Origin: Branchiostoma floridae
Taxonomy: Eukaryota > Chordata > Leptocardii > Amphioxiformes > Branchiostomatidae
DNA: 64,000 bases
NCBI RefSeq assembly: GCF_000003815.2
Contig: NC_049993.1
Location: 20,187,071 to 20,251,070 of the forward strand
Reading direction: 5' to 3'
Positions 1-64,000 of this stretch are shown piece by piece. The translations under genes were made by a program, and so were the position numbers. The notes beneath the pieces are model-generated. The model ran no database searches. It was not told the origin of the DNA and was given only the letters and a program-made list of their open reading frames with translations. The first letter of the stretch is position 1, and every line of letters begins with the position of its first letter.

Positions 1-1335
1 TCAAAACGTAAGTCTGCGAGTGCGTGTCCTCTCTCTCAAGACTCCTCAGCAAAGACAAGGTGAGTTCAGTCAAAACATTCTCTAGACCCCGACCCTGGCT
101 GAAGCGCTGAGAGTCAGCGCGCTTACACCAGCTTCGCAGGCACGCGGCGCGGCAGCAGCTGGTTATATTACACCGAACAACCTGCCAACCTTCAAGAATG
201 GACGCTGGACGCTGGTCATAGTTTTCCTTCTTTTTAATACCCCTGTGACGTGAGCGGGATAAAAAAAACAAGTCTATATATGGATCATTTCAATCCTTCT
301 ACCTAGACCATCTTTCCCTCGATTTCCTATGTTTCTTATCCCCATTAACAATGGAGATTAATTGCTTGCTGTTTGAAATGCAAACCACGGGCACTGTTCT
401 GTTGGCAATCTGATGATGTATACTAGTACATGCTTCCTTCTACCACTGAAAGTCCTAAACGTTTGTTCTACTGCCAAACTGTTTATTTCAATATATAGGT
501 TGCACTGTTCTTGTTAACATCGCCTAGGCCATTGGTTTAACCCACGGAAAGAATAATGATACCATCACACATTTGATGTCTAAAAAGGCATAGTTAATCT
601 GTGTTGTCTCGCTCTCTATCTGGGCAACTCGTCTGGAGCAATCGTAACTCTAGATCATGCTAATACTTTACTAATCTCCTCAGCAATGTACTCACAGCTT
701 GAAGCTAGCAGGTGTGTCCAATGTTACCTAACGCACCCGAAATATCATCACTTTGTAATGTTTTTTTTTGGGGGGGGGTGGAGATATAGACGTTTGATAA
801 CATAGATTGCTTAATTTTTCATAAATTTTTCACCACAGGGGCAACATGAATACGTCTAAATCTTGTTGTCTATGTAACCATGACAACAGTTGCTAGGGAA
901 GTTAGTCGCTTTGGCTCTGGCAGATACAAAGAGTGGAAATCCCAATCAGTTTGGGCGAGCGTTTGGCATAAACCTCAGGCGCAGAACCTCTGCACGTGAA
1001 AAAGCCCAGCACACTTTTTTTCAGAAGAGTAGGCTTGGCTATAACCGTAGTGAAGCCGCAGCAGTGAGCTGCCAGTTATATGAAAACGTCTTAAGCTTCA
1101 TCTCAAACGTTTTGCTTCGAATGAGAAGATTCTTAGCACAGTAGAAGCCAGTTAATTGCACAACGGATTAACGCACACCTCTGTTGCACGGAATCCCAAA
1201 ATCCCAAACCGGTGCGTTCCAGCCAAATAGCTTTGCATTATTGCACAATCCGGATGATTGCATGAAATTCACTGGTAAAAAAGCCGTGCAATTAAGCGGC
1301 TTCTACTATTCTACTATAAAATCCCGATCACAAGG
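1..1335. other. Upstream spacer, no supported gene
   Basis: No exon-like reading frame with codon bias is visible. Bases 118-176 are the reverse complement of a stretch near 61025-61075, so this is dispersed repeat. Bases 985-1040 resemble the repeat seen again near 1880-1930 (shared words such as AGAAGAGTAGG). A GTGAGT after CAAAG at 50-65 could be the donor of an untranslated or upstream exon, but nothing confirms it. The start of the Patched-type gene at 1336 has no convincing promoter; a TATAAAA at about 1315 is too close to the ATG to serve a transcript that includes it. Confidence 0.5.
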
Positions 1336-4300
1336 ATGGGCAGCCGTACGCAGCACTACCTGGGAGAATACTACAGCCGGTACGGAGTGTTCCTGGCCCG
1401 GCACCCGGCCGCCGTGCTGACCATCTCCCTGCTTCTTGTCGCCGCCTTGCTACCCGGGCTGGCGTTCCTTCAGGTGGAGGAGGACGTCTTCTACCTGTTC
1501 TCACCTCTGCACGGCAGGTGGAAGGAAGAGAAGGCCGCGGTGGAGAGGCAATTTCCTTCAGGTGTGTACGAGGTTTCCCTGTTTGTCTTTTACCTTAACT
1601 TAAGTTTGTGTTTTTTTCGGATAGTGACGTAAAGCCAGGGCCCCGTGTATGGCTTAAGCCACATTTCCAAACCGGGACCCGGTCGGGAGGTTTTAAAAAA
1701 TGAAAAATTAGAATGTATACCTAGAAATATATCCATATGATTCCCATGAATCTTATTTTGACATGTTGTGTATTTTGATGTCTTTTATCTCATTCTTTTC
1801 GCTCCCGAAAGCTGATCGGCTGGGCCCCGGTTTGGAAATGTGACAAGCCTATGAGAGCGCTTCAGGCATTAGCCACAGACATCAAACCTTTGCTCGTAAA
1901 AGAACCCAACACTTATCAAGAAGAGTAGGGGTGACCTGGACTGTGCTTGGGTCAAGTTCTCAAACCGGAGCCTAGACGAGCTGCTTTAGAAAACGATAAA
2001 AAAGGATACCGAAAAATATACACAAATCATACCCAACACTATTCCTTTTACAATTTGTTTATTTTCGTGTCTTTTTATATCATTCGTTCCCAAAAGCTGC
2101 CCGGCCGGGCCCCGGTTTGGAACTGTGACCTGAGCAAGTATAAACGTAAGCGGTATCAACGCTACACTGCACAACCAGCTACTGGAAAAGGCTTCCAGAA
2201 TGTTAACATAGAGAAATGATGAAACCAGTGTAATAGCCTAGTTTGTTGAATGTTCGCCTTGCAATCTGTAGGTCGTGAGTTCGATCCCCGGCCGAGTCAT
2301 ACCAAAGACTTTAGAAATGGTACATGCTGCTTTCTCTGCTTAGCACTCTGCATTCGGGATAATGTGTGGAAGTTAAACACACACCACTGCTGTAGTTATT
2401 GCACAAAGTTGTGTGGCCCATGGGCTTCTGAAACGGAGATGGGCGCCGTCCTATGCGCGCGGATGACTTTGACAAAACATTTCAACGAGGCATGAGATTT
2501 TCGACCGTATTGTTCATGGCGCGGCTAAGCTTTCATTCTTCATTGCCTTTCTGCAGATGAGCGTGACTTTGACCCGACCCGGCTGACGTCATTGGCCAGG
2601 GGTGTTGACGTCATGTTCGAGGATCTCAGGGGTGAGAGTGTCCTGAAGGAGTCCGCCTTGTTGGAGGTAAGGTTGCCATGGTAACCACACTCCTTTATTA
2701 TGGAGGATTTGAACCCAGCACCTCTGGTTTCTGGGGCAAACACAGACCTTTCCCCGGGAAATAAGATAACAGCAGATTTGAACCCAAGACCTCTAGTCTA
2801 GGGCCTGGGCCAACCACCCTCGACCTATACTGTATGTGTGAGTTCGGAGGTAGCCGGGAAGCCAGGCCTGTCCAGTCCCGAAAACTTCTCCCACATGTGA
2901 AGACACGTGTCCGACAGTCGATGGTCGGACAACCAGATTCCAGTCGCGATAGAACAGCTTACTTACCATGGACGGTTGAGGCAGAGTAAGCTCTCTTTTC
3001 ACCGAAAATATAAAATGAAAATCCCGATCAACTCAGATTAATTACTCAGGATGTGTGGTGATTCCATTCTTAGAATGATCTGGGACTTAATCACATTCGC
3101 CGTACGGATATATACTAAACAGCGCTTGTCTGTCTTTGTGCCTGTCTGTCTGTCTGTCTGTTGGTAACCAAAACAAGTAAAGAACGGCTGGATTTGTTTT
3201 GTGTTTGGTGTGTTGGTAGGTTATAACAAAAATATCAAATGATTAGATTTTAGGGGCCAATCGCGGCTTTTCGCGGTGCTACAATGGAAAGACCAATTTT
3301 GATATCTTCAGTTCCAAATGTGATCTTGAATTACTTGACGTGTCTTTTTTCTTCAGATTCTCCGATTCCACCGTGAGGCCATGGCCCTGGAGGCTAACGT
3401 GTCCGGGGCAGTGTACACCTTCGGGGCCCTGTGCGCGCAGCACCGAGGGACGTGTCTGGAGAACCCGCTCCTCCAGGCTACCGGCTACCACGGGGAGAAC
3501 ATCGCGAACCTCACAGTAACGTACCCCCTACTGTCGCGGCCTGAAGGGGGGATGGCTTTTCTTGGGGGGGCGCTAGCAGGTCTGTCTTGTACATTTCGTA
3601 TGTCTTCTTTATTTGGATGTGTCAAGTTAGCAAGAATGGGTTGGTGGGAACTCGGCTGACAAGTAACCTGTCCTGGGTAGCTTAACACATCCCCTTAAGT
3701 TGCATTTATGTTCGCGGGGATCAGTTACTTTCGCGGTATCGGGAAAATGGAGTGTTTGCGATGGTTAAGGTTCGCGCTAGTGCCATGTATTGTAGTCACT
3801 TACTGCCATGGAAAAATGTTCGCGGTAAATTGGCAACACAAAAACCGCGAACATAAAACCACCGCGAATTTCCGCATTTACAGTATTACTACTTCACCTT
3901 TATCCGCGGGGTAACCTTTATCCGTTGTTTTGTTTTCAAATCAGGGTATTCAGGGGTATCAAGTCAATAGTCGGTCGTTTCAAATTTCAATATTGTCAAA
4001 ATTTTGCTCTTTCGTTTATCTTTGAAATATTGCAACATCCGTCGACTTGGTTCACTACATATCCTATTTTCTAAAACAACGGATATAGGTTACCCCGCAC
4101 TGAAAAGAGGAACTAACTTTACAACGTTTACTAGATTATCTATATACCGTCATTCAAAAAATAGATTAGTTATTTATATTGCTTATTTGCAAAAATAAAT
4201 AATACCGTACAGATGAATATCAACAAGAAAAACAATGTACAGGAGGGAAGTAAAAGCCTCCCTTTATTCATTCTTAACAAAATCATCATAATAGTAATAA

Positions 4301-7300
4301 GGTAATTGATTGATTAGATACAAAGATATAACAAACAATACTAATCTAGATCAATGAGTAAGAAGATGAAATTCACTAATAAAGAAAACATTACAGGGTA
4401 GGACAAATTAGAATTAATGCAACTGAAATATTACCTTGGTTGTAAAAATATATTTTACTATAAGGATTTAGAATTGCTAGATTGTAGCAATACATTTCGT
4501 TCTACTCCCATCTACGTACGTACATATTGTCATACATTGTACCAATACCTGTTACAATTGTAGCGCAGTAAAGTTCTTTTTCTATCAGGGCTGGAGTTTC
4601 AAGAAGGTGAGCTGAACGTCGTCTCGGGCGCCAAGGTGTTCTCAAACACCTACTTCTTAAGGTCACAGAGCCGTCAAGACGACTTTAGGAGCAAGGTCTG
4701 GTTAAGAGAGTTTACCTTGCTGGTGAACAGGTTCAAGTCGGATGTTGTCAGGGTGATGGTTTTAACAGACGGGTAGGTATGCGATCTTTTAATGTTTTTT
4801 TTAAACTGCAACGTGCCAGTTTGGGGTGCCTGTTTTGTACACAAGTTGAAAGTTGAGTAAGAACAAAAGGGTTTGATCCACTCACGCGCCGCCCCTCCAC
4901 CTTTCGATAAGTTGGATGGGATCTTAAACGTTCTTGTGGCTCTCCTTTTAACGCATGACGTCTGGCTTTACGTCTCATTCATCTTTCATTGTCCGTTATA
5001 CAAAGTCCGTCTTCTCTTCTGCGTGTCTCCATTGTCCAGGTGGCTGAAGGATGCTACAGAAGGAAAGGTAGCGGAGGCGAAGCAGCTGGTGACAGCAGGA
5101 CTGAGCGTGCTGTCTGTGTTCTGTATGCTGGCGTGTCTCAGGCGAGGGAAGGGATGGCTGGGCACATGGAGGTGAGAACTCATTTATACTCACGTGACCG
5201 TGACGTCACGTCGCGTCCGCCATGTTGGTGGGTTATAAGTATGTGAAACCTAACTTGTTGCGTCAGCTGTCGGTGCTCTACATGCTGGCGTCTCAGGCGC
5301 GAGGAGGGATGGCTGGGCACATGGAGGTGAGAACACGTGACTCTGACGTCATGTAGCGTCCGCCATGTTGGTGTATTATACTTAGGTGTGAGTTCAAAGT
5401 TGTGGTATCTGCTTTCCATTCTCTCTTGCTGAGATCTGTTGGGTTATCTAAGGCATTGGAGCAATGATCTCGAGCGGAAAACCTTTTCATTGATCATCAT
5501 TTGAATCTTGTATTGTGTCTTTTATCAACCTTTCGGCAAAGTTGAATTAAATTGGAGCATATGTATTGTTAAAATCAAGTTGGAAGATATCCACCGTCCT
5601 TGGCAAACTGCTTTAACTTTATGAAAGTCTGAGAAAAACTACTTTCCTTCCTTTCTTACTTTCAGAAGAAGCAGTCCGCTGCTGGGGTTGGCCGGCGTGT
5701 TGTCCGGAGGTTTCGCCGCCCTGAGTTCTGGCGGGCTCCTGGGGTACTGCGGGGTCAGGATCTCAGACATCGCCTACTTGGCTCCGGCTCTAGTTCTCGG
5801 TAACATTGGCTTCTGCGTATTATCATGACCAGGATTTTCTCTGAAACATGAAAATAAGTGTCGTATCATTTAACCACCTGGACAGTAGAGTTCAGCTCAG
5901 CGTCACTAGTGAATGCTACCTGAAATGTCTGACCATTTTCAAATTCATATCCAGTTGCTGGAGGTACTCCTTTTTGGTAACAAACACTGGATCGGGTCCG
6001 TCGGGTCACTATCTCCGGCGGTTATCGGTTCTTTCTTGTGATTTCTTCTTCTCAGGGCCATTAATACATTATTCATATCAACACGTAGCAACCTATAATG
6101 TTTATTCATCAACACATATTGTGTTTCGGTAAATTTTACCCTCCTTCCGGTGTATTCAGGTGTTTATGTGGCCCATCTTATTACCTGGATGCCTAACCTT
6201 TATCGACATTGTTACCACCATCTGACACGTTTGCATTGCACTTCAATTTTTGTTATCATAATGTGACGACACATGCAAAACCTATCCTGTACCTTGTATT
6301 ACAGGTGTGGGAGTGGACGATATGTTCATCATGCTGGCGGCCTGGCGCCGTACGGACCCGGGGGACAGCCTGGAGACCCGGGCGGGCCAGGCGCTGAGGG
6401 AGGCCGCCGGCACCATCACCATCACCTCGCTCACCAACGGGCTGGCCTTCGGGCTCGGCAGCCTCAGCGACTTTCCTTACGCGCGCACCTTCTGTGGGTA
6501 CACGGCCCTGGCCATGCTGTTCGACTATATCTACCAGGTATGGAAACGTAAAGATCATAAACAATACAACTTTCTTTCAATACGCACACAAAGACAAACT
6601 GAGGCTCTCACCGAATGTTTCATAAGAAGGTTGAATAGTTTTCCGCATACGATTAAATGTACGTGAGACTCCCCGAATGTGTTAAAAGAAATTTGCAAAA
6701 TTTGAATAGTTTTTCTCACAACACCAACACAGATAAACTTACATGGAAAGATGGCTATGCGTTTCGACTACATTTACCAGGTATGGAAACGTATGGAACG
6801 AGATTCAACGTTCCTCCAACACTAAAATCACTGGACGTACTCTAGCCTTTGCTATGTTCGAATGACCAATGACTTAGGTCACATGACATATGTTTCTTTG
6901 AATCAAACTGGAGACATATAGAAGGCGATGATATACGCCTTGCTTCTAAAATTTCTCTAAAATGAATCACACTGTAAGCATACTCGATTATCATTCGGTA
7001 AGGCTTAATCGATACTTGATACTGTATAATCGTCTAGTGACAGATCTTACACAAATCAGGTCCCAAAGCTTGGCTTTTAACATTCATTACATCTATGTTT
7101 TTCTTCACACAGGTAACGTTCTTCGCAGCGCTGATGGTCTTCTCGGGAAAAATGGAATACCCGTCATCCGTTTCGCTGTGTTGCCATGACAACGTCCCGT
7201 ACTCCAAACGTCAAAATGGCGGTAAATCAGCCAAGGTCAGCAACGATTTTGACCCGAGCATTTCGAACGATTACGAAGATGACGTTACTTTCGACGAGGT

Positions 7301-8582
7301 GTTACTCGATGATAGCCCGAAAGGAAGGATGGAACTATGGCGAGAAAGAACACAGCGGATGCGCATGTCCACCATCGAAGAACTCGACCCTGAATTAGAA
7401 GACTCTGAAATTCTCAATGACGCAGACGAGAGCTTGAGCAGGAGGCTTGGCCGTGCCATAACTAGCAAGCAGACCCTAGTGTGGCTAGCGTGCGTGTATT
7501 GTACGTATCTGTTCGTAGCAGGTGCCGGATTCGCGTCTCTGGAAGTGCGCGATTTGAGCCGCGACGACTGGATAGACAGGAACTCCCCAGTCTACGCGGC
7601 AGTGGAGTGTGATAGAAAATACTTCAGCGATTTCTATCCCGCGGTTACCATAGTGATAGAGGGTGACGTAGACTACTGGAACGTCACGACGCAGAGGAGC
7701 ATCATGAGGATGCTGAGCAGGATGGAGGATCTGGACCACATGAACGACGGCATCGCGACGCAAACCTGGCTACGTCACTACATCAGCTTCCTCAAGCTGA
7801 CCAGGGGGTCCTCGGATCTGGGCAAGGAGGAGTTCCTGAGAACACTGAAGGAAGAGTTTCTTAGTACCTACCTGTTTGGTAAATACAGGAAGGACATCGT
7901 CTTCTCGCAGAACGGGACTATCATTGCCTCTAGGTTTATACTCGCCGGGAAGGGAGTCAAGGGGAAAGCACTCGCGATCGCGACGCTCAACAAAAACCTC
8001 CGTGACATCGTAGATGACTGTCCTTTTAAAGCGTCGGTGTTCTCCTTTGTCTTCCCGATCTTCGAGCAATTCTACTACGTGCGAGAGACGATGGCAAAAA
8101 ATGTCATCGCCGCCTTGGTGAGCATGATGCTCATAACGCTGTTGTTCGTACCGAAGCCGGTTTACTCCCTCTGGATAGGCCTCTGCATCCTGTCCATTGA
8201 TGTTGGAGTTCTCGGCTTCATGTCGCTCTGGGGAATCTCCTTAGAGCCCGTTGCTGTTAGTATATTCACCGTCTCCATCGGGTTTTCCGTGGACTACGCC
8301 GCTCACATCACTGTGCACTTCGCCGTGTCCCAGAGCGAGGGGAGGAGGGAGAAGGCGATCAGGGCGCTCTGTGAGGTGCAGTTGCCGGTGGTTCTGGGCG
8401 CGGCTTCCACGGCGTTGTGCATGCTGCCTTCGGGTTTGGGGTCTACGTATGTCTTCACGCTGCTTTTCAAGGTGATCATTCTGGTGATCGTGATCGGCTG
8501 TGCGCATGGACTTGTCTTTCTTCCGGCTGCGCTGTCCGTCTTGGGACCGGGAGAGAAGGTTAACACCATGCCGTCGGTGTAG
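1336..8582 (+). CDS. Patched domain-containing (SSD/RND) membrane protein, 8 exons
   Basis: Predicted 903-residue multipass protein of the Patched/PTCHD (RND permease-like) family; known members move or sense sterols and lipids. Exons: 1336-1561, 2557-2666, 3357-3579, 4589-4772, 5040-5171, 5666-5799, 6305-6537, 7113-8582. They total 2,712 nt and every phase matches. One TM segment near residues 25-47 is followed by a large extracellular loop. A sterol-sensing-domain block spans exons 5-7, with the family motif GVGVDDMFIML at about residue 337 and TITITSLTNGLAFG behind it. Exon 7 (490 codons) holds a cytoplasmic linker, a second TM and loop, and a C-terminal TM bundle with the paired motif GFSVDYAAHI. 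That twin GxxxD arrangement is typical of 12-TM RND proteins. Length fits PTCHD3-like proteins (about 900 residues). The start is the only Met in exon 1 (context CAAGGATGG). Ligand and exact subfamily cannot be read from sequence. Exons 5 and 6 each have a decayed copy of their 3' end downstream. Confidence 0.93.
1660..1842. mobile_element. Foldback MITE-like element (copy 1)
   Basis: Terminal inverted repeats: left end CACATTTCCAAACCGGGACC, right end complementary (GGTTTGGAAATGTG), with an AT-rich centre. Related copies or pieces lie at 1952-2127, 10612-10683, 13651-13799 and 17000-17170, all with the GGGCCCGG/CCGGGCC core and a CGTTCCCGAAAGCT-type subterminal word. No coding capacity. It lies in intron 1 of the Patched-type gene. 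Confidence 0.75.
1952..2127. mobile_element. Foldback MITE-like element (copy 2)
   Basis: Same family as 1660-1842. The left end is degraded (CTCAAACCGGAGCC) and the right end is well kept (CCCGGCCGGGCCCCGGTTTG). Intron 1 of the Patched-type gene. Confidence 0.65.
2222..2395 (+). mobile_element. tRNA-derived SINE fragment
   Basis: The start resembles the 3' half of a tRNA: GTTCGCCTTGCAATCTGTAG followed by box B-like GAGTTCGATCCC. It continues into a non-tRNA tail (CATACCAAAGACTTTAGAAA). It cannot fold as a complete tRNA, so it is called a SINE and not a tRNA gene. Confidence 0.65.
3893..4113. mobile_element. Foldback element with TTTATCCG inverted repeats (copy 1)
   Basis: Begins TTCACCTTTATCCGCGGGGT and ends with an inverted match (ACGGATATAGGTTACCCCGC). 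A related copy of about 235 bp lies at 20101-20334. AT-rich middle, no coding capacity. Intron 3 of the Patched-type gene. Confidence 0.65.
5262..5395 (+). pseudogene. Decayed duplicate of exon 5 end of the Patched-type gene
   Basis: The 3' part of exon 5, its donor and following intron (about 5100-5245) recur here. Shared words include GGATGGCTGGGCACATGGAG, then GTGAGAAC, and further on GCGTCCGCCATGTTGGTG. The copy lost three bases in the exon part and has other changes. It keeps an intact donor but no acceptor, so normal splicing should ignore it. Confidence 0.85.
6744..6800 (+). pseudogene. Decayed duplicate of exon 6 end of the Patched-type gene
   Basis: GTTTCGACTACATTTACCAG followed by GTATGGAAACGTATGG mirrors the end of exon 6 (TTCGACTATATCTACCAG, then GTATGGAAACGTAAAG at 6520-6553). 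Flanking intron also matches (ACCGAATGT/CCCGAATGT and GGTTGAATAGTTTT/TTTGAATAGTTTTT), so a unit of about 240 bp was tandemly copied. Confidence 0.8.
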
Positions 8583-9905
8583 AAGGCATCTTTAATTATT
8601 TATCTGTTCGTTTATTTATTTTTCATTTTTAAATCTTTTCAACAACAGTGTTGCCAGAGGGTCTAGGGTTTAAGGTAAGGTCAACAACAGTAAGCGGTTC
8701 GATGGAATAGGCGTTTCTTGTACAACTCACCTTTTCAAGGCCATCATACGAACACAATCATAAACTAATGTAACACATATTCAATAGATAGTGGTATAAC
8801 TGAATGCGTCGGTGGATGTTTAACACCAAGGACAGGGATGGTACTGCTTATTTCAGTGGAGTCAGCACCAGGGAAAGGTTTACTGATTGTTTCAATGGAT
8901 ATTCAGTACTAAGGACATAGATGGTACTGGATGGTTCAGTTAATGTTTAGCACCTGGGACAGGGGTGGTACTGATTATTTCAGTGGATGTTCACCACCAA
9001 GGACAAGGATGGTACTGAATGCTTCGGTGTGTGTTCAGCACCAAGGACAGGAATGGCACTGGGTGTTTCAGTGGGTGTTGAACACCAGGGACAGGGATGG
9101 ATGTTCTAGTGGATAGTTATTCGCTGTCCAGAACCACATTTATGTTGCCGTGCATTACGTTGATACATTACGTTTTGATACTTAAAATTTTGCTACATTG
9201 TTATTTTACGTTGTGCTTGATACTTAAAGTTACACCAGTGAAATGTGAGACTTTGAAACACTTGATAACAAAGTTGGGAATGTTGCCTAGTTGGACTAGG
9301 TTGACGCTAAATTATTAACCCCGGACTTTGTGAGATACATTATGGATGTTTATATGCTATCATAGCTACATCATTGCAACATACAGACTTTTCTAGGCTA
9401 AACTACCCAGCGCTGGTTCTGCTACTCCTGCAGCTGCATTGTGCTACAGATGGTCAAAATAAATCTGGATTGGTACATGTTATCAGAACCACGTCATACA
9501 AATGACTCTTCTAGGCTCAGCATTGGTTCTGCGACTCCTACAGCTTTACTGTCCTAAACATGGTCAAAATATTTACGTACATGGTACGTGGTAACATGAA
9601 ATGTTATATGCAATATCTGAGTGATGACGTAACAGCTACGTGTATAACGTTGACATTGACCTTGGACCCACTTGAACATTGTCCTACCGATATTGTCCTT
9701 AGGAGTTATTTATATCTCTGATATATTCATTAGATAGCCTCTTGAGTGGTAATTTGACCTTAGAAACTTGTAGATAAAACACTTTAATGTTCAATGTTCA
9801 AGTTTGGTTTTTGACATTGCGAATCCAAGTTTCATCAGCACATGTCCAATGTAGTCTTCACAGCAGGACCTAGCTATGGCCGGTGGTTTGATTTGATGAA
9901 ATAAA
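8583..9905 (+). other. Likely 3' UTR / downstream flank of Patched-type gene
   Basis: No coding signal follows the TAG at 8580-8582. AATAAA hexamers at 9458-9463 and 9900-9905 are the first plausible poly(A) signals on this strand, which would give a 3' UTR of about 0.9 to 1.3 kb. The first lies in an imperfect tandem duplication (about 9385-9480 and 9505-9575, both with ATGGTCAAAATA-type words), so it could be repeat-borne. The transcript end is unproven. Confidence 0.3.
8811..9112. repeat. Minisatellite, ~44-bp unit, about 7 copies
   Basis: Imperfect units follow the pattern GGATGTTCAGCACCAAGGAC, then AGGGATGGTACTG, then a TTTCAGT end. Unit length is about 44 bp and copies differ at several positions, so the array is old. 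It lies just downstream of the Patched-type gene, possibly in its 3' UTR. Confidence 0.85.
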
Positions 9906-10204
9906 CCTGGAGTGTCTCCAAGAATTTAGCCAAACGTGTCGGGTCGGTCCGACTTTTCTTGATACGTGTGTTCATTTCTTTAACGCACAGGGCGGTATCT
10001 GTGTTGATAGTTGTACTCGGATGGAAAGAGTGCCCTTGCTATAGATTAACCATGCTCGTACCATACATTAACCATGCTCTCTTAACACTCTCTTTCGGCT
10101 TTTCTACCCCAACTGCCGATATTCTTCATCTTAATGTTTTCTGCTTTGGGTCAGACGAGGACAATGTGGCACTGCACTAAAGTTAGTAACTTATTTTAAC
10201 AGTG

Positions 10205-10415
10205 TCACATACAAAGTACAGACAGATGGTAAAGGTAGTTCTTTACCTCCCCGACCGAAGTCAGGTACCCATTTTTACAACTGGGTGAAGTGAAGAAAGT
10301 CATGTAAAGTGTATTTCCCAAGGGCACAACGTCGGGAGCACGGTGAGTATCGAACTCGGGACCTCTAGGTTTCGAGCCCAGTACTCCAACATTTACGCCA
10401 CACACGAAACCACGT
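10205..10415 (-). mobile_element. tRNA-derived SINE, minus strand
   Basis: Read on the minus strand, a tRNA-like head with a box B-like word (CCGAGTTCGATACTC) leads into a conserved-looking body: GGGAAATACACTTTACATGA, then CCCAGTTGTAAAAATGGGTA. The layout of a tRNA-related head followed by a common body is typical of SINEs. No intact tRNA fold. Confidence 0.65.
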
Positions 10416-10699
10416 TTAGTCGATCTCGAAGCGAAATGCTTGAGGCATAATGCAATTTAGTAGGTGTGACCCAATGTACTTCTCTTTTCAGATAAGCCCT
10501 ACTGAGACCTGCGTAACATTTCCAAGTCGGGCTGTTTGTTAAAAGTAAGGATAGAAAATTGTACGTAAAAATATGCGCAAATAATCCCCACAACATTCTC
10601 TTCACGTCTTCTGTAGTTTGATGTCTTTTATATCATTCTTTCGTTCCCGAAGCTACCCGGCCGGGACCCGGTTTGGAAATGTGACGTAGGCCTATAGCT

Positions 10700-10850
10700 A
10701 GTAGCAGATACGTCGATGAAGGTTAGACATCCAGGTAATAAGATATGCCCAAAAGCAGTTACTCAAGCAACTGGATATGGTTTTGGAAACGGTCAGACGT
10801 TTCAACTGGAATCCACCAGTTTTCGTCAGTGATACTGTCAGCTAGTAGCA
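10700..10850 (-). repeat. Dispersed repeat copy, minus strand
   Basis: One of five related copies in the window; the others are at 5880-6215 (interrupted), 26735-26870, 47250-47345 and 50965-51065. Read on the minus strand it carries ACGTCTGACCGTTTCCAAAA, CATATCCAGTTGCTTGAGTA and TTATTACCTGGATGTCTAAC. No open frame; probably a mobile-element tail. Confidence 0.7.
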
Positions 10851-11924
10851 GGTAGTTTAGCCATTGGTATTCAGAACATCGACCGCTAGGACAGATCCTC
10901 CAACCACTTTAGCTCAGATATAATCTTATATCGACATCGCTAACCACTTATTGACTTCACGTACTATTCTCTAGACATTCTTGCTTGCTCCGTACCCCAT
11001 TATTTCTGTACCGGGATACGCCATGATTTACAATGGTCTTTAAGTGGGCAATTCAAAGCCTCCGAATTCCGAAGGACTGACGTGCTTGTTCATCGTTCTC
11101 TCGAACAGTACAAAGTCTATCCAGTCCAAAGTACACTCGATGGAGTTAAGTTACTGCTATAAATCGTTCTGCTGTCAACTGATAGTTTTGTGTCCACCAA
11201 AGGTCACGATCGCGAGTTCTATTCTTTCCAACAAGTAATGCTTAGTCACTATTGCACAGGCCTGCTTTTTCCAAGTACAGATTTTAAATTGTTACGAATG
11301 CCGTTTCTTATGCTGAGGAATCTCCTTTAGCAATCCGAAGACGTTTAGTTTAGTTTTAACAAAAATCCCATCTTAAGTTACAAACGTTAGAGGACTATAC
11401 TTTGCCCTTTTTTTAACAGTATAAAGATTATAGATTTTATCGTAACTTATACGACATGTGAACCAAGCAAAGGACGTACTACGACTTGCAGACGCCACGC
11501 ATTGCTTAAAGATCACAGGGGAAGACTCAAGACTCAGGTCTATAGACGAAATATTTGGTGATGTCATTTGTTAAGCTTTAAAATACACCTTGGCCTGTAT
11601 GCATCACGTCACGTCTTATTCATTTCGGGAGCATTAAAGGGAGGCAGGAAGAACTAGTAAGGTGAAGTCAATAAATGTTCCTGAGAAAGTTCGACAGAAC
11701 AAGGGAGTTAGGTGAGGAACATTATTGCACAGTCACGGCCATCGGGAGATTTTTTTTGTCATCGTACGAATTTCATGAAGACTACGGCGTCGCCGAGGAA
11801 ACGTGGCAACACTTTCTCTCCACAAAGCAGCTGATGTTTGTATAACATATCCATGACTGCATGTCATTAAAGTGCTAGAGCTAAGCAGGTATACGAATAA
11901 CGTGATCAGAAATTCACGAAAACT

Positions 11925-12680
11925 TTGCCCTTTTGCCCTCTAAGATTACACAAGAGTGTGAGAGGTAGCGGAGATGACACACCTGTGTATGTACACCTGT
12001 CACGTCACTGCCCAGGCTTGTTTACTGATGAGTCGTACGATCGACTCTATAGGGACCAAAGGTGGTGGGAGATAGAAGATCGCCCATTGGGGTCATCTGA
12101 GGGCAAACCATCCGAAGGACTGATCCATGGAAACGTTTTCTTTAACTACTTACTACCATCTCCTTGCTATGCCCAGAAGCATATTGATGAATATTTCATT
12201 TCGTGTCAAGGGTATGGGGTACAGATCAGACAATCAAGAGATCTGAAACGAAAGAGGAATCTTCGACAGAACGTAATAAATGTATGTGTGTTATGTGTGT
12301 TCCACAACTTTGCAGACTCAACACTTAATAACACTGCATTTCACATTGACACAACTCACAGTTATTGTGCTATGCACATGATAGTATACATTACATTCAG
12401 CAATGATGGACTACAGGCAACCGTCTCTCGGGACCGACTTCGGCTTCAGGTTATTGTCTATAAAACCTGTTCCAGAAAGTTCTACCGCCACATTGAGGTC
12501 AACGACCTGGCCCAGTTAAGCAGACACCGGGGTCTATTCTTTTGTGACAAAATGTCGAAACGTTTTAAAAGGGTAGGGAACAAAGAAAAGCATTCCGCAA
12601 CGGCCAACAACTGTGCAATTTTTATCGTTTGGGTTCAAAATCTACAACCAGGAATTTCTAAACCCAACACCACTCGGTAG
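11925..12680 (+). other. Unassigned 251-codon open frame
   Basis: An uninterrupted ATG-initiated frame of 251 codons in AT-rich spacer. I do not recognise the product. It has no signal peptide, clear TM segment or motif I can name; it contains a basic stretch (RDLKRKRNLRQ) and scattered Cys, His and Trp. Codon use lacks the C/G third-base bias of the flanking genes. A frame this long is uncommon by chance here, so it could be an exon or remnant of a mobile or single-exon gene, or chance. Confidence 0.25.
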
Positions 12681-13090
12681 ACCTCCTAAGTGTTGGAAAG
12701 ACCAGATCATATAAGACACTGGTAGACTGAGCCTTAAGATTACGGTAACTAGAGCACAGGTTTGTATAATTTATGCAATGTGGAGATACTTGGCGGAGAG
12801 GAGCAAGGAGAGAAGTGGCGTTCAGAATACGGAATTTTTCTGCACTAAAATCTTAACAGGACTGCTTGCTAAAAATCTGCTGAGACTGACCAAAGATATT
12901 CCGATTGCGTCATAGTTTACTCGAGGGCAAGTAGAGCGATGCCATGGTTTGGTCTCCGACCTACTTTATGTTATAAAGTAACCAAGAAAAGACAATGCAA
13001 AACTCCTCAAGGTGAACACTTTGACCTACCCAGATTCTGAGACGCACAGGTGGTTCTTATCACCATGTACAAGCAATAAAAGTTCTATTG

Positions 13091-13203
13091 TGTGATAAAG
13101 CAAATCATTGTCTGATAGAGCGAGGAATATGCCAATTTTGTAGTTTAGATTACGTAGAAGACGAAGTACATTTCACCGAGGATTGTCCTTTGAATAAAAA
13201 AAA
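13091..13203 (+). pseudogene. Non-LTR retrotransposon RT C-terminal relic
   Basis: In one frame this reads a Cys/His motif, CQFCSLDYVEDEVHFTEDCP, preceded by LIERGI. The C-x2-C...VEDExHF...CP pattern is typical of the region after the reverse transcriptase in many animal LINEs. Frames on both sides are broken, so it is a dead fragment. Confidence 0.65.
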
Positions 13204-13650
13204 ACCAATAGAAGCTCTAATTGACTATATATAATGTTAAGTAAATTTCCTTACTCCAGATACTTGAATAGCAAAGAGACATTCATATTCCTTACAGGCT
13301 TCGAAAAAACGCCCGTATCTAATCATACAGCTTCCTACCAAACTGAGCGAAAGGAATTCGAATGTAATAGAGTATATTAGTCCAATAGCCTGATGTTCGT
13401 TGTATGTGGCTCTGTTGAAATTAGTTAATAACTTAAGTGCACTTACATATTTTCCTTGATTGTCCGAAAGAAAAGTATGAAGAAAAACTTGGCGTTCTTG
13501 AGTTATGCTGGTCTTCTACATAGTTACATACATACATACATACATACAAACAGACGCTACCCAAAATATAAACTTCTCGGCGAAGGTAAAAAAACTGCAA
13601 TCGTTGAAATAATGGGAACGAAGTGCCCTGTAAGGCCTACAACTCATTAC

Positions 13651-13799
13651 CAATTTGGGGCCCTATCTGGCAGCTTTCGGGAACGAAAAGAAACCAAACT
13701 ACACAAGACGTAAAGAGAATAGTCTCGGGCATTAGTTGTGTAGATTCTTTACGTATACATTTCTATTTTTCGTTCCCACAAACAGCCCGGCTGAAATGT
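13651..13799. mobile_element. Foldback MITE-like element (degraded copy)
   Basis: Left part CCCTATCTGGCAGCTTTCGG then GAACG; right part CGTTCCCACAAACAGCCCGG. Related to the element at 1660-1842 but more diverged, with different ends. Confidence 0.45.
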
Positions 13800-13804
13800 A
13801 ACGG

Positions 13805-14150
13805 AGGGCTTAGGCATCGCCTTTGACCTATCCATCGGATAGGACGTAAAATGGAGGTCCCATGTATGGGGAGAGCCACACCCCATGCACGTTAAAGAAC
13901 CCCCACACATGCGATGGTGCGGTGTGAGATGGTGCAAATTCTTCTGTCTGGAGTTGGTGATTCACTACAAATCACCCGGATGGAGGCCTGGCGAACCTCT
14001 GTCTTGTATCAGCCATCCGGTGATTTACAGCATTCACCCGGACGGGAGATGTGGCGCACCCCGTCTTGTATTAGCCAAAGAAAGACAGTATGTCACCCTG
14101 AATTGAAAGGGGCGGTATAACCCCGATGGTACGGTGAAACCCCGTTCGTC
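13805..14150. repeat. Dispersed SINE-like repeat
   Basis: Contains ATCGGATAGGACGTAAAATG, GGTCCCATGTATGGGGAG and GCACGTTAAAGAACCC. Similar wording (CTCGTAAAAGAACCCAACAC) recurs at 1880-1935 and a degraded form at 985-1040. The second half has two related segments, CACCCGGATGGAGGCCTGGC and CACCCGGACGGGAGATGTGG, 60 bp apart. Confidence 0.5.
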
Positions 14151-15535
14151 GACCACCTAACTAACTAACTTGACCTGTCCGTACAATATGACCGAGCGGA
14201 CATTTCGATTGCGTCAGAGGTAATGCCATTGTGTTCACGTGTTCCACCTTCCTGACCTACTTTTCGTCGTCATAAAGTAGCCTGGAGAAGACAATGAATA
14301 AAACCGTCAAGGTGTAACCTTTGGTCCAGCTATTCAGAGACACACGGGTGCGTGCTTTATCGGCCGAATATGAGTCCGATTGTTTGATGATATAATCTAC
14401 CAGCAAACATTCACAGCTTTCTCGACGTAACGTAGCTTATGGCAACAAGAACATTACAAAGCACACAGAAAACTATAGAAAGTCATGATGTCAGTAAATG
14501 CTACTATCACTACTCTCCAGGGGAAGTGACAAAAGATAGGAAAAACGATCCTTCCAAAAAGTGCAGTTTACCCTGGCTTCTCACTTTAAATCTAGTAGGG
14601 TATTCTCTCAGCAGTGATACATCCATATTAGACGAGCTGGCACGACTGCGGATTTCTATATAAAACTGAAGGAATACATACAGATTGACCAAAAATACAC
14701 ACTCATATCCGAATTACTTTGCAATCCACATAGCTGCATTTCAGCGAAAAGGACAGTTATTGTACATAATTTTGCACATTGTATAAAACAAAAATCAGCT
14801 ATAGACAATTGTCTATCATACTGACTACTGTTCCAGAAAGTTCTGAACTCATATCGGGATCATCTACCTCGTTCACAAGTATGTACTACACTACAATAGT
14901 GGTCCGATTTACACTGCCTCGCGTTTTCGGAGTCGACTCGAAGCGTGTTATGCAACGCTCATATGTGATTTTAGAAACCTTGTTTAACTGAGCGTATTTC
15001 TTTTTAACCTCAGAAGCAGCAATTTCTATTCTTTTTATTATCTGTCAATGACAGTCAACCTGACTGTATTTTCCAGTCCAATTCAGTGCATATGTGTGCG
15101 TGCACTGCCAAACTGTAAAACTTTGTGTGTGAAATAATAAACCAAATCATCTGTAAAAATTTTGTGGCCTAGTCTGGTAACTGTTATATCAATTGCTGCT
15201 ACAGCATGGAGAAAGACCAGCGTAGATCCTGGACTAAGGTAGAGACTCATTGTTCAATCAAAAACCTGAAATGACAAATTCAAACGTAGCTTGAATTGGC
15301 GCGGAGCAAGGAAGCCCAAATCGTTTCCAAATCGCGCGCGTGTGTAATCAGAGCGATCCAGAGTCGATTCCGGCTGAGTCGACTCCGAAACGCGTGGTTG
15401 ATTCTTGCCATTTTGTTCCTGAGCACGCGCCAACAGAGATGTGCCTCGTCAGGCGGCGGCGCCCTTTGCTTTGGGGTCAGCCGGTTCCGGGAATCCGTCC
15501 GAAAGCTAGATCACGGTCTCATTCTGTCACAGATG

Positions 15536-15710
15536 AATGATCTTTATTGACACAACAAAAGTACAGCGACTTTCGTAAGGTCTATTACAACTATATATCT
15601 GAACAAACAAATGAACTACCTACATGAATCTTTATGAATAAGTAAGTATCAATATATCAATATGATGAGTCTAGAGTGTAATTTACACAATTGGTTCTAA
15701 GGTTCAAACA
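15536..15710 (-). mobile_element. Retroelement 3' tail, minus strand
   Basis: Shares GCGACTTTCGTAAGGTCTA and GAACTACCTACATGAA with 28870-29010. Reading TTTATTGACAC on this strand implies an AATAAA tail on the other, as expected for the 3' end of a LINE or SINE. Confidence 0.55.
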
Positions 15711-16999
15711 GTCTTTGATACATTTTCCAATTTGTACACTGTAAGGGTTACAGGTGCTACCAGGGTCATTCCAGAGAAGGAGCGTACCCACGTGAACAGC
15801 TGCAGAGTCACTGTCCTAATTTTTCTACGTCCATTCTATGTCCAAAGTAACAGTTACGCAACCAACTGGATAACATTAAGAAACAGTCAGACGTTGAAAA
15901 TAGCATCCGCTGACTTTCTTCAGTGACTGGACGAGGAACTGATGTTGCCTTCAACTTAAATGAACACGTTACGCACACACATGGCACAGAAATCAAAAGA
16001 CTTGAAACACATGGATAGCAGCAAAACCAATAGAAACTAACGATGATAAACGTGAATATGTCCATCTGCTGGTTCTATCTGCGAATCTCATATAATAAAA
16101 CAAGAAAGGTAAATAGAGAGAAATCCCAGCTTTCATCATTTTCAGAAGCGTTTTATCTTGTTATAAATGTTGTTGGACCTGTCCTTCTATCAATGAACAG
16201 GTAGGCAATGATAGGAAACAATAGATGAAATGTCTGATGTCATCATATTGTCTGATGCAATCTGACGGCAATCGCAAGGCGTGAAGGCAGTGTAGCCATA
16301 GCAACGGGGACATAGTGCAAAGGTCTGAACTGAACCCATGAAGTTTTCGTACAACCCTATAATCTCGTCCCCACTATATTTACTTGGTTGAAAAAGCTTT
16401 AAGAAATAATCGGCAAAATAGGAAACTAATTTACCAGGGGAGTATTTTCATCATAGGTCACACTTGCCAGAGCATTTTCAGAGTTAGAGTGGATGCTGTT
16501 CTCATCCAATAAAGAAGCTTAGTTGTGCATAATGATTCTAGTTAGTTAGGTTTACATGGGTTTTGTTACATATAGGTACTGTTCACACAGTATATGTGAA
16601 GAAATAAACAACGTAAAGTTTGGTAATCGTGTCAGAAAAATGATCTCCTCCGTACATCTGCTTGGAGATTAACGGTCAGCTAATTCACGCGCCTAGGAGG
16701 GACCGCGTTACACCTGTCGACCCCTACGTAAAGGTGCTGATAACGTAAGACACGTCAGAAAGGTGTGTACAGGTGTGTCAGGAGGCGTGGGTAACGTCAG
16801 GTGAGGACCCTGGACCGCGACCAAAGGGCAGGTACAGGTACTACTGTAGCAAAGATCGGACTTTGGCAGCCCGCGGTGGCAGGTTGACAGATGGGTTAGG
16901 GTCAGGTGTGGTGTGCGCCCCGGCTACTGGTAATGGACTGGTCACGTCGGCCTGGCCTTGAGAAAGGGCACGGGGTAAATGTTTAGTTTATGCTAGGAT

Positions 17000-17170
17000 C
17001 ACAATTCCAAACCGGGGCCCGGCCGGGCTGTTTTAGGAAACAAAAAATAAAATGCATACCCAGAAATAAACACCGATCATGGCCACGACTCTTCTTTTAC
17101 GTTTTGTGTGTTTTGGTGTTTTTGATATCACAATTGTCGTTCCCGAAAGCTGCCCCGGTTTGGAGATGTG
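17000..17170. mobile_element. Foldback MITE-like element
   Basis: Ends CACAATTCCAAACCGGGGCC and CCCCGGTTTGGAGATGTG with an AT-rich core including GTTCCCGAAAGCTGCC. Same family as 1660-1842. Confidence 0.7.
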
Positions 17171-17449
17171 ACCTGGGCATTACAGGGCACTCTGGCTTCT
17201 GTTACTGTAGCACCGTTATAACACAGTTGTACAGGGATACGGTATTGGTAGGCACTATATTTGACGTCATGATAATGATAATCTTTCTTGCAAGTTCATG
17301 CCCGAGGGCTAATTGCAGACAAAGTAAAGTAGTTATATCTAACAAAGGAATCTGGGAGTTTGGCCTTGGAAGTCTCTTGATATTACTTCGGTATGATTTG
17401 TCAGGTGCAGTTCACTAAACCTCGCACTTTGGCCTCTGTTGCTGTAATA

Positions 17450-18263
17450 CCCCCTTCACAATAGGCGCGATTCGATCGGAAGACTAGTTTACGAACTCTG
17501 AATGACATTTTCGTGAGTAAGACGTCCGGTGTTCTCACGATCATCTTGCGATTTTTACGGATCGCCGGCAGTTTTCAGGAGTCTTACGACGGTCGCGGTG
17601 CAGCGAAACATGTTCTTAACATATGCGACTAGTCGAAAGAAATCTCCAAAATCGCACAGCTCGTTACCGAGTCGCAGATTGTGCGTACAAATCGTGTGTA
17701 CCTTGCAAGGGTATCGGTCAATAGTCTTGCGTCAATCCAACGATTGAAGACCGATAGGCGAGCAAAGACATAGTTATTAATCATCGAGCGCAAATCGGAT
17801 GGAGAACGCCCGTCAGTTGGGCAACGTTCGGGCGACGTTCGCCCGACTTCCGTTTGTTTACAAATATTGAATTTCTGGGAATGTGAGGGTAATTCTAACA
17901 TTGTGGCCCCTGTGGCAGTATGTAGGCTGGCTTTGTGACACACTTTCTTTTCTTGCGTCATTTCTATTATGCCCGCGCATTCCATTCATTGGTTAAAAAG
18001 ATTGCGACAACAAAATAAGCAACATTTATTGATCTCTTGCCTTTTTTGAGGAACGTTTTGTGTTACCTTGTCCGCGTGCAAGAGGTCATGGGAGGTTTAT
18101 TATCATAGATTTATTCACCGTAGATCTCACGAGCCTCGCGTATATGTGAAGGGGACAGTTTTTTGAGGCGAAAAATACGCAAGACCATCTTAAGATCTTA
18201 AAATCAGCCAACCTTCCTGCGATCGCGAAGAACGTCCGAAGATCGTATATAATGTGAAGGGGG
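17450..18263. mobile_element. 814-bp terminal-inverted-repeat DNA element with TA flanks
   Basis: Begins CCCCCTTCACA and ends TGTGAAGGGGG, a perfect 11-bp terminal inverted repeat, with TA on both sides as target duplication. Subterminal CGATC-type words are also inverted. The flanks rejoin into a sequence that exists uninterrupted nearby: GCACTTCGGCCTCTACTCCTG followed by CAACAACTTGGTAATGC at about 18740-18780, which resembles an empty site. No long open frame, so it is non-autonomous. Confidence 0.8.
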
Positions 18264-19129
18264 TATAACAACTTGGTAATGCCAATAGGGTAGGTTTGTG
18301 TTTTATGTATATCGAAGCCTCTTGCACTGTACTGGTGGTCACGCTAGCACCTATCAATGGTCCAGCACATACTAGTAGTACTTCGCATTTCGTACAAGTG
18401 GTGAGGGTGTAGGAAATGGTGGGGTCACACACATCGTGCGATTGTCGTACAATAGGGCATTTTTGTTTTGGGGCAGCCATGCAAGTGTGCAGGTTGTCAA
18501 AATTTTAGCTGTCTCTCTACACAAAATGCTGTTTTAGATCCATGTCGGTGGTTGGTTCTGTCGCTGCCTGCTTGAAAATCCCATGGCATCAAAATCGCAT
18601 ACGACGGTATCACGACATATATTACTGCGCCCTACGGTATTACATATGTTACAGATGCTTCTGGAACCTTGTGCTATATACTGATCACCGAGGCCTTACA
18701 TTGGGAGGGGGCAGGGAGCAAAGGTTCAGTTCATGGACCCTCGCACTTCGGCCTCTACTCCTGCAACAACTTGGTAATGCAGGGTATACGTTAGGGGCTA
18801 GCTGATATGTAATATGTAACTTTCCTAACTATGTCAGAAGGCTTAGTAGTACAGTCACCATGCATCTGTAATAGGTACCGGCAAAGGACTTATTGATTGA
18901 TTGATCTATTGACTGAACTGTTCAGTGACCTATCTAGACTCTGTGCTATCAGTGCGCAGCTACCGTGGAATTCACGATGAAGCTCAAAGGTGACTCCTGA
19001 GCAAAGAGCCTGACCTTACGTACAAAGTTTCTCAGTTAGACCCGGCTAAAATATGTTGCCATGTATCCCGGTACGTTATTGAGATATCCAAAGGTGGTTT
19101 TCGCGTTTCTACCATCATATTAAATGCTG

Positions 19130-19375
19130 TTATTATTATTATTGTATTATAACATATCTGTTCCTACATTTTCAGTATCAAAAAGAATTTAAGCGAGAAG
19201 TCGAATTCACTCAGTGGAATGTGATTCTTGTGTTGTTTGACACTGTAAATATTTCATGTATCTGTTCAACTATTCTGACTGTATCTAACCCTTACCTTGA
19301 CTTCAATTAAAAGCGGCCTGTTGGCCGATTTGAGCTTCTCATGGATGAATAAAGGTTCAAACAATTCTTTCGTTG
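19130..19375 (+). mobile_element. LINE-type 3' end with terminal hairpin
   Basis: ATTTTCAGTATCAAAAAGAA, then GCGAGAAGTCGAATTCACTC, then a hairpin (AAAGCGGCCTGTTGGCCGAT) and ATGAATAAAGGTTCAAAC. Partial relatives lie at 41330-41406, 47343-47475 and, inverted, 48135-48236. A hairpin next to the tail is usual for CR1/L2-like LINE 3' ends; no coding part is left. Confidence 0.6.
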
Positions 19376-20100
19376 TGACCTGTATTTAACCCAGTGTGTA
19401 TATATGTACAATAAAGGTCGGTCTTCATTTATTACATATAGCCAGTAACACACAATCCCACACCTTTGGAACAGAGAATTCATCGCCACAATTCAAATGA
19501 AATAAAGAACGAAGAAGACTTTATCATATCTTACACTATAGCTTATATAGTAGTGACAGAGCTTTTCGTTTTGTTGAATGATTGCAGAAACCTATAGCCA
19601 GCCCTTTCATGTGATAAAAAATACTTTGATTCATTTTGATCAATCATACTCGTCTCTTCCTACCCTTCCAACCTAGGACAGAACCCCTTGTACGAAACTG
19701 TACTACAATCGAGTACATTTACCTTTTGTGTTACCTGCATTGTTGTGTTCTGCCTGCACTTAGCCCATTGGGACAGATATATACAGCATTTTTCTTGTGT
19801 GATTTCAGTTATGTCTTAGATACCAGTCACCCGTTCGTTCATCAATGGATGAATGAAGAAGAACCTTTTTTATTGTACATTTTTGCTCTCACAAGGTTAG
19901 TAAAGGCCAGGATGACAAAGTTATTAGTTGTTCTAAATCAATGCAAAATGAACCAATTGATGACATAGCTGTTATCATACACCCTCCCACACTTTCGCAA
20001 CCTCACAAAGATCGAATCAAACAACGGATGTTGCACAAGAACTGTGCAATTCTATCAGTTGACTCATCATTACTAGGTACTTTTAGTGTGTAAACGCTAG

Positions 20101-20334
20101 TTCACCTTTATCCGTTGCGGGGTAACCTTTATCCGTTGCTTTTAAAAGCAGGATATTTAGAGATATCGAGTCGACGGATGGTGATTTCAAAGTACAATAT
20201 TTTGAAATGTTTGATATACATATATCGATATATGGCAACGGATAGATTAATCAATCATATAGGTCACCCCTATATTTGACAATATTGAATTTTGACATAA
20301 CAACGGGTATAGGTTACCACGGAGATAAAAGTTA
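20101..20334. mobile_element. Foldback element with TTTATCCG inverted repeats (copy 2)
   Basis: Left end TTCACCTTTATCCGTTGCGG, repeated at once as GGTAACCTTTATCCGTTG; right end ACGGGTATAGGTTACCACGG. Same family as 3893-4113. Confidence 0.65.
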
Positions 20335-21565
20335 ACTACTTGATACGGAATATACAACGTCTCCGTATCCATTCAGAAGTCTCTCTCATACATACACACA
20401 TATCACGGTTACCAATCTAATCGTTAGTCGTTACATAAGCAGATGGAAACTTTGGAACCATCGACCTTTTCCTACAGCGATCGCACCACGCCGCAGCCTG
20501 TCACAGTAGTGGCGATAGCAGAAGGACGTTTAGAAGATTAATGACTTTAAAATTAGGAATCCCATCGGGCAAAGTTCTTCAGTAATTTACCTGAGAGGGT
20601 CAGGGATTTTATGTTTTCGAGTTTTAAAAAATTGCACTGTTTTTAGAACCATCAACATTTATTGTAAATTCCCACATGTAAGGTCATGCAAGGGAACAAG
20701 CTGTTCACTGTACATTGTCGACTGTAAAAAATCACTTGTTTAAATTGGACGAGCTGTCTTTGTAAAGTTCTACTATCAAATTAAATGTTGGCGAAGATGA
20801 AAATTGAATAACCACACGCAATATTTGCACCAATTCGACTGTACGATGACAGAAAAATCATTAAGTTTCGTCATTACAAATCATATTTCCCGTCTTAAGT
20901 TCCTCTGAAACAGTACCACAACTTCGCAGTTACCAACAGATCCGTTTTAGATGCGTTCGTTCTGTTAGGTCGCTCATTTCACAGCCTTTAGGTACACCTT
21001 CTGAACGAACCTTCGTCACATACATAAGAGGAATAAAAATAGCGCGTTATATGACAGTTTTACACAACCGCTGAAGGGTAGGGTTGTTTTTCAGTCCGAG
21101 TGTTCACGTGAAGAGGTCGTGATCGCGTGCCGTGGACTTTAGACCTTCAGAAAGAGGAACAACAGCCAGCAACTTTCGTGTGTTTTTTTGCGGTTTTCCG
21201 CTGCCAGGAGACTGAATTCCTTACAAGCGTGCGAAACTCAAAGTTCGCTTTTCTGTACAAGCGTGTAATAATCCAAATATGCGATATGTCAGCACTATTT
21301 AAAACAAGTGTGCGGAGTACAACTCATACTAAATTGTTATCAAAAACAATAACCGCAGGTGTTGCTTGTGAAGGCGCAATAACACAGGACATAGTCAACA
21401 GGTTGTTTTTCTGGCCTTTGAATGGTATCTCACCGCTGATAACGGGAAACAGCTTAGCAATGCAAAACTGTTTGCCGTTCTGAGATTGCGATCAGCTCCG
21501 CTACCATCCACCGCAGGGAGGGGGCAAAAACTTCGGACTCTGAACCCTGGCAAACACGAGCTGTG

Positions 21566-21690
21566 ATTGGTCGGAGGCTGACGTCACTGGCGGGTATATA
21601 AGGCGCTGACTGATTGGGGAAAAGCTTTACGTCGAAACGTCCCCAAGAGGAGCGCACGTTAACTTCTAACCGGCCAGCAACACAAGCACC
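21566..21690 (+). promoter_or_regulatory. Core promoter and 5' UTR of the large lipid transfer protein gene
   Basis: ATTGG (inverted CCAAT) at 21566-21570, a palindromic CRE TGACGTCA at 21579-21586, and TATATAA at about 21596-21602 sit in normal order and spacing. Transcription should begin near 21625-21632, leaving a 5' UTR of about 60 nt before the ATG at 21691 (context AGCACCATGA, a good initiation context). TATA plus CRE suggests a strongly expressed, inducible (cAMP or hormone responsive) gene; that reading is inference. Confidence 0.7.
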
Positions 21691-22920
21691 ATGAAGGCCG
21701 TTATACTTCTCCTCGTCATCGCAAGCGCACTGGCTGGTAAGTTTCCACGTTCTGTTGTCATTAGTACTTATAACTACACAGCTATGGGTGCATTTGTAAT
21801 GTGTGGTAATACTTTGTAGCTATGTAAAAGTTAAGGCGAAGTGTGTCCGCAGAATCCGAAATTGTATCTGCTTACAAGAGAGTAAGAATACTGACAAAAA
21901 AGTGATGAAAAGGTCTGTATATTTCCGTGTAAATACTGCGTCAAGATGATTTGTCAGATGCAAAAGAAGCAGCAAATTCCGGAGACATGAGAGATGTTTG
22001 TGCGCTGTCCCGATTTGGTGACTGTTTCATATCTCTGAAAAATTGCTGAAGGGGGATTTCCTTTGTTGTGTAGCCCGAGAATGAAGAACCGACTATAAAC
22101 CTTTTTTTTCAATACATCCTGAATTGTAGACGCTGAAGCATTTTACCACAGCAAAAAAAAAAACTCATACCCTATGCCAAAATTCCTTATCTACCACTAG
22201 AACCGTTTCCGCGGCCAATGATTTGACCCATTTACTGAATCTTTTGTCCATGAAGACCTTGGGTCCCGGCACAGTATTGCATCATGTGTTGGCAGCGAGG
22301 TTTGGTCCCGGGAGACCAGTGCAGCTGTAACCACAGCGCTATCTCATCGCTTTGTGCCCATAGGGAGTGTCTGTGACATTTCAGCACCGCTACAAACTTG
22401 ATCATATCAACCAATGTGATGAGATATCTCGATCAAACCTAAACTGTAACTTCCGAAACACAAAAGAATTAAAATCACGCAACTTTTCGACTGACCAACT
22501 GAAAAGATTTGTAAAGGAATCCACTGGAGCGACTTCGATTCAGTCGAAAATTTGGGGAAAGTCCATTTTTGTGTAGGAAGTTACAGTCTAACTCCCCGGT
22601 ATGAATTTTACCGAAGTAGATGAACTTAAAAGTTCGTCTTTGTGTTGGAACAAAGGAGGAACTTTACAACTATGGATTCCACCAACAGTTACACAGATGA
22701 CGTTCCATTCAAATTTTCAAGTTGATGAGATAGCGCCGTTATCAAGCAATGCTTTGACCAGCTGACAGCTAGTTAAAGCATAGACATATTACTGTACGAC
22801 AATTGGAAAGCCTATCTGACAGCACAATTTGTCCGTTCTCTCTTCCAGTGCCAGTTTACAAACCCGAAGTACAGAAAACCCAGAAAAGTGGACGCATCCC
22901 CAAACCGACCCAATGCAACA
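21691..22920 (+). other. LLTP exons 1-2: signal peptide and N-terminal linker
   Basis: Exons 21691-21736 and 22849-22920. Residues 1-15 ([15 protein letters not shown]) form a clean signal peptide; cleavage is expected after ALA, before VPVY. A short basic linker (residues 16-39, ending PTQCN) precedes the barrel. Intron 1 (1.1 kb) contains a possible inverted-repeat element at 22336-22736. Intron 2 (2.4 kb) is repeat-rich. Confidence 0.88.
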
Positions 22921-25900
22921 GTAAGTACAGTTTTATTTCTTCTATTAGTCTATAATTTGACGAAGAAATTAGACAAATAGTTCCTCATCTTGGGGACGCG
23001 GGGTAGAACAAAGATATCGGCTTTTGTGTCTTTTAGTGCGAAATAGTGGATCTGTTACTTGCACTAGTCCAGAGATTTTTGACATGAATGAGATACCGGA
23101 GATCCAAGATGTACTTATGTCGTTGCTAAGTGGATGACAAAAGTTCTAAGAAGAGGATTGTCCCCTTTTAATTGTCTTAAACCTTCCATCTTAAGCTCGT
23201 GGAAGAAGCTTAATGCATTTAACGTAAGAAGATCTTTTTCATTGTCGATTTCGGAGGCTTTGCTCCTTCGTCTTGAGCAAATACCATTTCTACTTCTCCG
23301 TCTGCAAAAGGGGGCACTACCATCTTAGCAGCACGGGCTGAAGACGATATAATTGAATTATAAAGAACAGGTAGACATCTAAATCCCTTTGGTAAGCAGG
23401 TAAAATGCAGATAAAGAAGCATGATCTGTTTGCAGAGTTGTTTTTTGCGGTATGTGAACAGTTGGGGGCGTGGGAGGGGGTGGGAATCAGGAGATAAGAT
23501 AAACTCCGAACGATTTAGCGCGCACGACTGGCTACCGGAATGGTGCGCACCGGGCTGGGGTCTTGTCATATTCAAGGATGCTCTTTGTGAAGTCAGGATT
23601 CTATGGAGAGCTATAAAAAATCTAGATGTAATAAAAATTGATTCATGGATTTGAAGACTTCTTTGCTGTTGAAATAAGTGGGGTTACGGTATCCAGGGTT
23701 GACAGATTTCTGAAGTTGTCTTCAGCTTTTATAACCAAATTTTCCTGTTCAAAGAAAACGTCCCCAAGGCAGTTCTGTTTTTTTAAGTAAAAACCGATTA
23801 AAACATTTTGGGAGTTCGAAGACTTTTAGATGAAAAACACACTAATGAGGTACAAAGTGACCTTTAGGACCGGTTGCACGTATTTCACAATCCCTGTCCA
23901 AACTTGCGTAACCCTCGGGCCAAAGAACACCCAGGGTACACACGCGTGGGCCCATCCGTGTTGCCATGGCGACATCTGCTGACTCCAGCTTTTCTGCGGG
24001 GCGACTATAGTTAGTAAAACCGCAATGGTGACACCTACACTGATTGTGTGATAAATTATATTAGGCTTCAGTCAACATGATCTTTAGAACAGCTTTAAGT
24101 AGGTGTGCTGCTATAGAGTACAAAGTACAAAGTGATAAAAGACTTCACCCCGCTTGTTGTTACGTATCGGGGTTGGAATGCCTACGGACCTTGCCCCCTA
24201 TTCATAACGGGTTGTTTTTCAGTAATACCTGTCGCTGGGGTCGGAAAACAATCGAATTTATTGACTTGTTTGTCACGGACATTGTTGAGGCGTTTGGGAA
24301 CGATTTACGAGCGAGTGGTGTAGGTGCAAGAACGCACGTGTCAGACACATATATATGAAAAGCACTATAAAAGTACGCAGAATCTTTATAGAATGAATGT
24401 TTCCTAGTAACCAATTTTAAGATTTCTAAGATTATTCTGTATAGAGTTATTTTGAAACAATGCAGAACAGAAGAGAGAATATGTCAGTTCATTACGGAAA
24501 CAGTGTATAGCTACAGTTCCTGTCAATATTTTTAGCCATTTTGGTTGACTCAGTCAGAATGTATTTTCGACCTTGGCACACCTAGCTGTAAACTAGGGGA
24601 GGAACTTTGGCCTAACCATTCTAAAAATAGCCTCAAAACCTGTTCGCGTTACGCCAGTGCCTCCTGGTGGAAACTCTTGGCATAACAACCATCCTTGATG
24701 ATCTTTGGTCTCAGACTGAGGTTGGCCTTTGAGACAGATGAGTAGTGATGCCTAGTGCTACACTTGTACCTGGATATTGTCCTTCCACTGAACACTAGTC
24801 TCAGGGCAGACCAGGTTATTACAAAGGCCAAAACCTTTTATCAGTTATTTCCCCGATTATACTGTATTCGAGCAAGCTAGTAAGAGCTGTTCAAAGCATT
24901 GACTACCAGGTAGTCGTTTCTATACAAACACCAAGAATTTCTGCACGAAATTAAACTTTAAAGGAAAGAAGCCCACACCTGTTTTCTTCAGTCTACGTTT
25001 ATAGAACTGTATCCCTTTGAAACAAATATCTGTTTTTTTCCCACCAAGATCTGTTTTCGTGACGGAAAAGTTTGTTCAAGAGCGTTTATAATGGCTTTTC
25101 TCGGTCGACGTCAGATTTTAACCGGTTGTCCGTTCGTTTTAGACAACCTACGGTTCAAGCAAGGCCAGCGTTAGACGTACAAGTACTAAAGCGACTATGG
25201 CTTCTTCTTCTAAGAGCGGTTATACCAGCTATATAGATACAGATACATTTCTCGGCCAACATAAGATATTTACCGTTTGTCCGTTCGTTCCAGACGACCT
25301 CCGATTCAAGCAAGGCCAGCGCTATGAGTACAAGTACCAGGGAGAGGCAGTGTCCGGCATCGTCGGAACGTCTGACCAGAGGTCTGGACTCAAGGTCGCT
25401 TGCAGCGTGGTCATCGAGGTAAGGAACCCGGCATTTCTTCTTCTTCAGCACTTCAAGTTAAGATCTTGGGCTTTCACTCTCAACTTGAAGCTCTGCACGA
25501 CAAAATCACCTTTCAGTCTCAGATTCACAACTACCGAACACGCTCAATGAACACGATCAGATTACCGAAACCAAAATCCAACTCTCAGAAAAGACGCTTC
25601 CTGTACAGAATGTCACAGTTATGGAACAGCAACTAGCAAGTATTGGACTGCAAAATTGGACTGTAAATATCGACTGAGAAATTGTGTAACAACTGCTATG
25701 TATATTACTTTGTATGTTTTTAACTGTATGTAATGTGTAAATATGTATGTGACCATGACCACAGGAAGAATAGCTTCTGAGGAGTCTAAATGTGGATCAT
25801 AATAAACTCACTCACTCTAAACTTCGGTACCAAAGTTTAAGATACATGAAAACTTGAGCATTGATAATCTGACGTCAAATTTGAGCTCCTAACAAACGTG

Positions 25901-28900
25901 TATAAGATATTGTATTGGCCTAAAGTATTCATAAAACTTTTCACCATTTATGAATAATTCTTCCAAGTCTTCAATTTCCATCACTTAATGCCAGCTGATC
26001 ATTGCTTTTTTTGGTTAACTTAAGCTGTTTTTTGTTTTGTTTTTAACACCTCCTCCTTCGGGTGTCTGCTAAGTGCGAACTGATCGTGACCACCTGTGGA
26101 CCTCCTTATTTGCAGCTGTTTGTTTATATGTTTGTGGTTTCGTCTCCAAGTGGGGTTGGTTGTTTATTTATTTGTTTATTTGTTTGTTTTTTCGGAACCC
26201 CCAGGTGCCCGCCGAGTGCGAGTTGATCATGACCACCCCTGAGTGCGTGCTGCGCGAGGCTGACCAGTCCCGCGGGCCCCTCAAGTTCCGCCGCACGCGC
26301 AACTCCGAGGACTTCAGCCGCCTCATGGCCAAGTACCCGCTCTACTTCCAGATGAACGACGGAAAGGTAAGGCCTCTTTTTCCTTCATTGTTTGTTGTTT
26401 TACTTACAGTCTAAAGAAACACGAATAACTGGAGAGAAGAACATAAAGTATTTGTAGATTACAACATGTCTTAACTTTGATTGGAATCCAAATTATCTTA
26501 ATCGTGATTTTGTTTTAAATTGAGAATTGAGAATACGAACAACCTTTGTTATCTGTGTCTTTGATTTGTTTCCCATTGAAATCCAAATTTTCTTCAGCTT
26601 GACTTTACCTTACCTTTGTTGCTATTGGAATCCAAATTGTCTTCAGATCGACCTTGTCTTACAATGTCTCCTATTGAACATCTAAAGTTGTCTTCATTCA
26701 TGGTTAGGGCATAAAAGACCATTTTCTTCTAGATCACTTCAGTGTCACTGACGAAGGATAGTGGATATTATCTGAAACGTCTGACCGTTTCCAAAATCAT
26801 ATCCAGTTGCTTGAGTAACTGATTTTTTTGCATATCTTATTACCTGGATATCTTATCTTCATCGACGTACGAGCAACCTTGATTGAACCTTTAATTCGTC
26901 TCCCGGTCAGGTTGAGCAGCTGGTCTCCTACGAGAACGAGCCTCTCTCCATCGTCAACATCAAGAAGGGTATCCTGTCCGCCCTGCAGCTGCAGTCCGTC
27001 GAGCCTGAGCCCAAGGAACAGACTCTGGAAGAGGTGAGATATGTTATATCAATGACATTGTATCATAAGCAGTCAGATATTTTCACCATCTATACAAATT
27101 GGCTCATACAAAGAAATAGAATGTGTATACTCTGTATAGAAAGTGTCTACTCTATAGTATAAAAGCTTAACTGTTGTTGGGTTCGACTAATCTTTTCTTG
27201 AGACAGTGGAAGACCAAGGACCCCACCTTTTCTACAATGTGTGGGTTCTGTGATGTTAGGAGGAAGGTAGTTTTCTTTTTGTTTGTATACGCGGGGAAAT
27301 TTGGATGGACTTAAGTGGCCTCTTTACAAAGCCCTTTTCTTTCGTGATCGTAGAAGGAACAGTGACTGAGTTGTCTAATACATCTCCATCTCTCCCCCAC
27401 AGCGCGATGTCCACGGCGTGTGCCCGTCCGTGTACACCGTCGAGTCCCAGAAGCGCGGGAAGGTGTTCTCCGTGTCCGTGCAGAAGGACCTGACCAGCTG
27501 CAGCAAGCCGCACAAGTCCAGCCTGCAGGGAAGCCCTCTGGCCATCCTCAAGGACCTGGTCAGTTTTACTCTGGGTCTCTTTATGTACTTTTTCGACTAG
27601 TACAACCACGATTAGTTACAAAGTCTTTATGTTAACTATTACAGCCTGTCTTCAAAGTAAGGCAGCCCTCTGACCATCTTCAAGGACCTGGTCAGTTTCT
27701 AAAGCCATATCAATGTTAGATCTACAAGCAAATATCCTTTTAGCCAGTGTGCTCAATGCAATTTTACATGGACCACTTCTGAACACTGACCTGGCGCTTA
27801 CTGTGGCAGTATCTATTGTCCCTAAGTCAGGCCTTGCCCCAACCTGTTGCTTGTACAATGCTTCCAGAGAAGAACACCATAGTTCTGTAATTGTATACCA
27901 ATATCACGTTCTTAGTAATAAAAAAGATATCAAAATAGTGATAAGCAACGACCCTTTCATCATCCTCTAAGACTATCAAGTTGATGTGCTCATAGAAAAA
28001 CTATTCTCTTCCCACAGAGCCTCGCCGCCAACTACCTGCTGAACTCCACCCAGCGGTGCCGCTTTGATCTTGACGGTAAGACACAGATCCGCGGGTCCAG
28101 CTGTGCCGAGGTCCACACCTACAGGCCCTTCTCCTACAACAGCAGCCGTGCTGGTGCACAGACCAACGTTACTCAGGAGATCGGGCTGGACAAGGTCAGC
28201 CGTCTGAACAGCAGGCGCTACGAGACCAGCCTGGGTAAGGAACACTTTCTCTTCACTTTCACCTTTACTCCTCTTCCCTTCCCTTCAGAGCCTACGAAAC
28301 TAGCCTGGGTAAGGAAAACTTTCGCTGCCAACACTTAAGATGGGAAACGTTCTTCCTGAAGGATGAAAGACATGTATTGCCTCTTAACAGGTCGTTGTTA
28401 CAAGAAATAAAGAAGTCTCATTTTGATGCAACGTGTAGTGATATCAGATTGGTTTTGTAAGGTGGAAGCTACCATACTTGCCATTCTTTTGCGATCCAGA
28501 ACCCAATAACGTAAGAGTACCGCACAACATTTCCCTAGCTTTTATCGTTGCTGATTTAGCAACTAAATCAATGATATCTTTGCCCCAACAGCTAACAGGA
28601 GGATCGGCGACATCGTCTACGAGTTCGAGCAGTTCCAGGTCCCCATGAACAAGAGCGCTGCTGGCGCCCTGGAGGCCCTGTACCGCCTGTCTAACGCCAC
28701 CATCAACGAGACTAAGCTGGAGGCTCCCCGCGCCTTCGCCGACTTCGTGTCCGCTCTCCGCGTGCTCGACAACGAGACTCTGAGCCAGGTCCTGCCCGAG
28801 ATGCTGGCCAGCAAGGCTAGGTACGGGAAGCTCCAACATTTTTTCTTACTCAACTCTATTAATTATATAGACCTATATTGACACACCAAAAGTAAAACGA

Positions 28901-31900
28901 CTTTCGTAAGGTCTACAAATCTGAGCAAACAGGTGTATACAAATGAACTACCTACATGAAACTCTATGAATAAGTCCCAATATATCAACAAGATGAGTCT
29001 AGAGTATCATAAATATCATTAGAAGGACCTATGCATATGTACATCTAGGCGAGACTGCAGTCTAGATGTTTCTTGTTCCTTAGCAAACGTTGAGGGAATA
29101 GTGTAGAGTTAGAAGGACGGTAGCTTACATACACAGAGCAAAGATGTGCATAAGGCACTTGTCTCCATAGCATTAGCCCCTGTGGCGTCGCCAATAACAC
29201 CTCCCTCCTGTTTCCCCACAGTGACCAGGTCATGCAGGCTCTGCCCCAGTGCGGCACCCGCCCTTGCTTCTCCGCCATCCGCCAGCTCGTGACCTCCGGC
29301 TTCCTGCCCAAGGCCGTCGCCGAGACCGCCGTGTACGCCATGGCCTTCCTGCCCTACCCCAACGTGGACGCCATCAACGAGACCCTGAGGGTCGCCCAGT
29401 ACAACCGCAGCCGTCCCGCTGTCCTGGCCCTCAGCTCCCTGGTCTACAGGTGAGTCGGGCTATCTCTTAAACCAGCAACAGGAGGGGGAAAAGCCGATGC
29501 ACACTTTTGTGGCTCGCCTCCTGTCGTCTGGGTATTACGACATAACCAGACTTTTGTCGCAATCGAAAGGCTTTTCTTCGAGAATGATTCTATCAGATGC
29601 TTGAGTAAAGAGTACCTCGATCACCCAACCACCCAATAAACCAACCAACTAACTAACCAGTCAACCAACCAACCAACCAACCGACCGACCGACCAACCAA
29701 CCAACCAACCAACAAACCAACATGGCCTCTTCCTTAGATCCCTATTCTTGTTTGCGTTCCAATGATGTAGAAATAGTAGCAACTCAGATCTGGTGTTCTT
29801 AAATAAACTACACGTACTGACCATGGTGCCCCCTTCCACCCCCAGGTACACCCAGAACAACATGACCGAGCCCTTCCCCCAGCCCGTTGTTGAGGCCATC
29901 GAGTACCTCCGCAGCATGATCGGCTTCGACTGCACCCCACTGACCAACAAGGCCTTCAACCCTGTTGTCTCCGCTGAGGAGCAGGAACAGATCCTTCTGG
30001 CCCTCAAGGTAGTCACTGTTTGTTTCATTTTTCTTAAGTTGTTTGTGCATGCCTTACCTTTTCTTATCCACAGAACAAGGCCCTAAGAGACACAGAACGC
30101 TTTGGCATACTGTACTGGATAATGACAGATGTTAGTTCACCTTAGACGTGAAAGGTTTAGGTTGTACATCAAAGTTTTCTTGGTCTGAAACGAATCCGCT
30201 AAAGAATTCTCAGAAGAATAGTTTGCTGTTTCTTACAAGCTTGTCACTTGCACTTGGTCCTTGAGTATCAAAATCTTTACTTTAGATAGTTTGGGACGAT
30301 TGAGTGAAGAACATAGCCAAGAACCTTGGGTTATCTTTTGATTTACGTTCTTTAATATTTGAGATGATGCGGGATGATTGCAGAAGATTAAAGACCTTAA
30401 TGTTCTCCCCCAGGCTGTCGGCAACATGGGCCAGGCCGTCCAGGTCCTGGACAAGACCGAGCGCCGCCAGCGCCTGAGGCTGGTCCCTACCCTGGAGCGC
30501 TGCATCAAGAACCAGCAGGTGCCCCGCAACATCACCCTGGCCGCCATCCAGGCCTTCCGCCGCATGGAGATCAACGACGAGGTCAGAGGAACATACATGT
30601 CTCTTCTAGTTTCCAGGAAGAATTTCTCCTATAATTTCCAGGAAGAGTTTTGCTCTGTAATTTCCAGGAAGACTTTTGTTCTGTGATTTCCAGGAAGGGT
30701 TTTCTTCTGGAATTTCCACGAAGAGTTTTCTTTTGTGATTTCCAGGAAGAGTTTTCTTCTGTAATTTCCAGGAAGAATATTCTTCCATAATTTCCAGGAT
30801 GAGTTTTTTTTCATAATTTCCAAGAAGAGTTTTATTCTGTACTTTCCAAGAAGAAGAATGTGTGGTAAGCCCTAGCCTTTGCATTGGAGCTAGGTTAAAT
30901 TAGCTTTTTCTTCAATTTGTGTACCAACACGGATGAACTTTCATGATTTTTACCATCTTCTTGTCTTCTTTCCACTTCAGATCCGCTCCCTGATGCTGGA
31001 CATCGTGAGGGCCAAGAACAACGACAGACAGGAGGACTCCGAGAAGCGCATCGCCGCCTACCTGGTCCTGATGAAGAACGCCACCCAGCGCGAGATCCGC
31101 AAGGTCGTCAAGATGGTCGCCACCGAGCCCATCAAGCAGGTCCGCTCTTTCATCGCCTCCCACCTCCGCAACGTCCGCTCCACCGAGGAGCCCACCCTCC
31201 AGGAGTGAGTGTCTGCTCTTGCCTTTACAATCATTTTCTATGCTCATTTTCTATGCTATAAACACCAAACCTCGGTAGTAGATGCCTTTAAGTAATCTCC
31301 AGGCAGATTTAACGGTGACATAAGGAGCTTAGCTGGAATGTGACCGACAAGCCCCGGCGGCTGTAGAACAAGGCCTTGTGATGCTAAATGTCTGATCCTA
31401 AATGCAAAGTGTTCATTTGTGTATTGTGGACGATTGCCATCCCTGAAGGCACAATTGAAGTAAGATGATAAATTTGAAGTCATGAGAGAGTCTCAGAACA
31501 CTTATACCCGACGTCTTGTGATGCTCCAGACTGAAGCAGACCCTTGAGAAGATCCTGAGGGAGGAGAACGTCGTCCTTCCCGAGCCCGAGGACTTCCGCA
31601 AGTACTCCCGCAACTACGAGGTGTCCAAGGCCGTGCCCCTGCCGTTCCTGAAGGACCCCGTGGCCGCCCAGCTGCAGAGCGATGTCGTCATGGACCCCGT
31701 CAGCTACATGCCCCGCTCCGCTCTCACCAAGATGACCATCAACGTCCTGGGACAGTCCATCGACCTCTTCGAGGTAAATTTCAATTTACTTATAAGACAA
31801 TTGAGTTGCACTTGAAGAAATGATATACTCTTTCATATACAGGACAAGTCATGTTCCATTGTGTCTCATGACGAAAAATGTTGAAGACTTTCAGTGTAAA

Positions 31901-34900
31901 GAAATCCCACTGACATATAGATTTTAGAAAAGAACTGACGACGATATATTCTCCATGACAATGAGAAACGCTTTCGATGTATCTTTCTTCCTCTTTTTCT
32001 TCTAATCGAACAACACTGAAAACCTACTACTCTCCGAGGTAGATTTTTTTTGCTTATTTCATGTTAAGACAACTGGGGTCCTCCTTTAACTTCATAAAAG
32101 ATATACTCATTCAGATACAGTCATGTTTCATTATGTGACATTCAGTGTAATACTTCCACTGAAATGTCTATTTTAGAAAAAAAATTAATTACAATGTGTC
32201 TTAAGGGCAAGGGAACCATGGGAAGTGTTTCGACGGGACTAGTGTTTTTTTTTTACTTTCCTACTTTTGAGACTGGTTCATAAAAAGTCTGAAAGTCTAC
32301 TATAATGAAATGTTAGAAGAATGAAAAGTATTAAAAGCTGAATAAAATGATTCAGCTAAATAATAGGCATTTTAGTAGAGTTACAAAGAAAGGATGAATG
32401 GAAGAAAGAAGAAGAAAAGAGGCAGAAAGAAAAGAAAGAAAGACGGAATGGAGGAAAGAAAGAAGCAAACAATAATAATAACTATTTTCTCCCCACCAGG
32501 CCGGTATCGAGGCCCAGGGCATGGAGCACACCATGGAGTCCCTGTTCGGCCCCAGCGGGTACTTCCCCAACCAGGCCCTGAAGAAGATCCTCTCCCCCAT
32601 CCCCTACGGCGACAAGGTCCTCAAGATGTTCGGAGTCGACAACAAGCCCAAGCAGAAGTTCGCCACCCGCCAGACCCTGGACCGTAAGATCGTGGACGGA
32701 CTGAAGAAGCTGTCTGAGGATGTTCAGTACAGGAAGGACGACCTTCTGGCCTCCTCCTACATCCGCCTGCTCGGCACTGAGGTGTCCTTCATGTCCACCG
32801 AGGACCTGAAGAGCACCATCGCCATGGCTCTGGACGCCTACAAGAACTCCGCTAACATGATGAAGGTACGACTGGTGCACTTAATGCTGTTACATAGCGT
32901 CAAGTCCATTGCGTAACTTGCGTTATTTATTCAATTGTAGCTAAGCAGATAAAGAGAAGAATATGGTATTCTATTTATATGGAAGTACAAAACCATCGAG
33001 TTTTTTGGACGTATCATCCATCCGTATGATATGATGTGCAAATACCACCGATGTAAAATCAACTATCTATTGATAGCTTAATACTTCTATAGAAAACTTA
33101 GGCCTACTCTTCTCCACACCAAAACATTAAGGGTGGCCCATTTCAATGTCTTGCGAATGTCTTAAAATGACCTGCTTTTTCCCCACACCAAAAACTATTG
33201 AGATCCTTTTAATGACTTGAGAATGCCAACGATATACAATAGACTTCCCAACACCATCTAAGGCAATCGTGTAACCATCCTTCTCCTCCTCCTCCTAGCT
33301 TCTGGACCCTCTTGCCGAGGGCATCGAGAAGAACTTCACCTCCTCCTACAAGTTCCTGGAGGCCTCCACCTGCATCCCCACCGCCATGGGTATCCCCCTC
33401 AACGTCTCCGCTAACGGCACCGCCACCACCAAGCTCACCGTCGGCGGCAAGTTCGACGTGAAGAAGATGTTCTACGCCCCGCGCTCCGCCGTCGTGGCCG
33501 GGTACCTGCGCCCCAGCGCCTCCGTCGAGGTACTTGGACACTTTATTATTCCGTTAGTTAACTACCATCATATATGCACAACTAACTTTCGTTTGGACAC
33601 TATAGTTTGCATATCTCGCAGATCGCAGGATACAAAATGCTGAAATCTTTGGAAGTTGGGAGCTAACCAACAATATGTGTAAGCAGCCAGTCTTCCTGGA
33701 CGTAGAGCGTACAAATATAAAACATACAAACTATATAAAAGTCCATACAGATACTAATCTGCAGCTAGGCAAATTGACTGCTTGATATCCACGAAAAAAA
33801 CTCTGCCAAAACATAGGCTTACTGGCAGATTGAATGCCAAAGGCAAACCGCTTATATTGATATGAGCCTGTGTATTGAAGTCTTTTCATGGCATTAGTTT
33901 TTGGTTTCAATGTTATGCAAGTGTTTTTGCTGTCTTCTAACTGTTCTGATGTGTAACCCTGTACAGGTGGCTGCCCGCATGATCATCTCCCTGCCCGAGT
34001 TCTCCGAGTGCGGTATCCAGGCCAACGCCACCGTCCACACTGCCACCCAGGTGGCCGGTAACGTCACCCTGAAGGAGGGTGAGCTCAAGTTCAACATCGA
34101 GGCCCCCAAGTCTCCCGTCCCCATCTTCAACATGAGGTAAGGATTTCACCATCCTTAAGTTTTTTTATGAGACATCATGATGTAAAGCTAAAAAGGAAGC
34201 AAATGGGCGACACCGCTATACTTTCATTTATTGATGCGGCACAAAGAAATTATTTTCGAATGTAAACCATGTTTGAAACGATACACAACATATAGCCGGG
34301 GATAGACGGCAAAGCTGTGCCATTTTTGGTACTTATGTTTGTTCATCCCTCTAAAGCTACCGGTAGTTTCTTGTTCGGGGAAAGAACAACACGCCATTTT
34401 TGAAACTCAAAATCTGTTCATCCCATTACAGCTACCAGCACGTTCTTGTCCGTCTGGTCATTTTTTGACACCCCACCAAACAGCTTTCCTTTACATTTTA
34501 GAAGTTCTGAACAGCAATCATCTTCAAAAGATACACAACGTACAATCGTGGATAGATAGCAAAGCTGGGCCAATTTTTTTTATACTCAATGTTTGTTTTA
34601 CCCCTCTACAGCTACCAGCAGTTCCTCGTCCGTCCCGACGCCGTCGAGTACATCCGCCCCATCGAGCACGACCGTGCCGAGCTGGTGAACTGTACCCCGT
34701 CCGTGCTGGGCCAGCAGGTCTGCCTGTCTCTGTCCTTCTCCAACGCCAGCTACGTTCCCCTGGCTCCCTACTTCCCCATGACTGGTGACACCAGCTTCAA
34801 CATCACCCTGGTGCCTACTGATGAGTAAGTGTTACTGTTATCATCAAAACTATTACATCAAGGATACAACTTTTTATATCCTTGTGTTTTTATGTAACGT

Positions 34901-37900
34901 ATCGGAAACGAAGGAAATGCACACCAAACTAGTTACAGATAATGATAATTTCATTCAAGCTTTCAATGTAGTCAGAGTTGCAAATGAGAATCCTTTTGCC
35001 AGTTTTGGCAGCTTGTTTGGCTTTATATTCACCGTGCCTTCATCTATTCACTGTTCAGAAGACTTGTCCTAAGAACAAGCACAGATTGTCTTGACGTTCA
35101 CTGATAAAGATATAAAAAAAGTTGCTTCTTTAACTCAGATGACTCCTTGTTTCTGCATAATCCAGGCATTAAGTATGTTCAGATTCCTGGTCCTGGCATC
35201 CTCGTCTCAAAGCTCACTGCAAATAGCGTGCGAAAAAAGAAAAGTTCTTTAACTCAAATGACTCCTTGTTTCTGCATAATCCAGGCGTTAAGTATGTTCA
35301 GATTCCTGGCAATATGGCTCGTCTCAAAGCTAACTGAAAATAGCGTGCGAAAAAGGAATAGTTCTTCAACAATGACGATTTTTTTCTGCAGGATCCAGGC
35401 TTTCTCCGCCGCCATCAAGTACGAGCAGGACCGTCAGCCCATCCGCCGTCTCCGCACCCTGAAGGAGAAGCGCGACCCCACCAACTTCATCGTCAACGAC
35501 GTCTTCCGTATGGAGGTGGCCGCCCCAGGTGAGAAGGGACACTTAAGACGTTCGAAAAGACAGCCGAGATTGTGTTATTTAACTTATACACAAGATGTCC
35601 TAGATCTGGTTACTCTAGCAGTAATGAACTATAGTTTTACTCCAAGTAACAGTACAGACGAAGAAATGAATACTTAATCAAATATCTAATGGCAACATCT
35701 AACTAATATGGCAATCTAACTACGATGGTACGATGGAATGGAAAAAAACTCGTACGTCCGTCTACACATGTTTCAAGAAGAGAGAAGATGCATGTTAAAA
35801 AGATATAAGCAAAACACAGCATAATTTTTCCTGTTTTCTCTTTTCATCTATCTTACTGCATTTAGCCTCAATGGGGAAATAAACTGCATTGTCATAGTAT
35901 GAGCTACATTATAGTCATGATGTGGTAGTGTATGGGATATTTACTTTGCTTTCGTTGTTTGTTTCAGGCAAGAGCGCCAAGCGCAACATCACTTCTCTGC
36001 TGCAGGTGTTCCGTAACCAGACCCTGATGCAGTGGAACCTCACCATCCCCGACATCTACAACTTCACCGCCTACCTGGGCTTCCAGAACGAGACCGTGCC
36101 TCAGGTTTGTTTGTTTGTTTGTTTATTTTCGCAAGAAAATAATCAATCCCTAAAGAGGAATTTCCACACCGATAGCTTCGTTCCGAGAACTGCATAATTA
36201 AGGAACAATTTTCCACCGGATTGTTTCACTGTGGGGTACAATCTAAAAGAAACAAATAAATCAAAAGTACAAGTACAATACAAAGAGTTCCAATGTGGCA
36301 ACAGCACACAAGAATAATTCTTAAGATATGAAAAAAAAAAAAAAACATAAGATTAGAACTTAGCCGAGTCTATTTCATGGGGCTTGTATGGTTTATCAGG
36401 TGGGTTTTAAGGGGAAGTTTCAACGTTAGAAAAGAGAAGACTTTTTGTATATTTGCCTGAAGGTGGTTTTATATTAGGGCACTTGTAAACGTTAGAAATG
36501 AGAACACTGTACATTTGTCTGAAGGCTGTACCATATTCTTCCATCCCTGCTGCAGGTCGCCAACGGCTACACCGTGAGCCTGAACGCCACCTACCGTGAG
36601 CACCAGAACGCCAGCTGGGTCATGCGCTACCGCAACGAGAGCAACCTGCACACCACCCAGGTTAGTAGACTGGCTAGTACACTAAGACTAGCACTATTGC
36701 AACTATCGTTATCACACGTGTACTACTAACACTTTCAAAACCAGAGCAACCAGCACACCACCCAGGTTAGTAGACTGGCTAGTACACTAAGACTAGCACT
36801 ATTGCAACTATCGTTATCACAAGTGTACTACTAACACTATCAAAACCAGAGCAACCAGCACACCACCCAGGTTAGTAGACTGGCTAGTACACCAAGACTA
36901 GCACTATTGAAACTATCGCTATCACACATGTACTACTAACACTGTCAAAACCAGAGCAACCAGCACACCACCCAGGTTAGTAGACTGGCTAGTACACTAA
37001 GACTAGCACTATTGAAACTATCACTATCACACATGTACTACTAACACTGTCAAAACCAGAGCAACCTGCATACCACACAGGTTAGTAGAATGGTGCACTA
37101 GTACACTAACACTTGGACTACACAAATAACTAGTTCTACACGATCACTTGTTCTACCAAAAAAAAAGGAGCAACCTGTACACCACCCAGCTTTATAGGCC
37201 AACGTCTTCTGTACAACAATACACTAATATGATGCTGCATGTACCAGCCTTCATAGCAGGCTCTCTTTGGCCTTTTTTTTTGCACTTTTGCTGGCCATTT
37301 CTTTTTGCGGGCCTCTCTGATAGCCGGCCATTTCTAAAGTGGTCGGCTATCAGAGAGGCCAGCAATCAGCGACCCAGTACAAAAAGAAATGGCCAGCAAA
37401 AGTGCCAAAAAAAGGCCATAGAGAACCTGCTATGGAGGCTACATGTACTACCAGCACTACCGTAGCGGTAGTCCCATGCACACAACCCATGCACCTGTAC
37501 CTTTCTGTCAGTAAGACGTTGATATGATGTTGACACGAAAGAAAATTCATTTTTCGCCACTTCGACTTGAACTAAACAAGACAGATTGTTGTACTGTACA
37601 ACAAAAGAACATATATGGAACCTTTTGGCTTGGTGGAAGAACGTCATTCCAGCCTATTGTATAGCAGAAGACTATAGATGCAGAATACAATGACTGATGA
37701 TAATAGCACATTTTATAAGAATGTTCTTACATCGTGTTTTTTTCTTCATATTTCCCAACAGAACACCTTCAACATCCCCGAGCTGATGTTCCACGTGTCC
37801 AACAACATGTCCCTGTTCTGGAACCCCTGGAGCAGCCTGACCCAGTTCGAGTCCCGCTCCAACAGCTCTCTGCGCCTGTGGACCGCCAGGGCTGACCACA

Positions 37901-40900
37901 ACATGACTCTCATCAACGCCGAGGACATCTTCCGCTCCGGCTTCAACTCCTCTGCTGAGATCGACCTCACCCCTCTGAAGGTTCGTTTCAACTCTAAGAT
38001 GTCTATCTGTTCATTTTAAGGTTTTGATGTTCAGTACGCTCATCCAAGGCTGTCCAAATCATCCTAGATCCTGTGGCTATTGCAAAGGGCTAGCCCTGCT
38101 GACAAATTAGACAATACAAATGGACCTTGGCGAGGACAATATAAAAAGCTTATCATATAATATCTTGTACCTGTTTTCACAGTCTGGTTGGAAAGTCAGC
38201 TTTGTTTGCTTGTATAGATATCGCTCCGTCAGCTGCCAATGGCAAAAGAGTCATTGATCTTCTTGGATTCAGTTGAACATTATCTACGACAATCATTAAG
38301 AAGCACAGGCTCTTAACGTACAATGGAAATGTTCAGTTTGATACCTTTGAGTAATGAAAACTTTTCTGCCTTATTGCAGACCATCGTTCCTCAGATGATC
38401 GAGAAGGTCACCAGGCAGCTGCCCCAGCAGGTGCAGGAGATCCGCGCCGTGCGCGATGTGCCCTACCTGAACGAGACCCTCCTCCTGGTCAACCAGAGCG
38501 TCAGCTTCTTCAACCAGACCATCTGGAACACCACCTACATGCTGCTGAACATGTCCCGCCCCTACGTGCAGGCCGCTCTGCCCGTGGTGCAGCGCATGTA
38601 CCCCACCGTGCTGAACGTCACCGTGCCTTACACCAACTGGACTGTAGCTAACATCACTGAGATCATCACCAACGTGACCGGACAGGTCAACATCACCGAG
38701 GTAAAGACACCATCAGCACAATGACAACATAAGCGCCTTGTACATGTTACTTCTCCCCTGCTGTTTTTTGAGATATCACAAATGGAAGTTTTAACATTGG
38801 TCGAGATCCAGCTCGAACTAAACGTAAAAGCTAAGATAGATATCCCAAATGAATATATGAAGCGATGTCACAGCTCTGTGTTCAAATGCGTATTCTTTGT
38901 ATATAGTTGATATTCTGAAGTCAACAAACAGTATATATCTAAAAGAGCGAAACTGCTAAGTGATGCTAACGATATGTGTATGTTTTGAATATTTAAGATG
39001 GACTAGATACGAACTGTAAAGGACGATTTTCATCCCATACTATGCGCACCCTTGTATCAAGTAGGCTTGCCTCATAGAACTGTAGTTATGTGTCAGTAGA
39101 TGCCATGCTTTGCACCTTGTACAATTGTTACCTTTTACAATAAAGTTATCATCTATTCAGGTGTACAAGAACGTGACTCAGCTGGCCATCGAGCTGTCCC
39201 AGAACGCCACCAAGTACGCCTACTGGTACTACAACGAGACCAGCCTGTACGGCCAGGACTACGCCCGCCAGTACTTCCAGCGTCTGCCCGAGCTGCTCAC
39301 CAAGCACCGCTCCAACGTCTCCGGCGAGGTGCAGTACCTGAAGAGTCAGGGGGTCCTTCTGGAGATCAGGGTGCCCACTGTGAGCAACGTCACCGGCCTG
39401 GTTAGTTTGTCTCTTATATCTAACCTGTATTGGTTTCGTTGGCGTATATGGGCGCCGCCATTTTGTCCCAAGGGAGTTGTCTTGCTGGAGATAAGGGTGC
39501 CCACTGTGAGCAATGTTATCGGCCTGTTTAGTTTCTTTGTTATATCTAACCTGTATTGGTTTTGTTGGCGTATATGGGCGCCGCCATTTTGTCCCACGTT
39601 AGTGTTGTATGATAGTTAAATTAATAATCATTGACAAGAATATTTAAAAAAGTAGAAAAGTGAAATTGGATCATCAGCAACGAATTTAACTCATGACTAC
39701 CTTGTTTCCAGGTGCTGAACTACACCGGCATGCTGACCAACTACACCGCCGAGCTGATCGCCAACTACAGCCCCGTGGCCCTGCCCAACATCACCCTCCC
39801 CAACATCACTCTGCCCCAGATCCCCACCAACTTCACCACCCCCAACTTCACCGTCCCATACCTGCAGGTAATTGTAATTCTAATTGAAACATGTACTTCC
39901 TTCCTTTACTCAAACTATGACGAATGTATTAAATCACTATAAAAACAGCCAAGATTAAGTATATACTGCAATTAGTATGTATCTAGTAATGACACGAGAA
40001 GAACTATGTATCTTTACCGTTTTACCTGTCTATGAGTGATATGTTAAGAACAATTCTCTATCGCAATAATTCTCTTTAGACACTTGTATCTGTTGTGACT
40101 AGTATTACGTTTACTTAGTAAGTAAATAACAGTAAAAAGGTACATGATGTGAACGAGTCAGAACGACATGAACCAATTCGCAATTGTATTCCCAGTTCAA
40201 TTCAATGCATGCGTTGCGTTCACTGTGAAATTTTACAAGGGATGATAAACCATTACCCCTACTACTACCACAGTGGTACGTTCCCAAGTTCAACCTGACC
40301 GTGCCGACCGTGAACGTGACCCTGCTGACCGAGATGGCCATGAACATCACCAACAAGACCATCCAGGTCGGCGTGCAGTACGTCATGCCCTACGTGGAGA
40401 GCTACATCCCCCAGCAGCTGTACAGCAACTGGTAAGTATTTATCTATTTATTCTTATTCATGCTTTTCTACAACAGTGGACGGTAGGTTGAAAGGTGTTC
40501 CTTGTCAAGGTTCCTTGTCATTTTTTCAATGTCTTCACACCGACACGATCACGGTAAGCTAATACAACAAGTATTCAATAGATATTGATACAAAAGACTC
40601 TAGCAAGGGCGCATCGAATGATGTTGACCACGTACAAGGCTACTCTAGACTGTAAGTGTGGCGAATCTGTTTCGCATGGTTGAGTAAAGTTTCCCTTGAA
40701 AGAATGTCTAGACGCTAGAAATACATCCAATGATCCAATGATTACAAGAGCCCATTTTCATCCCATGCTACCTAATTACCAGCAAATGGCATACTTTGCA
40801 CCTTGTACAATAAAGTTACGTTTGTGTTTGAAGGTACGTGTCCATCCCCACCCTGGAGGTGATCCGCATCCCGGCCTTCGGCGAGCTGCGTGGTCTGTTC

Positions 40901-43900
40901 AACCTGAGCGCTCCTCTGTACAACACCAGCACCGTGCTGAGCCTCAGGAACGAGACCGGCATGATCGCTGAGGTCAGGTCTCTGGCCAACAGCACCTTCG
41001 ACTTCTACAACTACACTCTGATGGGTAAGAACGGCTTCTTAGATCGTTTACGGGCTGCGTCTTAGATCGCTCAGTTTTGGTGCTGCATCGGCTAAAGCCT
41101 ACATGACTCGCTTTGTTTGCACTAAGAAACACCGTGTCTATATATGTTCTTCTAAAACACTTTATCTATACCTTGTATCCTACTTCTACAACTACACTCT
41201 TATGGGTAAGAACGGCTTCTTAGATCGCTCACTGGCTGCACTATATGTTTATGTACAATGTATATGTATATGTAATGATATATGTTGATAGATAAAATAT
41301 AACAGAGATCTCTGCTATATTTTACCTGACCCTTACCTCTCTCGTGAACTCAATGAAAAGCGGCCTTCAGGCCTATTTGAGCTTCTCATGAAGAAATAAA
41401 GGTTCAAACAAACCATATAGATCGCTCTGTTTATGGTGCTGTATCAGCTCAAGCTCACTGAAATATTACTTTTTGTAAGAAACATCGTGTCTATATATAT
41501 TTATGTACATGCGTCCAGAACTCACATCGTGCCATTGACTTTCCCCAGCTACTGGCAACACCTCCCTGTGCCTGTGGACCCGTCGTCTGAACGTCTCCTC
41601 CACCTTCAACTTCCACCCATCCATCCATCCATACATACATACATACACACATACAGCAGTGCGTTACAACCAGGAGCTGTCCATAACTCATGACCTGCCT
41701 TTCACTTTCCGCAGCTACCGGCAACACCTCCCTGTGCCTGTGGACCCGCCGTCTGAACGTCTCCACCACCTTCAACTTCACCCACCCACTTGTGCGCTGC
41801 AATGCCACCCACAACACCAGCGTGGCGCTGTGGGACCGTCTGAACGTGACCACCAGCACCTGGGCCGAGCTGAACACCACCTTCCCCGAGTCCCGCACCA
41901 ACCTGACCCACGCTGGTAACTACAGCATCAACCTGACCGGCCTGAACATCACCAACAACTTCACCACCTACGCCAACCTCAGCAACTTTGCACTCGGCAA
42001 GGTCGGGCACAACTTCACCTACTTCGCTGACCTGACCAGCATCAATGCCACCACCAACTTCACCATGAAGGCTAAGGTAGGTTACCTCTCACACCTCGAC
42101 TTTTGCGTTATTGTTTTAGCAGACCATACTCTCAGATATTTACAGAAAATGGCTACAATATAAACAACAAAGTACTCGCTACTATAAACTGTATGTTTTA
42201 TCTAAATCAGAATGACATCAAGCATCCTCTAAACGGAACAATGTGTAAAATATACACACTACCGCCTGTACTCTTAACTTCGATGCAAACTATATAATCA
42301 GCACTACACTAATCATAACCCTTATCATTACCACAAGGTTGAGAACATCACCAAGATCAGGTTCAGGCACTTCGCCAACGTGTCCTCCTGTCTGTACACC
42401 GGGCTGAACGCCACCCACAACCTGACCGCCTCCCTGAACGTGAGCCGCCTGGTGCAGGCCCGCCTCAGCCACGCCGTCAACTTCTCCGGCGACTACCTCA
42501 GCAGCAACCTGACGCACAACCTCACCGTGTCCGGCAACGCCTCCCTGTGGGACTACCCCATCGCCCAGTGCGAGCTTCGCCACGTCGCCAACTCCTCCAT
42601 GAACTGGACCAGCGCCAACACCACCTCCAGCTTCGTCGGCTTCGTTAACGTCAGCATGGGCGGACACGCCAGGCTGGAGAACAACATGACCGTCAGGGCC
42701 TGCCCCCGTACCCTGAACTACACCACCAACACCGCCGTGTACGGTAACATGAGCTACCCCGAGATTCACCTCAACCTGACTCACAACTTCACCCACAACG
42801 TGGATCACTGGCAGTCCTGGAACACCAGCATGAACACCACCGCCTACTTCAAGGTAGCCAAAAGCAAATCTAAAGCTACATGTAATTCAACGGCAATGCC
42901 TCATCTTAATATTACAGTAACTGTGAATACCTTCACTTCATGTGTGTAAATCTAGTGCAATATATTGTATGTATTGCAGGTAGCTAGTATCAAATCCTAA
43001 GCTGCATATAACTTAATGCTAACTCATTATTTGATACTACTGTAAATGCACTTATACGAACCATGTCTTGCGTGTGAACCAATTGCAACATATTGTATCT
43101 ACGTACAGAGGGCATAATTTAGGAATAAAAATATTTTAGGAATAAACTATTTTGATTGAGTGATTGACTGATTGACTGATTGATTGATTTCCAGCTGAAC
43201 GAGACCCGCGTGCCCCTGGTCTGGGTGAACATCACCATCCCTGCCCTGTACGCCAACCTGACGCACAACATCACGGCCAACCTGACCCGCGCCAGCCAGA
43301 ACATCACCATGAACATGACCGCCCAGGCCCAGCAGATGCGCATCTCCCACAACTCCTCCTTCTGCAACACCAACCAGAGCAGCTGGGTGGTGCACAACAC
43401 CTCCGTGGTCGCCAACCTCACCTGGATCAACGTGACCATCCCCTTCTACAACACCAGCGTCTGGGAGTTCATCGGCCTGCAGAACGTGTCCTCTCCCCGT
43501 GAGCTTCAGTACCTTAACATCAGCGGCGTCGCTAACTACACCAAGAGCCAGGAGAACTACACCCTCCCCATCCCCCTGCTCGCCAACCTGTCCACCCCCA
43601 ACCTGACCATCCCCGTGGGGCTGCGCACACCTGCCTTCAACATCTGCATCCCCATCGTCAACTACAACATCACCGTGCCTTCCATCAAGGTACTAGGATA
43701 CTTCGTTACTTCATTAGTTCATTCCGTTAGCTAACGTACAAGATTTGTAAGCATACAATTATCCCGGACATAAAGTACACGAGAGGTATACAAGGAACTT
43801 GGATACTTTTAATAAGTCAATTAGTTAACGTGCACGGTTTGTAAGCATACAATCTTCCTACATAAGGTATACAAACATAAGACATACAAACTAGATACAG

Positions 43901-46900
43901 CTCCTTTCAGCTAGTACCTACATTCTATATCTAATCAGACTGATTTTGTACATATGAGTAACTGACAGATTGAACGTTACAAGACAAAACGTTCCCTAAC
44001 AATATGGACTGATATATAAGTCTTCTTCTTGTCATTTGTTCTTGGTTACAATCCAATAATCTGTGTTTTGCTGACATGACGTGTAACCGTGTTGATGTGT
44101 GACAGGTGATCCCTGAGTACCTGTACGTGCCCTACCTGTTCAACGTCAGCACCCCGAGGAGCATCCCTGCCTTCACTGTGCCCATGAACATCTCCATCCC
44201 CGGTCCAGGTAACATTCATTTACTTCACTCCATTTAACCATGGAACTCTCTCGATGGCGACTGTTTTTCTCCCTGTATACAAGTTTCAAGCCTTCAAAAC
44301 CAGTGTTCACTGCTATTTTCTAGCATAATAATTTCCACCATCCGTTCATTGCATAGAAGTGGTCTGACTTCCATATCTTTGGATGTGCACAAAATGAAAC
44401 TCAAGACTACATTTGAATGTGAATGGCCCCTGAGAAATTATAAGTGTTGTTTTCGGTAGAAGTGAGAAACGTGTGGCAACTGTGAAGCATGACAGAAACC
44501 TCAGAAAAAAACATAATCAGTACCTAATTGTAACTTGAGATTATAGAGTACTGTACCTAATGATTTGACGGTTGTTTTTTTCTTTCTCCAGGTAACATGA
44601 CCTACAGCCAGAACGTGAGCTCTCCCATCTTTAACATGACGTACGGCTTCAACTGCAGCCACGCCCGCCCCCAGTACAACCGTACCGAGTTCAACATCAG
44701 CGTCTTCGGACAGGCCAACTCCACCATCGAGTACTTCAACTACACATATGTTGGTCAGTATGGTTTGGTTTAACCGTTTACCTATTCATAAGAGGTTATT
44801 TTTACTTGATGGTAGTATTACTTTTATTATTATGCCAAAAGAAGGGGTTTCAATCGGGCGGCAGTCCATTTTTCATCGCAAAATTCCAAGGAACTCCGCC
44901 TCATGTACTAAGATTTGTATTCTGTAGCAAATGAACTAAGCTCCTTATGAAGTTTCACTGGCAATGATATGTGTCACACTGTGTATATTTATGGCTTATG
45001 AAGACGCAGAGGTACAAGGAAACCAGTAACTTTGCAAAACATTGTCATGTCAGTAGCCTTCTGTCCATGTTACCTACGTGTATGGTATCATGCACGGTAG
45101 TATCCTAACTGGTAGCATTGCCTCGTGTGTTGCTCCAGACCAGGCCAACACCTCCATTGAGTGGAACCTGACCCGCCCGTTCGAGAGCAAGATCAACGCC
45201 ACGTTCTTCACCAACCTGACGCACCCCATGTACTACTTCCGCCACAACTCCAGCATCCAGGCAGCCTTCCTCTCCATCAACATCAGCTCCAACACCAGCG
45301 CCGGCCTCGAGGTACCGCAAAAAAAACTTTCATTGTTCATGTACCTATTAGTCTTAAGACTGCAGAAACTAGAGCACAGGACTGTGCTACGTGGAGACAC
45401 ATGAGGAAGAGGAGCAAGCCAGTCCCTTGCCTAAGCACTTAGGCACATTTGTGAACTGAGATTGATTATGGTTGCTATTGGAGTGGACTTAAGCTAATCA
45501 GAATAGTAGTCATCAATCATAACTTACAATTGATTAATCAACCAGTCCACCAATCGATTGATTGATCGCTCAATCGAACAATCAATCGACCAATTTTCAT
45601 GGGCAGTAGGTAAGCAGAGACGTGAACTGATAGAATATAATCTGACAATCATAAACAGTTTCCGTTATCGCATGACGNNNNNNNNNNNNNNNNNNNNNNN
45701 NNNNNNNNNNNNNNNNNNNNNNNNNNNNNNNNNNNNNNNNNNNNNNNNNNNNNNNNNNNNNNNNNNNNNNNNNNNNNAGCCTTCCTGTCCATCAACATCA
45801 GCTCCAACACCAGCGCCGGCCTCGAGTTACCGCAAGCTTTTCATTGCTCATGTACTTATATGACATATCACTGTGTAAATTACTGTGTCAACTATTCAGA
45901 AGGAAAGGCCTCTGGCTTTCTCCACCCTTAAAGTCTTAAGATATGCCCAAAGATGTATTTAGGTAAAATAAAGGTAAAAAGAATGAGTTCAATGAACTTC
46001 TGGTGTTCTAAGCTTCGACGACGATGGTAACGATGTACATTTGTGAGTGGAGGATGATTATGGTCGCTATCGGAGAAGGCTAACCAGAATAGTATTCACC
46101 AGAACTTACAATCAATCAATCAACCAGTCTATCAAATTATCATGAAACTTACCTAGTTGATATAAAAAGTCGCAAAACTTTAAAGAAGCATTGACTGTTT
46201 TAATGTAAATTTCACACCTGCTAGTGCCTAAGGTCTTGTTTTATAATGCGTTTTCACACCACACGTTTAGAATCTCACCCTAGAATCGTCTATTTATCTC
46301 TTCCAGATCGACTCCGTATCCCAACTGGTACCTGCCCCTGCGCCTGTGAACATCTCCACCCCCGTCATCAAGTACAACATGACACACAACGGCAGCCTCA
46401 CCTTCTACATGCCCCTGCGCGTGGCCCTGCCCACCGTCAACGTCAGCTCCAACCAGAGCGTGTTCCTCCGCGTGCCGCCCATGAACTTCACCATGCCGTA
46501 CATCAACGTCACCACGCCCAAGTTCTACGTCAAGCACAACTCCAGCCTGGTGGCTAACTGCCGGAACATCAACATCACCAGCAACCAGACTCTGCAGTTC
46601 AAGGTAATGGTTTGGGCACGTTTGACCAATTACTGACGTCACGTATCCGCAAGATCACGTGTCGATAGATCACGTGCTTGTACCTATCGCGAGTTGAAAT
46701 GAAATGTCTGAAATGATTTGTCGGCAGTATTGATCCAGAGGAAGGCGACAGTGGTCGTTAGAAATGGATTATGGATTCGTGTATGCCTTTGTGTTTTACG
46801 AAAGTTTAGCAACTGTACTGTTTTGCCTTGTCTTCTTTTCTTTGCAAAGACATGGGGAAGGACATTAAGCAATTAACCAATAAATCATTCATCCATTCAC

Positions 46901-49900
46901 TACATAGATCCGTCCCAGCAACCTGTCCCTGCCGTTCCTGAACGTGAGCAGCCCGGACATCTGCGCCTTCCACAACTCCTCCGTGTCCCTGAAGGTGCCA
47001 ATCCTGCGCCTGGCCACTCCCAGCCTGAACGTGACCGTGAACCAGACCGTGTACGGCCGCCTGCCCCGCGCCAACGTCTCCATGCCCTTCCTCAACATCT
47101 CCACCGTGGAGATCGAGGCCGAGCACAACTCTCTGATGAACCTGTCCACCCCCGAGTGCTGCATTCTGGGCTTCTACGATCTGGCCTACCTGAACAAGTT
47201 CATCAGGTAACCAGATGATCATGGGTCTCAAACTACACGTATCTGTTATTACGCCACCGGATATGATTTTGGAAACCTATCTAGTCGCCTGAGTAACTGC
47301 TGTTGGACGTATCTTATCACATGGATGTCTAATCGTCATCGACCTATCTGTTCCTACATTTTCAGTATAACTAAGAAGCGAGAAGAAGTCGAATTCACTT
47401 AATAGAATATCTTGATAGAATATACTTCTTGTGTTGTTTGACATTGTAGATATTTCATGTATCTGTCAACTACCATTTTGTTGCGACCTCTACTTAACCG
47501 GGTGACGGAAACGGGCATAAACAGAATGAAGAAATCATGTGTTCTTGAGTAAACATGTATCTATCATTCATCCTTCAGGCCGACCGTGAACATCACCGCC
47601 AACCAGACTTTCAGCGCCATCATGCCGTCCTGCAACGCCTCCATGCCGTACATGAACATCAGGTGCAGTACTTCAACTTCACCTTTTGTCTTAAGATTAG
47701 GCTGGTCAAAAGATACTTACGTCTTAAGAAAAATACCGCCAGTTGCAGTACTTCACATCATTCTATTAAAGTTAAGTTAAGGGTATCTCTATATTACATG
47801 AAAAATCTAAAGCATATTNNNNNNNNNNNNNNNNNNNNNNNNNNNNNNNNNNNNNNNNNNNNNNNNNNNNNNNNNNNNNNNNNNNNNNNNNNNNNNNNNN
47901 NNNNNNNNNNNNNNNNNNTTTTTGTTTCTTTCGTTCTATCGTTCACGTGAGCACCCCCGAGATGCAGGCCAACGTGACCCACAACGCCACTGCCTTCGTG
48001 AGCTTCATGAACACCACCCTGTTCTGGAACCTGACCGCTCAGGCCGACAGGGTCCAGCTCAACCACACCGCGCGCATCGAGAGCTGCTTCTGCACCTCCG
48101 TCAACGTCTACACTAACACTAGTGCCAGGTTTGTTTCTTTTGTTTGTTTGTTTGAACCTTTATTTATTCATGCAAGCTCAAATCGGCCTGCAGGCCGCTT
48201 TTCATTGAGGTCATGAGGGAAGAGGCAAGGGTTAGACAAAGTATATAACAGAGATACAGTTACATCGTCCTTGTCTACGATCAGATGTATTCTCAAAGTA
48301 ATTTTTTTATCTACTTATTGGTCACCAAGTAACAAGACCAGAAGGCATTTCAAGGTGTGACCTGAAAGCTACTCTAAGGTTACGGGTTACATTGTAACTG
48401 CAACAGCATCTCTTCGCCCTAGGTCAGAAACATCATGATTAAGACCAGTTCAATTGCTCACTATGAGTGAGGACTAATTGACCAAATAGGCGAAGCATGG
48501 AATGCCGGAATGGCTTGCAATTGCAGTTGAATCAAAGAAGTCCTGACATGACCCACCTGTTTACCAGATAACCTATGTCGGCCCCCGTCTTACGTTTGTA
48601 TGTTTCTGATCTGACAGGTGCGAGATCCCGTCCATCAACATCACCGTGCCTTACACCGGGTTCAACATCTCCACTCCAACATGACCCATCTGTTCACCAG
48701 ATAACCTATGTCGTCCCCCGTCTCATGTTGTTCTGTTTATTATCTGACAGGTGCGAGATCCCGTCCATCAACATCACCGTGCCTTACACCGGGTTCAACG
48801 TGTCCACTCCATCCTTCATCACCAACATGACCCACTAGTGTACCAGATAACCTATGTCGCCCCCCGTCTTAAATTTTTATGTTTCTGATCTGACAGGTGC
48901 GAGATCCCGTCCATCAACATCACCGTGCCTTACACCGGGTTCAACGTGTCTACTCCCTCCTTCATCACCAACATGACCCACTAGTGTACCAGATAACCTA
49001 TGTCGCCCCCCGTCTTAAGTTTTTATGTTTCTGATCTGACAGGTGCGAGATCCCGTCCATCAACATCACCGTGCCTTACACAGGGTTCAACATGTCCACT
49101 CCATCCTTCCTCACTAACATGACCCACTAGTGTACCAGAAAACCTATGTCGGCCCCCGTCTTACGTTTGTATGTTTCTGATCTGACAGGTGCGAGATCCC
49201 GTCCATCAACATCACCGTGCCTTACACCGGGTTCAACATCTCCACTCCAACATGACCCATCTGTTCACCAGATAACCTATGTCGCCCCCCGTCTCATGTT
49301 GTTCTGTTTATTATCTGACAGGTGCGAGATCCCGTCCATCAACATCACCGTGCCTTACACCGGGTTCAACGTGTCCACTCCATCCTTCATCACCAACATG
49401 ACCCACCTGATGAACGCCACCATCGCTCTGGAAAGGCAGAACATCACCTGGAACGTCACCGCCAAGGTCAACTCCACCTGCTTCGCGCAGAACGTCAGCA
49501 TCGTCAACGACTGGCAGCGCATCGAGGCCGTCCACAACACCTCCATCGGTGCCAACCTGACCTTCCTGGACTTCCGCATCCCTTACGTCAACACTTCCAT
49601 CTGGAACGTCACCGGCATGAACAGGACCACCTCCTACAACCAGCTGCAGTACCTCAACTTCTCCGGCGTGTGGCGCTACGACTTCGGTAAGATCACCTGG
49701 ATCAAGGTTGATCTGCCCAGGATCAGGACCCCCAAGATCCCCATCCCCGATCTGCAGAAGATCCAGCTGCCCCAGATCCCCGACATGACCCCCCTGACCT
49801 ACGCCAACATCAGCACCCCAGAGATCACCGTGCCGTGGTTCAACTACACCATCCCCTCCATCCGCCTGGGCGTCAACACTTCCATCCCCGCCTTCCGCGT

Positions 49901-52900
49901 GCCGCTGACCAACTACACCACCCCGTCTATCAACGTCAGCCTGACCACCCTTAACATCTCTCAGGTAGGCACAAAACGATTTAGAGTTCTATCTACATTT
50001 CCAATAAATACCGATTACCAAATACATATCAATTCATAGCTAGGGCATAAAACCTGCTCTTCAACAAACACTAATCCGTCTATCAACGTTAGTCTTACCA
50101 CCCTCAACATTTCCCATAACTTTTAAAGTTTACTCTACATATCGACTCATAACTAGGGGATAAAATTTGCTCTTCAACAAATGTTCTAAGATTGTCTTCA
50201 ACTCCTTTACATATCAATTTAGGATATATTTTACCATTAGCAATTACACTGTATATGAAAAGACGATAAAATTTTAGTGATGTTAAGTTTTTTAGTTTTT
50301 GTGTAATCAAAGATGCACAATTTAGCTGTCGACTGCTATGTAGTACCTGGTTCATGGAGTTTAGCTGAATTAACCTTTCAGGGATCTTTGAAAAACGCCG
50401 GTCAGGCGACATGTACCCCTGGATAAAAAAAATAAACAAACAAACAATTGTTTCCTTCATCTTCCAGTGGACCGTGCCCTGCACCAACCTGACCATCCCC
50501 GAGATGCGTCTGTCCCTGCCCGTGGAGCTGCTGCCCAACATCACCCTGCCCAGGATCCCCACCCAGGAGGAGGTCCAGCAGTACGTGCCCTTCCAGATCC
50601 CCAGGATGCCAAAGGTACGGGATGCAACAGCATTGTTGCTATTATTACAGGTTCGCGATGAGCGAAACCTGTTCTGTTTTTGCTTCCGTCTTTGGGCGCC
50701 GCCATGATGAATTTTGATTGCTTAAAATATCTGTCAGTGGATAGTTTACAAATAGGGGAAGATGTATTTCTAGGGGAAGATGTTTCAAACAGAAAGACAA
50801 TGATAAGCAAATTGCATTAGATTTTGATGATCGGTGACACGCTCAATGAAAGTCCACACAATATACTGGAAATAACCGGTGGAACGATCATCTTGATTTT
50901 GACTGTTTTCTATTGGACAATCCAAATTCTCTTCCGCCAATTGGACCGGGCTTTTTTCGTCCATATCTCTGCAGTGTCTCCAACGAAAGGTAGTAGATGC
51001 TACCTGCAATGACTGACCGTTTCCCAGATCATATCCAGTTGCATGAGTAACTGCTTTTTGACACAGTGGAACGCTAGCTCTATATGAATCTTCCAGTCCA
51101 TTGACTCCACTACCTCATGTTCTTCCCAGGTGATCCCATCTTACAAGCTGAACCTGCCCAAGAGGCTGCACCTCCCCATCCCCGCAATGGGTAACGCCAG
51201 CGTCTCCATGGAGATGAGGTCTCCCATCTACAATGTCTCCGCCGGAGCCGAACTCAGGAACGAGACCTCCATCATCGCCAGGGCCAACGCCACCGTCAAC
51301 TGCACCCTGGAGTTCCTGAACTTCACCACCCAGGGTACGTTATCCAGTGTATCGTTTTTTTTTTATAGTGCCTTATAACGGCTGGTTGTTGCAATTGGGT
51401 GCTTAGAGTGTTCTTGAACGAGTTGCAGTTGTGTGTGTAGGTCTTTACTATCCTGGCTGTCTTTGGTCGACAGTAAGAGGAAAATAGTCGTGTGTGTGTG
51501 TTTGTGTGTGCGTATGTGTGTGCGATAGTTGTGTGTGTCTGTGTGTGTGTGTGCGAGAACAAAGAAAGAGAGAATATGAGGGAGAGAAAGGAAGAGATCC
51601 GCATAGAACTCTCATACCTAGAAACCTTCAATAACACCTTAACTCTTTTCTACCACACAGCTGAGGCCAACCTGACCATCCCCCACTACAACGAGATCAT
51701 CACCGGCCTGTCCTTCAACCACAGCCAGCAGTGGATGCGCTGCAACTTCACCCACAACGCCTCCATCGCCGTGGGCTGGGAGAAGCAGAACGTCACCTTC
51801 AACCACACCTTCTCGTGCCAGACCCCGGTCCAGCAGGTGCACCTGGCCCAGAACCTGACCGTGCGCAACAACCTGACTCACTTCGAGGTTGGGAAATACC
51901 TAACATTACAGGACACTTCTCAATAGCAATAGCAATTCAAATTCAGATGATAACGACATTGGATACTTAGAATCTTAAAGAAGTACCTGTATAACATCAT
52001 AAGACACTTGTAACTAGCACTTCGGACATTGCCATTGAATGCTTACAATCTCTAAGAATTATTCCAATATCGTGCCAAAGTGAAACGTAACCATCCAAAC
52101 TTACAATAGTGTGACTAAAAATCACAGGAAGAATCAATAACGTGAGTACATGTATGTAGGGATTTGTTAACGGTTTTGATGGAGAACCCTTTCCTGTGCT
52201 GAGTTTACCATGGTTTTGCCGCACCCCCTGTAGATCTGGTCTAACGAGACAGCTGCCACCAACGCCACACTGCTGCAGTACATCAGTCTCTACAACATCT
52301 CTCTGTGGGACGTCCTTCGTCTGAACGAGACCTCCTCCCCCCAGCAGCTCCAGCGCGTTAACGTCACCACCTACTTCTGCTACAGCAAGTCTAACGAGAC
52401 CTGGGAGTTCCCCATCTTCAACTTCACCGCTCCCACCACCAAGGTATACACTCATTACATTTCCGCCTTGCAGATCTATAGGATTAGGACATCAAACACC
52501 GACACAAATCTGAGCTGATACAGTGCATTGCATATATTTAGAAACTTAGGACATCATGGTATAAATCATGTACGTGGTGCAGTAGCTCTGGATGTTACTG
52601 AGGTATATCTGTCCTATCTCTGTTTGCTTCGTTTGGTTGTGACTCCACACTTCCGAAGGTTTATACTGGATTAAACTCGAACTAAAATCTAACATGTTAC
52701 AGTATCTTAAAACACAAGTTCATAGCATCCGCACTACTTTCTTCTTATCAGGCATAGATACACATACATTGCAACCTAGTTTAGAATGAATCACTTGAGT
52801 AACAGTGTAGCACATCGGTACATAGCCGCACTTGACCAGACAGTACATAATAAACCTGGAAACTTTCCAGTTTAAAAAATTGTTTAGATAAACTTCATTC

Positions 52901-55900
52901 GTTCGTTCATTCGTTCATCCGTTCATTCATTCCTTCGTTCATTCATTCGTCCATTGATATTTGATTTTGATTTGATTTATACGGGTGTACAATCATGAGG
53001 AATCGTCCATTCATCCGTTCGTTTTTTCGTTCATCCATTCGATCAATCTAGCAGGTCGACATCACACTGAAGTTAGGTACAGCTCAATTAAGAATTTTAA
53101 AGTCTGCAATAGTGACAACACAAATTTCATTCCTTTATTCATCTATTCATTCACTCCCTCTAGCTTGGCGAGATCAGGCTGAACACCACCTGGCTGTACG
53201 CCCTGGCTAACGCCACCTCCACCTACATGAACGTCAGCCTGCCTTACATCGGCAACGTCACCGAGCTCGCCTCTAACGTCACCTACTTCCTCAACACCAC
53301 CGACCAGATGCTGAACGCCACCGACTACCTGCGCAACGCCACCTACCTGGTGCTCAACTACACCCTGCCCGTCGTCAGGTACACACCAAAGGAACATAGA
53401 AGAACTTTATTGCACGACAATTGTACATGATACAATGTATGGCAACAACTATTACACAAAGTACATAATAGAGGTATCTTCGGCTCTTATCGTCTCGGAA
53501 GACGGTCGACAGCTCAGCCTGCTCCTCAGTCGGTTACTGGTTACCGGTTACAGTTCTCTCCTGGCAGTTCATTTCATGACTTATGAGTTCAATCTTGGTA
53601 CGGCAGCCTCTTCCACAGAATTCTTTGATATAGTATTACAATAGAGTAGGCTAATCGTTAGCTACGGTATTCTTTCTAATAGCAGCGCAACCCTTGATAT
53701 ATTTGCCTATTTTTGCGTCAGGAACGTGACCGAGTACATCTGGCGCCTGCCTTACGTGCCCCAGGTCTCCTACTTCGTCGGGAACATGAGCCTGCCACGT
53801 ATGACTCTGTACCCCAAGATCATCGTGCCGGCTCTCGGAAACACCACCTTCAGGGTAATTGTTACTCTCCAACTTACTTAAGCTTATGCTTAGGTCTAGT
53901 TCAGCCGTTTTCCCCCTTTTACATAGTGTTGTTTCAGCTATGGTGTCCAAATGTTGACGTTTTTGAAGTTGCTTGAACCCTTAATAAAAAAAACATAGTC
54001 TAGATAACTTTAATTTCCGGATTAAAAAGATGTCTCAAAATATCATTTTACGTAAGATTTGATTACTTAAAGCCTCTGAAATTAGTTGAGTTTTGAGTTT
54101 CACATTTTCTGATCCTATACTACAAGTTGATGCTAACTCTGAAAACATGTGTACTTAGCATGTATCGATCTCTGAGAAAAATGTGTACTTAACGTGTATT
54201 TCTAAGAAAAATGGGTGCTTATCGTGTATTTTTAGGAATAAACGTAACGTGTATTCCTAAGAAAAATGGGTGCTTAACGTGTATTTCTAAGAATAAACGT
54301 AACGTGTATTTCTAAGAGTAAACGTAACGTTTATTTCTAAGAATAAACGTGTACTTAACGTGTATTTCTCTCCGTTTCCCAGGTTAACGTGAGCTCCCCC
54401 GTGTACAACCTGACCCTGGACAGCCAGCTGGTGAACACCACCCTGGTGCAGAACAAGTCCGCCATCGTGCACCTGCTCAACTGCACCGCCAACTCCACCC
54501 TGGACTTCCTCAACTTCACCATGCAGAGTAAGTTTATTTCATTATTTACGTTTATTCTAAATCCTGTTACATTTTCATCATTATATCCCCGTGTATGCTT
54601 GCAATTAACTATAACCTTTAACTATAAGTAACAATAACCTTTAAGTCTAACTTGAACCTTAATCTCGAATGTGGACATCAGGGATGTCATCACTGGTTAA
54701 TGGATTCTTCTTAATGAAGTCTAGCTTAAAGATTCATTATACATTTTTGTTTTTGTTTTGTTTTTGTGCTTTTATTTCAACTCGATAAATACTTCATCGG
54801 CCTTCAAGAACAAAACATTTAATGTGAATGACCTATACAGCAATTTGCTTTCGTATTTCTGGTGTTTGTGAACATGCTGCACAAGATATGCTGAGTGAGG
54901 AACACAAGTCTCTCTTTCTGACTCTGAACACAGCTGTTGGATCCTGAAGAGAACCGGCCTGCGTACATAATACCTAACCGAGTTCTTCTCCGTGTTGTTC
55001 CCAGGCTACCTGAACGTGTCTCACGCCCACAACCTGACCGAGCTGAACATCTCCGCCTCCGCGAACCTGACCCACCCTGACGTCACTGTCAACGTCACCA
55101 TGAACACCACCGGCATCAACGTCACCGACATCTGGTTCACCAAGTTCAACCACTCCCTGGTGGTCAACGTCACCGCCTACGACTGGGTCAACGCCACCAT
55201 GAACTTCACCATGAGCAACAACACCGTGTACGCTAACCTGACCGTGCCCACCCTGGAGAGCTCCGTGGCTCTGCTGGCCCAGCGTAACGCTAGCGTGCTC
55301 AACGTCACTCTGTACCACCAGCAGAAGGTAGGTCTTCAACCTTGTCAAGTCCTACATAAATCGATCTTCATCTCGTGTTGACTATGTTTGGATGAGCAAG
55401 AAATATATAAAAAAAGCAATAGGGGTATAGACACTCCTTTCTTTCATGGCCATTGTTAATGACTTTTGGTGCCTTCAGACTTGGTAAGCAATGGCTTCAC
55501 CATTCTACCTTTCTACAGTTTTGGTCTCTGTATGTATGTGTGTATTCTGCAATAGGTCCATTAATTGCTAAGTGTCCTCAACAGTCACATGAATCATCAA
55601 CAAATGCTTTTACCAAAATGACAAGAAACGAAGTTGAATGTTTCATCGCCATATTCTCATATATAAACGTTACCCCTGCTCTCTTTCATCATCAACGAGA
55701 CACTTCTTCACAGTGGTAATCATAATAACGTTGTTTCCTCACATTTTCCCGCAGCCCGAGTACCGTAACATCACCGCCTGGCAGCTGGCCGTGGCCCTGA
55801 ACCGCTCCGACGCCGTGTCCTTCCGGTTCCGCCTGAACCCGGAGTCCCTGCTGCTCAGGCCCACCAACCTCACCTTCCAGCTCACCAAGGCCTTCTACCG

Positions 55901-57852
55901 CGCCATCTGGAACCAGTCCCACCCCATCAACAAGTACCCCCTCAAGTACATCAACAGGACCATCTCTGAGGTAGGCACAAACTTACTTTCTTAATTATCC
56001 TCTTCATCCCATGTGGGATAAGTTTCCTCCACTAGGGTCTGTTCTGTGCTAGGGGCTGAGCAGCATCCCAGGGGATCCCAATGGCCGCTAGGTCTTTAGC
56101 CACAGTGCGTATCCACGCACGTAGTTTTAGGACGTCCCCGTTTTCTCTTCCCCTCAGGGACCCAGTGTAGAGCAACTTTGGGGATACATCCGTAGAACAT
56201 GGCCCAGCCATTTTAGTCTTCTGATGGCAATTTCAGTAGACAATAGGTAGTAGTTACACTAAGTACCGGCATTCTAGTGCTATGTTGATGGCTAATCCAG
56301 CAGTCATGTATTGATCATGTGATGCTACTTTTGTTTCCTTAGGCCATCAAGGAGCCCATCGTCCTGAGCTACAACTTCTCCATGGACTGCGCCAACCAGA
56401 CCCTGAACGTCTCCATGTACGTGTTCAACTACACCGTCAACTACGTCCTGGACAACTACAACGCCACCGTGACCTCTGCCCTCAACACCACGCTCCACCT
56501 GGCGAACTACACCATGAACTACACCCTGGAGCTGGTCAACAAGACCCTGAACTACTCCATCGAGTCCCTGAACAACTTGACCTTCACCATCCCCCAGATC
56601 AACGTCACCATCAAGGGATCCGAGATCGTCGGCAACGTCACTCAGCTCATCCAGAACGTCACCCGTTACTCTACCGTAAGCAATGTTTCTGTTGTTGTTG
56701 TTGACGTTGTTGTTTTGTTAAGCTCTGGTGAGAATGTTGGAATTTTATTGTAGTTTGTTAGCTTACTTATACATGTATGTTGGAAGGCTATTTACAATAT
56801 GATAACTTAAGAGTTGTTAATAGCTATAGAAAACCTAAAATGATTTCTTGCCATTGGATATGTTCTTGTCCAAGAAAAGATTCGTACCTTCTTACCGTTT
56901 TCTGCAGAAATGCTATTGCTCATATCTATCTGTGCAAAATTGTTACGTGTTATATTGGCTAAAATGTGGATAGCAAATAGCCTTAGTGCCTACGTGTCTT
57001 GTGAATCCTTGACCAATCATGACCGTTCTCTCCATCTGCAGAAGCTGCAGAGGAACGCTACCCACCTGATCGGTAACCTGACCCAGCTGGCCATGAACGC
57101 CTCCTACTACGGCTACAACGTCACCGAGAACGTCATGCGCAACGTCACTCGCTTCATCGACGGCAACCTGCCAGTTGTCAGTAAGTAGCACGAAGCCTTT
57201 TTTCTGTTCCTAAGCGTATGGTAGAGTACTAGGAAAGGATAGCAAAACTGTTCACAGAACCGTTCTGGTCCTGAGTCGGAATAGAACAAAACAAGAAGTG
57301 ATGATCGTCTCTTGATACGATAGACATTAGGAAAGTCTTGTTAATCGTTATCGTTTAGATCCACAGAGTGTGGTGACTCGAAACCACCTGGTCATTAGCT
57401 CTGAACAGTATGCGACTCGTTCATCATCACACAGACCACCTTCCACTCCGTATGCTTGAGCGACTAGTTAGGCAAATGTAACTCCATACTAGTAGTGAGA
57501 TATAAACTGTGTTTCACTAGACTAAGACTTCATCAGCTACAGCAACATGATAGCTAACCATGCTAGTTAGGCAAATCTAAGTCCATGTAGATATAAGTAG
57601 TAATGAGACATGTTTCTCTAGGCTGGGCCTGGCGCTATTGGGACCCCATCAACTACAGCATCAGGCTGGCCAACTCCACCATCCAGTACGCCCGTAACGT
57701 GAACTACACCGACGCCAGCCAGGTCGCCATGGCCATGACCGATCTGGCCATCAACCGTACCCTCAACTACACCGTGGAGTACGTGCCTCAGGTACGGCTA
57801 TCCTTACATCAGTATCAAACATTCAGAACACAACCTATGTATGCTACTCAGC

Positions 57853-57923
<71 letters not shown>

Positions 57924-60900
57924 GCTTGCGTAGAATATTGGGTAAATAGATGAAATATTTTTGTAGCCTTGCCACTGTTGGCACAGTCATACATCAAAGG
58001 ATCATCATCTATGGACTAAACAAATTGTCAGGCCGCACTGACGGATAACATCAATGGAATCAGCCCAGTTCTAGATCTTATTTCTGCGTTGTTACAGTGA
58101 TACAAGAAACATCAGAGCAAAACACCAATAATTTAATTAATTTCCCTCCACGTTGTTCCCCAGGTTACTGAGTGGGCCGTGAACAAGACCTGGGAGACCA
58201 CCTCCTACGCCGCCAAGTACGCCACCGACTACGTCGTGCAGTCCTCCAACGGCAGCATCGAGTTTAACCTGTACCACCCCTTCAACTGGACCCGCTTCGA
58301 CGAGGTAAGCATTGGTGTACATTATTTTCTAGCGTTGACTGACGAATAGAAAGTTACAACAGTGTTCGCAAAACCTACTAATTACGGAAAAAGTGCCTCC
58401 CACTTCTTCCAAAAAGTCAATCCCAAACGTCAACCCCAAAAAGCTTAGATTGTAGTTCGCAGCAGTCCATAGTAGAACAGTCGCTTGTCTGTATACTTTT
58501 TTGTATATATTGTATGTTCCATTAGCCCTCGGGCAAGAATTCCACGAAAAATGAAACTCTTGTTGATAGAACCACCATCGTTATCATTTCAGGTTCCTTC
58601 CGTGAGCAACAGGACCGCCGACCTCCTGAGGCAGACCGCTGAGATGATGACGGCCATGTGGCGCTCCCCCATGTCCGCTATGCGCGAGATCCCACCTTTC
58701 GACAGTAAGTTTTTTTTTTTTTTATTAAAAACAACAACAATGGTACATTTGTCAACCACTAAGACTAGTGTTTGTACTGTCGAGTACTATTGCACATGGA
58801 GGGATAACATATACTGGTGTGTCTGGACGAATTACATGGTTAATTTCACATGCAATACATGGGTAGTGGAACAGTCAGAAAAGACAAATACAAAAACTTT
58901 CTATAGTAAGTTACAAACTTTGGCTGAACATGATAAACCACTGCATAACAGACCACTTCTGTACTCAGGGATTGGGGCTTCGATAAGAATGACATAGTCT
59001 AAGCCACCACTGGATAATTCACCATTGTCGAGAGAACGTATATTTATTAAGTCTTAGCCCGGTGCGTTATGGCCAAAGGTATCAACTAAGTTTCAAATTC
59101 AAGAAAAAGACAGATATTTGTCGGTTTCTTGTCTTTTTTGTTGTTGTCTCTGATCATCTTTGGACCCCAATGTCACTTCAATATAAAATAAATATCCCTC
59201 CAGGGGACAAATCCCCTTCATTGTAAGGCTAAACAAAGTCGAACGCATTTTTGCTATCGTTACCACGATCTAACCTGTCCTAATGTCTTCCCAGGGACCT
59301 CCATCACCTTCGGTCAGCACGTCCTCACCTGGGACGAGCACCTGTACGACGTGCCCCAGGCCGCCTCCGACGACTGCGTCTACGTCCTGGCCCGCGACTT
59401 CGACGACGGCAACTTCACCATCCTGAGCAGCAAGGAGGGCATCACCGTCCAGCTGCCCACCGCTGTGGTCGAGATTAACAAGGAGAACCACGTCAGGGTT
59501 GACGGTAAGAATCTGCCTTCTTGTTGCTATTGGTATTCAAGATTTGTTGGTTGGACTATCAAATACGTACAGCCAGAACTGCCTAACCAGTCAGTGGCTT
59601 TCTCAGTTTGTTTGCACTGTAAGTAGTTTTTTTTAGCATTCGGAGATACTTGCTGGGTTTCTTTGGGAGGGGGCTACTTACCTCTTTACTAATTACTTAA
59701 AGTAAAAAGGCCGAAGGTAGCACATTTAAGTGGATACGCTATGGACACGCACAGAACCAGAATTCTAAACTGCGTTTACACAATTTTACCCAGTTGAAAA
59801 CAAGATTCATAAGCTTTACCGTTGAACCTTCAGGCCTTGGAAGCTGTAGCACACAAAGCAAAGTAAGGTTTCCTTGAATAAATATGCAACTTCGTTCCGT
59901 AGGCTCCAAGCAGCCCACCGAGCTCCCCTACCAGAGCGAGGAGAAGAATATCACCATCCTGCGCCAGGGACCCTACGTGAACATCACCACCCGCGACGGC
60001 GTGTCCGTCCGCTGCGACGCCATCAACGAGATCTGCGTGTACAACATCTCCGGCTGGTACCACAACAAGACCCTGGGTCTGCTCGGCACCAACGACAACG
60101 AGCCCGCCACCGACTTCCGCCGCCCCGACGGGTCCGTCACCGACCGCGAGGATGCCTTCGTCAACTCCTACGAGGTCACCAAGACCAAGAACTGCAAGGT
60201 GGGACTCGAAACAACTTTTTTTGTGTGAACTATACCCCGATTTCTTATGAACATACTACTGTCAGTCAGTCTATACAGACTATGGCACAAACTCCTACGA
60301 GGTCACCAACACAAAGAACGGCAAGGTGGGCTTCGATACAGTGTATCTTTCTTACCTTGACTATACCCCGGACCACAGAGCATTCAAATACAGTCATCCT
60401 GCCCCAAAAGAACACCCAGGGGACTGATACAACCTGGAATTGGTAAACCCAAAGTATTGAACCGTCTACAAATGCATTGGACTACTCGCTCAAAAATGAT
60501 CGTATAAACGTATGCAATACACTGAAATCGTAAACGGACATGTTGCTATCCAGATTACAACTGTTGAGATTTTTGTTTATCTCTTTGATGATGGAAAGAA
60601 CAAACCAGTTCTATCACCTATGTAACCCCTCTGACAGACAGGCTAGAAGGGTTCTCCCGCTGTTTAAGACAGGCGTTTGGAACTTAGATGTGATGATTTT
60701 TCAAAAACATTTTGTGACTGACGAGTTGGACTGTTCCTCCGCAGATCGACAGCGAGAGGAACGTCGCCAAGGGCAAGTTCGCCGCCATCACCGACTGCTA
60801 CATCCCCGAGTCTCCCAAGTGTGACGAGCTCTTCAGCCGCGAGAACTACGCCTCCAAGTTCAGGTGCGAATACTTATACAGTATATGTACAGTTCGTGTT

Positions 60901-63810
60901 TCCCGAGAACTATCGTAGAGTAGAATTTGTTATCACATTTAAGCACAGCAGGGGCATCTTCTCTGGGTATTTTGAAAGGACGCTTGCAGATAGATGTGCA
61001 AAAGCTAGGTATGACAAGTCATTCAGTGTAATATAACCAGCTGCTGTCGCGTCGCGTGCCTGCGAAGCTGGTGTGTTAAGCCAAAGGGCGGTTATACCGG
61101 CTATATAGATATAGATAGAGATACATACATGCTACAAGAGGAATCGAGCAACGTTTGGAGCAACTTTTAAGTCAGATGCCTTCAACAACTTTTCATTTTA
61201 AGTGTTCATCATCACATCACAAGTGTCCGACATTTCCTACATCAAGTACATCACAAACGTTGCATGTATTTACAAAATGAAGTGGCCTGGAGGACATTTA
61301 TATGATTACACTATTCCAAATGGTAACTACCATGTAACTAGTCAAGGAACTGTACCAAGTGCTAGAAAATAAGTCAAACAATAACTGAACTCCAGGTAAT
61401 AAGAGTTACAACTAAAAGTTACTCAAGACAAAGTCGTAGTCATAGCAAATGGATTATATTCCAACAATCATTTGGCAAGAACTGGTACGAATGAAGACCT
61501 ACAATACCAATCTAGGTAGTAGCTACTTACTAAGTAGTACTAAGACTTCTTCCACTGTTTCTCAGGCGTTGCTTCCAGGCCGTCGACCCCGAGCCGTTCA
61601 GGCAGGCCTGCAAGAGCGACTCCAAGAGGTGCAACCTAAAGGAGCCCAAGAAGAGCATCTGCACCGTGACCGCCGGCTACATCGCCGCCTGCGAGGCCAA
61701 GGGCATCAGGATCGAGCAGGAAGAAGTCTGCGGTGAGTCGGAATCATGGTCTCTATGGTCTCTACCCTACGGTCTGACTATTCATGTCCCTTACCAACTC
61801 CTATAACATTTTGCAATCTGATCCGGGTAAATCTGTATGTTGTTTGGATTTCGCAGTTTTGAAGGTGGACTTTCAAAGACAAAAACGGACCAAGAGACAA
61901 CAAAAACTGTATGCATGCGCTTAAAAATACTGTTTATGTCGGGCACCGGGTTGAATCTAAATCGGACACCAAGAAGTACCCCCGGTATCTGTCAGTCCAC
62001 CGGAACAAATTTGTGGTTCTACACTATAAAAAAACACTATTCAAGTCCCTGAACGACTCCTATGACATTAGCATAATGATCCAGCTCGACCTGTAAGTTG
62101 CATTCTATGGGCTTTGACAAAAACGACGACAAAAATTGTATGTATGTGTATATAGATACTGTTAAGGCCGGGCACCAGGTTGAATTTAAGTCGGACTTAA
62201 AATAAACCCGGGACCCGGTGACAAATAGACGCCGTGGCTATCCGGCAGTCAATCGGAACAAATTTGTGGCTTTGGAGTCCGTTCGGGGCTGCATGCTTGA
62301 CGGGCACCTTTGCAATTAAGACACAAACCTTATAGATGAATTGATATGCTGAGAGACAGTTCAACAGATGACAAAGCTTAGGACTGAAAAATGACGTATT
62401 TTCCCACCACAGCATCCTGTGAGGAGGACAAGCAGCCCGGAGACAGGTGGAACAGGAGGGCCGCCCGCAAGGCCGATGTTGTCTTCGTGGTGTCCGAGAG
62501 CCGCAAGATGAAGGACCGCTACGGCAAGCCCGAGGAGCAGCTCCTGAGACTCGCCCAGGCCGTCGTCAAGAACCTCGAGCAGAACAAGTTCAAGGTAACC
62601 GTCTCAAGTATTTATGTTACCTGTTACAGTATTGATCTTGGTTTTGGTCTTGGTTTTAGTGAAAACTCAGTTTTCAAGCATACAGGTTTACTTTTCGACC
62701 TGCAAAGGCTGTTTTATGTTCTTTTGACATTAATGACACATTAAGGTATCATACTTAGAACTAGGGCGCAGAACGTTTGTTTTTGGCTTATTGTTTAAAC
62801 CAACGTTTCTTGTAGTCCTGTTACCCGTATAACTGACTCTGATAAGATTTCAGCGGCAAACTGCCTTAGCTATGAAAATAAGTGTGAGAAAACATGGAGA
62901 AGGCAATTGGTGGTCAGGAAGGAACCAGTTTCTGACTTAAGTTGTATTTTGTTACCGTAGGATGTTGAGTTCGGAATCGTCGCCTTCGCCGGCAAGGATG
63001 TCCACCGTGAGCCCCATGTCCACACCATCAAGGGCGAGCTCTTCAAGCAGGTCAGCCAGCTCCAGCGTGGCCTCAACGAGCTCAGGTGAGTTTTCTGTCT
63101 GTTTTGTCGTCTGATCATGTAAAAACACCAGAGCAACTATGTGTTTGGCAATACATACCGTACATATAACAGCTGTATTTCACGTGAGATGCATGTCTGT
63201 AGATTTGAAAGCTCAAATACTTCGCATTGTGCATTTGAGTTGAGATGGAGCAACAACAGAAAATCTTCAATCAAGCTTCTTTTAGGTTGCCCTAAACCTT
63301 AGCTGGACTGTTGTCCTTTATTTGGTCCTTTAATAGACACTAAAATGGTACAATGAAACAAAGTTTACGCCACAACAATAGATCTAGAGACATTCCAAAA
63401 CAATTGTACTGATTGGCAGGATTCTACGATATTTAAAATGTAGCAAAACTTATGTCTGTCCTGTAAACTAATTAGAAGGAACTGACTAAAGATACATCCA
63501 AAAACATGTAGAGTTGTAAAAGTGTAACAAAACTAACACCTGCCTTGTTACACTTCACAGATTCGAGGGTGAGGAGCCCATGGAAGCTTTCGAGGCCATC
63601 AAGCTGGCCTCCACCTACCCCTTCCGCGCCGAGGCCGCGAAGACCATCATCGTCTTCGACCACGAGGAGAGCCTGTACTACAACGAGCTGGCCGAGATCG
63701 TCGACATCCTGGGAGAGAACTCCATCACCATGAACGTCGTCTGCGACTACGCCAAGATCGACCGCATCAGCAAGAAGAAGTCTTCTCCTGTTGTTGGCCT
63801 GACCGGCAAG
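21691..63810 (+). CDS. Apolipoprotein B/apolipophorin-like large lipid transfer protein, 58 exons, 3' incomplete
   Basis: Secreted LLTP-superfamily lipoprotein, expected to assemble and carry lipid in the circulation. I joined 58 coding exons (coordinates in the block entries that follow). They sum to 12,177 nt, stay in frame at every junction, and give 4,059 residues with the C-terminus beyond the window. Order: signal peptide (1-15), N-terminal beta-barrel (about 40-300), helical domain (about 301-700), beta-sheet cavity (about 720-1091), a repeat-built, sequon-saturated lipid-associating region (about 1092-3609), VWD (about 3610-3818), Cys-rich tail (3818-3880) and a VWA-like domain (about 3885-4059+). 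N-terminal LLTP plus VWD is shared by vitellogenins, apolipophorins and clotting proteins. The great length and absence of a polyserine phosvitin tract favour an apoB/apolipophorin-like carrier over vitellogenin. Codons end overwhelmingly in C or G, fitting high expression. Both N-runs fall in introns. The orthologue name cannot be settled here. Confidence 0.9.
22336..22736. repeat. Possible inverted-repeat element in LLTP intron 1
   Basis: GCGCTATCTCATC at 22336-22348 is matched by its inverse GATGAGATAGCGC at 22724-22736, a 13-bp terminal inverted repeat. No target duplication is obvious. Confidence 0.4.
25120..25185 (+). pseudogene. Decoy copy of LLTP exon 3 start
   Basis: GGTTCAAGCAAGGCCAGCG and TTGTCCGTTCGTTTTAG mirror the acceptor and start of exon 3 (25277-25335). 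The copy keeps an AG but reads into TAG after about ten codons, so its use would truncate the protein. Confidence 0.85.
25440..25815 (+). mobile_element. CR1-like LINE 3' end in LLTP intron 3
   Basis: One frame reads [20 protein letters not shown], then [15 protein letters not shown] and a stop. This resembles the C-terminus of CR1-type reverse transcriptase polyproteins (YNTRSA...KRSFSYRGxxLWNSLP pattern). It is followed by an AT-rich 3' UTR-like stretch ending AATAAACTCACTCAC. It is 5'-truncated and inserted just after exon 3. Confidence 0.75.
26735..26870 (+). repeat. Dispersed repeat copy in LLTP intron 4
   Basis: Best-preserved forward copy of the family at 10700-10850: GTGTCACTGACGAAGGATAG, AAACGTCTGACCGTTTCCAA, ATATCCAGTTGCTTGAGTAA and TTATTACCTGGATATCTTAT. 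Confidence 0.7.
28870..29035 (-). mobile_element. Retroelement 3' tail, minus strand, in LLTP intron 8
   Basis: Second copy of the tail at 15536-15710: ACGACTTTCGTAAGGTCTAC, AATGAACTACCTACATGAAA and AGATGAGTCTAGAGTAT. Confidence 0.55.
29630..29721. repeat. CCAA/CCGA tetranucleotide tract
   Basis: About 90 bases of ACCAACC-type repeats in LLTP intron 9, with a short CCGA block in the middle. Confidence 0.9.
30596..30860. repeat. Minisatellite (~26 bp, about 10 copies) after LLTP exon 11
   Basis: Units read TTTCCAGGAAGAGTTTTCTT then CTGTAA, with small changes. The array begins 15 bp after the exon 11 donor. Confidence 0.9.
34345..34460 (+). pseudogene. Two decoy copies of LLTP exon 17 start
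   Basis: CTCTAAAGCTACCGGTAG at about 34350 and ATTACAGCTACCAGCACGTT at 34426 precede the real CTCTACAGCTACCAGCAGTT at 34604. The second keeps a usable AG and about 25 exon-like bases. Upstream intron words (GATACACAAC, GATAGACGGCAAAGCTG) are duplicated too. Confidence 0.8.
35130..35365 (+). pseudogene. Two decoy copies of LLTP exon 18 acceptor region
   Basis: A ~120-bp unit containing ACTCCTTGTTTCTGCATAAT, CCAGGC and AAATAGCGTGCGAAAAA occurs twice. A diverged third unit carries the real acceptor (TTTTTCTGCAGGATCCAGGC at 35383). The copies have lost the AG. Confidence 0.8.
36638..37190 (+). repeat. Five-fold tandem array built from the exon 20 end and donor
   Basis: The last ~20 bases of exon 20 (GCAACCTGCACACCACCCAG), the donor GTTAGTAG and ~80 intron bases repeat. 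Donors follow 36660 (real), 36764, 36870, 36974 and 37080, with periods of 104, 106, 104 and 106. A donorless remnant lies near 37170-37190. Confidence 0.92.
37231..37450. mobile_element. Large palindromic foldback element in LLTP intron 20
   Basis: The left arm (ATAGCAGGCTCTCTTTGGCC, then GCACTTTTGCTGGCCATTTC, then GGCCTCTCTGATAGCCGGCC) is mirrored by the right arm around a short loop near 37331-37340 (TTTCTAAAG). Each arm is about 105 bp, so single strands could form one long hairpin. No coding capacity. Confidence 0.85.
39085..39160 (+). mobile_element. Retroelement tail abutting the exon 23 acceptor
   Basis: TGCTTTGCACCTTGTACAAT, then ACAATAAAGTTATCATC and TATTCAG, the acceptor of exon 23. 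The same tail (ACTTTGCACCTTGTACAATA then AAGTTACG) precedes exon 26. Confidence 0.65.
40720..40833 (+). mobile_element. Retroelement tail abutting the exon 26 acceptor
   Basis: CATTTTCATCCCATGCTACC, GCATACTTTGCACCTTGTAC and AATAAAGTTACG run into TTTGTGTTTGAAG, whose final AAG is the exon 26 acceptor. The wording matches 39030-39150. Confidence 0.65.
41185..41240 (+). pseudogene. Decoy copy of LLTP exon 26 end
   Basis: CTTCTACAACTACACTCTTA, then TGGGTAAGAACGGCTTCTTA, matches 41001-41046. The donor at 41206 is intact; no acceptor is evident. Confidence 0.88.
41330..41406 (+). mobile_element. LINE-type 3' hairpin tail
   Basis: AAAGCGGCCTTCAGGCCTAT, then GAGCTTCTCATGAAG and AAATAAAGGTTCAAAC; relative of 19280-19375. 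Confidence 0.6.
41549..41657 (+). pseudogene. Decoy copy of LLTP exon 27 start, running into a CCAT/CATA tract
   Basis: CCCCAG then CTACTGGCAACACCTCCCTG and CGTCTGAACGTCTCCTCCAC match the real exon 27 start at 41715 almost base for base. The copy keeps a good acceptor, but after about 25 codons an extra base shifts the frame into CATCCATC/CATACATA microsatellite. Confidence 0.9.
45678..45777. other. Assembly gap (100 N)
   Basis: Exactly 100 N, the usual placeholder for a gap of unknown size. It is in LLTP intron 32 and lies between two related copies of the exon 32 end. Confidence 0.98.
45778..45832 (+). pseudogene. Copy of LLTP exon 32 end with broken donor
   Basis: AGCCTTCCTGTCCATCAACA through CGCCGGCCTCGAG matches 45258-45311. 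The donor has changed from GAG-GTACCG to GAG-TTACCG. The following ~300 bp also parallel 45312-45600 with many differences. Confidence 0.85.
47250..47475 (+). repeat. Two joined dispersed repeats in LLTP intron 34
   Basis: 47250-47345 is a degraded copy of the family at 26735-26870 (CGGATATGATTTTGGAAACC in mixed orientation, CATGGATGTCTAATCGTCAT). 47343-47475 matches the LINE-type tail at 19130-19265 (CTGTTCCTACATTTTCAGTA, then CTTGTGTTGTTTGACATTGT). Confidence 0.55.
47819..47918. other. Assembly gap (100 N)
   Basis: Exactly 100 N in LLTP intron 35, 33 bp before the exon 36 acceptor. Confidence 0.98.
48135..48236 (-). mobile_element. LINE-type 3' hairpin tail, minus strand
   Basis: GTTTGAACCTTTATTTATTC then CAAATCGGCCTGCAGGCCGC then TTTTCATTGAG is the reverse of the tail at 19290-19375. 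It begins 7 bp inside intron 36. Confidence 0.65.
48575..49321 (+). repeat. Tandem array of five decoy exon 37 acceptors before the real one
   Basis: Units begin at acceptors followed by 48618, 48751, 48897, 49043, 49189 and (real) 49322; spacings 133, 146, 146, 146 and 133. Each repeats CTGACAG, GTGCGAGATCCCGTCCATCA, the next ~70 exon bases and ~60 intron bases. Copies 2-4 hit TAG after the ACC CAC codons; copies 1 and 5 share a 13-bp deletion. Copies 1-2 and 5-6 are almost identical over about 250 bp. Confidence 0.95.
50072..50140 (+). pseudogene. Decayed copy of LLTP exon 37 end
   Basis: CCGTCTATCAACGTTAGTCT, then TACCACCCTCAACATTTCCC, corresponds to 49923-49960. The donor is lost. Confidence 0.82.
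51488..51556. repeat. TG-rich microsatellite
   Basis: Mostly (TG)n with interruptions, in LLTP intron 39. The open frame through it is a microsatellite artefact. Confidence 0.9.
52895..53045. repeat. TTCATTCG-type simple repeat
   Basis: Tetra- and octanucleotide units (CATTCGTTCATTCGTTCATC) in LLTP intron 41. Confidence 0.85.
54165..54375. repeat. Minisatellite before LLTP exon 44
   Basis: Repeats of AACGTGTATTTCTAAGAATA and AACGTAACGTGTATT with variable length, ending directly at the exon 44 acceptor tract. Confidence 0.85.
56035..56235 (-). pseudogene. LINE reverse-transcriptase C-terminal relic, minus strand
   Basis: On the minus strand it reads [14 protein letters not shown], then [19 protein letters not shown], then [14 protein letters not shown]. 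This order (RRLxWxGHVxRM, GKRxRGRPxxTW, then a WxxAQ motif) is the typical C-terminal end of many animal LINE polyproteins. At least one frameshift near 56128 makes it dead. It sits in LLTP intron 46. Confidence 0.8.
56343..58704 (+). other. LLTP exons 47-51: helical, sequon-rich end of the lipid-associating region
   Basis: Exons 56343-56675, 57042-57180, 57622-57791, 58164-58304, 58593-58704; residues about 3312-3609. Exon 47 has 14 sequons in 111 residues at spacings of mainly 4, 7 and 8 ([18 protein letters not shown]), which puts them on one face of a helix. Density falls from exon 47 (14) through exons 48 and 49 (5 each) to exon 51 (1). WAWRYWDP in exon 49 is Trp-rich. This looks like an apoB-type helical lipid-binding segment with glycans added; the comparison is inference. 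Confidence 0.85.
57857..57918. repeat. (TA)n microsatellite
   Basis: About 31 TA units in LLTP intron 49. Confidence 0.97.
59295..61732 (+). other. LLTP exons 52-55: VWD domain and Cys-rich tail
   Basis: Exons 59295-59504, 59903-60198, 60745-60863, 61566-61732; residues about 3610-3873. Start [20 protein letters not shown] and [16 protein letters not shown] are typical of the first half of [22 protein letters not shown] at about residues 3738-3756 is the hallmark of the second half. Exon 55 adds six cysteines ([36 protein letters not shown]), resembling the C8-like module that follows VWD. VWD is found in apolipophorins, vitellogenins and clotting proteins. Exon 53 has a copied donor region at 60288-60345. 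Confidence 0.9.
60288..60345 (+). pseudogene. Decayed copy of LLTP exon 53 end
   Basis: AACTCCTACGAGGTCACCAA, CACAAAGAACGGCAAG and GTGGGCTTCGATACA parallel 60164-60212; the final Cys codon has become Gly. The donor GT is kept. Confidence 0.88.
61855..62310. repeat. Tandem ~240-bp dispersed-repeat pair in LLTP intron 55
   Basis: Both units carry CGGGCACCGGGTTGAATCTA / CGGGCACCAGGTTGAATTTA and CGGAACAAATTTGTGG about 250-260 bp apart. Neither is coding in a sustained way. Confidence 0.65.
62413..63810 (+). other. LLTP exons 56-58: VWA-like C-terminal domain (continues past the window)
   Basis: Exons 62413-62594, 62961-63085, 63561-63810; residues about 3874-4059. Strands [19 protein letters not shown] and [11 protein letters not shown] occur in the order of beta-strands 1, 2-3 and 4 of a von Willebrand A fold, with helices between ([14 protein letters not shown]). 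The usual DxSxS metal site is replaced by VSESRKM and the TDG by FDHEE, so metal binding is doubtful. Exon 58 ends with GT at 63811 and frame intact; the stop codon is outside. Confidence 0.75.
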
Positions 63811-64000
63811 GTATTGATCATAAATCTTTAGCAGCGAAAGCGGTCTTGTTGAAACATTGACATCAAACTATCGCCATAAAGCTTCAGTCCCATGATATTG
63901 TAAATAACTGTGAAACTATTTGGCTTTAGAAATGTATTTTTTATGTCAAATTCATCGTCTTCAAATGAAAATCTGTGTTTTCTAATAGAGGAAATATACT
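63811..64000 (+). other. Intron 58 of the LLTP gene, running off the window
   Basis: AT-rich and non-coding, starting with a GTATTG donor. No acceptor is visible before the edge. Confidence 0.75.

Follow-up and report, generated by a model that had tools for sequence, protein, structure and literature searches.

In the 64,000-nucleotide window analysed here, a gene of Branchiostoma floridae is predicted to contain 33 exons rich in N-x-S/T sequons, which link an apoB-type lipid-transfer module with a VWD-C8 segment at the C-terminus. We favor, with a probability of about 0.68, the reading that its product is a secreted apoB-family cephalochordate lipoprotein in which the surface of the lipid belt would be polar mainly through N-glycans rather than through charge. 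ApoB is the scaffold of LDL, and this lancelet relative apparently swaps charged solvent-side residues for N-glycans; if true, it would be an unusual carrier of fat with a coat of sugar.

The gene model was built by independent splice chaining on the basis of splice signals and codon use, and all of its exons lie on the + strand. The probable first exon (21691..21736) encodes a signal peptide of 15 residues; among the ATG starts listed in 20500-25290, it is the sole hydrophobic one that has a phase-1 donor. Of its two donor variants, the 46-base one was taken. Sixteen exons (25294..35528) encode the lipid-transfer module, comprising Vitellogenin_N (Pfam E = 3.1e-83), Vit_open_b-sht (1.1e-60) and DUF1081 (2.9e-14), and these are followed by the 33 exons of the sequon-rich region (35968..58704), within which lie two 100-base assembly gaps (45678-45777 and 47819-47918). 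Left out of the model were eight optional mini-exons, three without sequons and five with one each, located in two introns with tandem repeats. The gene extends 3' of position 58704, where the initial annotation had ended it, into VWD exons (59295..60198; Pfam 1.5e-16), C8 or Cys-rich exons (60745..61732; Pfam C8, 3e-8) and weakly VWA-like exons (62413..63810; Pfam VWA 1.1e-4). The VWA-like score of 23.0 bits falls just below the Pfam cut-off of 23.8, and a search of this segment for DxSxS, the motif expected of VWA domains, found it absent. The coding sequence runs past position 64000 to a stop at C15:20251970, about 0.9 kb outside the 64-kb window.

The spliced model holds 254 sequons in the 2,518 residues of the sequon-rich region, or 253 in 2,506 when junction codons are excluded and sequons are counted strictly within exons, and 254 of the 290 Asn in the region lie inside sequons. 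The initial annotation, which had reported 254 in about 2,500 residues (about one per ten), is thereby reproduced by an independent model, as are the counts for the two exons it named, with 20 sequons in 172 residues (42338-42853) and 20 in 165 (43195-43689). The density steps up at a single boundary, after residue 1082; before it, counting from the signal peptide, the 1,082 aa contain 23 sequons, which corrects the earlier figure of about 19 in 1,091 and itself exceeds the shuffle mean of 6.3. Within the sequon-rich region, 2,000 residue shuffles, the equal-composition control proposed with the original count, gave 53±6 sequons (maximum 73), 500 dipeptide-preserving shuffles gave 64±6.5 (maximum 84), and the reversed motif [ST]-x-N occurs 69 times, an excess of 4.8-fold over composition and 3.7-fold over the reversed motif. 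Since all three controls fall far below 254, chance is excluded as the source of the density. Three-frame translation of the introns of the same stretch yields 0.81 sequons per 100 residues, versus 10.1 in the exons.

The sequons also look selected for usability, because Thr is favored in them (T:S = 170:84 within sequons vs 116:116 elsewhere, P = 1.6e-4), Pro is nearly absent at +3 (1 observed vs 13.9 expected, with 51 at +4), and their spacing has a floor of four residues, with a single case below it. No N-P-[ST] triplet occurs in the sequon-rich region. At +1 the count for Asp is 0, but acidic residues taken together show no avoidance there (10 vs 12.9 expected). Judged at the sequence level, both an excess over composition and a usable design, the two marks by which we assessed dense N-glycosylation, are found. 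Asn is encoded by 358 AAC and 5 AAT codons and GC3 is 0.89-0.93, as compared to 0.68 in a neighbouring open frame, a codon bias which fits high expression. Both Ser codon families are present within the sequons (AGC 40, TCC 38), which argues that these do not derive from one DNA repeat.

That the protein is apoB-like, as had been proposed initially, is borne out by both of its major parts. The N-terminal module matches human apoB-100 with E = 1.1e-146 (residues 15-1061), and the whole sequon-rich middle matches the beta-rich C-terminal half of the same human protein with E = 3.1e-25; a 407-aa piece of the middle reaches 1.9e-33, and one 214-residue exon with 20 sequons (about 49322..49964) by itself matches apoB-100 residues 3626-3737 (1.5e-5). 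Among PDB chains, compared by bit score only, apoB-100 scores 493.8, lipovitellin 65.7 and MTP 24.2, which places the lancelet protein nearer apoB than vitellogenin or MTP, and a vitellogenin identity was rejected on the same scores. Identity as a vertebrate-type apoB was likewise rejected. To our knowledge vertebrate apoB is without a VWD domain, whereas VWD and C8 are both present here, and RLTRKRGLKLATA of human apoB-100, the basic stretch near residue 3386 that we take to be the LDL-receptor site, aligns with a 13-residue lancelet stretch in which a basic receptor-type stretch is missing. The two proteins share Vitellogenin_N, the open beta-sheet, DUF1081, a long similar beta-rich region and several glycosylation positions; the lancelet protein differs in its few charged residues, its VWD (1.5e-16) and C8 (3e-8) C-terminus, and its 254 sequons in 2,518 aa. 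For human apoB, PMC4891372 puts the number of potential sites at 19 over 4,560 residues, close to the approximately 20 in more than 4,500 cited in the initial annotation, with 17 of the 19 reported as occupied and the exact function of the glycans still described as unknown.

In the main alignment set to human apoB, among the matches listed, the human residue at a lancelet sequon Asn is hydrophobic in 7/63 cases vs 308/673 other columns, and charged in 22/63 vs 107/673; in the second set, again among the matches listed, the corresponding figures are 4/44 vs 182/436 of all columns for hydrophobic residues and 16/44 vs 77/436 for charged ones. By these alignments, lancelet sequons occupy positions where human apoB has, for the most part, a polar or charged residue. 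Human glycosylation sites themselves fall on lancelet sequons in 7 of 8 instances in the main blocks and 4 of 7 in the second set (about 0.7 coincidences being expected in each), and other human Asn do so in 7 of 40, all among the matches listed; these site counts are not independent, as phmmer rewards Asn-Asn pairs, some human stretches are matched by several repeats, and weak blocks are included (N1368 at 11.4 bits, N3101 at 4.0 bits and N3895 at 13.6 bits). Two further blocks (human 1956-2077 and 3142-3191), each of about 2 bits or less and with no human sequon, stand outside both counts. N1377 lies on a sequon in the second set but off in the main set, N2779 and N3336 lie on sequons in the main set but off in the second, and N3465 has no coinciding sequon in the second set. 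An exon with an IPAMGN-type strand (51130..51334) carries the sequons with which N3336 and N3358 align. The lancelet counterpart of human N185, in the alignment of the N-terminal module to apoB-100, is not a sequon.

An apoB/apolipophorin-like paralogue on the same chromosome, C15b (C15, about 19.84-19.88 Mb, - strand), serves as a natural control. Its domains follow the same order (Vitellogenin_N, the open beta-sheet, DUF1081, VWD, C8), and it aligns with the C-terminal 595 residues of the sequon-rich protein at 30% identity, but its middle (2,081 aa) has 5 sequons, under the 15.3±3.6 of its shuffles, and its charged residues amount to 26.9% vs 11.1% in the sequon-rich middle. Hydrophobic content is 44% in the sequon-rich middle vs 36% in that of C15b. 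BLAST of the two proteins aligned only residues 51-1036 and 3546-4140, such that most of both middles are not comparable site by site, and against apoB-100 only the N-terminal part of C15b matches, its middle giving no match at E up to 10. Five other LLTP models of the genome carry 0.16-1.1 sequons per 100 residues, and a sixth LLTP locus, C5, yielded only some 200 residues, with 1 sequon among them. The initial claim that the density is unusual among LLTPs therefore holds within this genome, while human apoB alone stands for other animals in our counts. No LLTP with such sequon density is described in the literature searched, which largely lay outside subscription journals and did not extend to supplements.

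Starting from the gene, its density, homology and signs of selection, and the polar placement of its sequons, we infer a particle on which the sites would be occupied. The N-terminal module would load lipid as other large lipid transfer proteins do, and the long beta-rich belt, whose homology is to the C-terminal half of apoB-100, would wrap it; on its solvent-facing side, N-glycans rather than charged residues would supply most of the polarity. That glycans may stand in for charge on the belt is suggested by the Asn at human polar or charged positions, by an Asp+Glu+Lys+Arg content of 11%, and by the hydrophobic content that has been kept. A dense sugar layer would presumably keep the particle dispersed, shield it from proteases and aggregation, and preclude charge-based receptor docking, leaving recognition of a lectin type. 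A ‘glycan-armoured’ lipoprotein is plausible and agrees with several indications that usable sites have been selected, and oligosaccharyltransferase would, if so, operate near its spacing limit across thousands of residues. The fuller proposal, in which N-glycans replace charge over approximately 2,500 belt residues, sugar roughly equals protein in mass, the glycan positions take in the majority of the human apoB-100 sites found in aligned blocks, and the human sites are a surviving subset of an ancient chordate pattern, is offered only tentatively.

Reports of apoB-like proteins in egg coats give reason to consider a non-circulating role. The protein could instead be a glycoprotein of the egg coat or extracellular matrix that keeps an apoB scaffold but is no longer mainly a lipid carrier, with its VWD-C8 domains used for cross-linking and its glycans as a hydrated coat or sperm-binding surface. 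An apoB-like protein is reported as the most abundant of the Ciona vitelline coat (PMC9265791), a chordate protein likewise described as apoB-like, and mass spectrometry found one in the egg coat of Branchiostoma belcheri, be it the product of this gene or of C15b (PMC3543715). The VWD and C8 domains of the lancelet protein would also suit such a role, but in the B. belcheri study PNGase F affected the overall egg-coat gel pattern little (PMC3543715). Furthermore, the lipid-transfer module is conserved at full length and the middle is no poorer in hydrophobic residues than that of C15b, and we regard an egg-coat function as unlikely. Dense belt glycosylation could, alternatively, be ancestral in chordates, with vertebrate apoB having lost most of it and the 17 occupied human sites being the remnant. 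This concerns the same molecule with the opposite evolutionary direction and can be compatible with a glycan-covered belt; the coincidence of human sites with sequons among the matches listed speaks for it, but the sequon-poor C15b and other LLTP models of the genome and the N185 position do not, and as partial sharing would also fit a modest ancestral set enlarged in the lancelet lineage, we consider it distinctly improbable.

Two further accounts were weighed. In a region of 11.5% Asn and 11.4% Thr with intragenic repeats, sequons might arise incidentally and go largely unused; the excess over both shuffles and reversed motif, the position-specific Pro, Thr and spacing rules and the use of both Ser codon families render this very unlikely. 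A fusion in the gene model of an LLTP N-terminus with a separate glycoprotein gene could explain why the density jumps at one boundary, and the join does rest on predicted splicing rather than a transcript, but apoB-100 carries a homologue of the middle after the same module, C15b keeps the order of LLTP module, long middle and VWD-C8, and exon phases and strand are continuous, for which reasons we give a fusion hardly any credence. Insect apolipophorin II/I and decapod apolipocrustacein also have an LLTP module, then a long middle, then VWD, an architecture like that of the lancelet protein. Under the preferred reading of a glycan-covered lipoprotein, the pair formed with C15b offers a direct approach to the part that glycans play in a lipoprotein, be it in stability, receptor choice or protease resistance, and the gene opens the question of the age of the human apoB glycosylation sites.

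A whole-length self-BLAST of the sequon-rich middle listed no repeat, and a chunked self-BLAST did find repeats (best 25 alignments); as sequons drive the unmasked chunked alignments, we relied upon the masked version (10 alignments), in which middle-region residues M380-554 pair with M1595-1775 and M808-994 with M1409-1594. An approximate first repeat unit, placed by masked self-alignment and per-exon counts at 39712..43689, holds both of the densest long exons. With sequon letters masked, the aligned repeats have 61 sequon positions in common, out of 97 and 85 present, vs 8.6 expected, at 34% identity over unmasked residues (252/732), and sequon positions thus persist between intragenic repeats. 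AlphaFold models of two exons taken singly, 49323-49964 and 56343-56675, reached pLDDT values of 31 and 37 and gave no usable fold. Sequon periodicity exceeds the 95% level in 2 of 7 sub-regions, the other five not rising above the null. Just 5' of the VWD domain (55755..58704), one of these seven, sequon Asn recur at about 100 degrees (4/7/11) with z = 4.2 vs random placement, 95% of null maxima lying at 3.4, which hints at a helix-like spacing, although the model of exon 56343-56675, with strands and no helix, counts against this at low confidence.

The middle of the predicted apoB-like large lipid transfer protein (LLTP), encoded by 33 exons at 35968-58704 between the lipid-transfer module and VWD, holds 254 N-x-S/T sequons in 2,518 residues (10.1 per 100), a count in the predicted spliced protein that bears out the figure of about 254 in some 2,500 residues reported by the initial annotation. 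The comparison with shuffled sequence proposed there gives 53±6 sequons for residue shuffles (maximum 73 in 2,000 shuffles) and 64±6.5 for dipeptide-preserving shuffles (maximum 84 in 500), and the reversed motif occurs 69 times. Counting exon-internal sequons only leaves 253 in 2,506 residues, the introns of the same interval have 0.81 per 100, and 254 of the 290 Asn of the middle are inside sequons. The N-terminal 1,082 residues have 23 sequons (shuffle 6.3±2.3) and the C-terminal 543 have 5 (2.6±1.5), so the density shifts abruptly where the lipid-transfer module ends and again at VWD.

Several features of these sequons are signs, at the level of sequence, that they have been selected and are usable. 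Thr outnumbers Ser 170:84 within sequons versus 116:116 elsewhere (P=1.6e-4). Proline at +1 and +3 prevents glycan transfer; N-P-[ST] is absent from the middle, and Pro stands at +3 in 1 of 254 sequons versus 13.9 expected, with 51 at +4. At +1, Asp is found 0 times and Glu 10 times. Spacing is likewise non-random, with 0 sites 1 apart, 1 site 3 apart and 30 sites 4 apart, whereas the observed density would predict ~25 for gap 1 and ~21 for gap 3, and composition alone five to six for either gap. The middle holds intragenic repeat units, and in 10 repeat alignments with the sequon letters masked, 61 sequon positions are common (97 and 85 present) versus 8.6 expected, while the unmasked residues are 34% identical (252/732). 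Both AGC and TCC are in use for the sequon Ser, and the sequons are thus not a single repeated DNA word.

The initial annotation had also held such density to be unusual among LLTPs, and this stands within the animal's own genome (513 Mb, 431 contigs; the window is C15:20187071-20251070), where the high density is not shared by the family. A Vitellogenin_N search gave 27 matching places, which we grouped as the window gene and six more LLTP loci. The paralogue C15b lies on the chromosome of the window gene, ~330 kb from it, and has the same architecture, with an LLTP module followed by a long middle and then VWD and C8. Its middle (from a likewise predicted model with some doubtful small exons) has 5 sequons in 2,081 residues, fewer than the 15.3±3.6 of its shuffles, and 26.9% of its residues are charged, versus 11.1% in the window middle. 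Four other loci, three of Vg-like composition by eye and one Gln-rich, have 0.16 to 1.1 sequons per 100 in partial models, and the sixth, on C5, is only a fragment of ~200 residues with 1 sequon. A genome search with 458 residues of the sequon-rich region gave no second copy, all 6 of the 6 listed matches being inside the window gene, and our open-access literature search yielded no LLTP described with comparable density.

By its alignments, the middle is a homologue of the beta-rich C-terminal half of apoB-100, human being the one chordate orthologue compared. All 2,518 residues match apoB-100 at E=3.1e-25, a 407-residue piece at E=1.9e-33 and a single exon at E=1.5e-5; in the 407-residue search, human residues 2613-2838, 3246-3445 and 3626-3927 form blocks strong alone, and 1325-1422, 1956-2024 and 3080-3130 weaker ones. 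For the C15b middle, a search allowing E up to 10 gave no apoB-100 match, although the N-terminal part of C15b does match, which makes the window gene the more apoB-like of the two. The predicted gene is, in effect, an apoB belt overlaid with sequons.

In the blocks aligned with apoB-100, 63 columns have a window sequon Asn; the human residue opposite it is hydrophobic in 7 of these, compared with 308 of the 673 other columns (P=1.4e-8). Charged human residues occupy 22 of the 63 and 107 of the 673 (P=3.8e-4). These alignments put the sequon Asn on the face where human apoB is polar, which presumably points to the solvent. In a first block set, 7 of 8 human glycosylation sites fall on window sequons (0.68 expected), compared with 7 of the 40 remaining human Asn (Fisher P=3e-4); the two strong blocks containing human sites contribute 4 of 4 (N2779, N3336, N3358, N3411), and the other coinciding sites belong to blocks that score 4 to 14 bits. 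Another set of blocks, mostly weak and taken from a different window repeat, places 4 of 7 on sequons (0.71 expected). These human-site counts are supporting and not independent, because paired Asn raise the alignment scores and part of the human sequence is covered by both sets. The review PMC4891372 gives human apoB 19 potential sites, 17 of them occupied, and lists glycans for each of the seven first-set sites that coincide.

We propose that lipid would be loaded by the N-terminal module, as is usual in LLTPs, and that the belt would retain its hydrophobic face (hydrophobic residues make up 44% of the window middle versus 36% in C15b), with charge on its outer face replaced by N-glycans. 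The chain mass is 466 kDa, and if all 254 glycans were present at an assumed ~2 kDa each, sugar would add ~0.5 MDa. Such a layer would provide steric, charge-independent stabilisation of the particle, which may be relevant in a salty body fluid. The human stretch RLTRKRGLKLATA, the basic LDL-receptor site, is aligned to a 13-residue stretch of the window middle; the glycan layer would exclude a basic site of this kind, and uptake would then require lectin-like recognition. Asn is encoded by AAC in 358 of 363 cases, and GC3 is 0.89-0.93 versus 0.68 in an adjacent open frame, a codon preference consistent with high expression, among other possible causes.

The strongest rival to this proposal is a role in the egg coat. 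An apoB-like protein is the most abundant in the vitelline coat of Ciona (PMC9265791). PMC3543715 reports one from the egg coat of Branchiostoma belcheri, where it may stem from another apoB-like gene, and in that study PNGase F little altered the overall gel pattern of the coat. As to evolutionary direction, the dense state may be a gain in lancelets or may have been lost in vertebrates.

The gene model was predicted by chaining open frames on phase, splice signals and codon preference, with the signal-peptide exon added from a separate scan; it spans two assembly gaps, leaves out eight mini-exons within two tandem-repeat introns, and comprises 4,143 residues in 59 exons from 21691 to ~0.9 kb past the window. 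The Pfam order is Vitellogenin_N, open beta-sheet and DUF1081, then the long middle, of which 802 residues were scanned and gave no match, and after it VWD and C8, followed by a weak VWA-like domain (62413-63810) that lacks the DxSxS metal motif. C15b also has a stretch resembling this last domain, for which Pfam gives no entry at E up to 0.1. The first 1,082 residues match human apoB-100 at E=1.1e-146 and lipovitellin at 2.2e-17. Immediately N-terminal of the sequon-rich region, a basic 12-residue stretch from model residue 1055 (35392-35528) is a possible proprotein-convertase site, cleavage at which would part the glycan-rich belt from the module that transfers lipid. At 48600-49340, each copy of a ~146-base tandem repeat carries an acceptor and the beginning of the next exon, offering optional extra mini-exons that are 42 bases long, in frame and bear one sequon apiece; a ~105-base tandem repeat at 36640-37080 is a duplication of the 3'-terminal part of exon 36556-36660 including its donor (SNQHTTQ), and extra mini-exons are possible there also.

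Two tandem Vg-like genes (L009-L017) are on the minus strand at C15:20.29-20.33 Mb, convergent with the window gene, and together with C15b they bring the LLTP genes in this ~0.5 Mb of C15 to four. The LLTP at C6:11.96-11.98 Mb (L026-L028) is of the same N-terminal family as the window gene, with a Gln-rich body containing long QQQ runs. Upstream on the same strand, open reading frames at 6262-8582 encode a multi-pass membrane protein that looks, by eye, related to patched/sterol-sensing-domain proteins. Elsewhere in the genome, a homeobox search in which 150 of 246 candidates were scored places ~14 genes, all of the same strand, at C16:10.16-10.64 Mb and a further three at C7:10.65-10.69 Mb, which fits the cephalochordate Hox and ParaHox arrangement.
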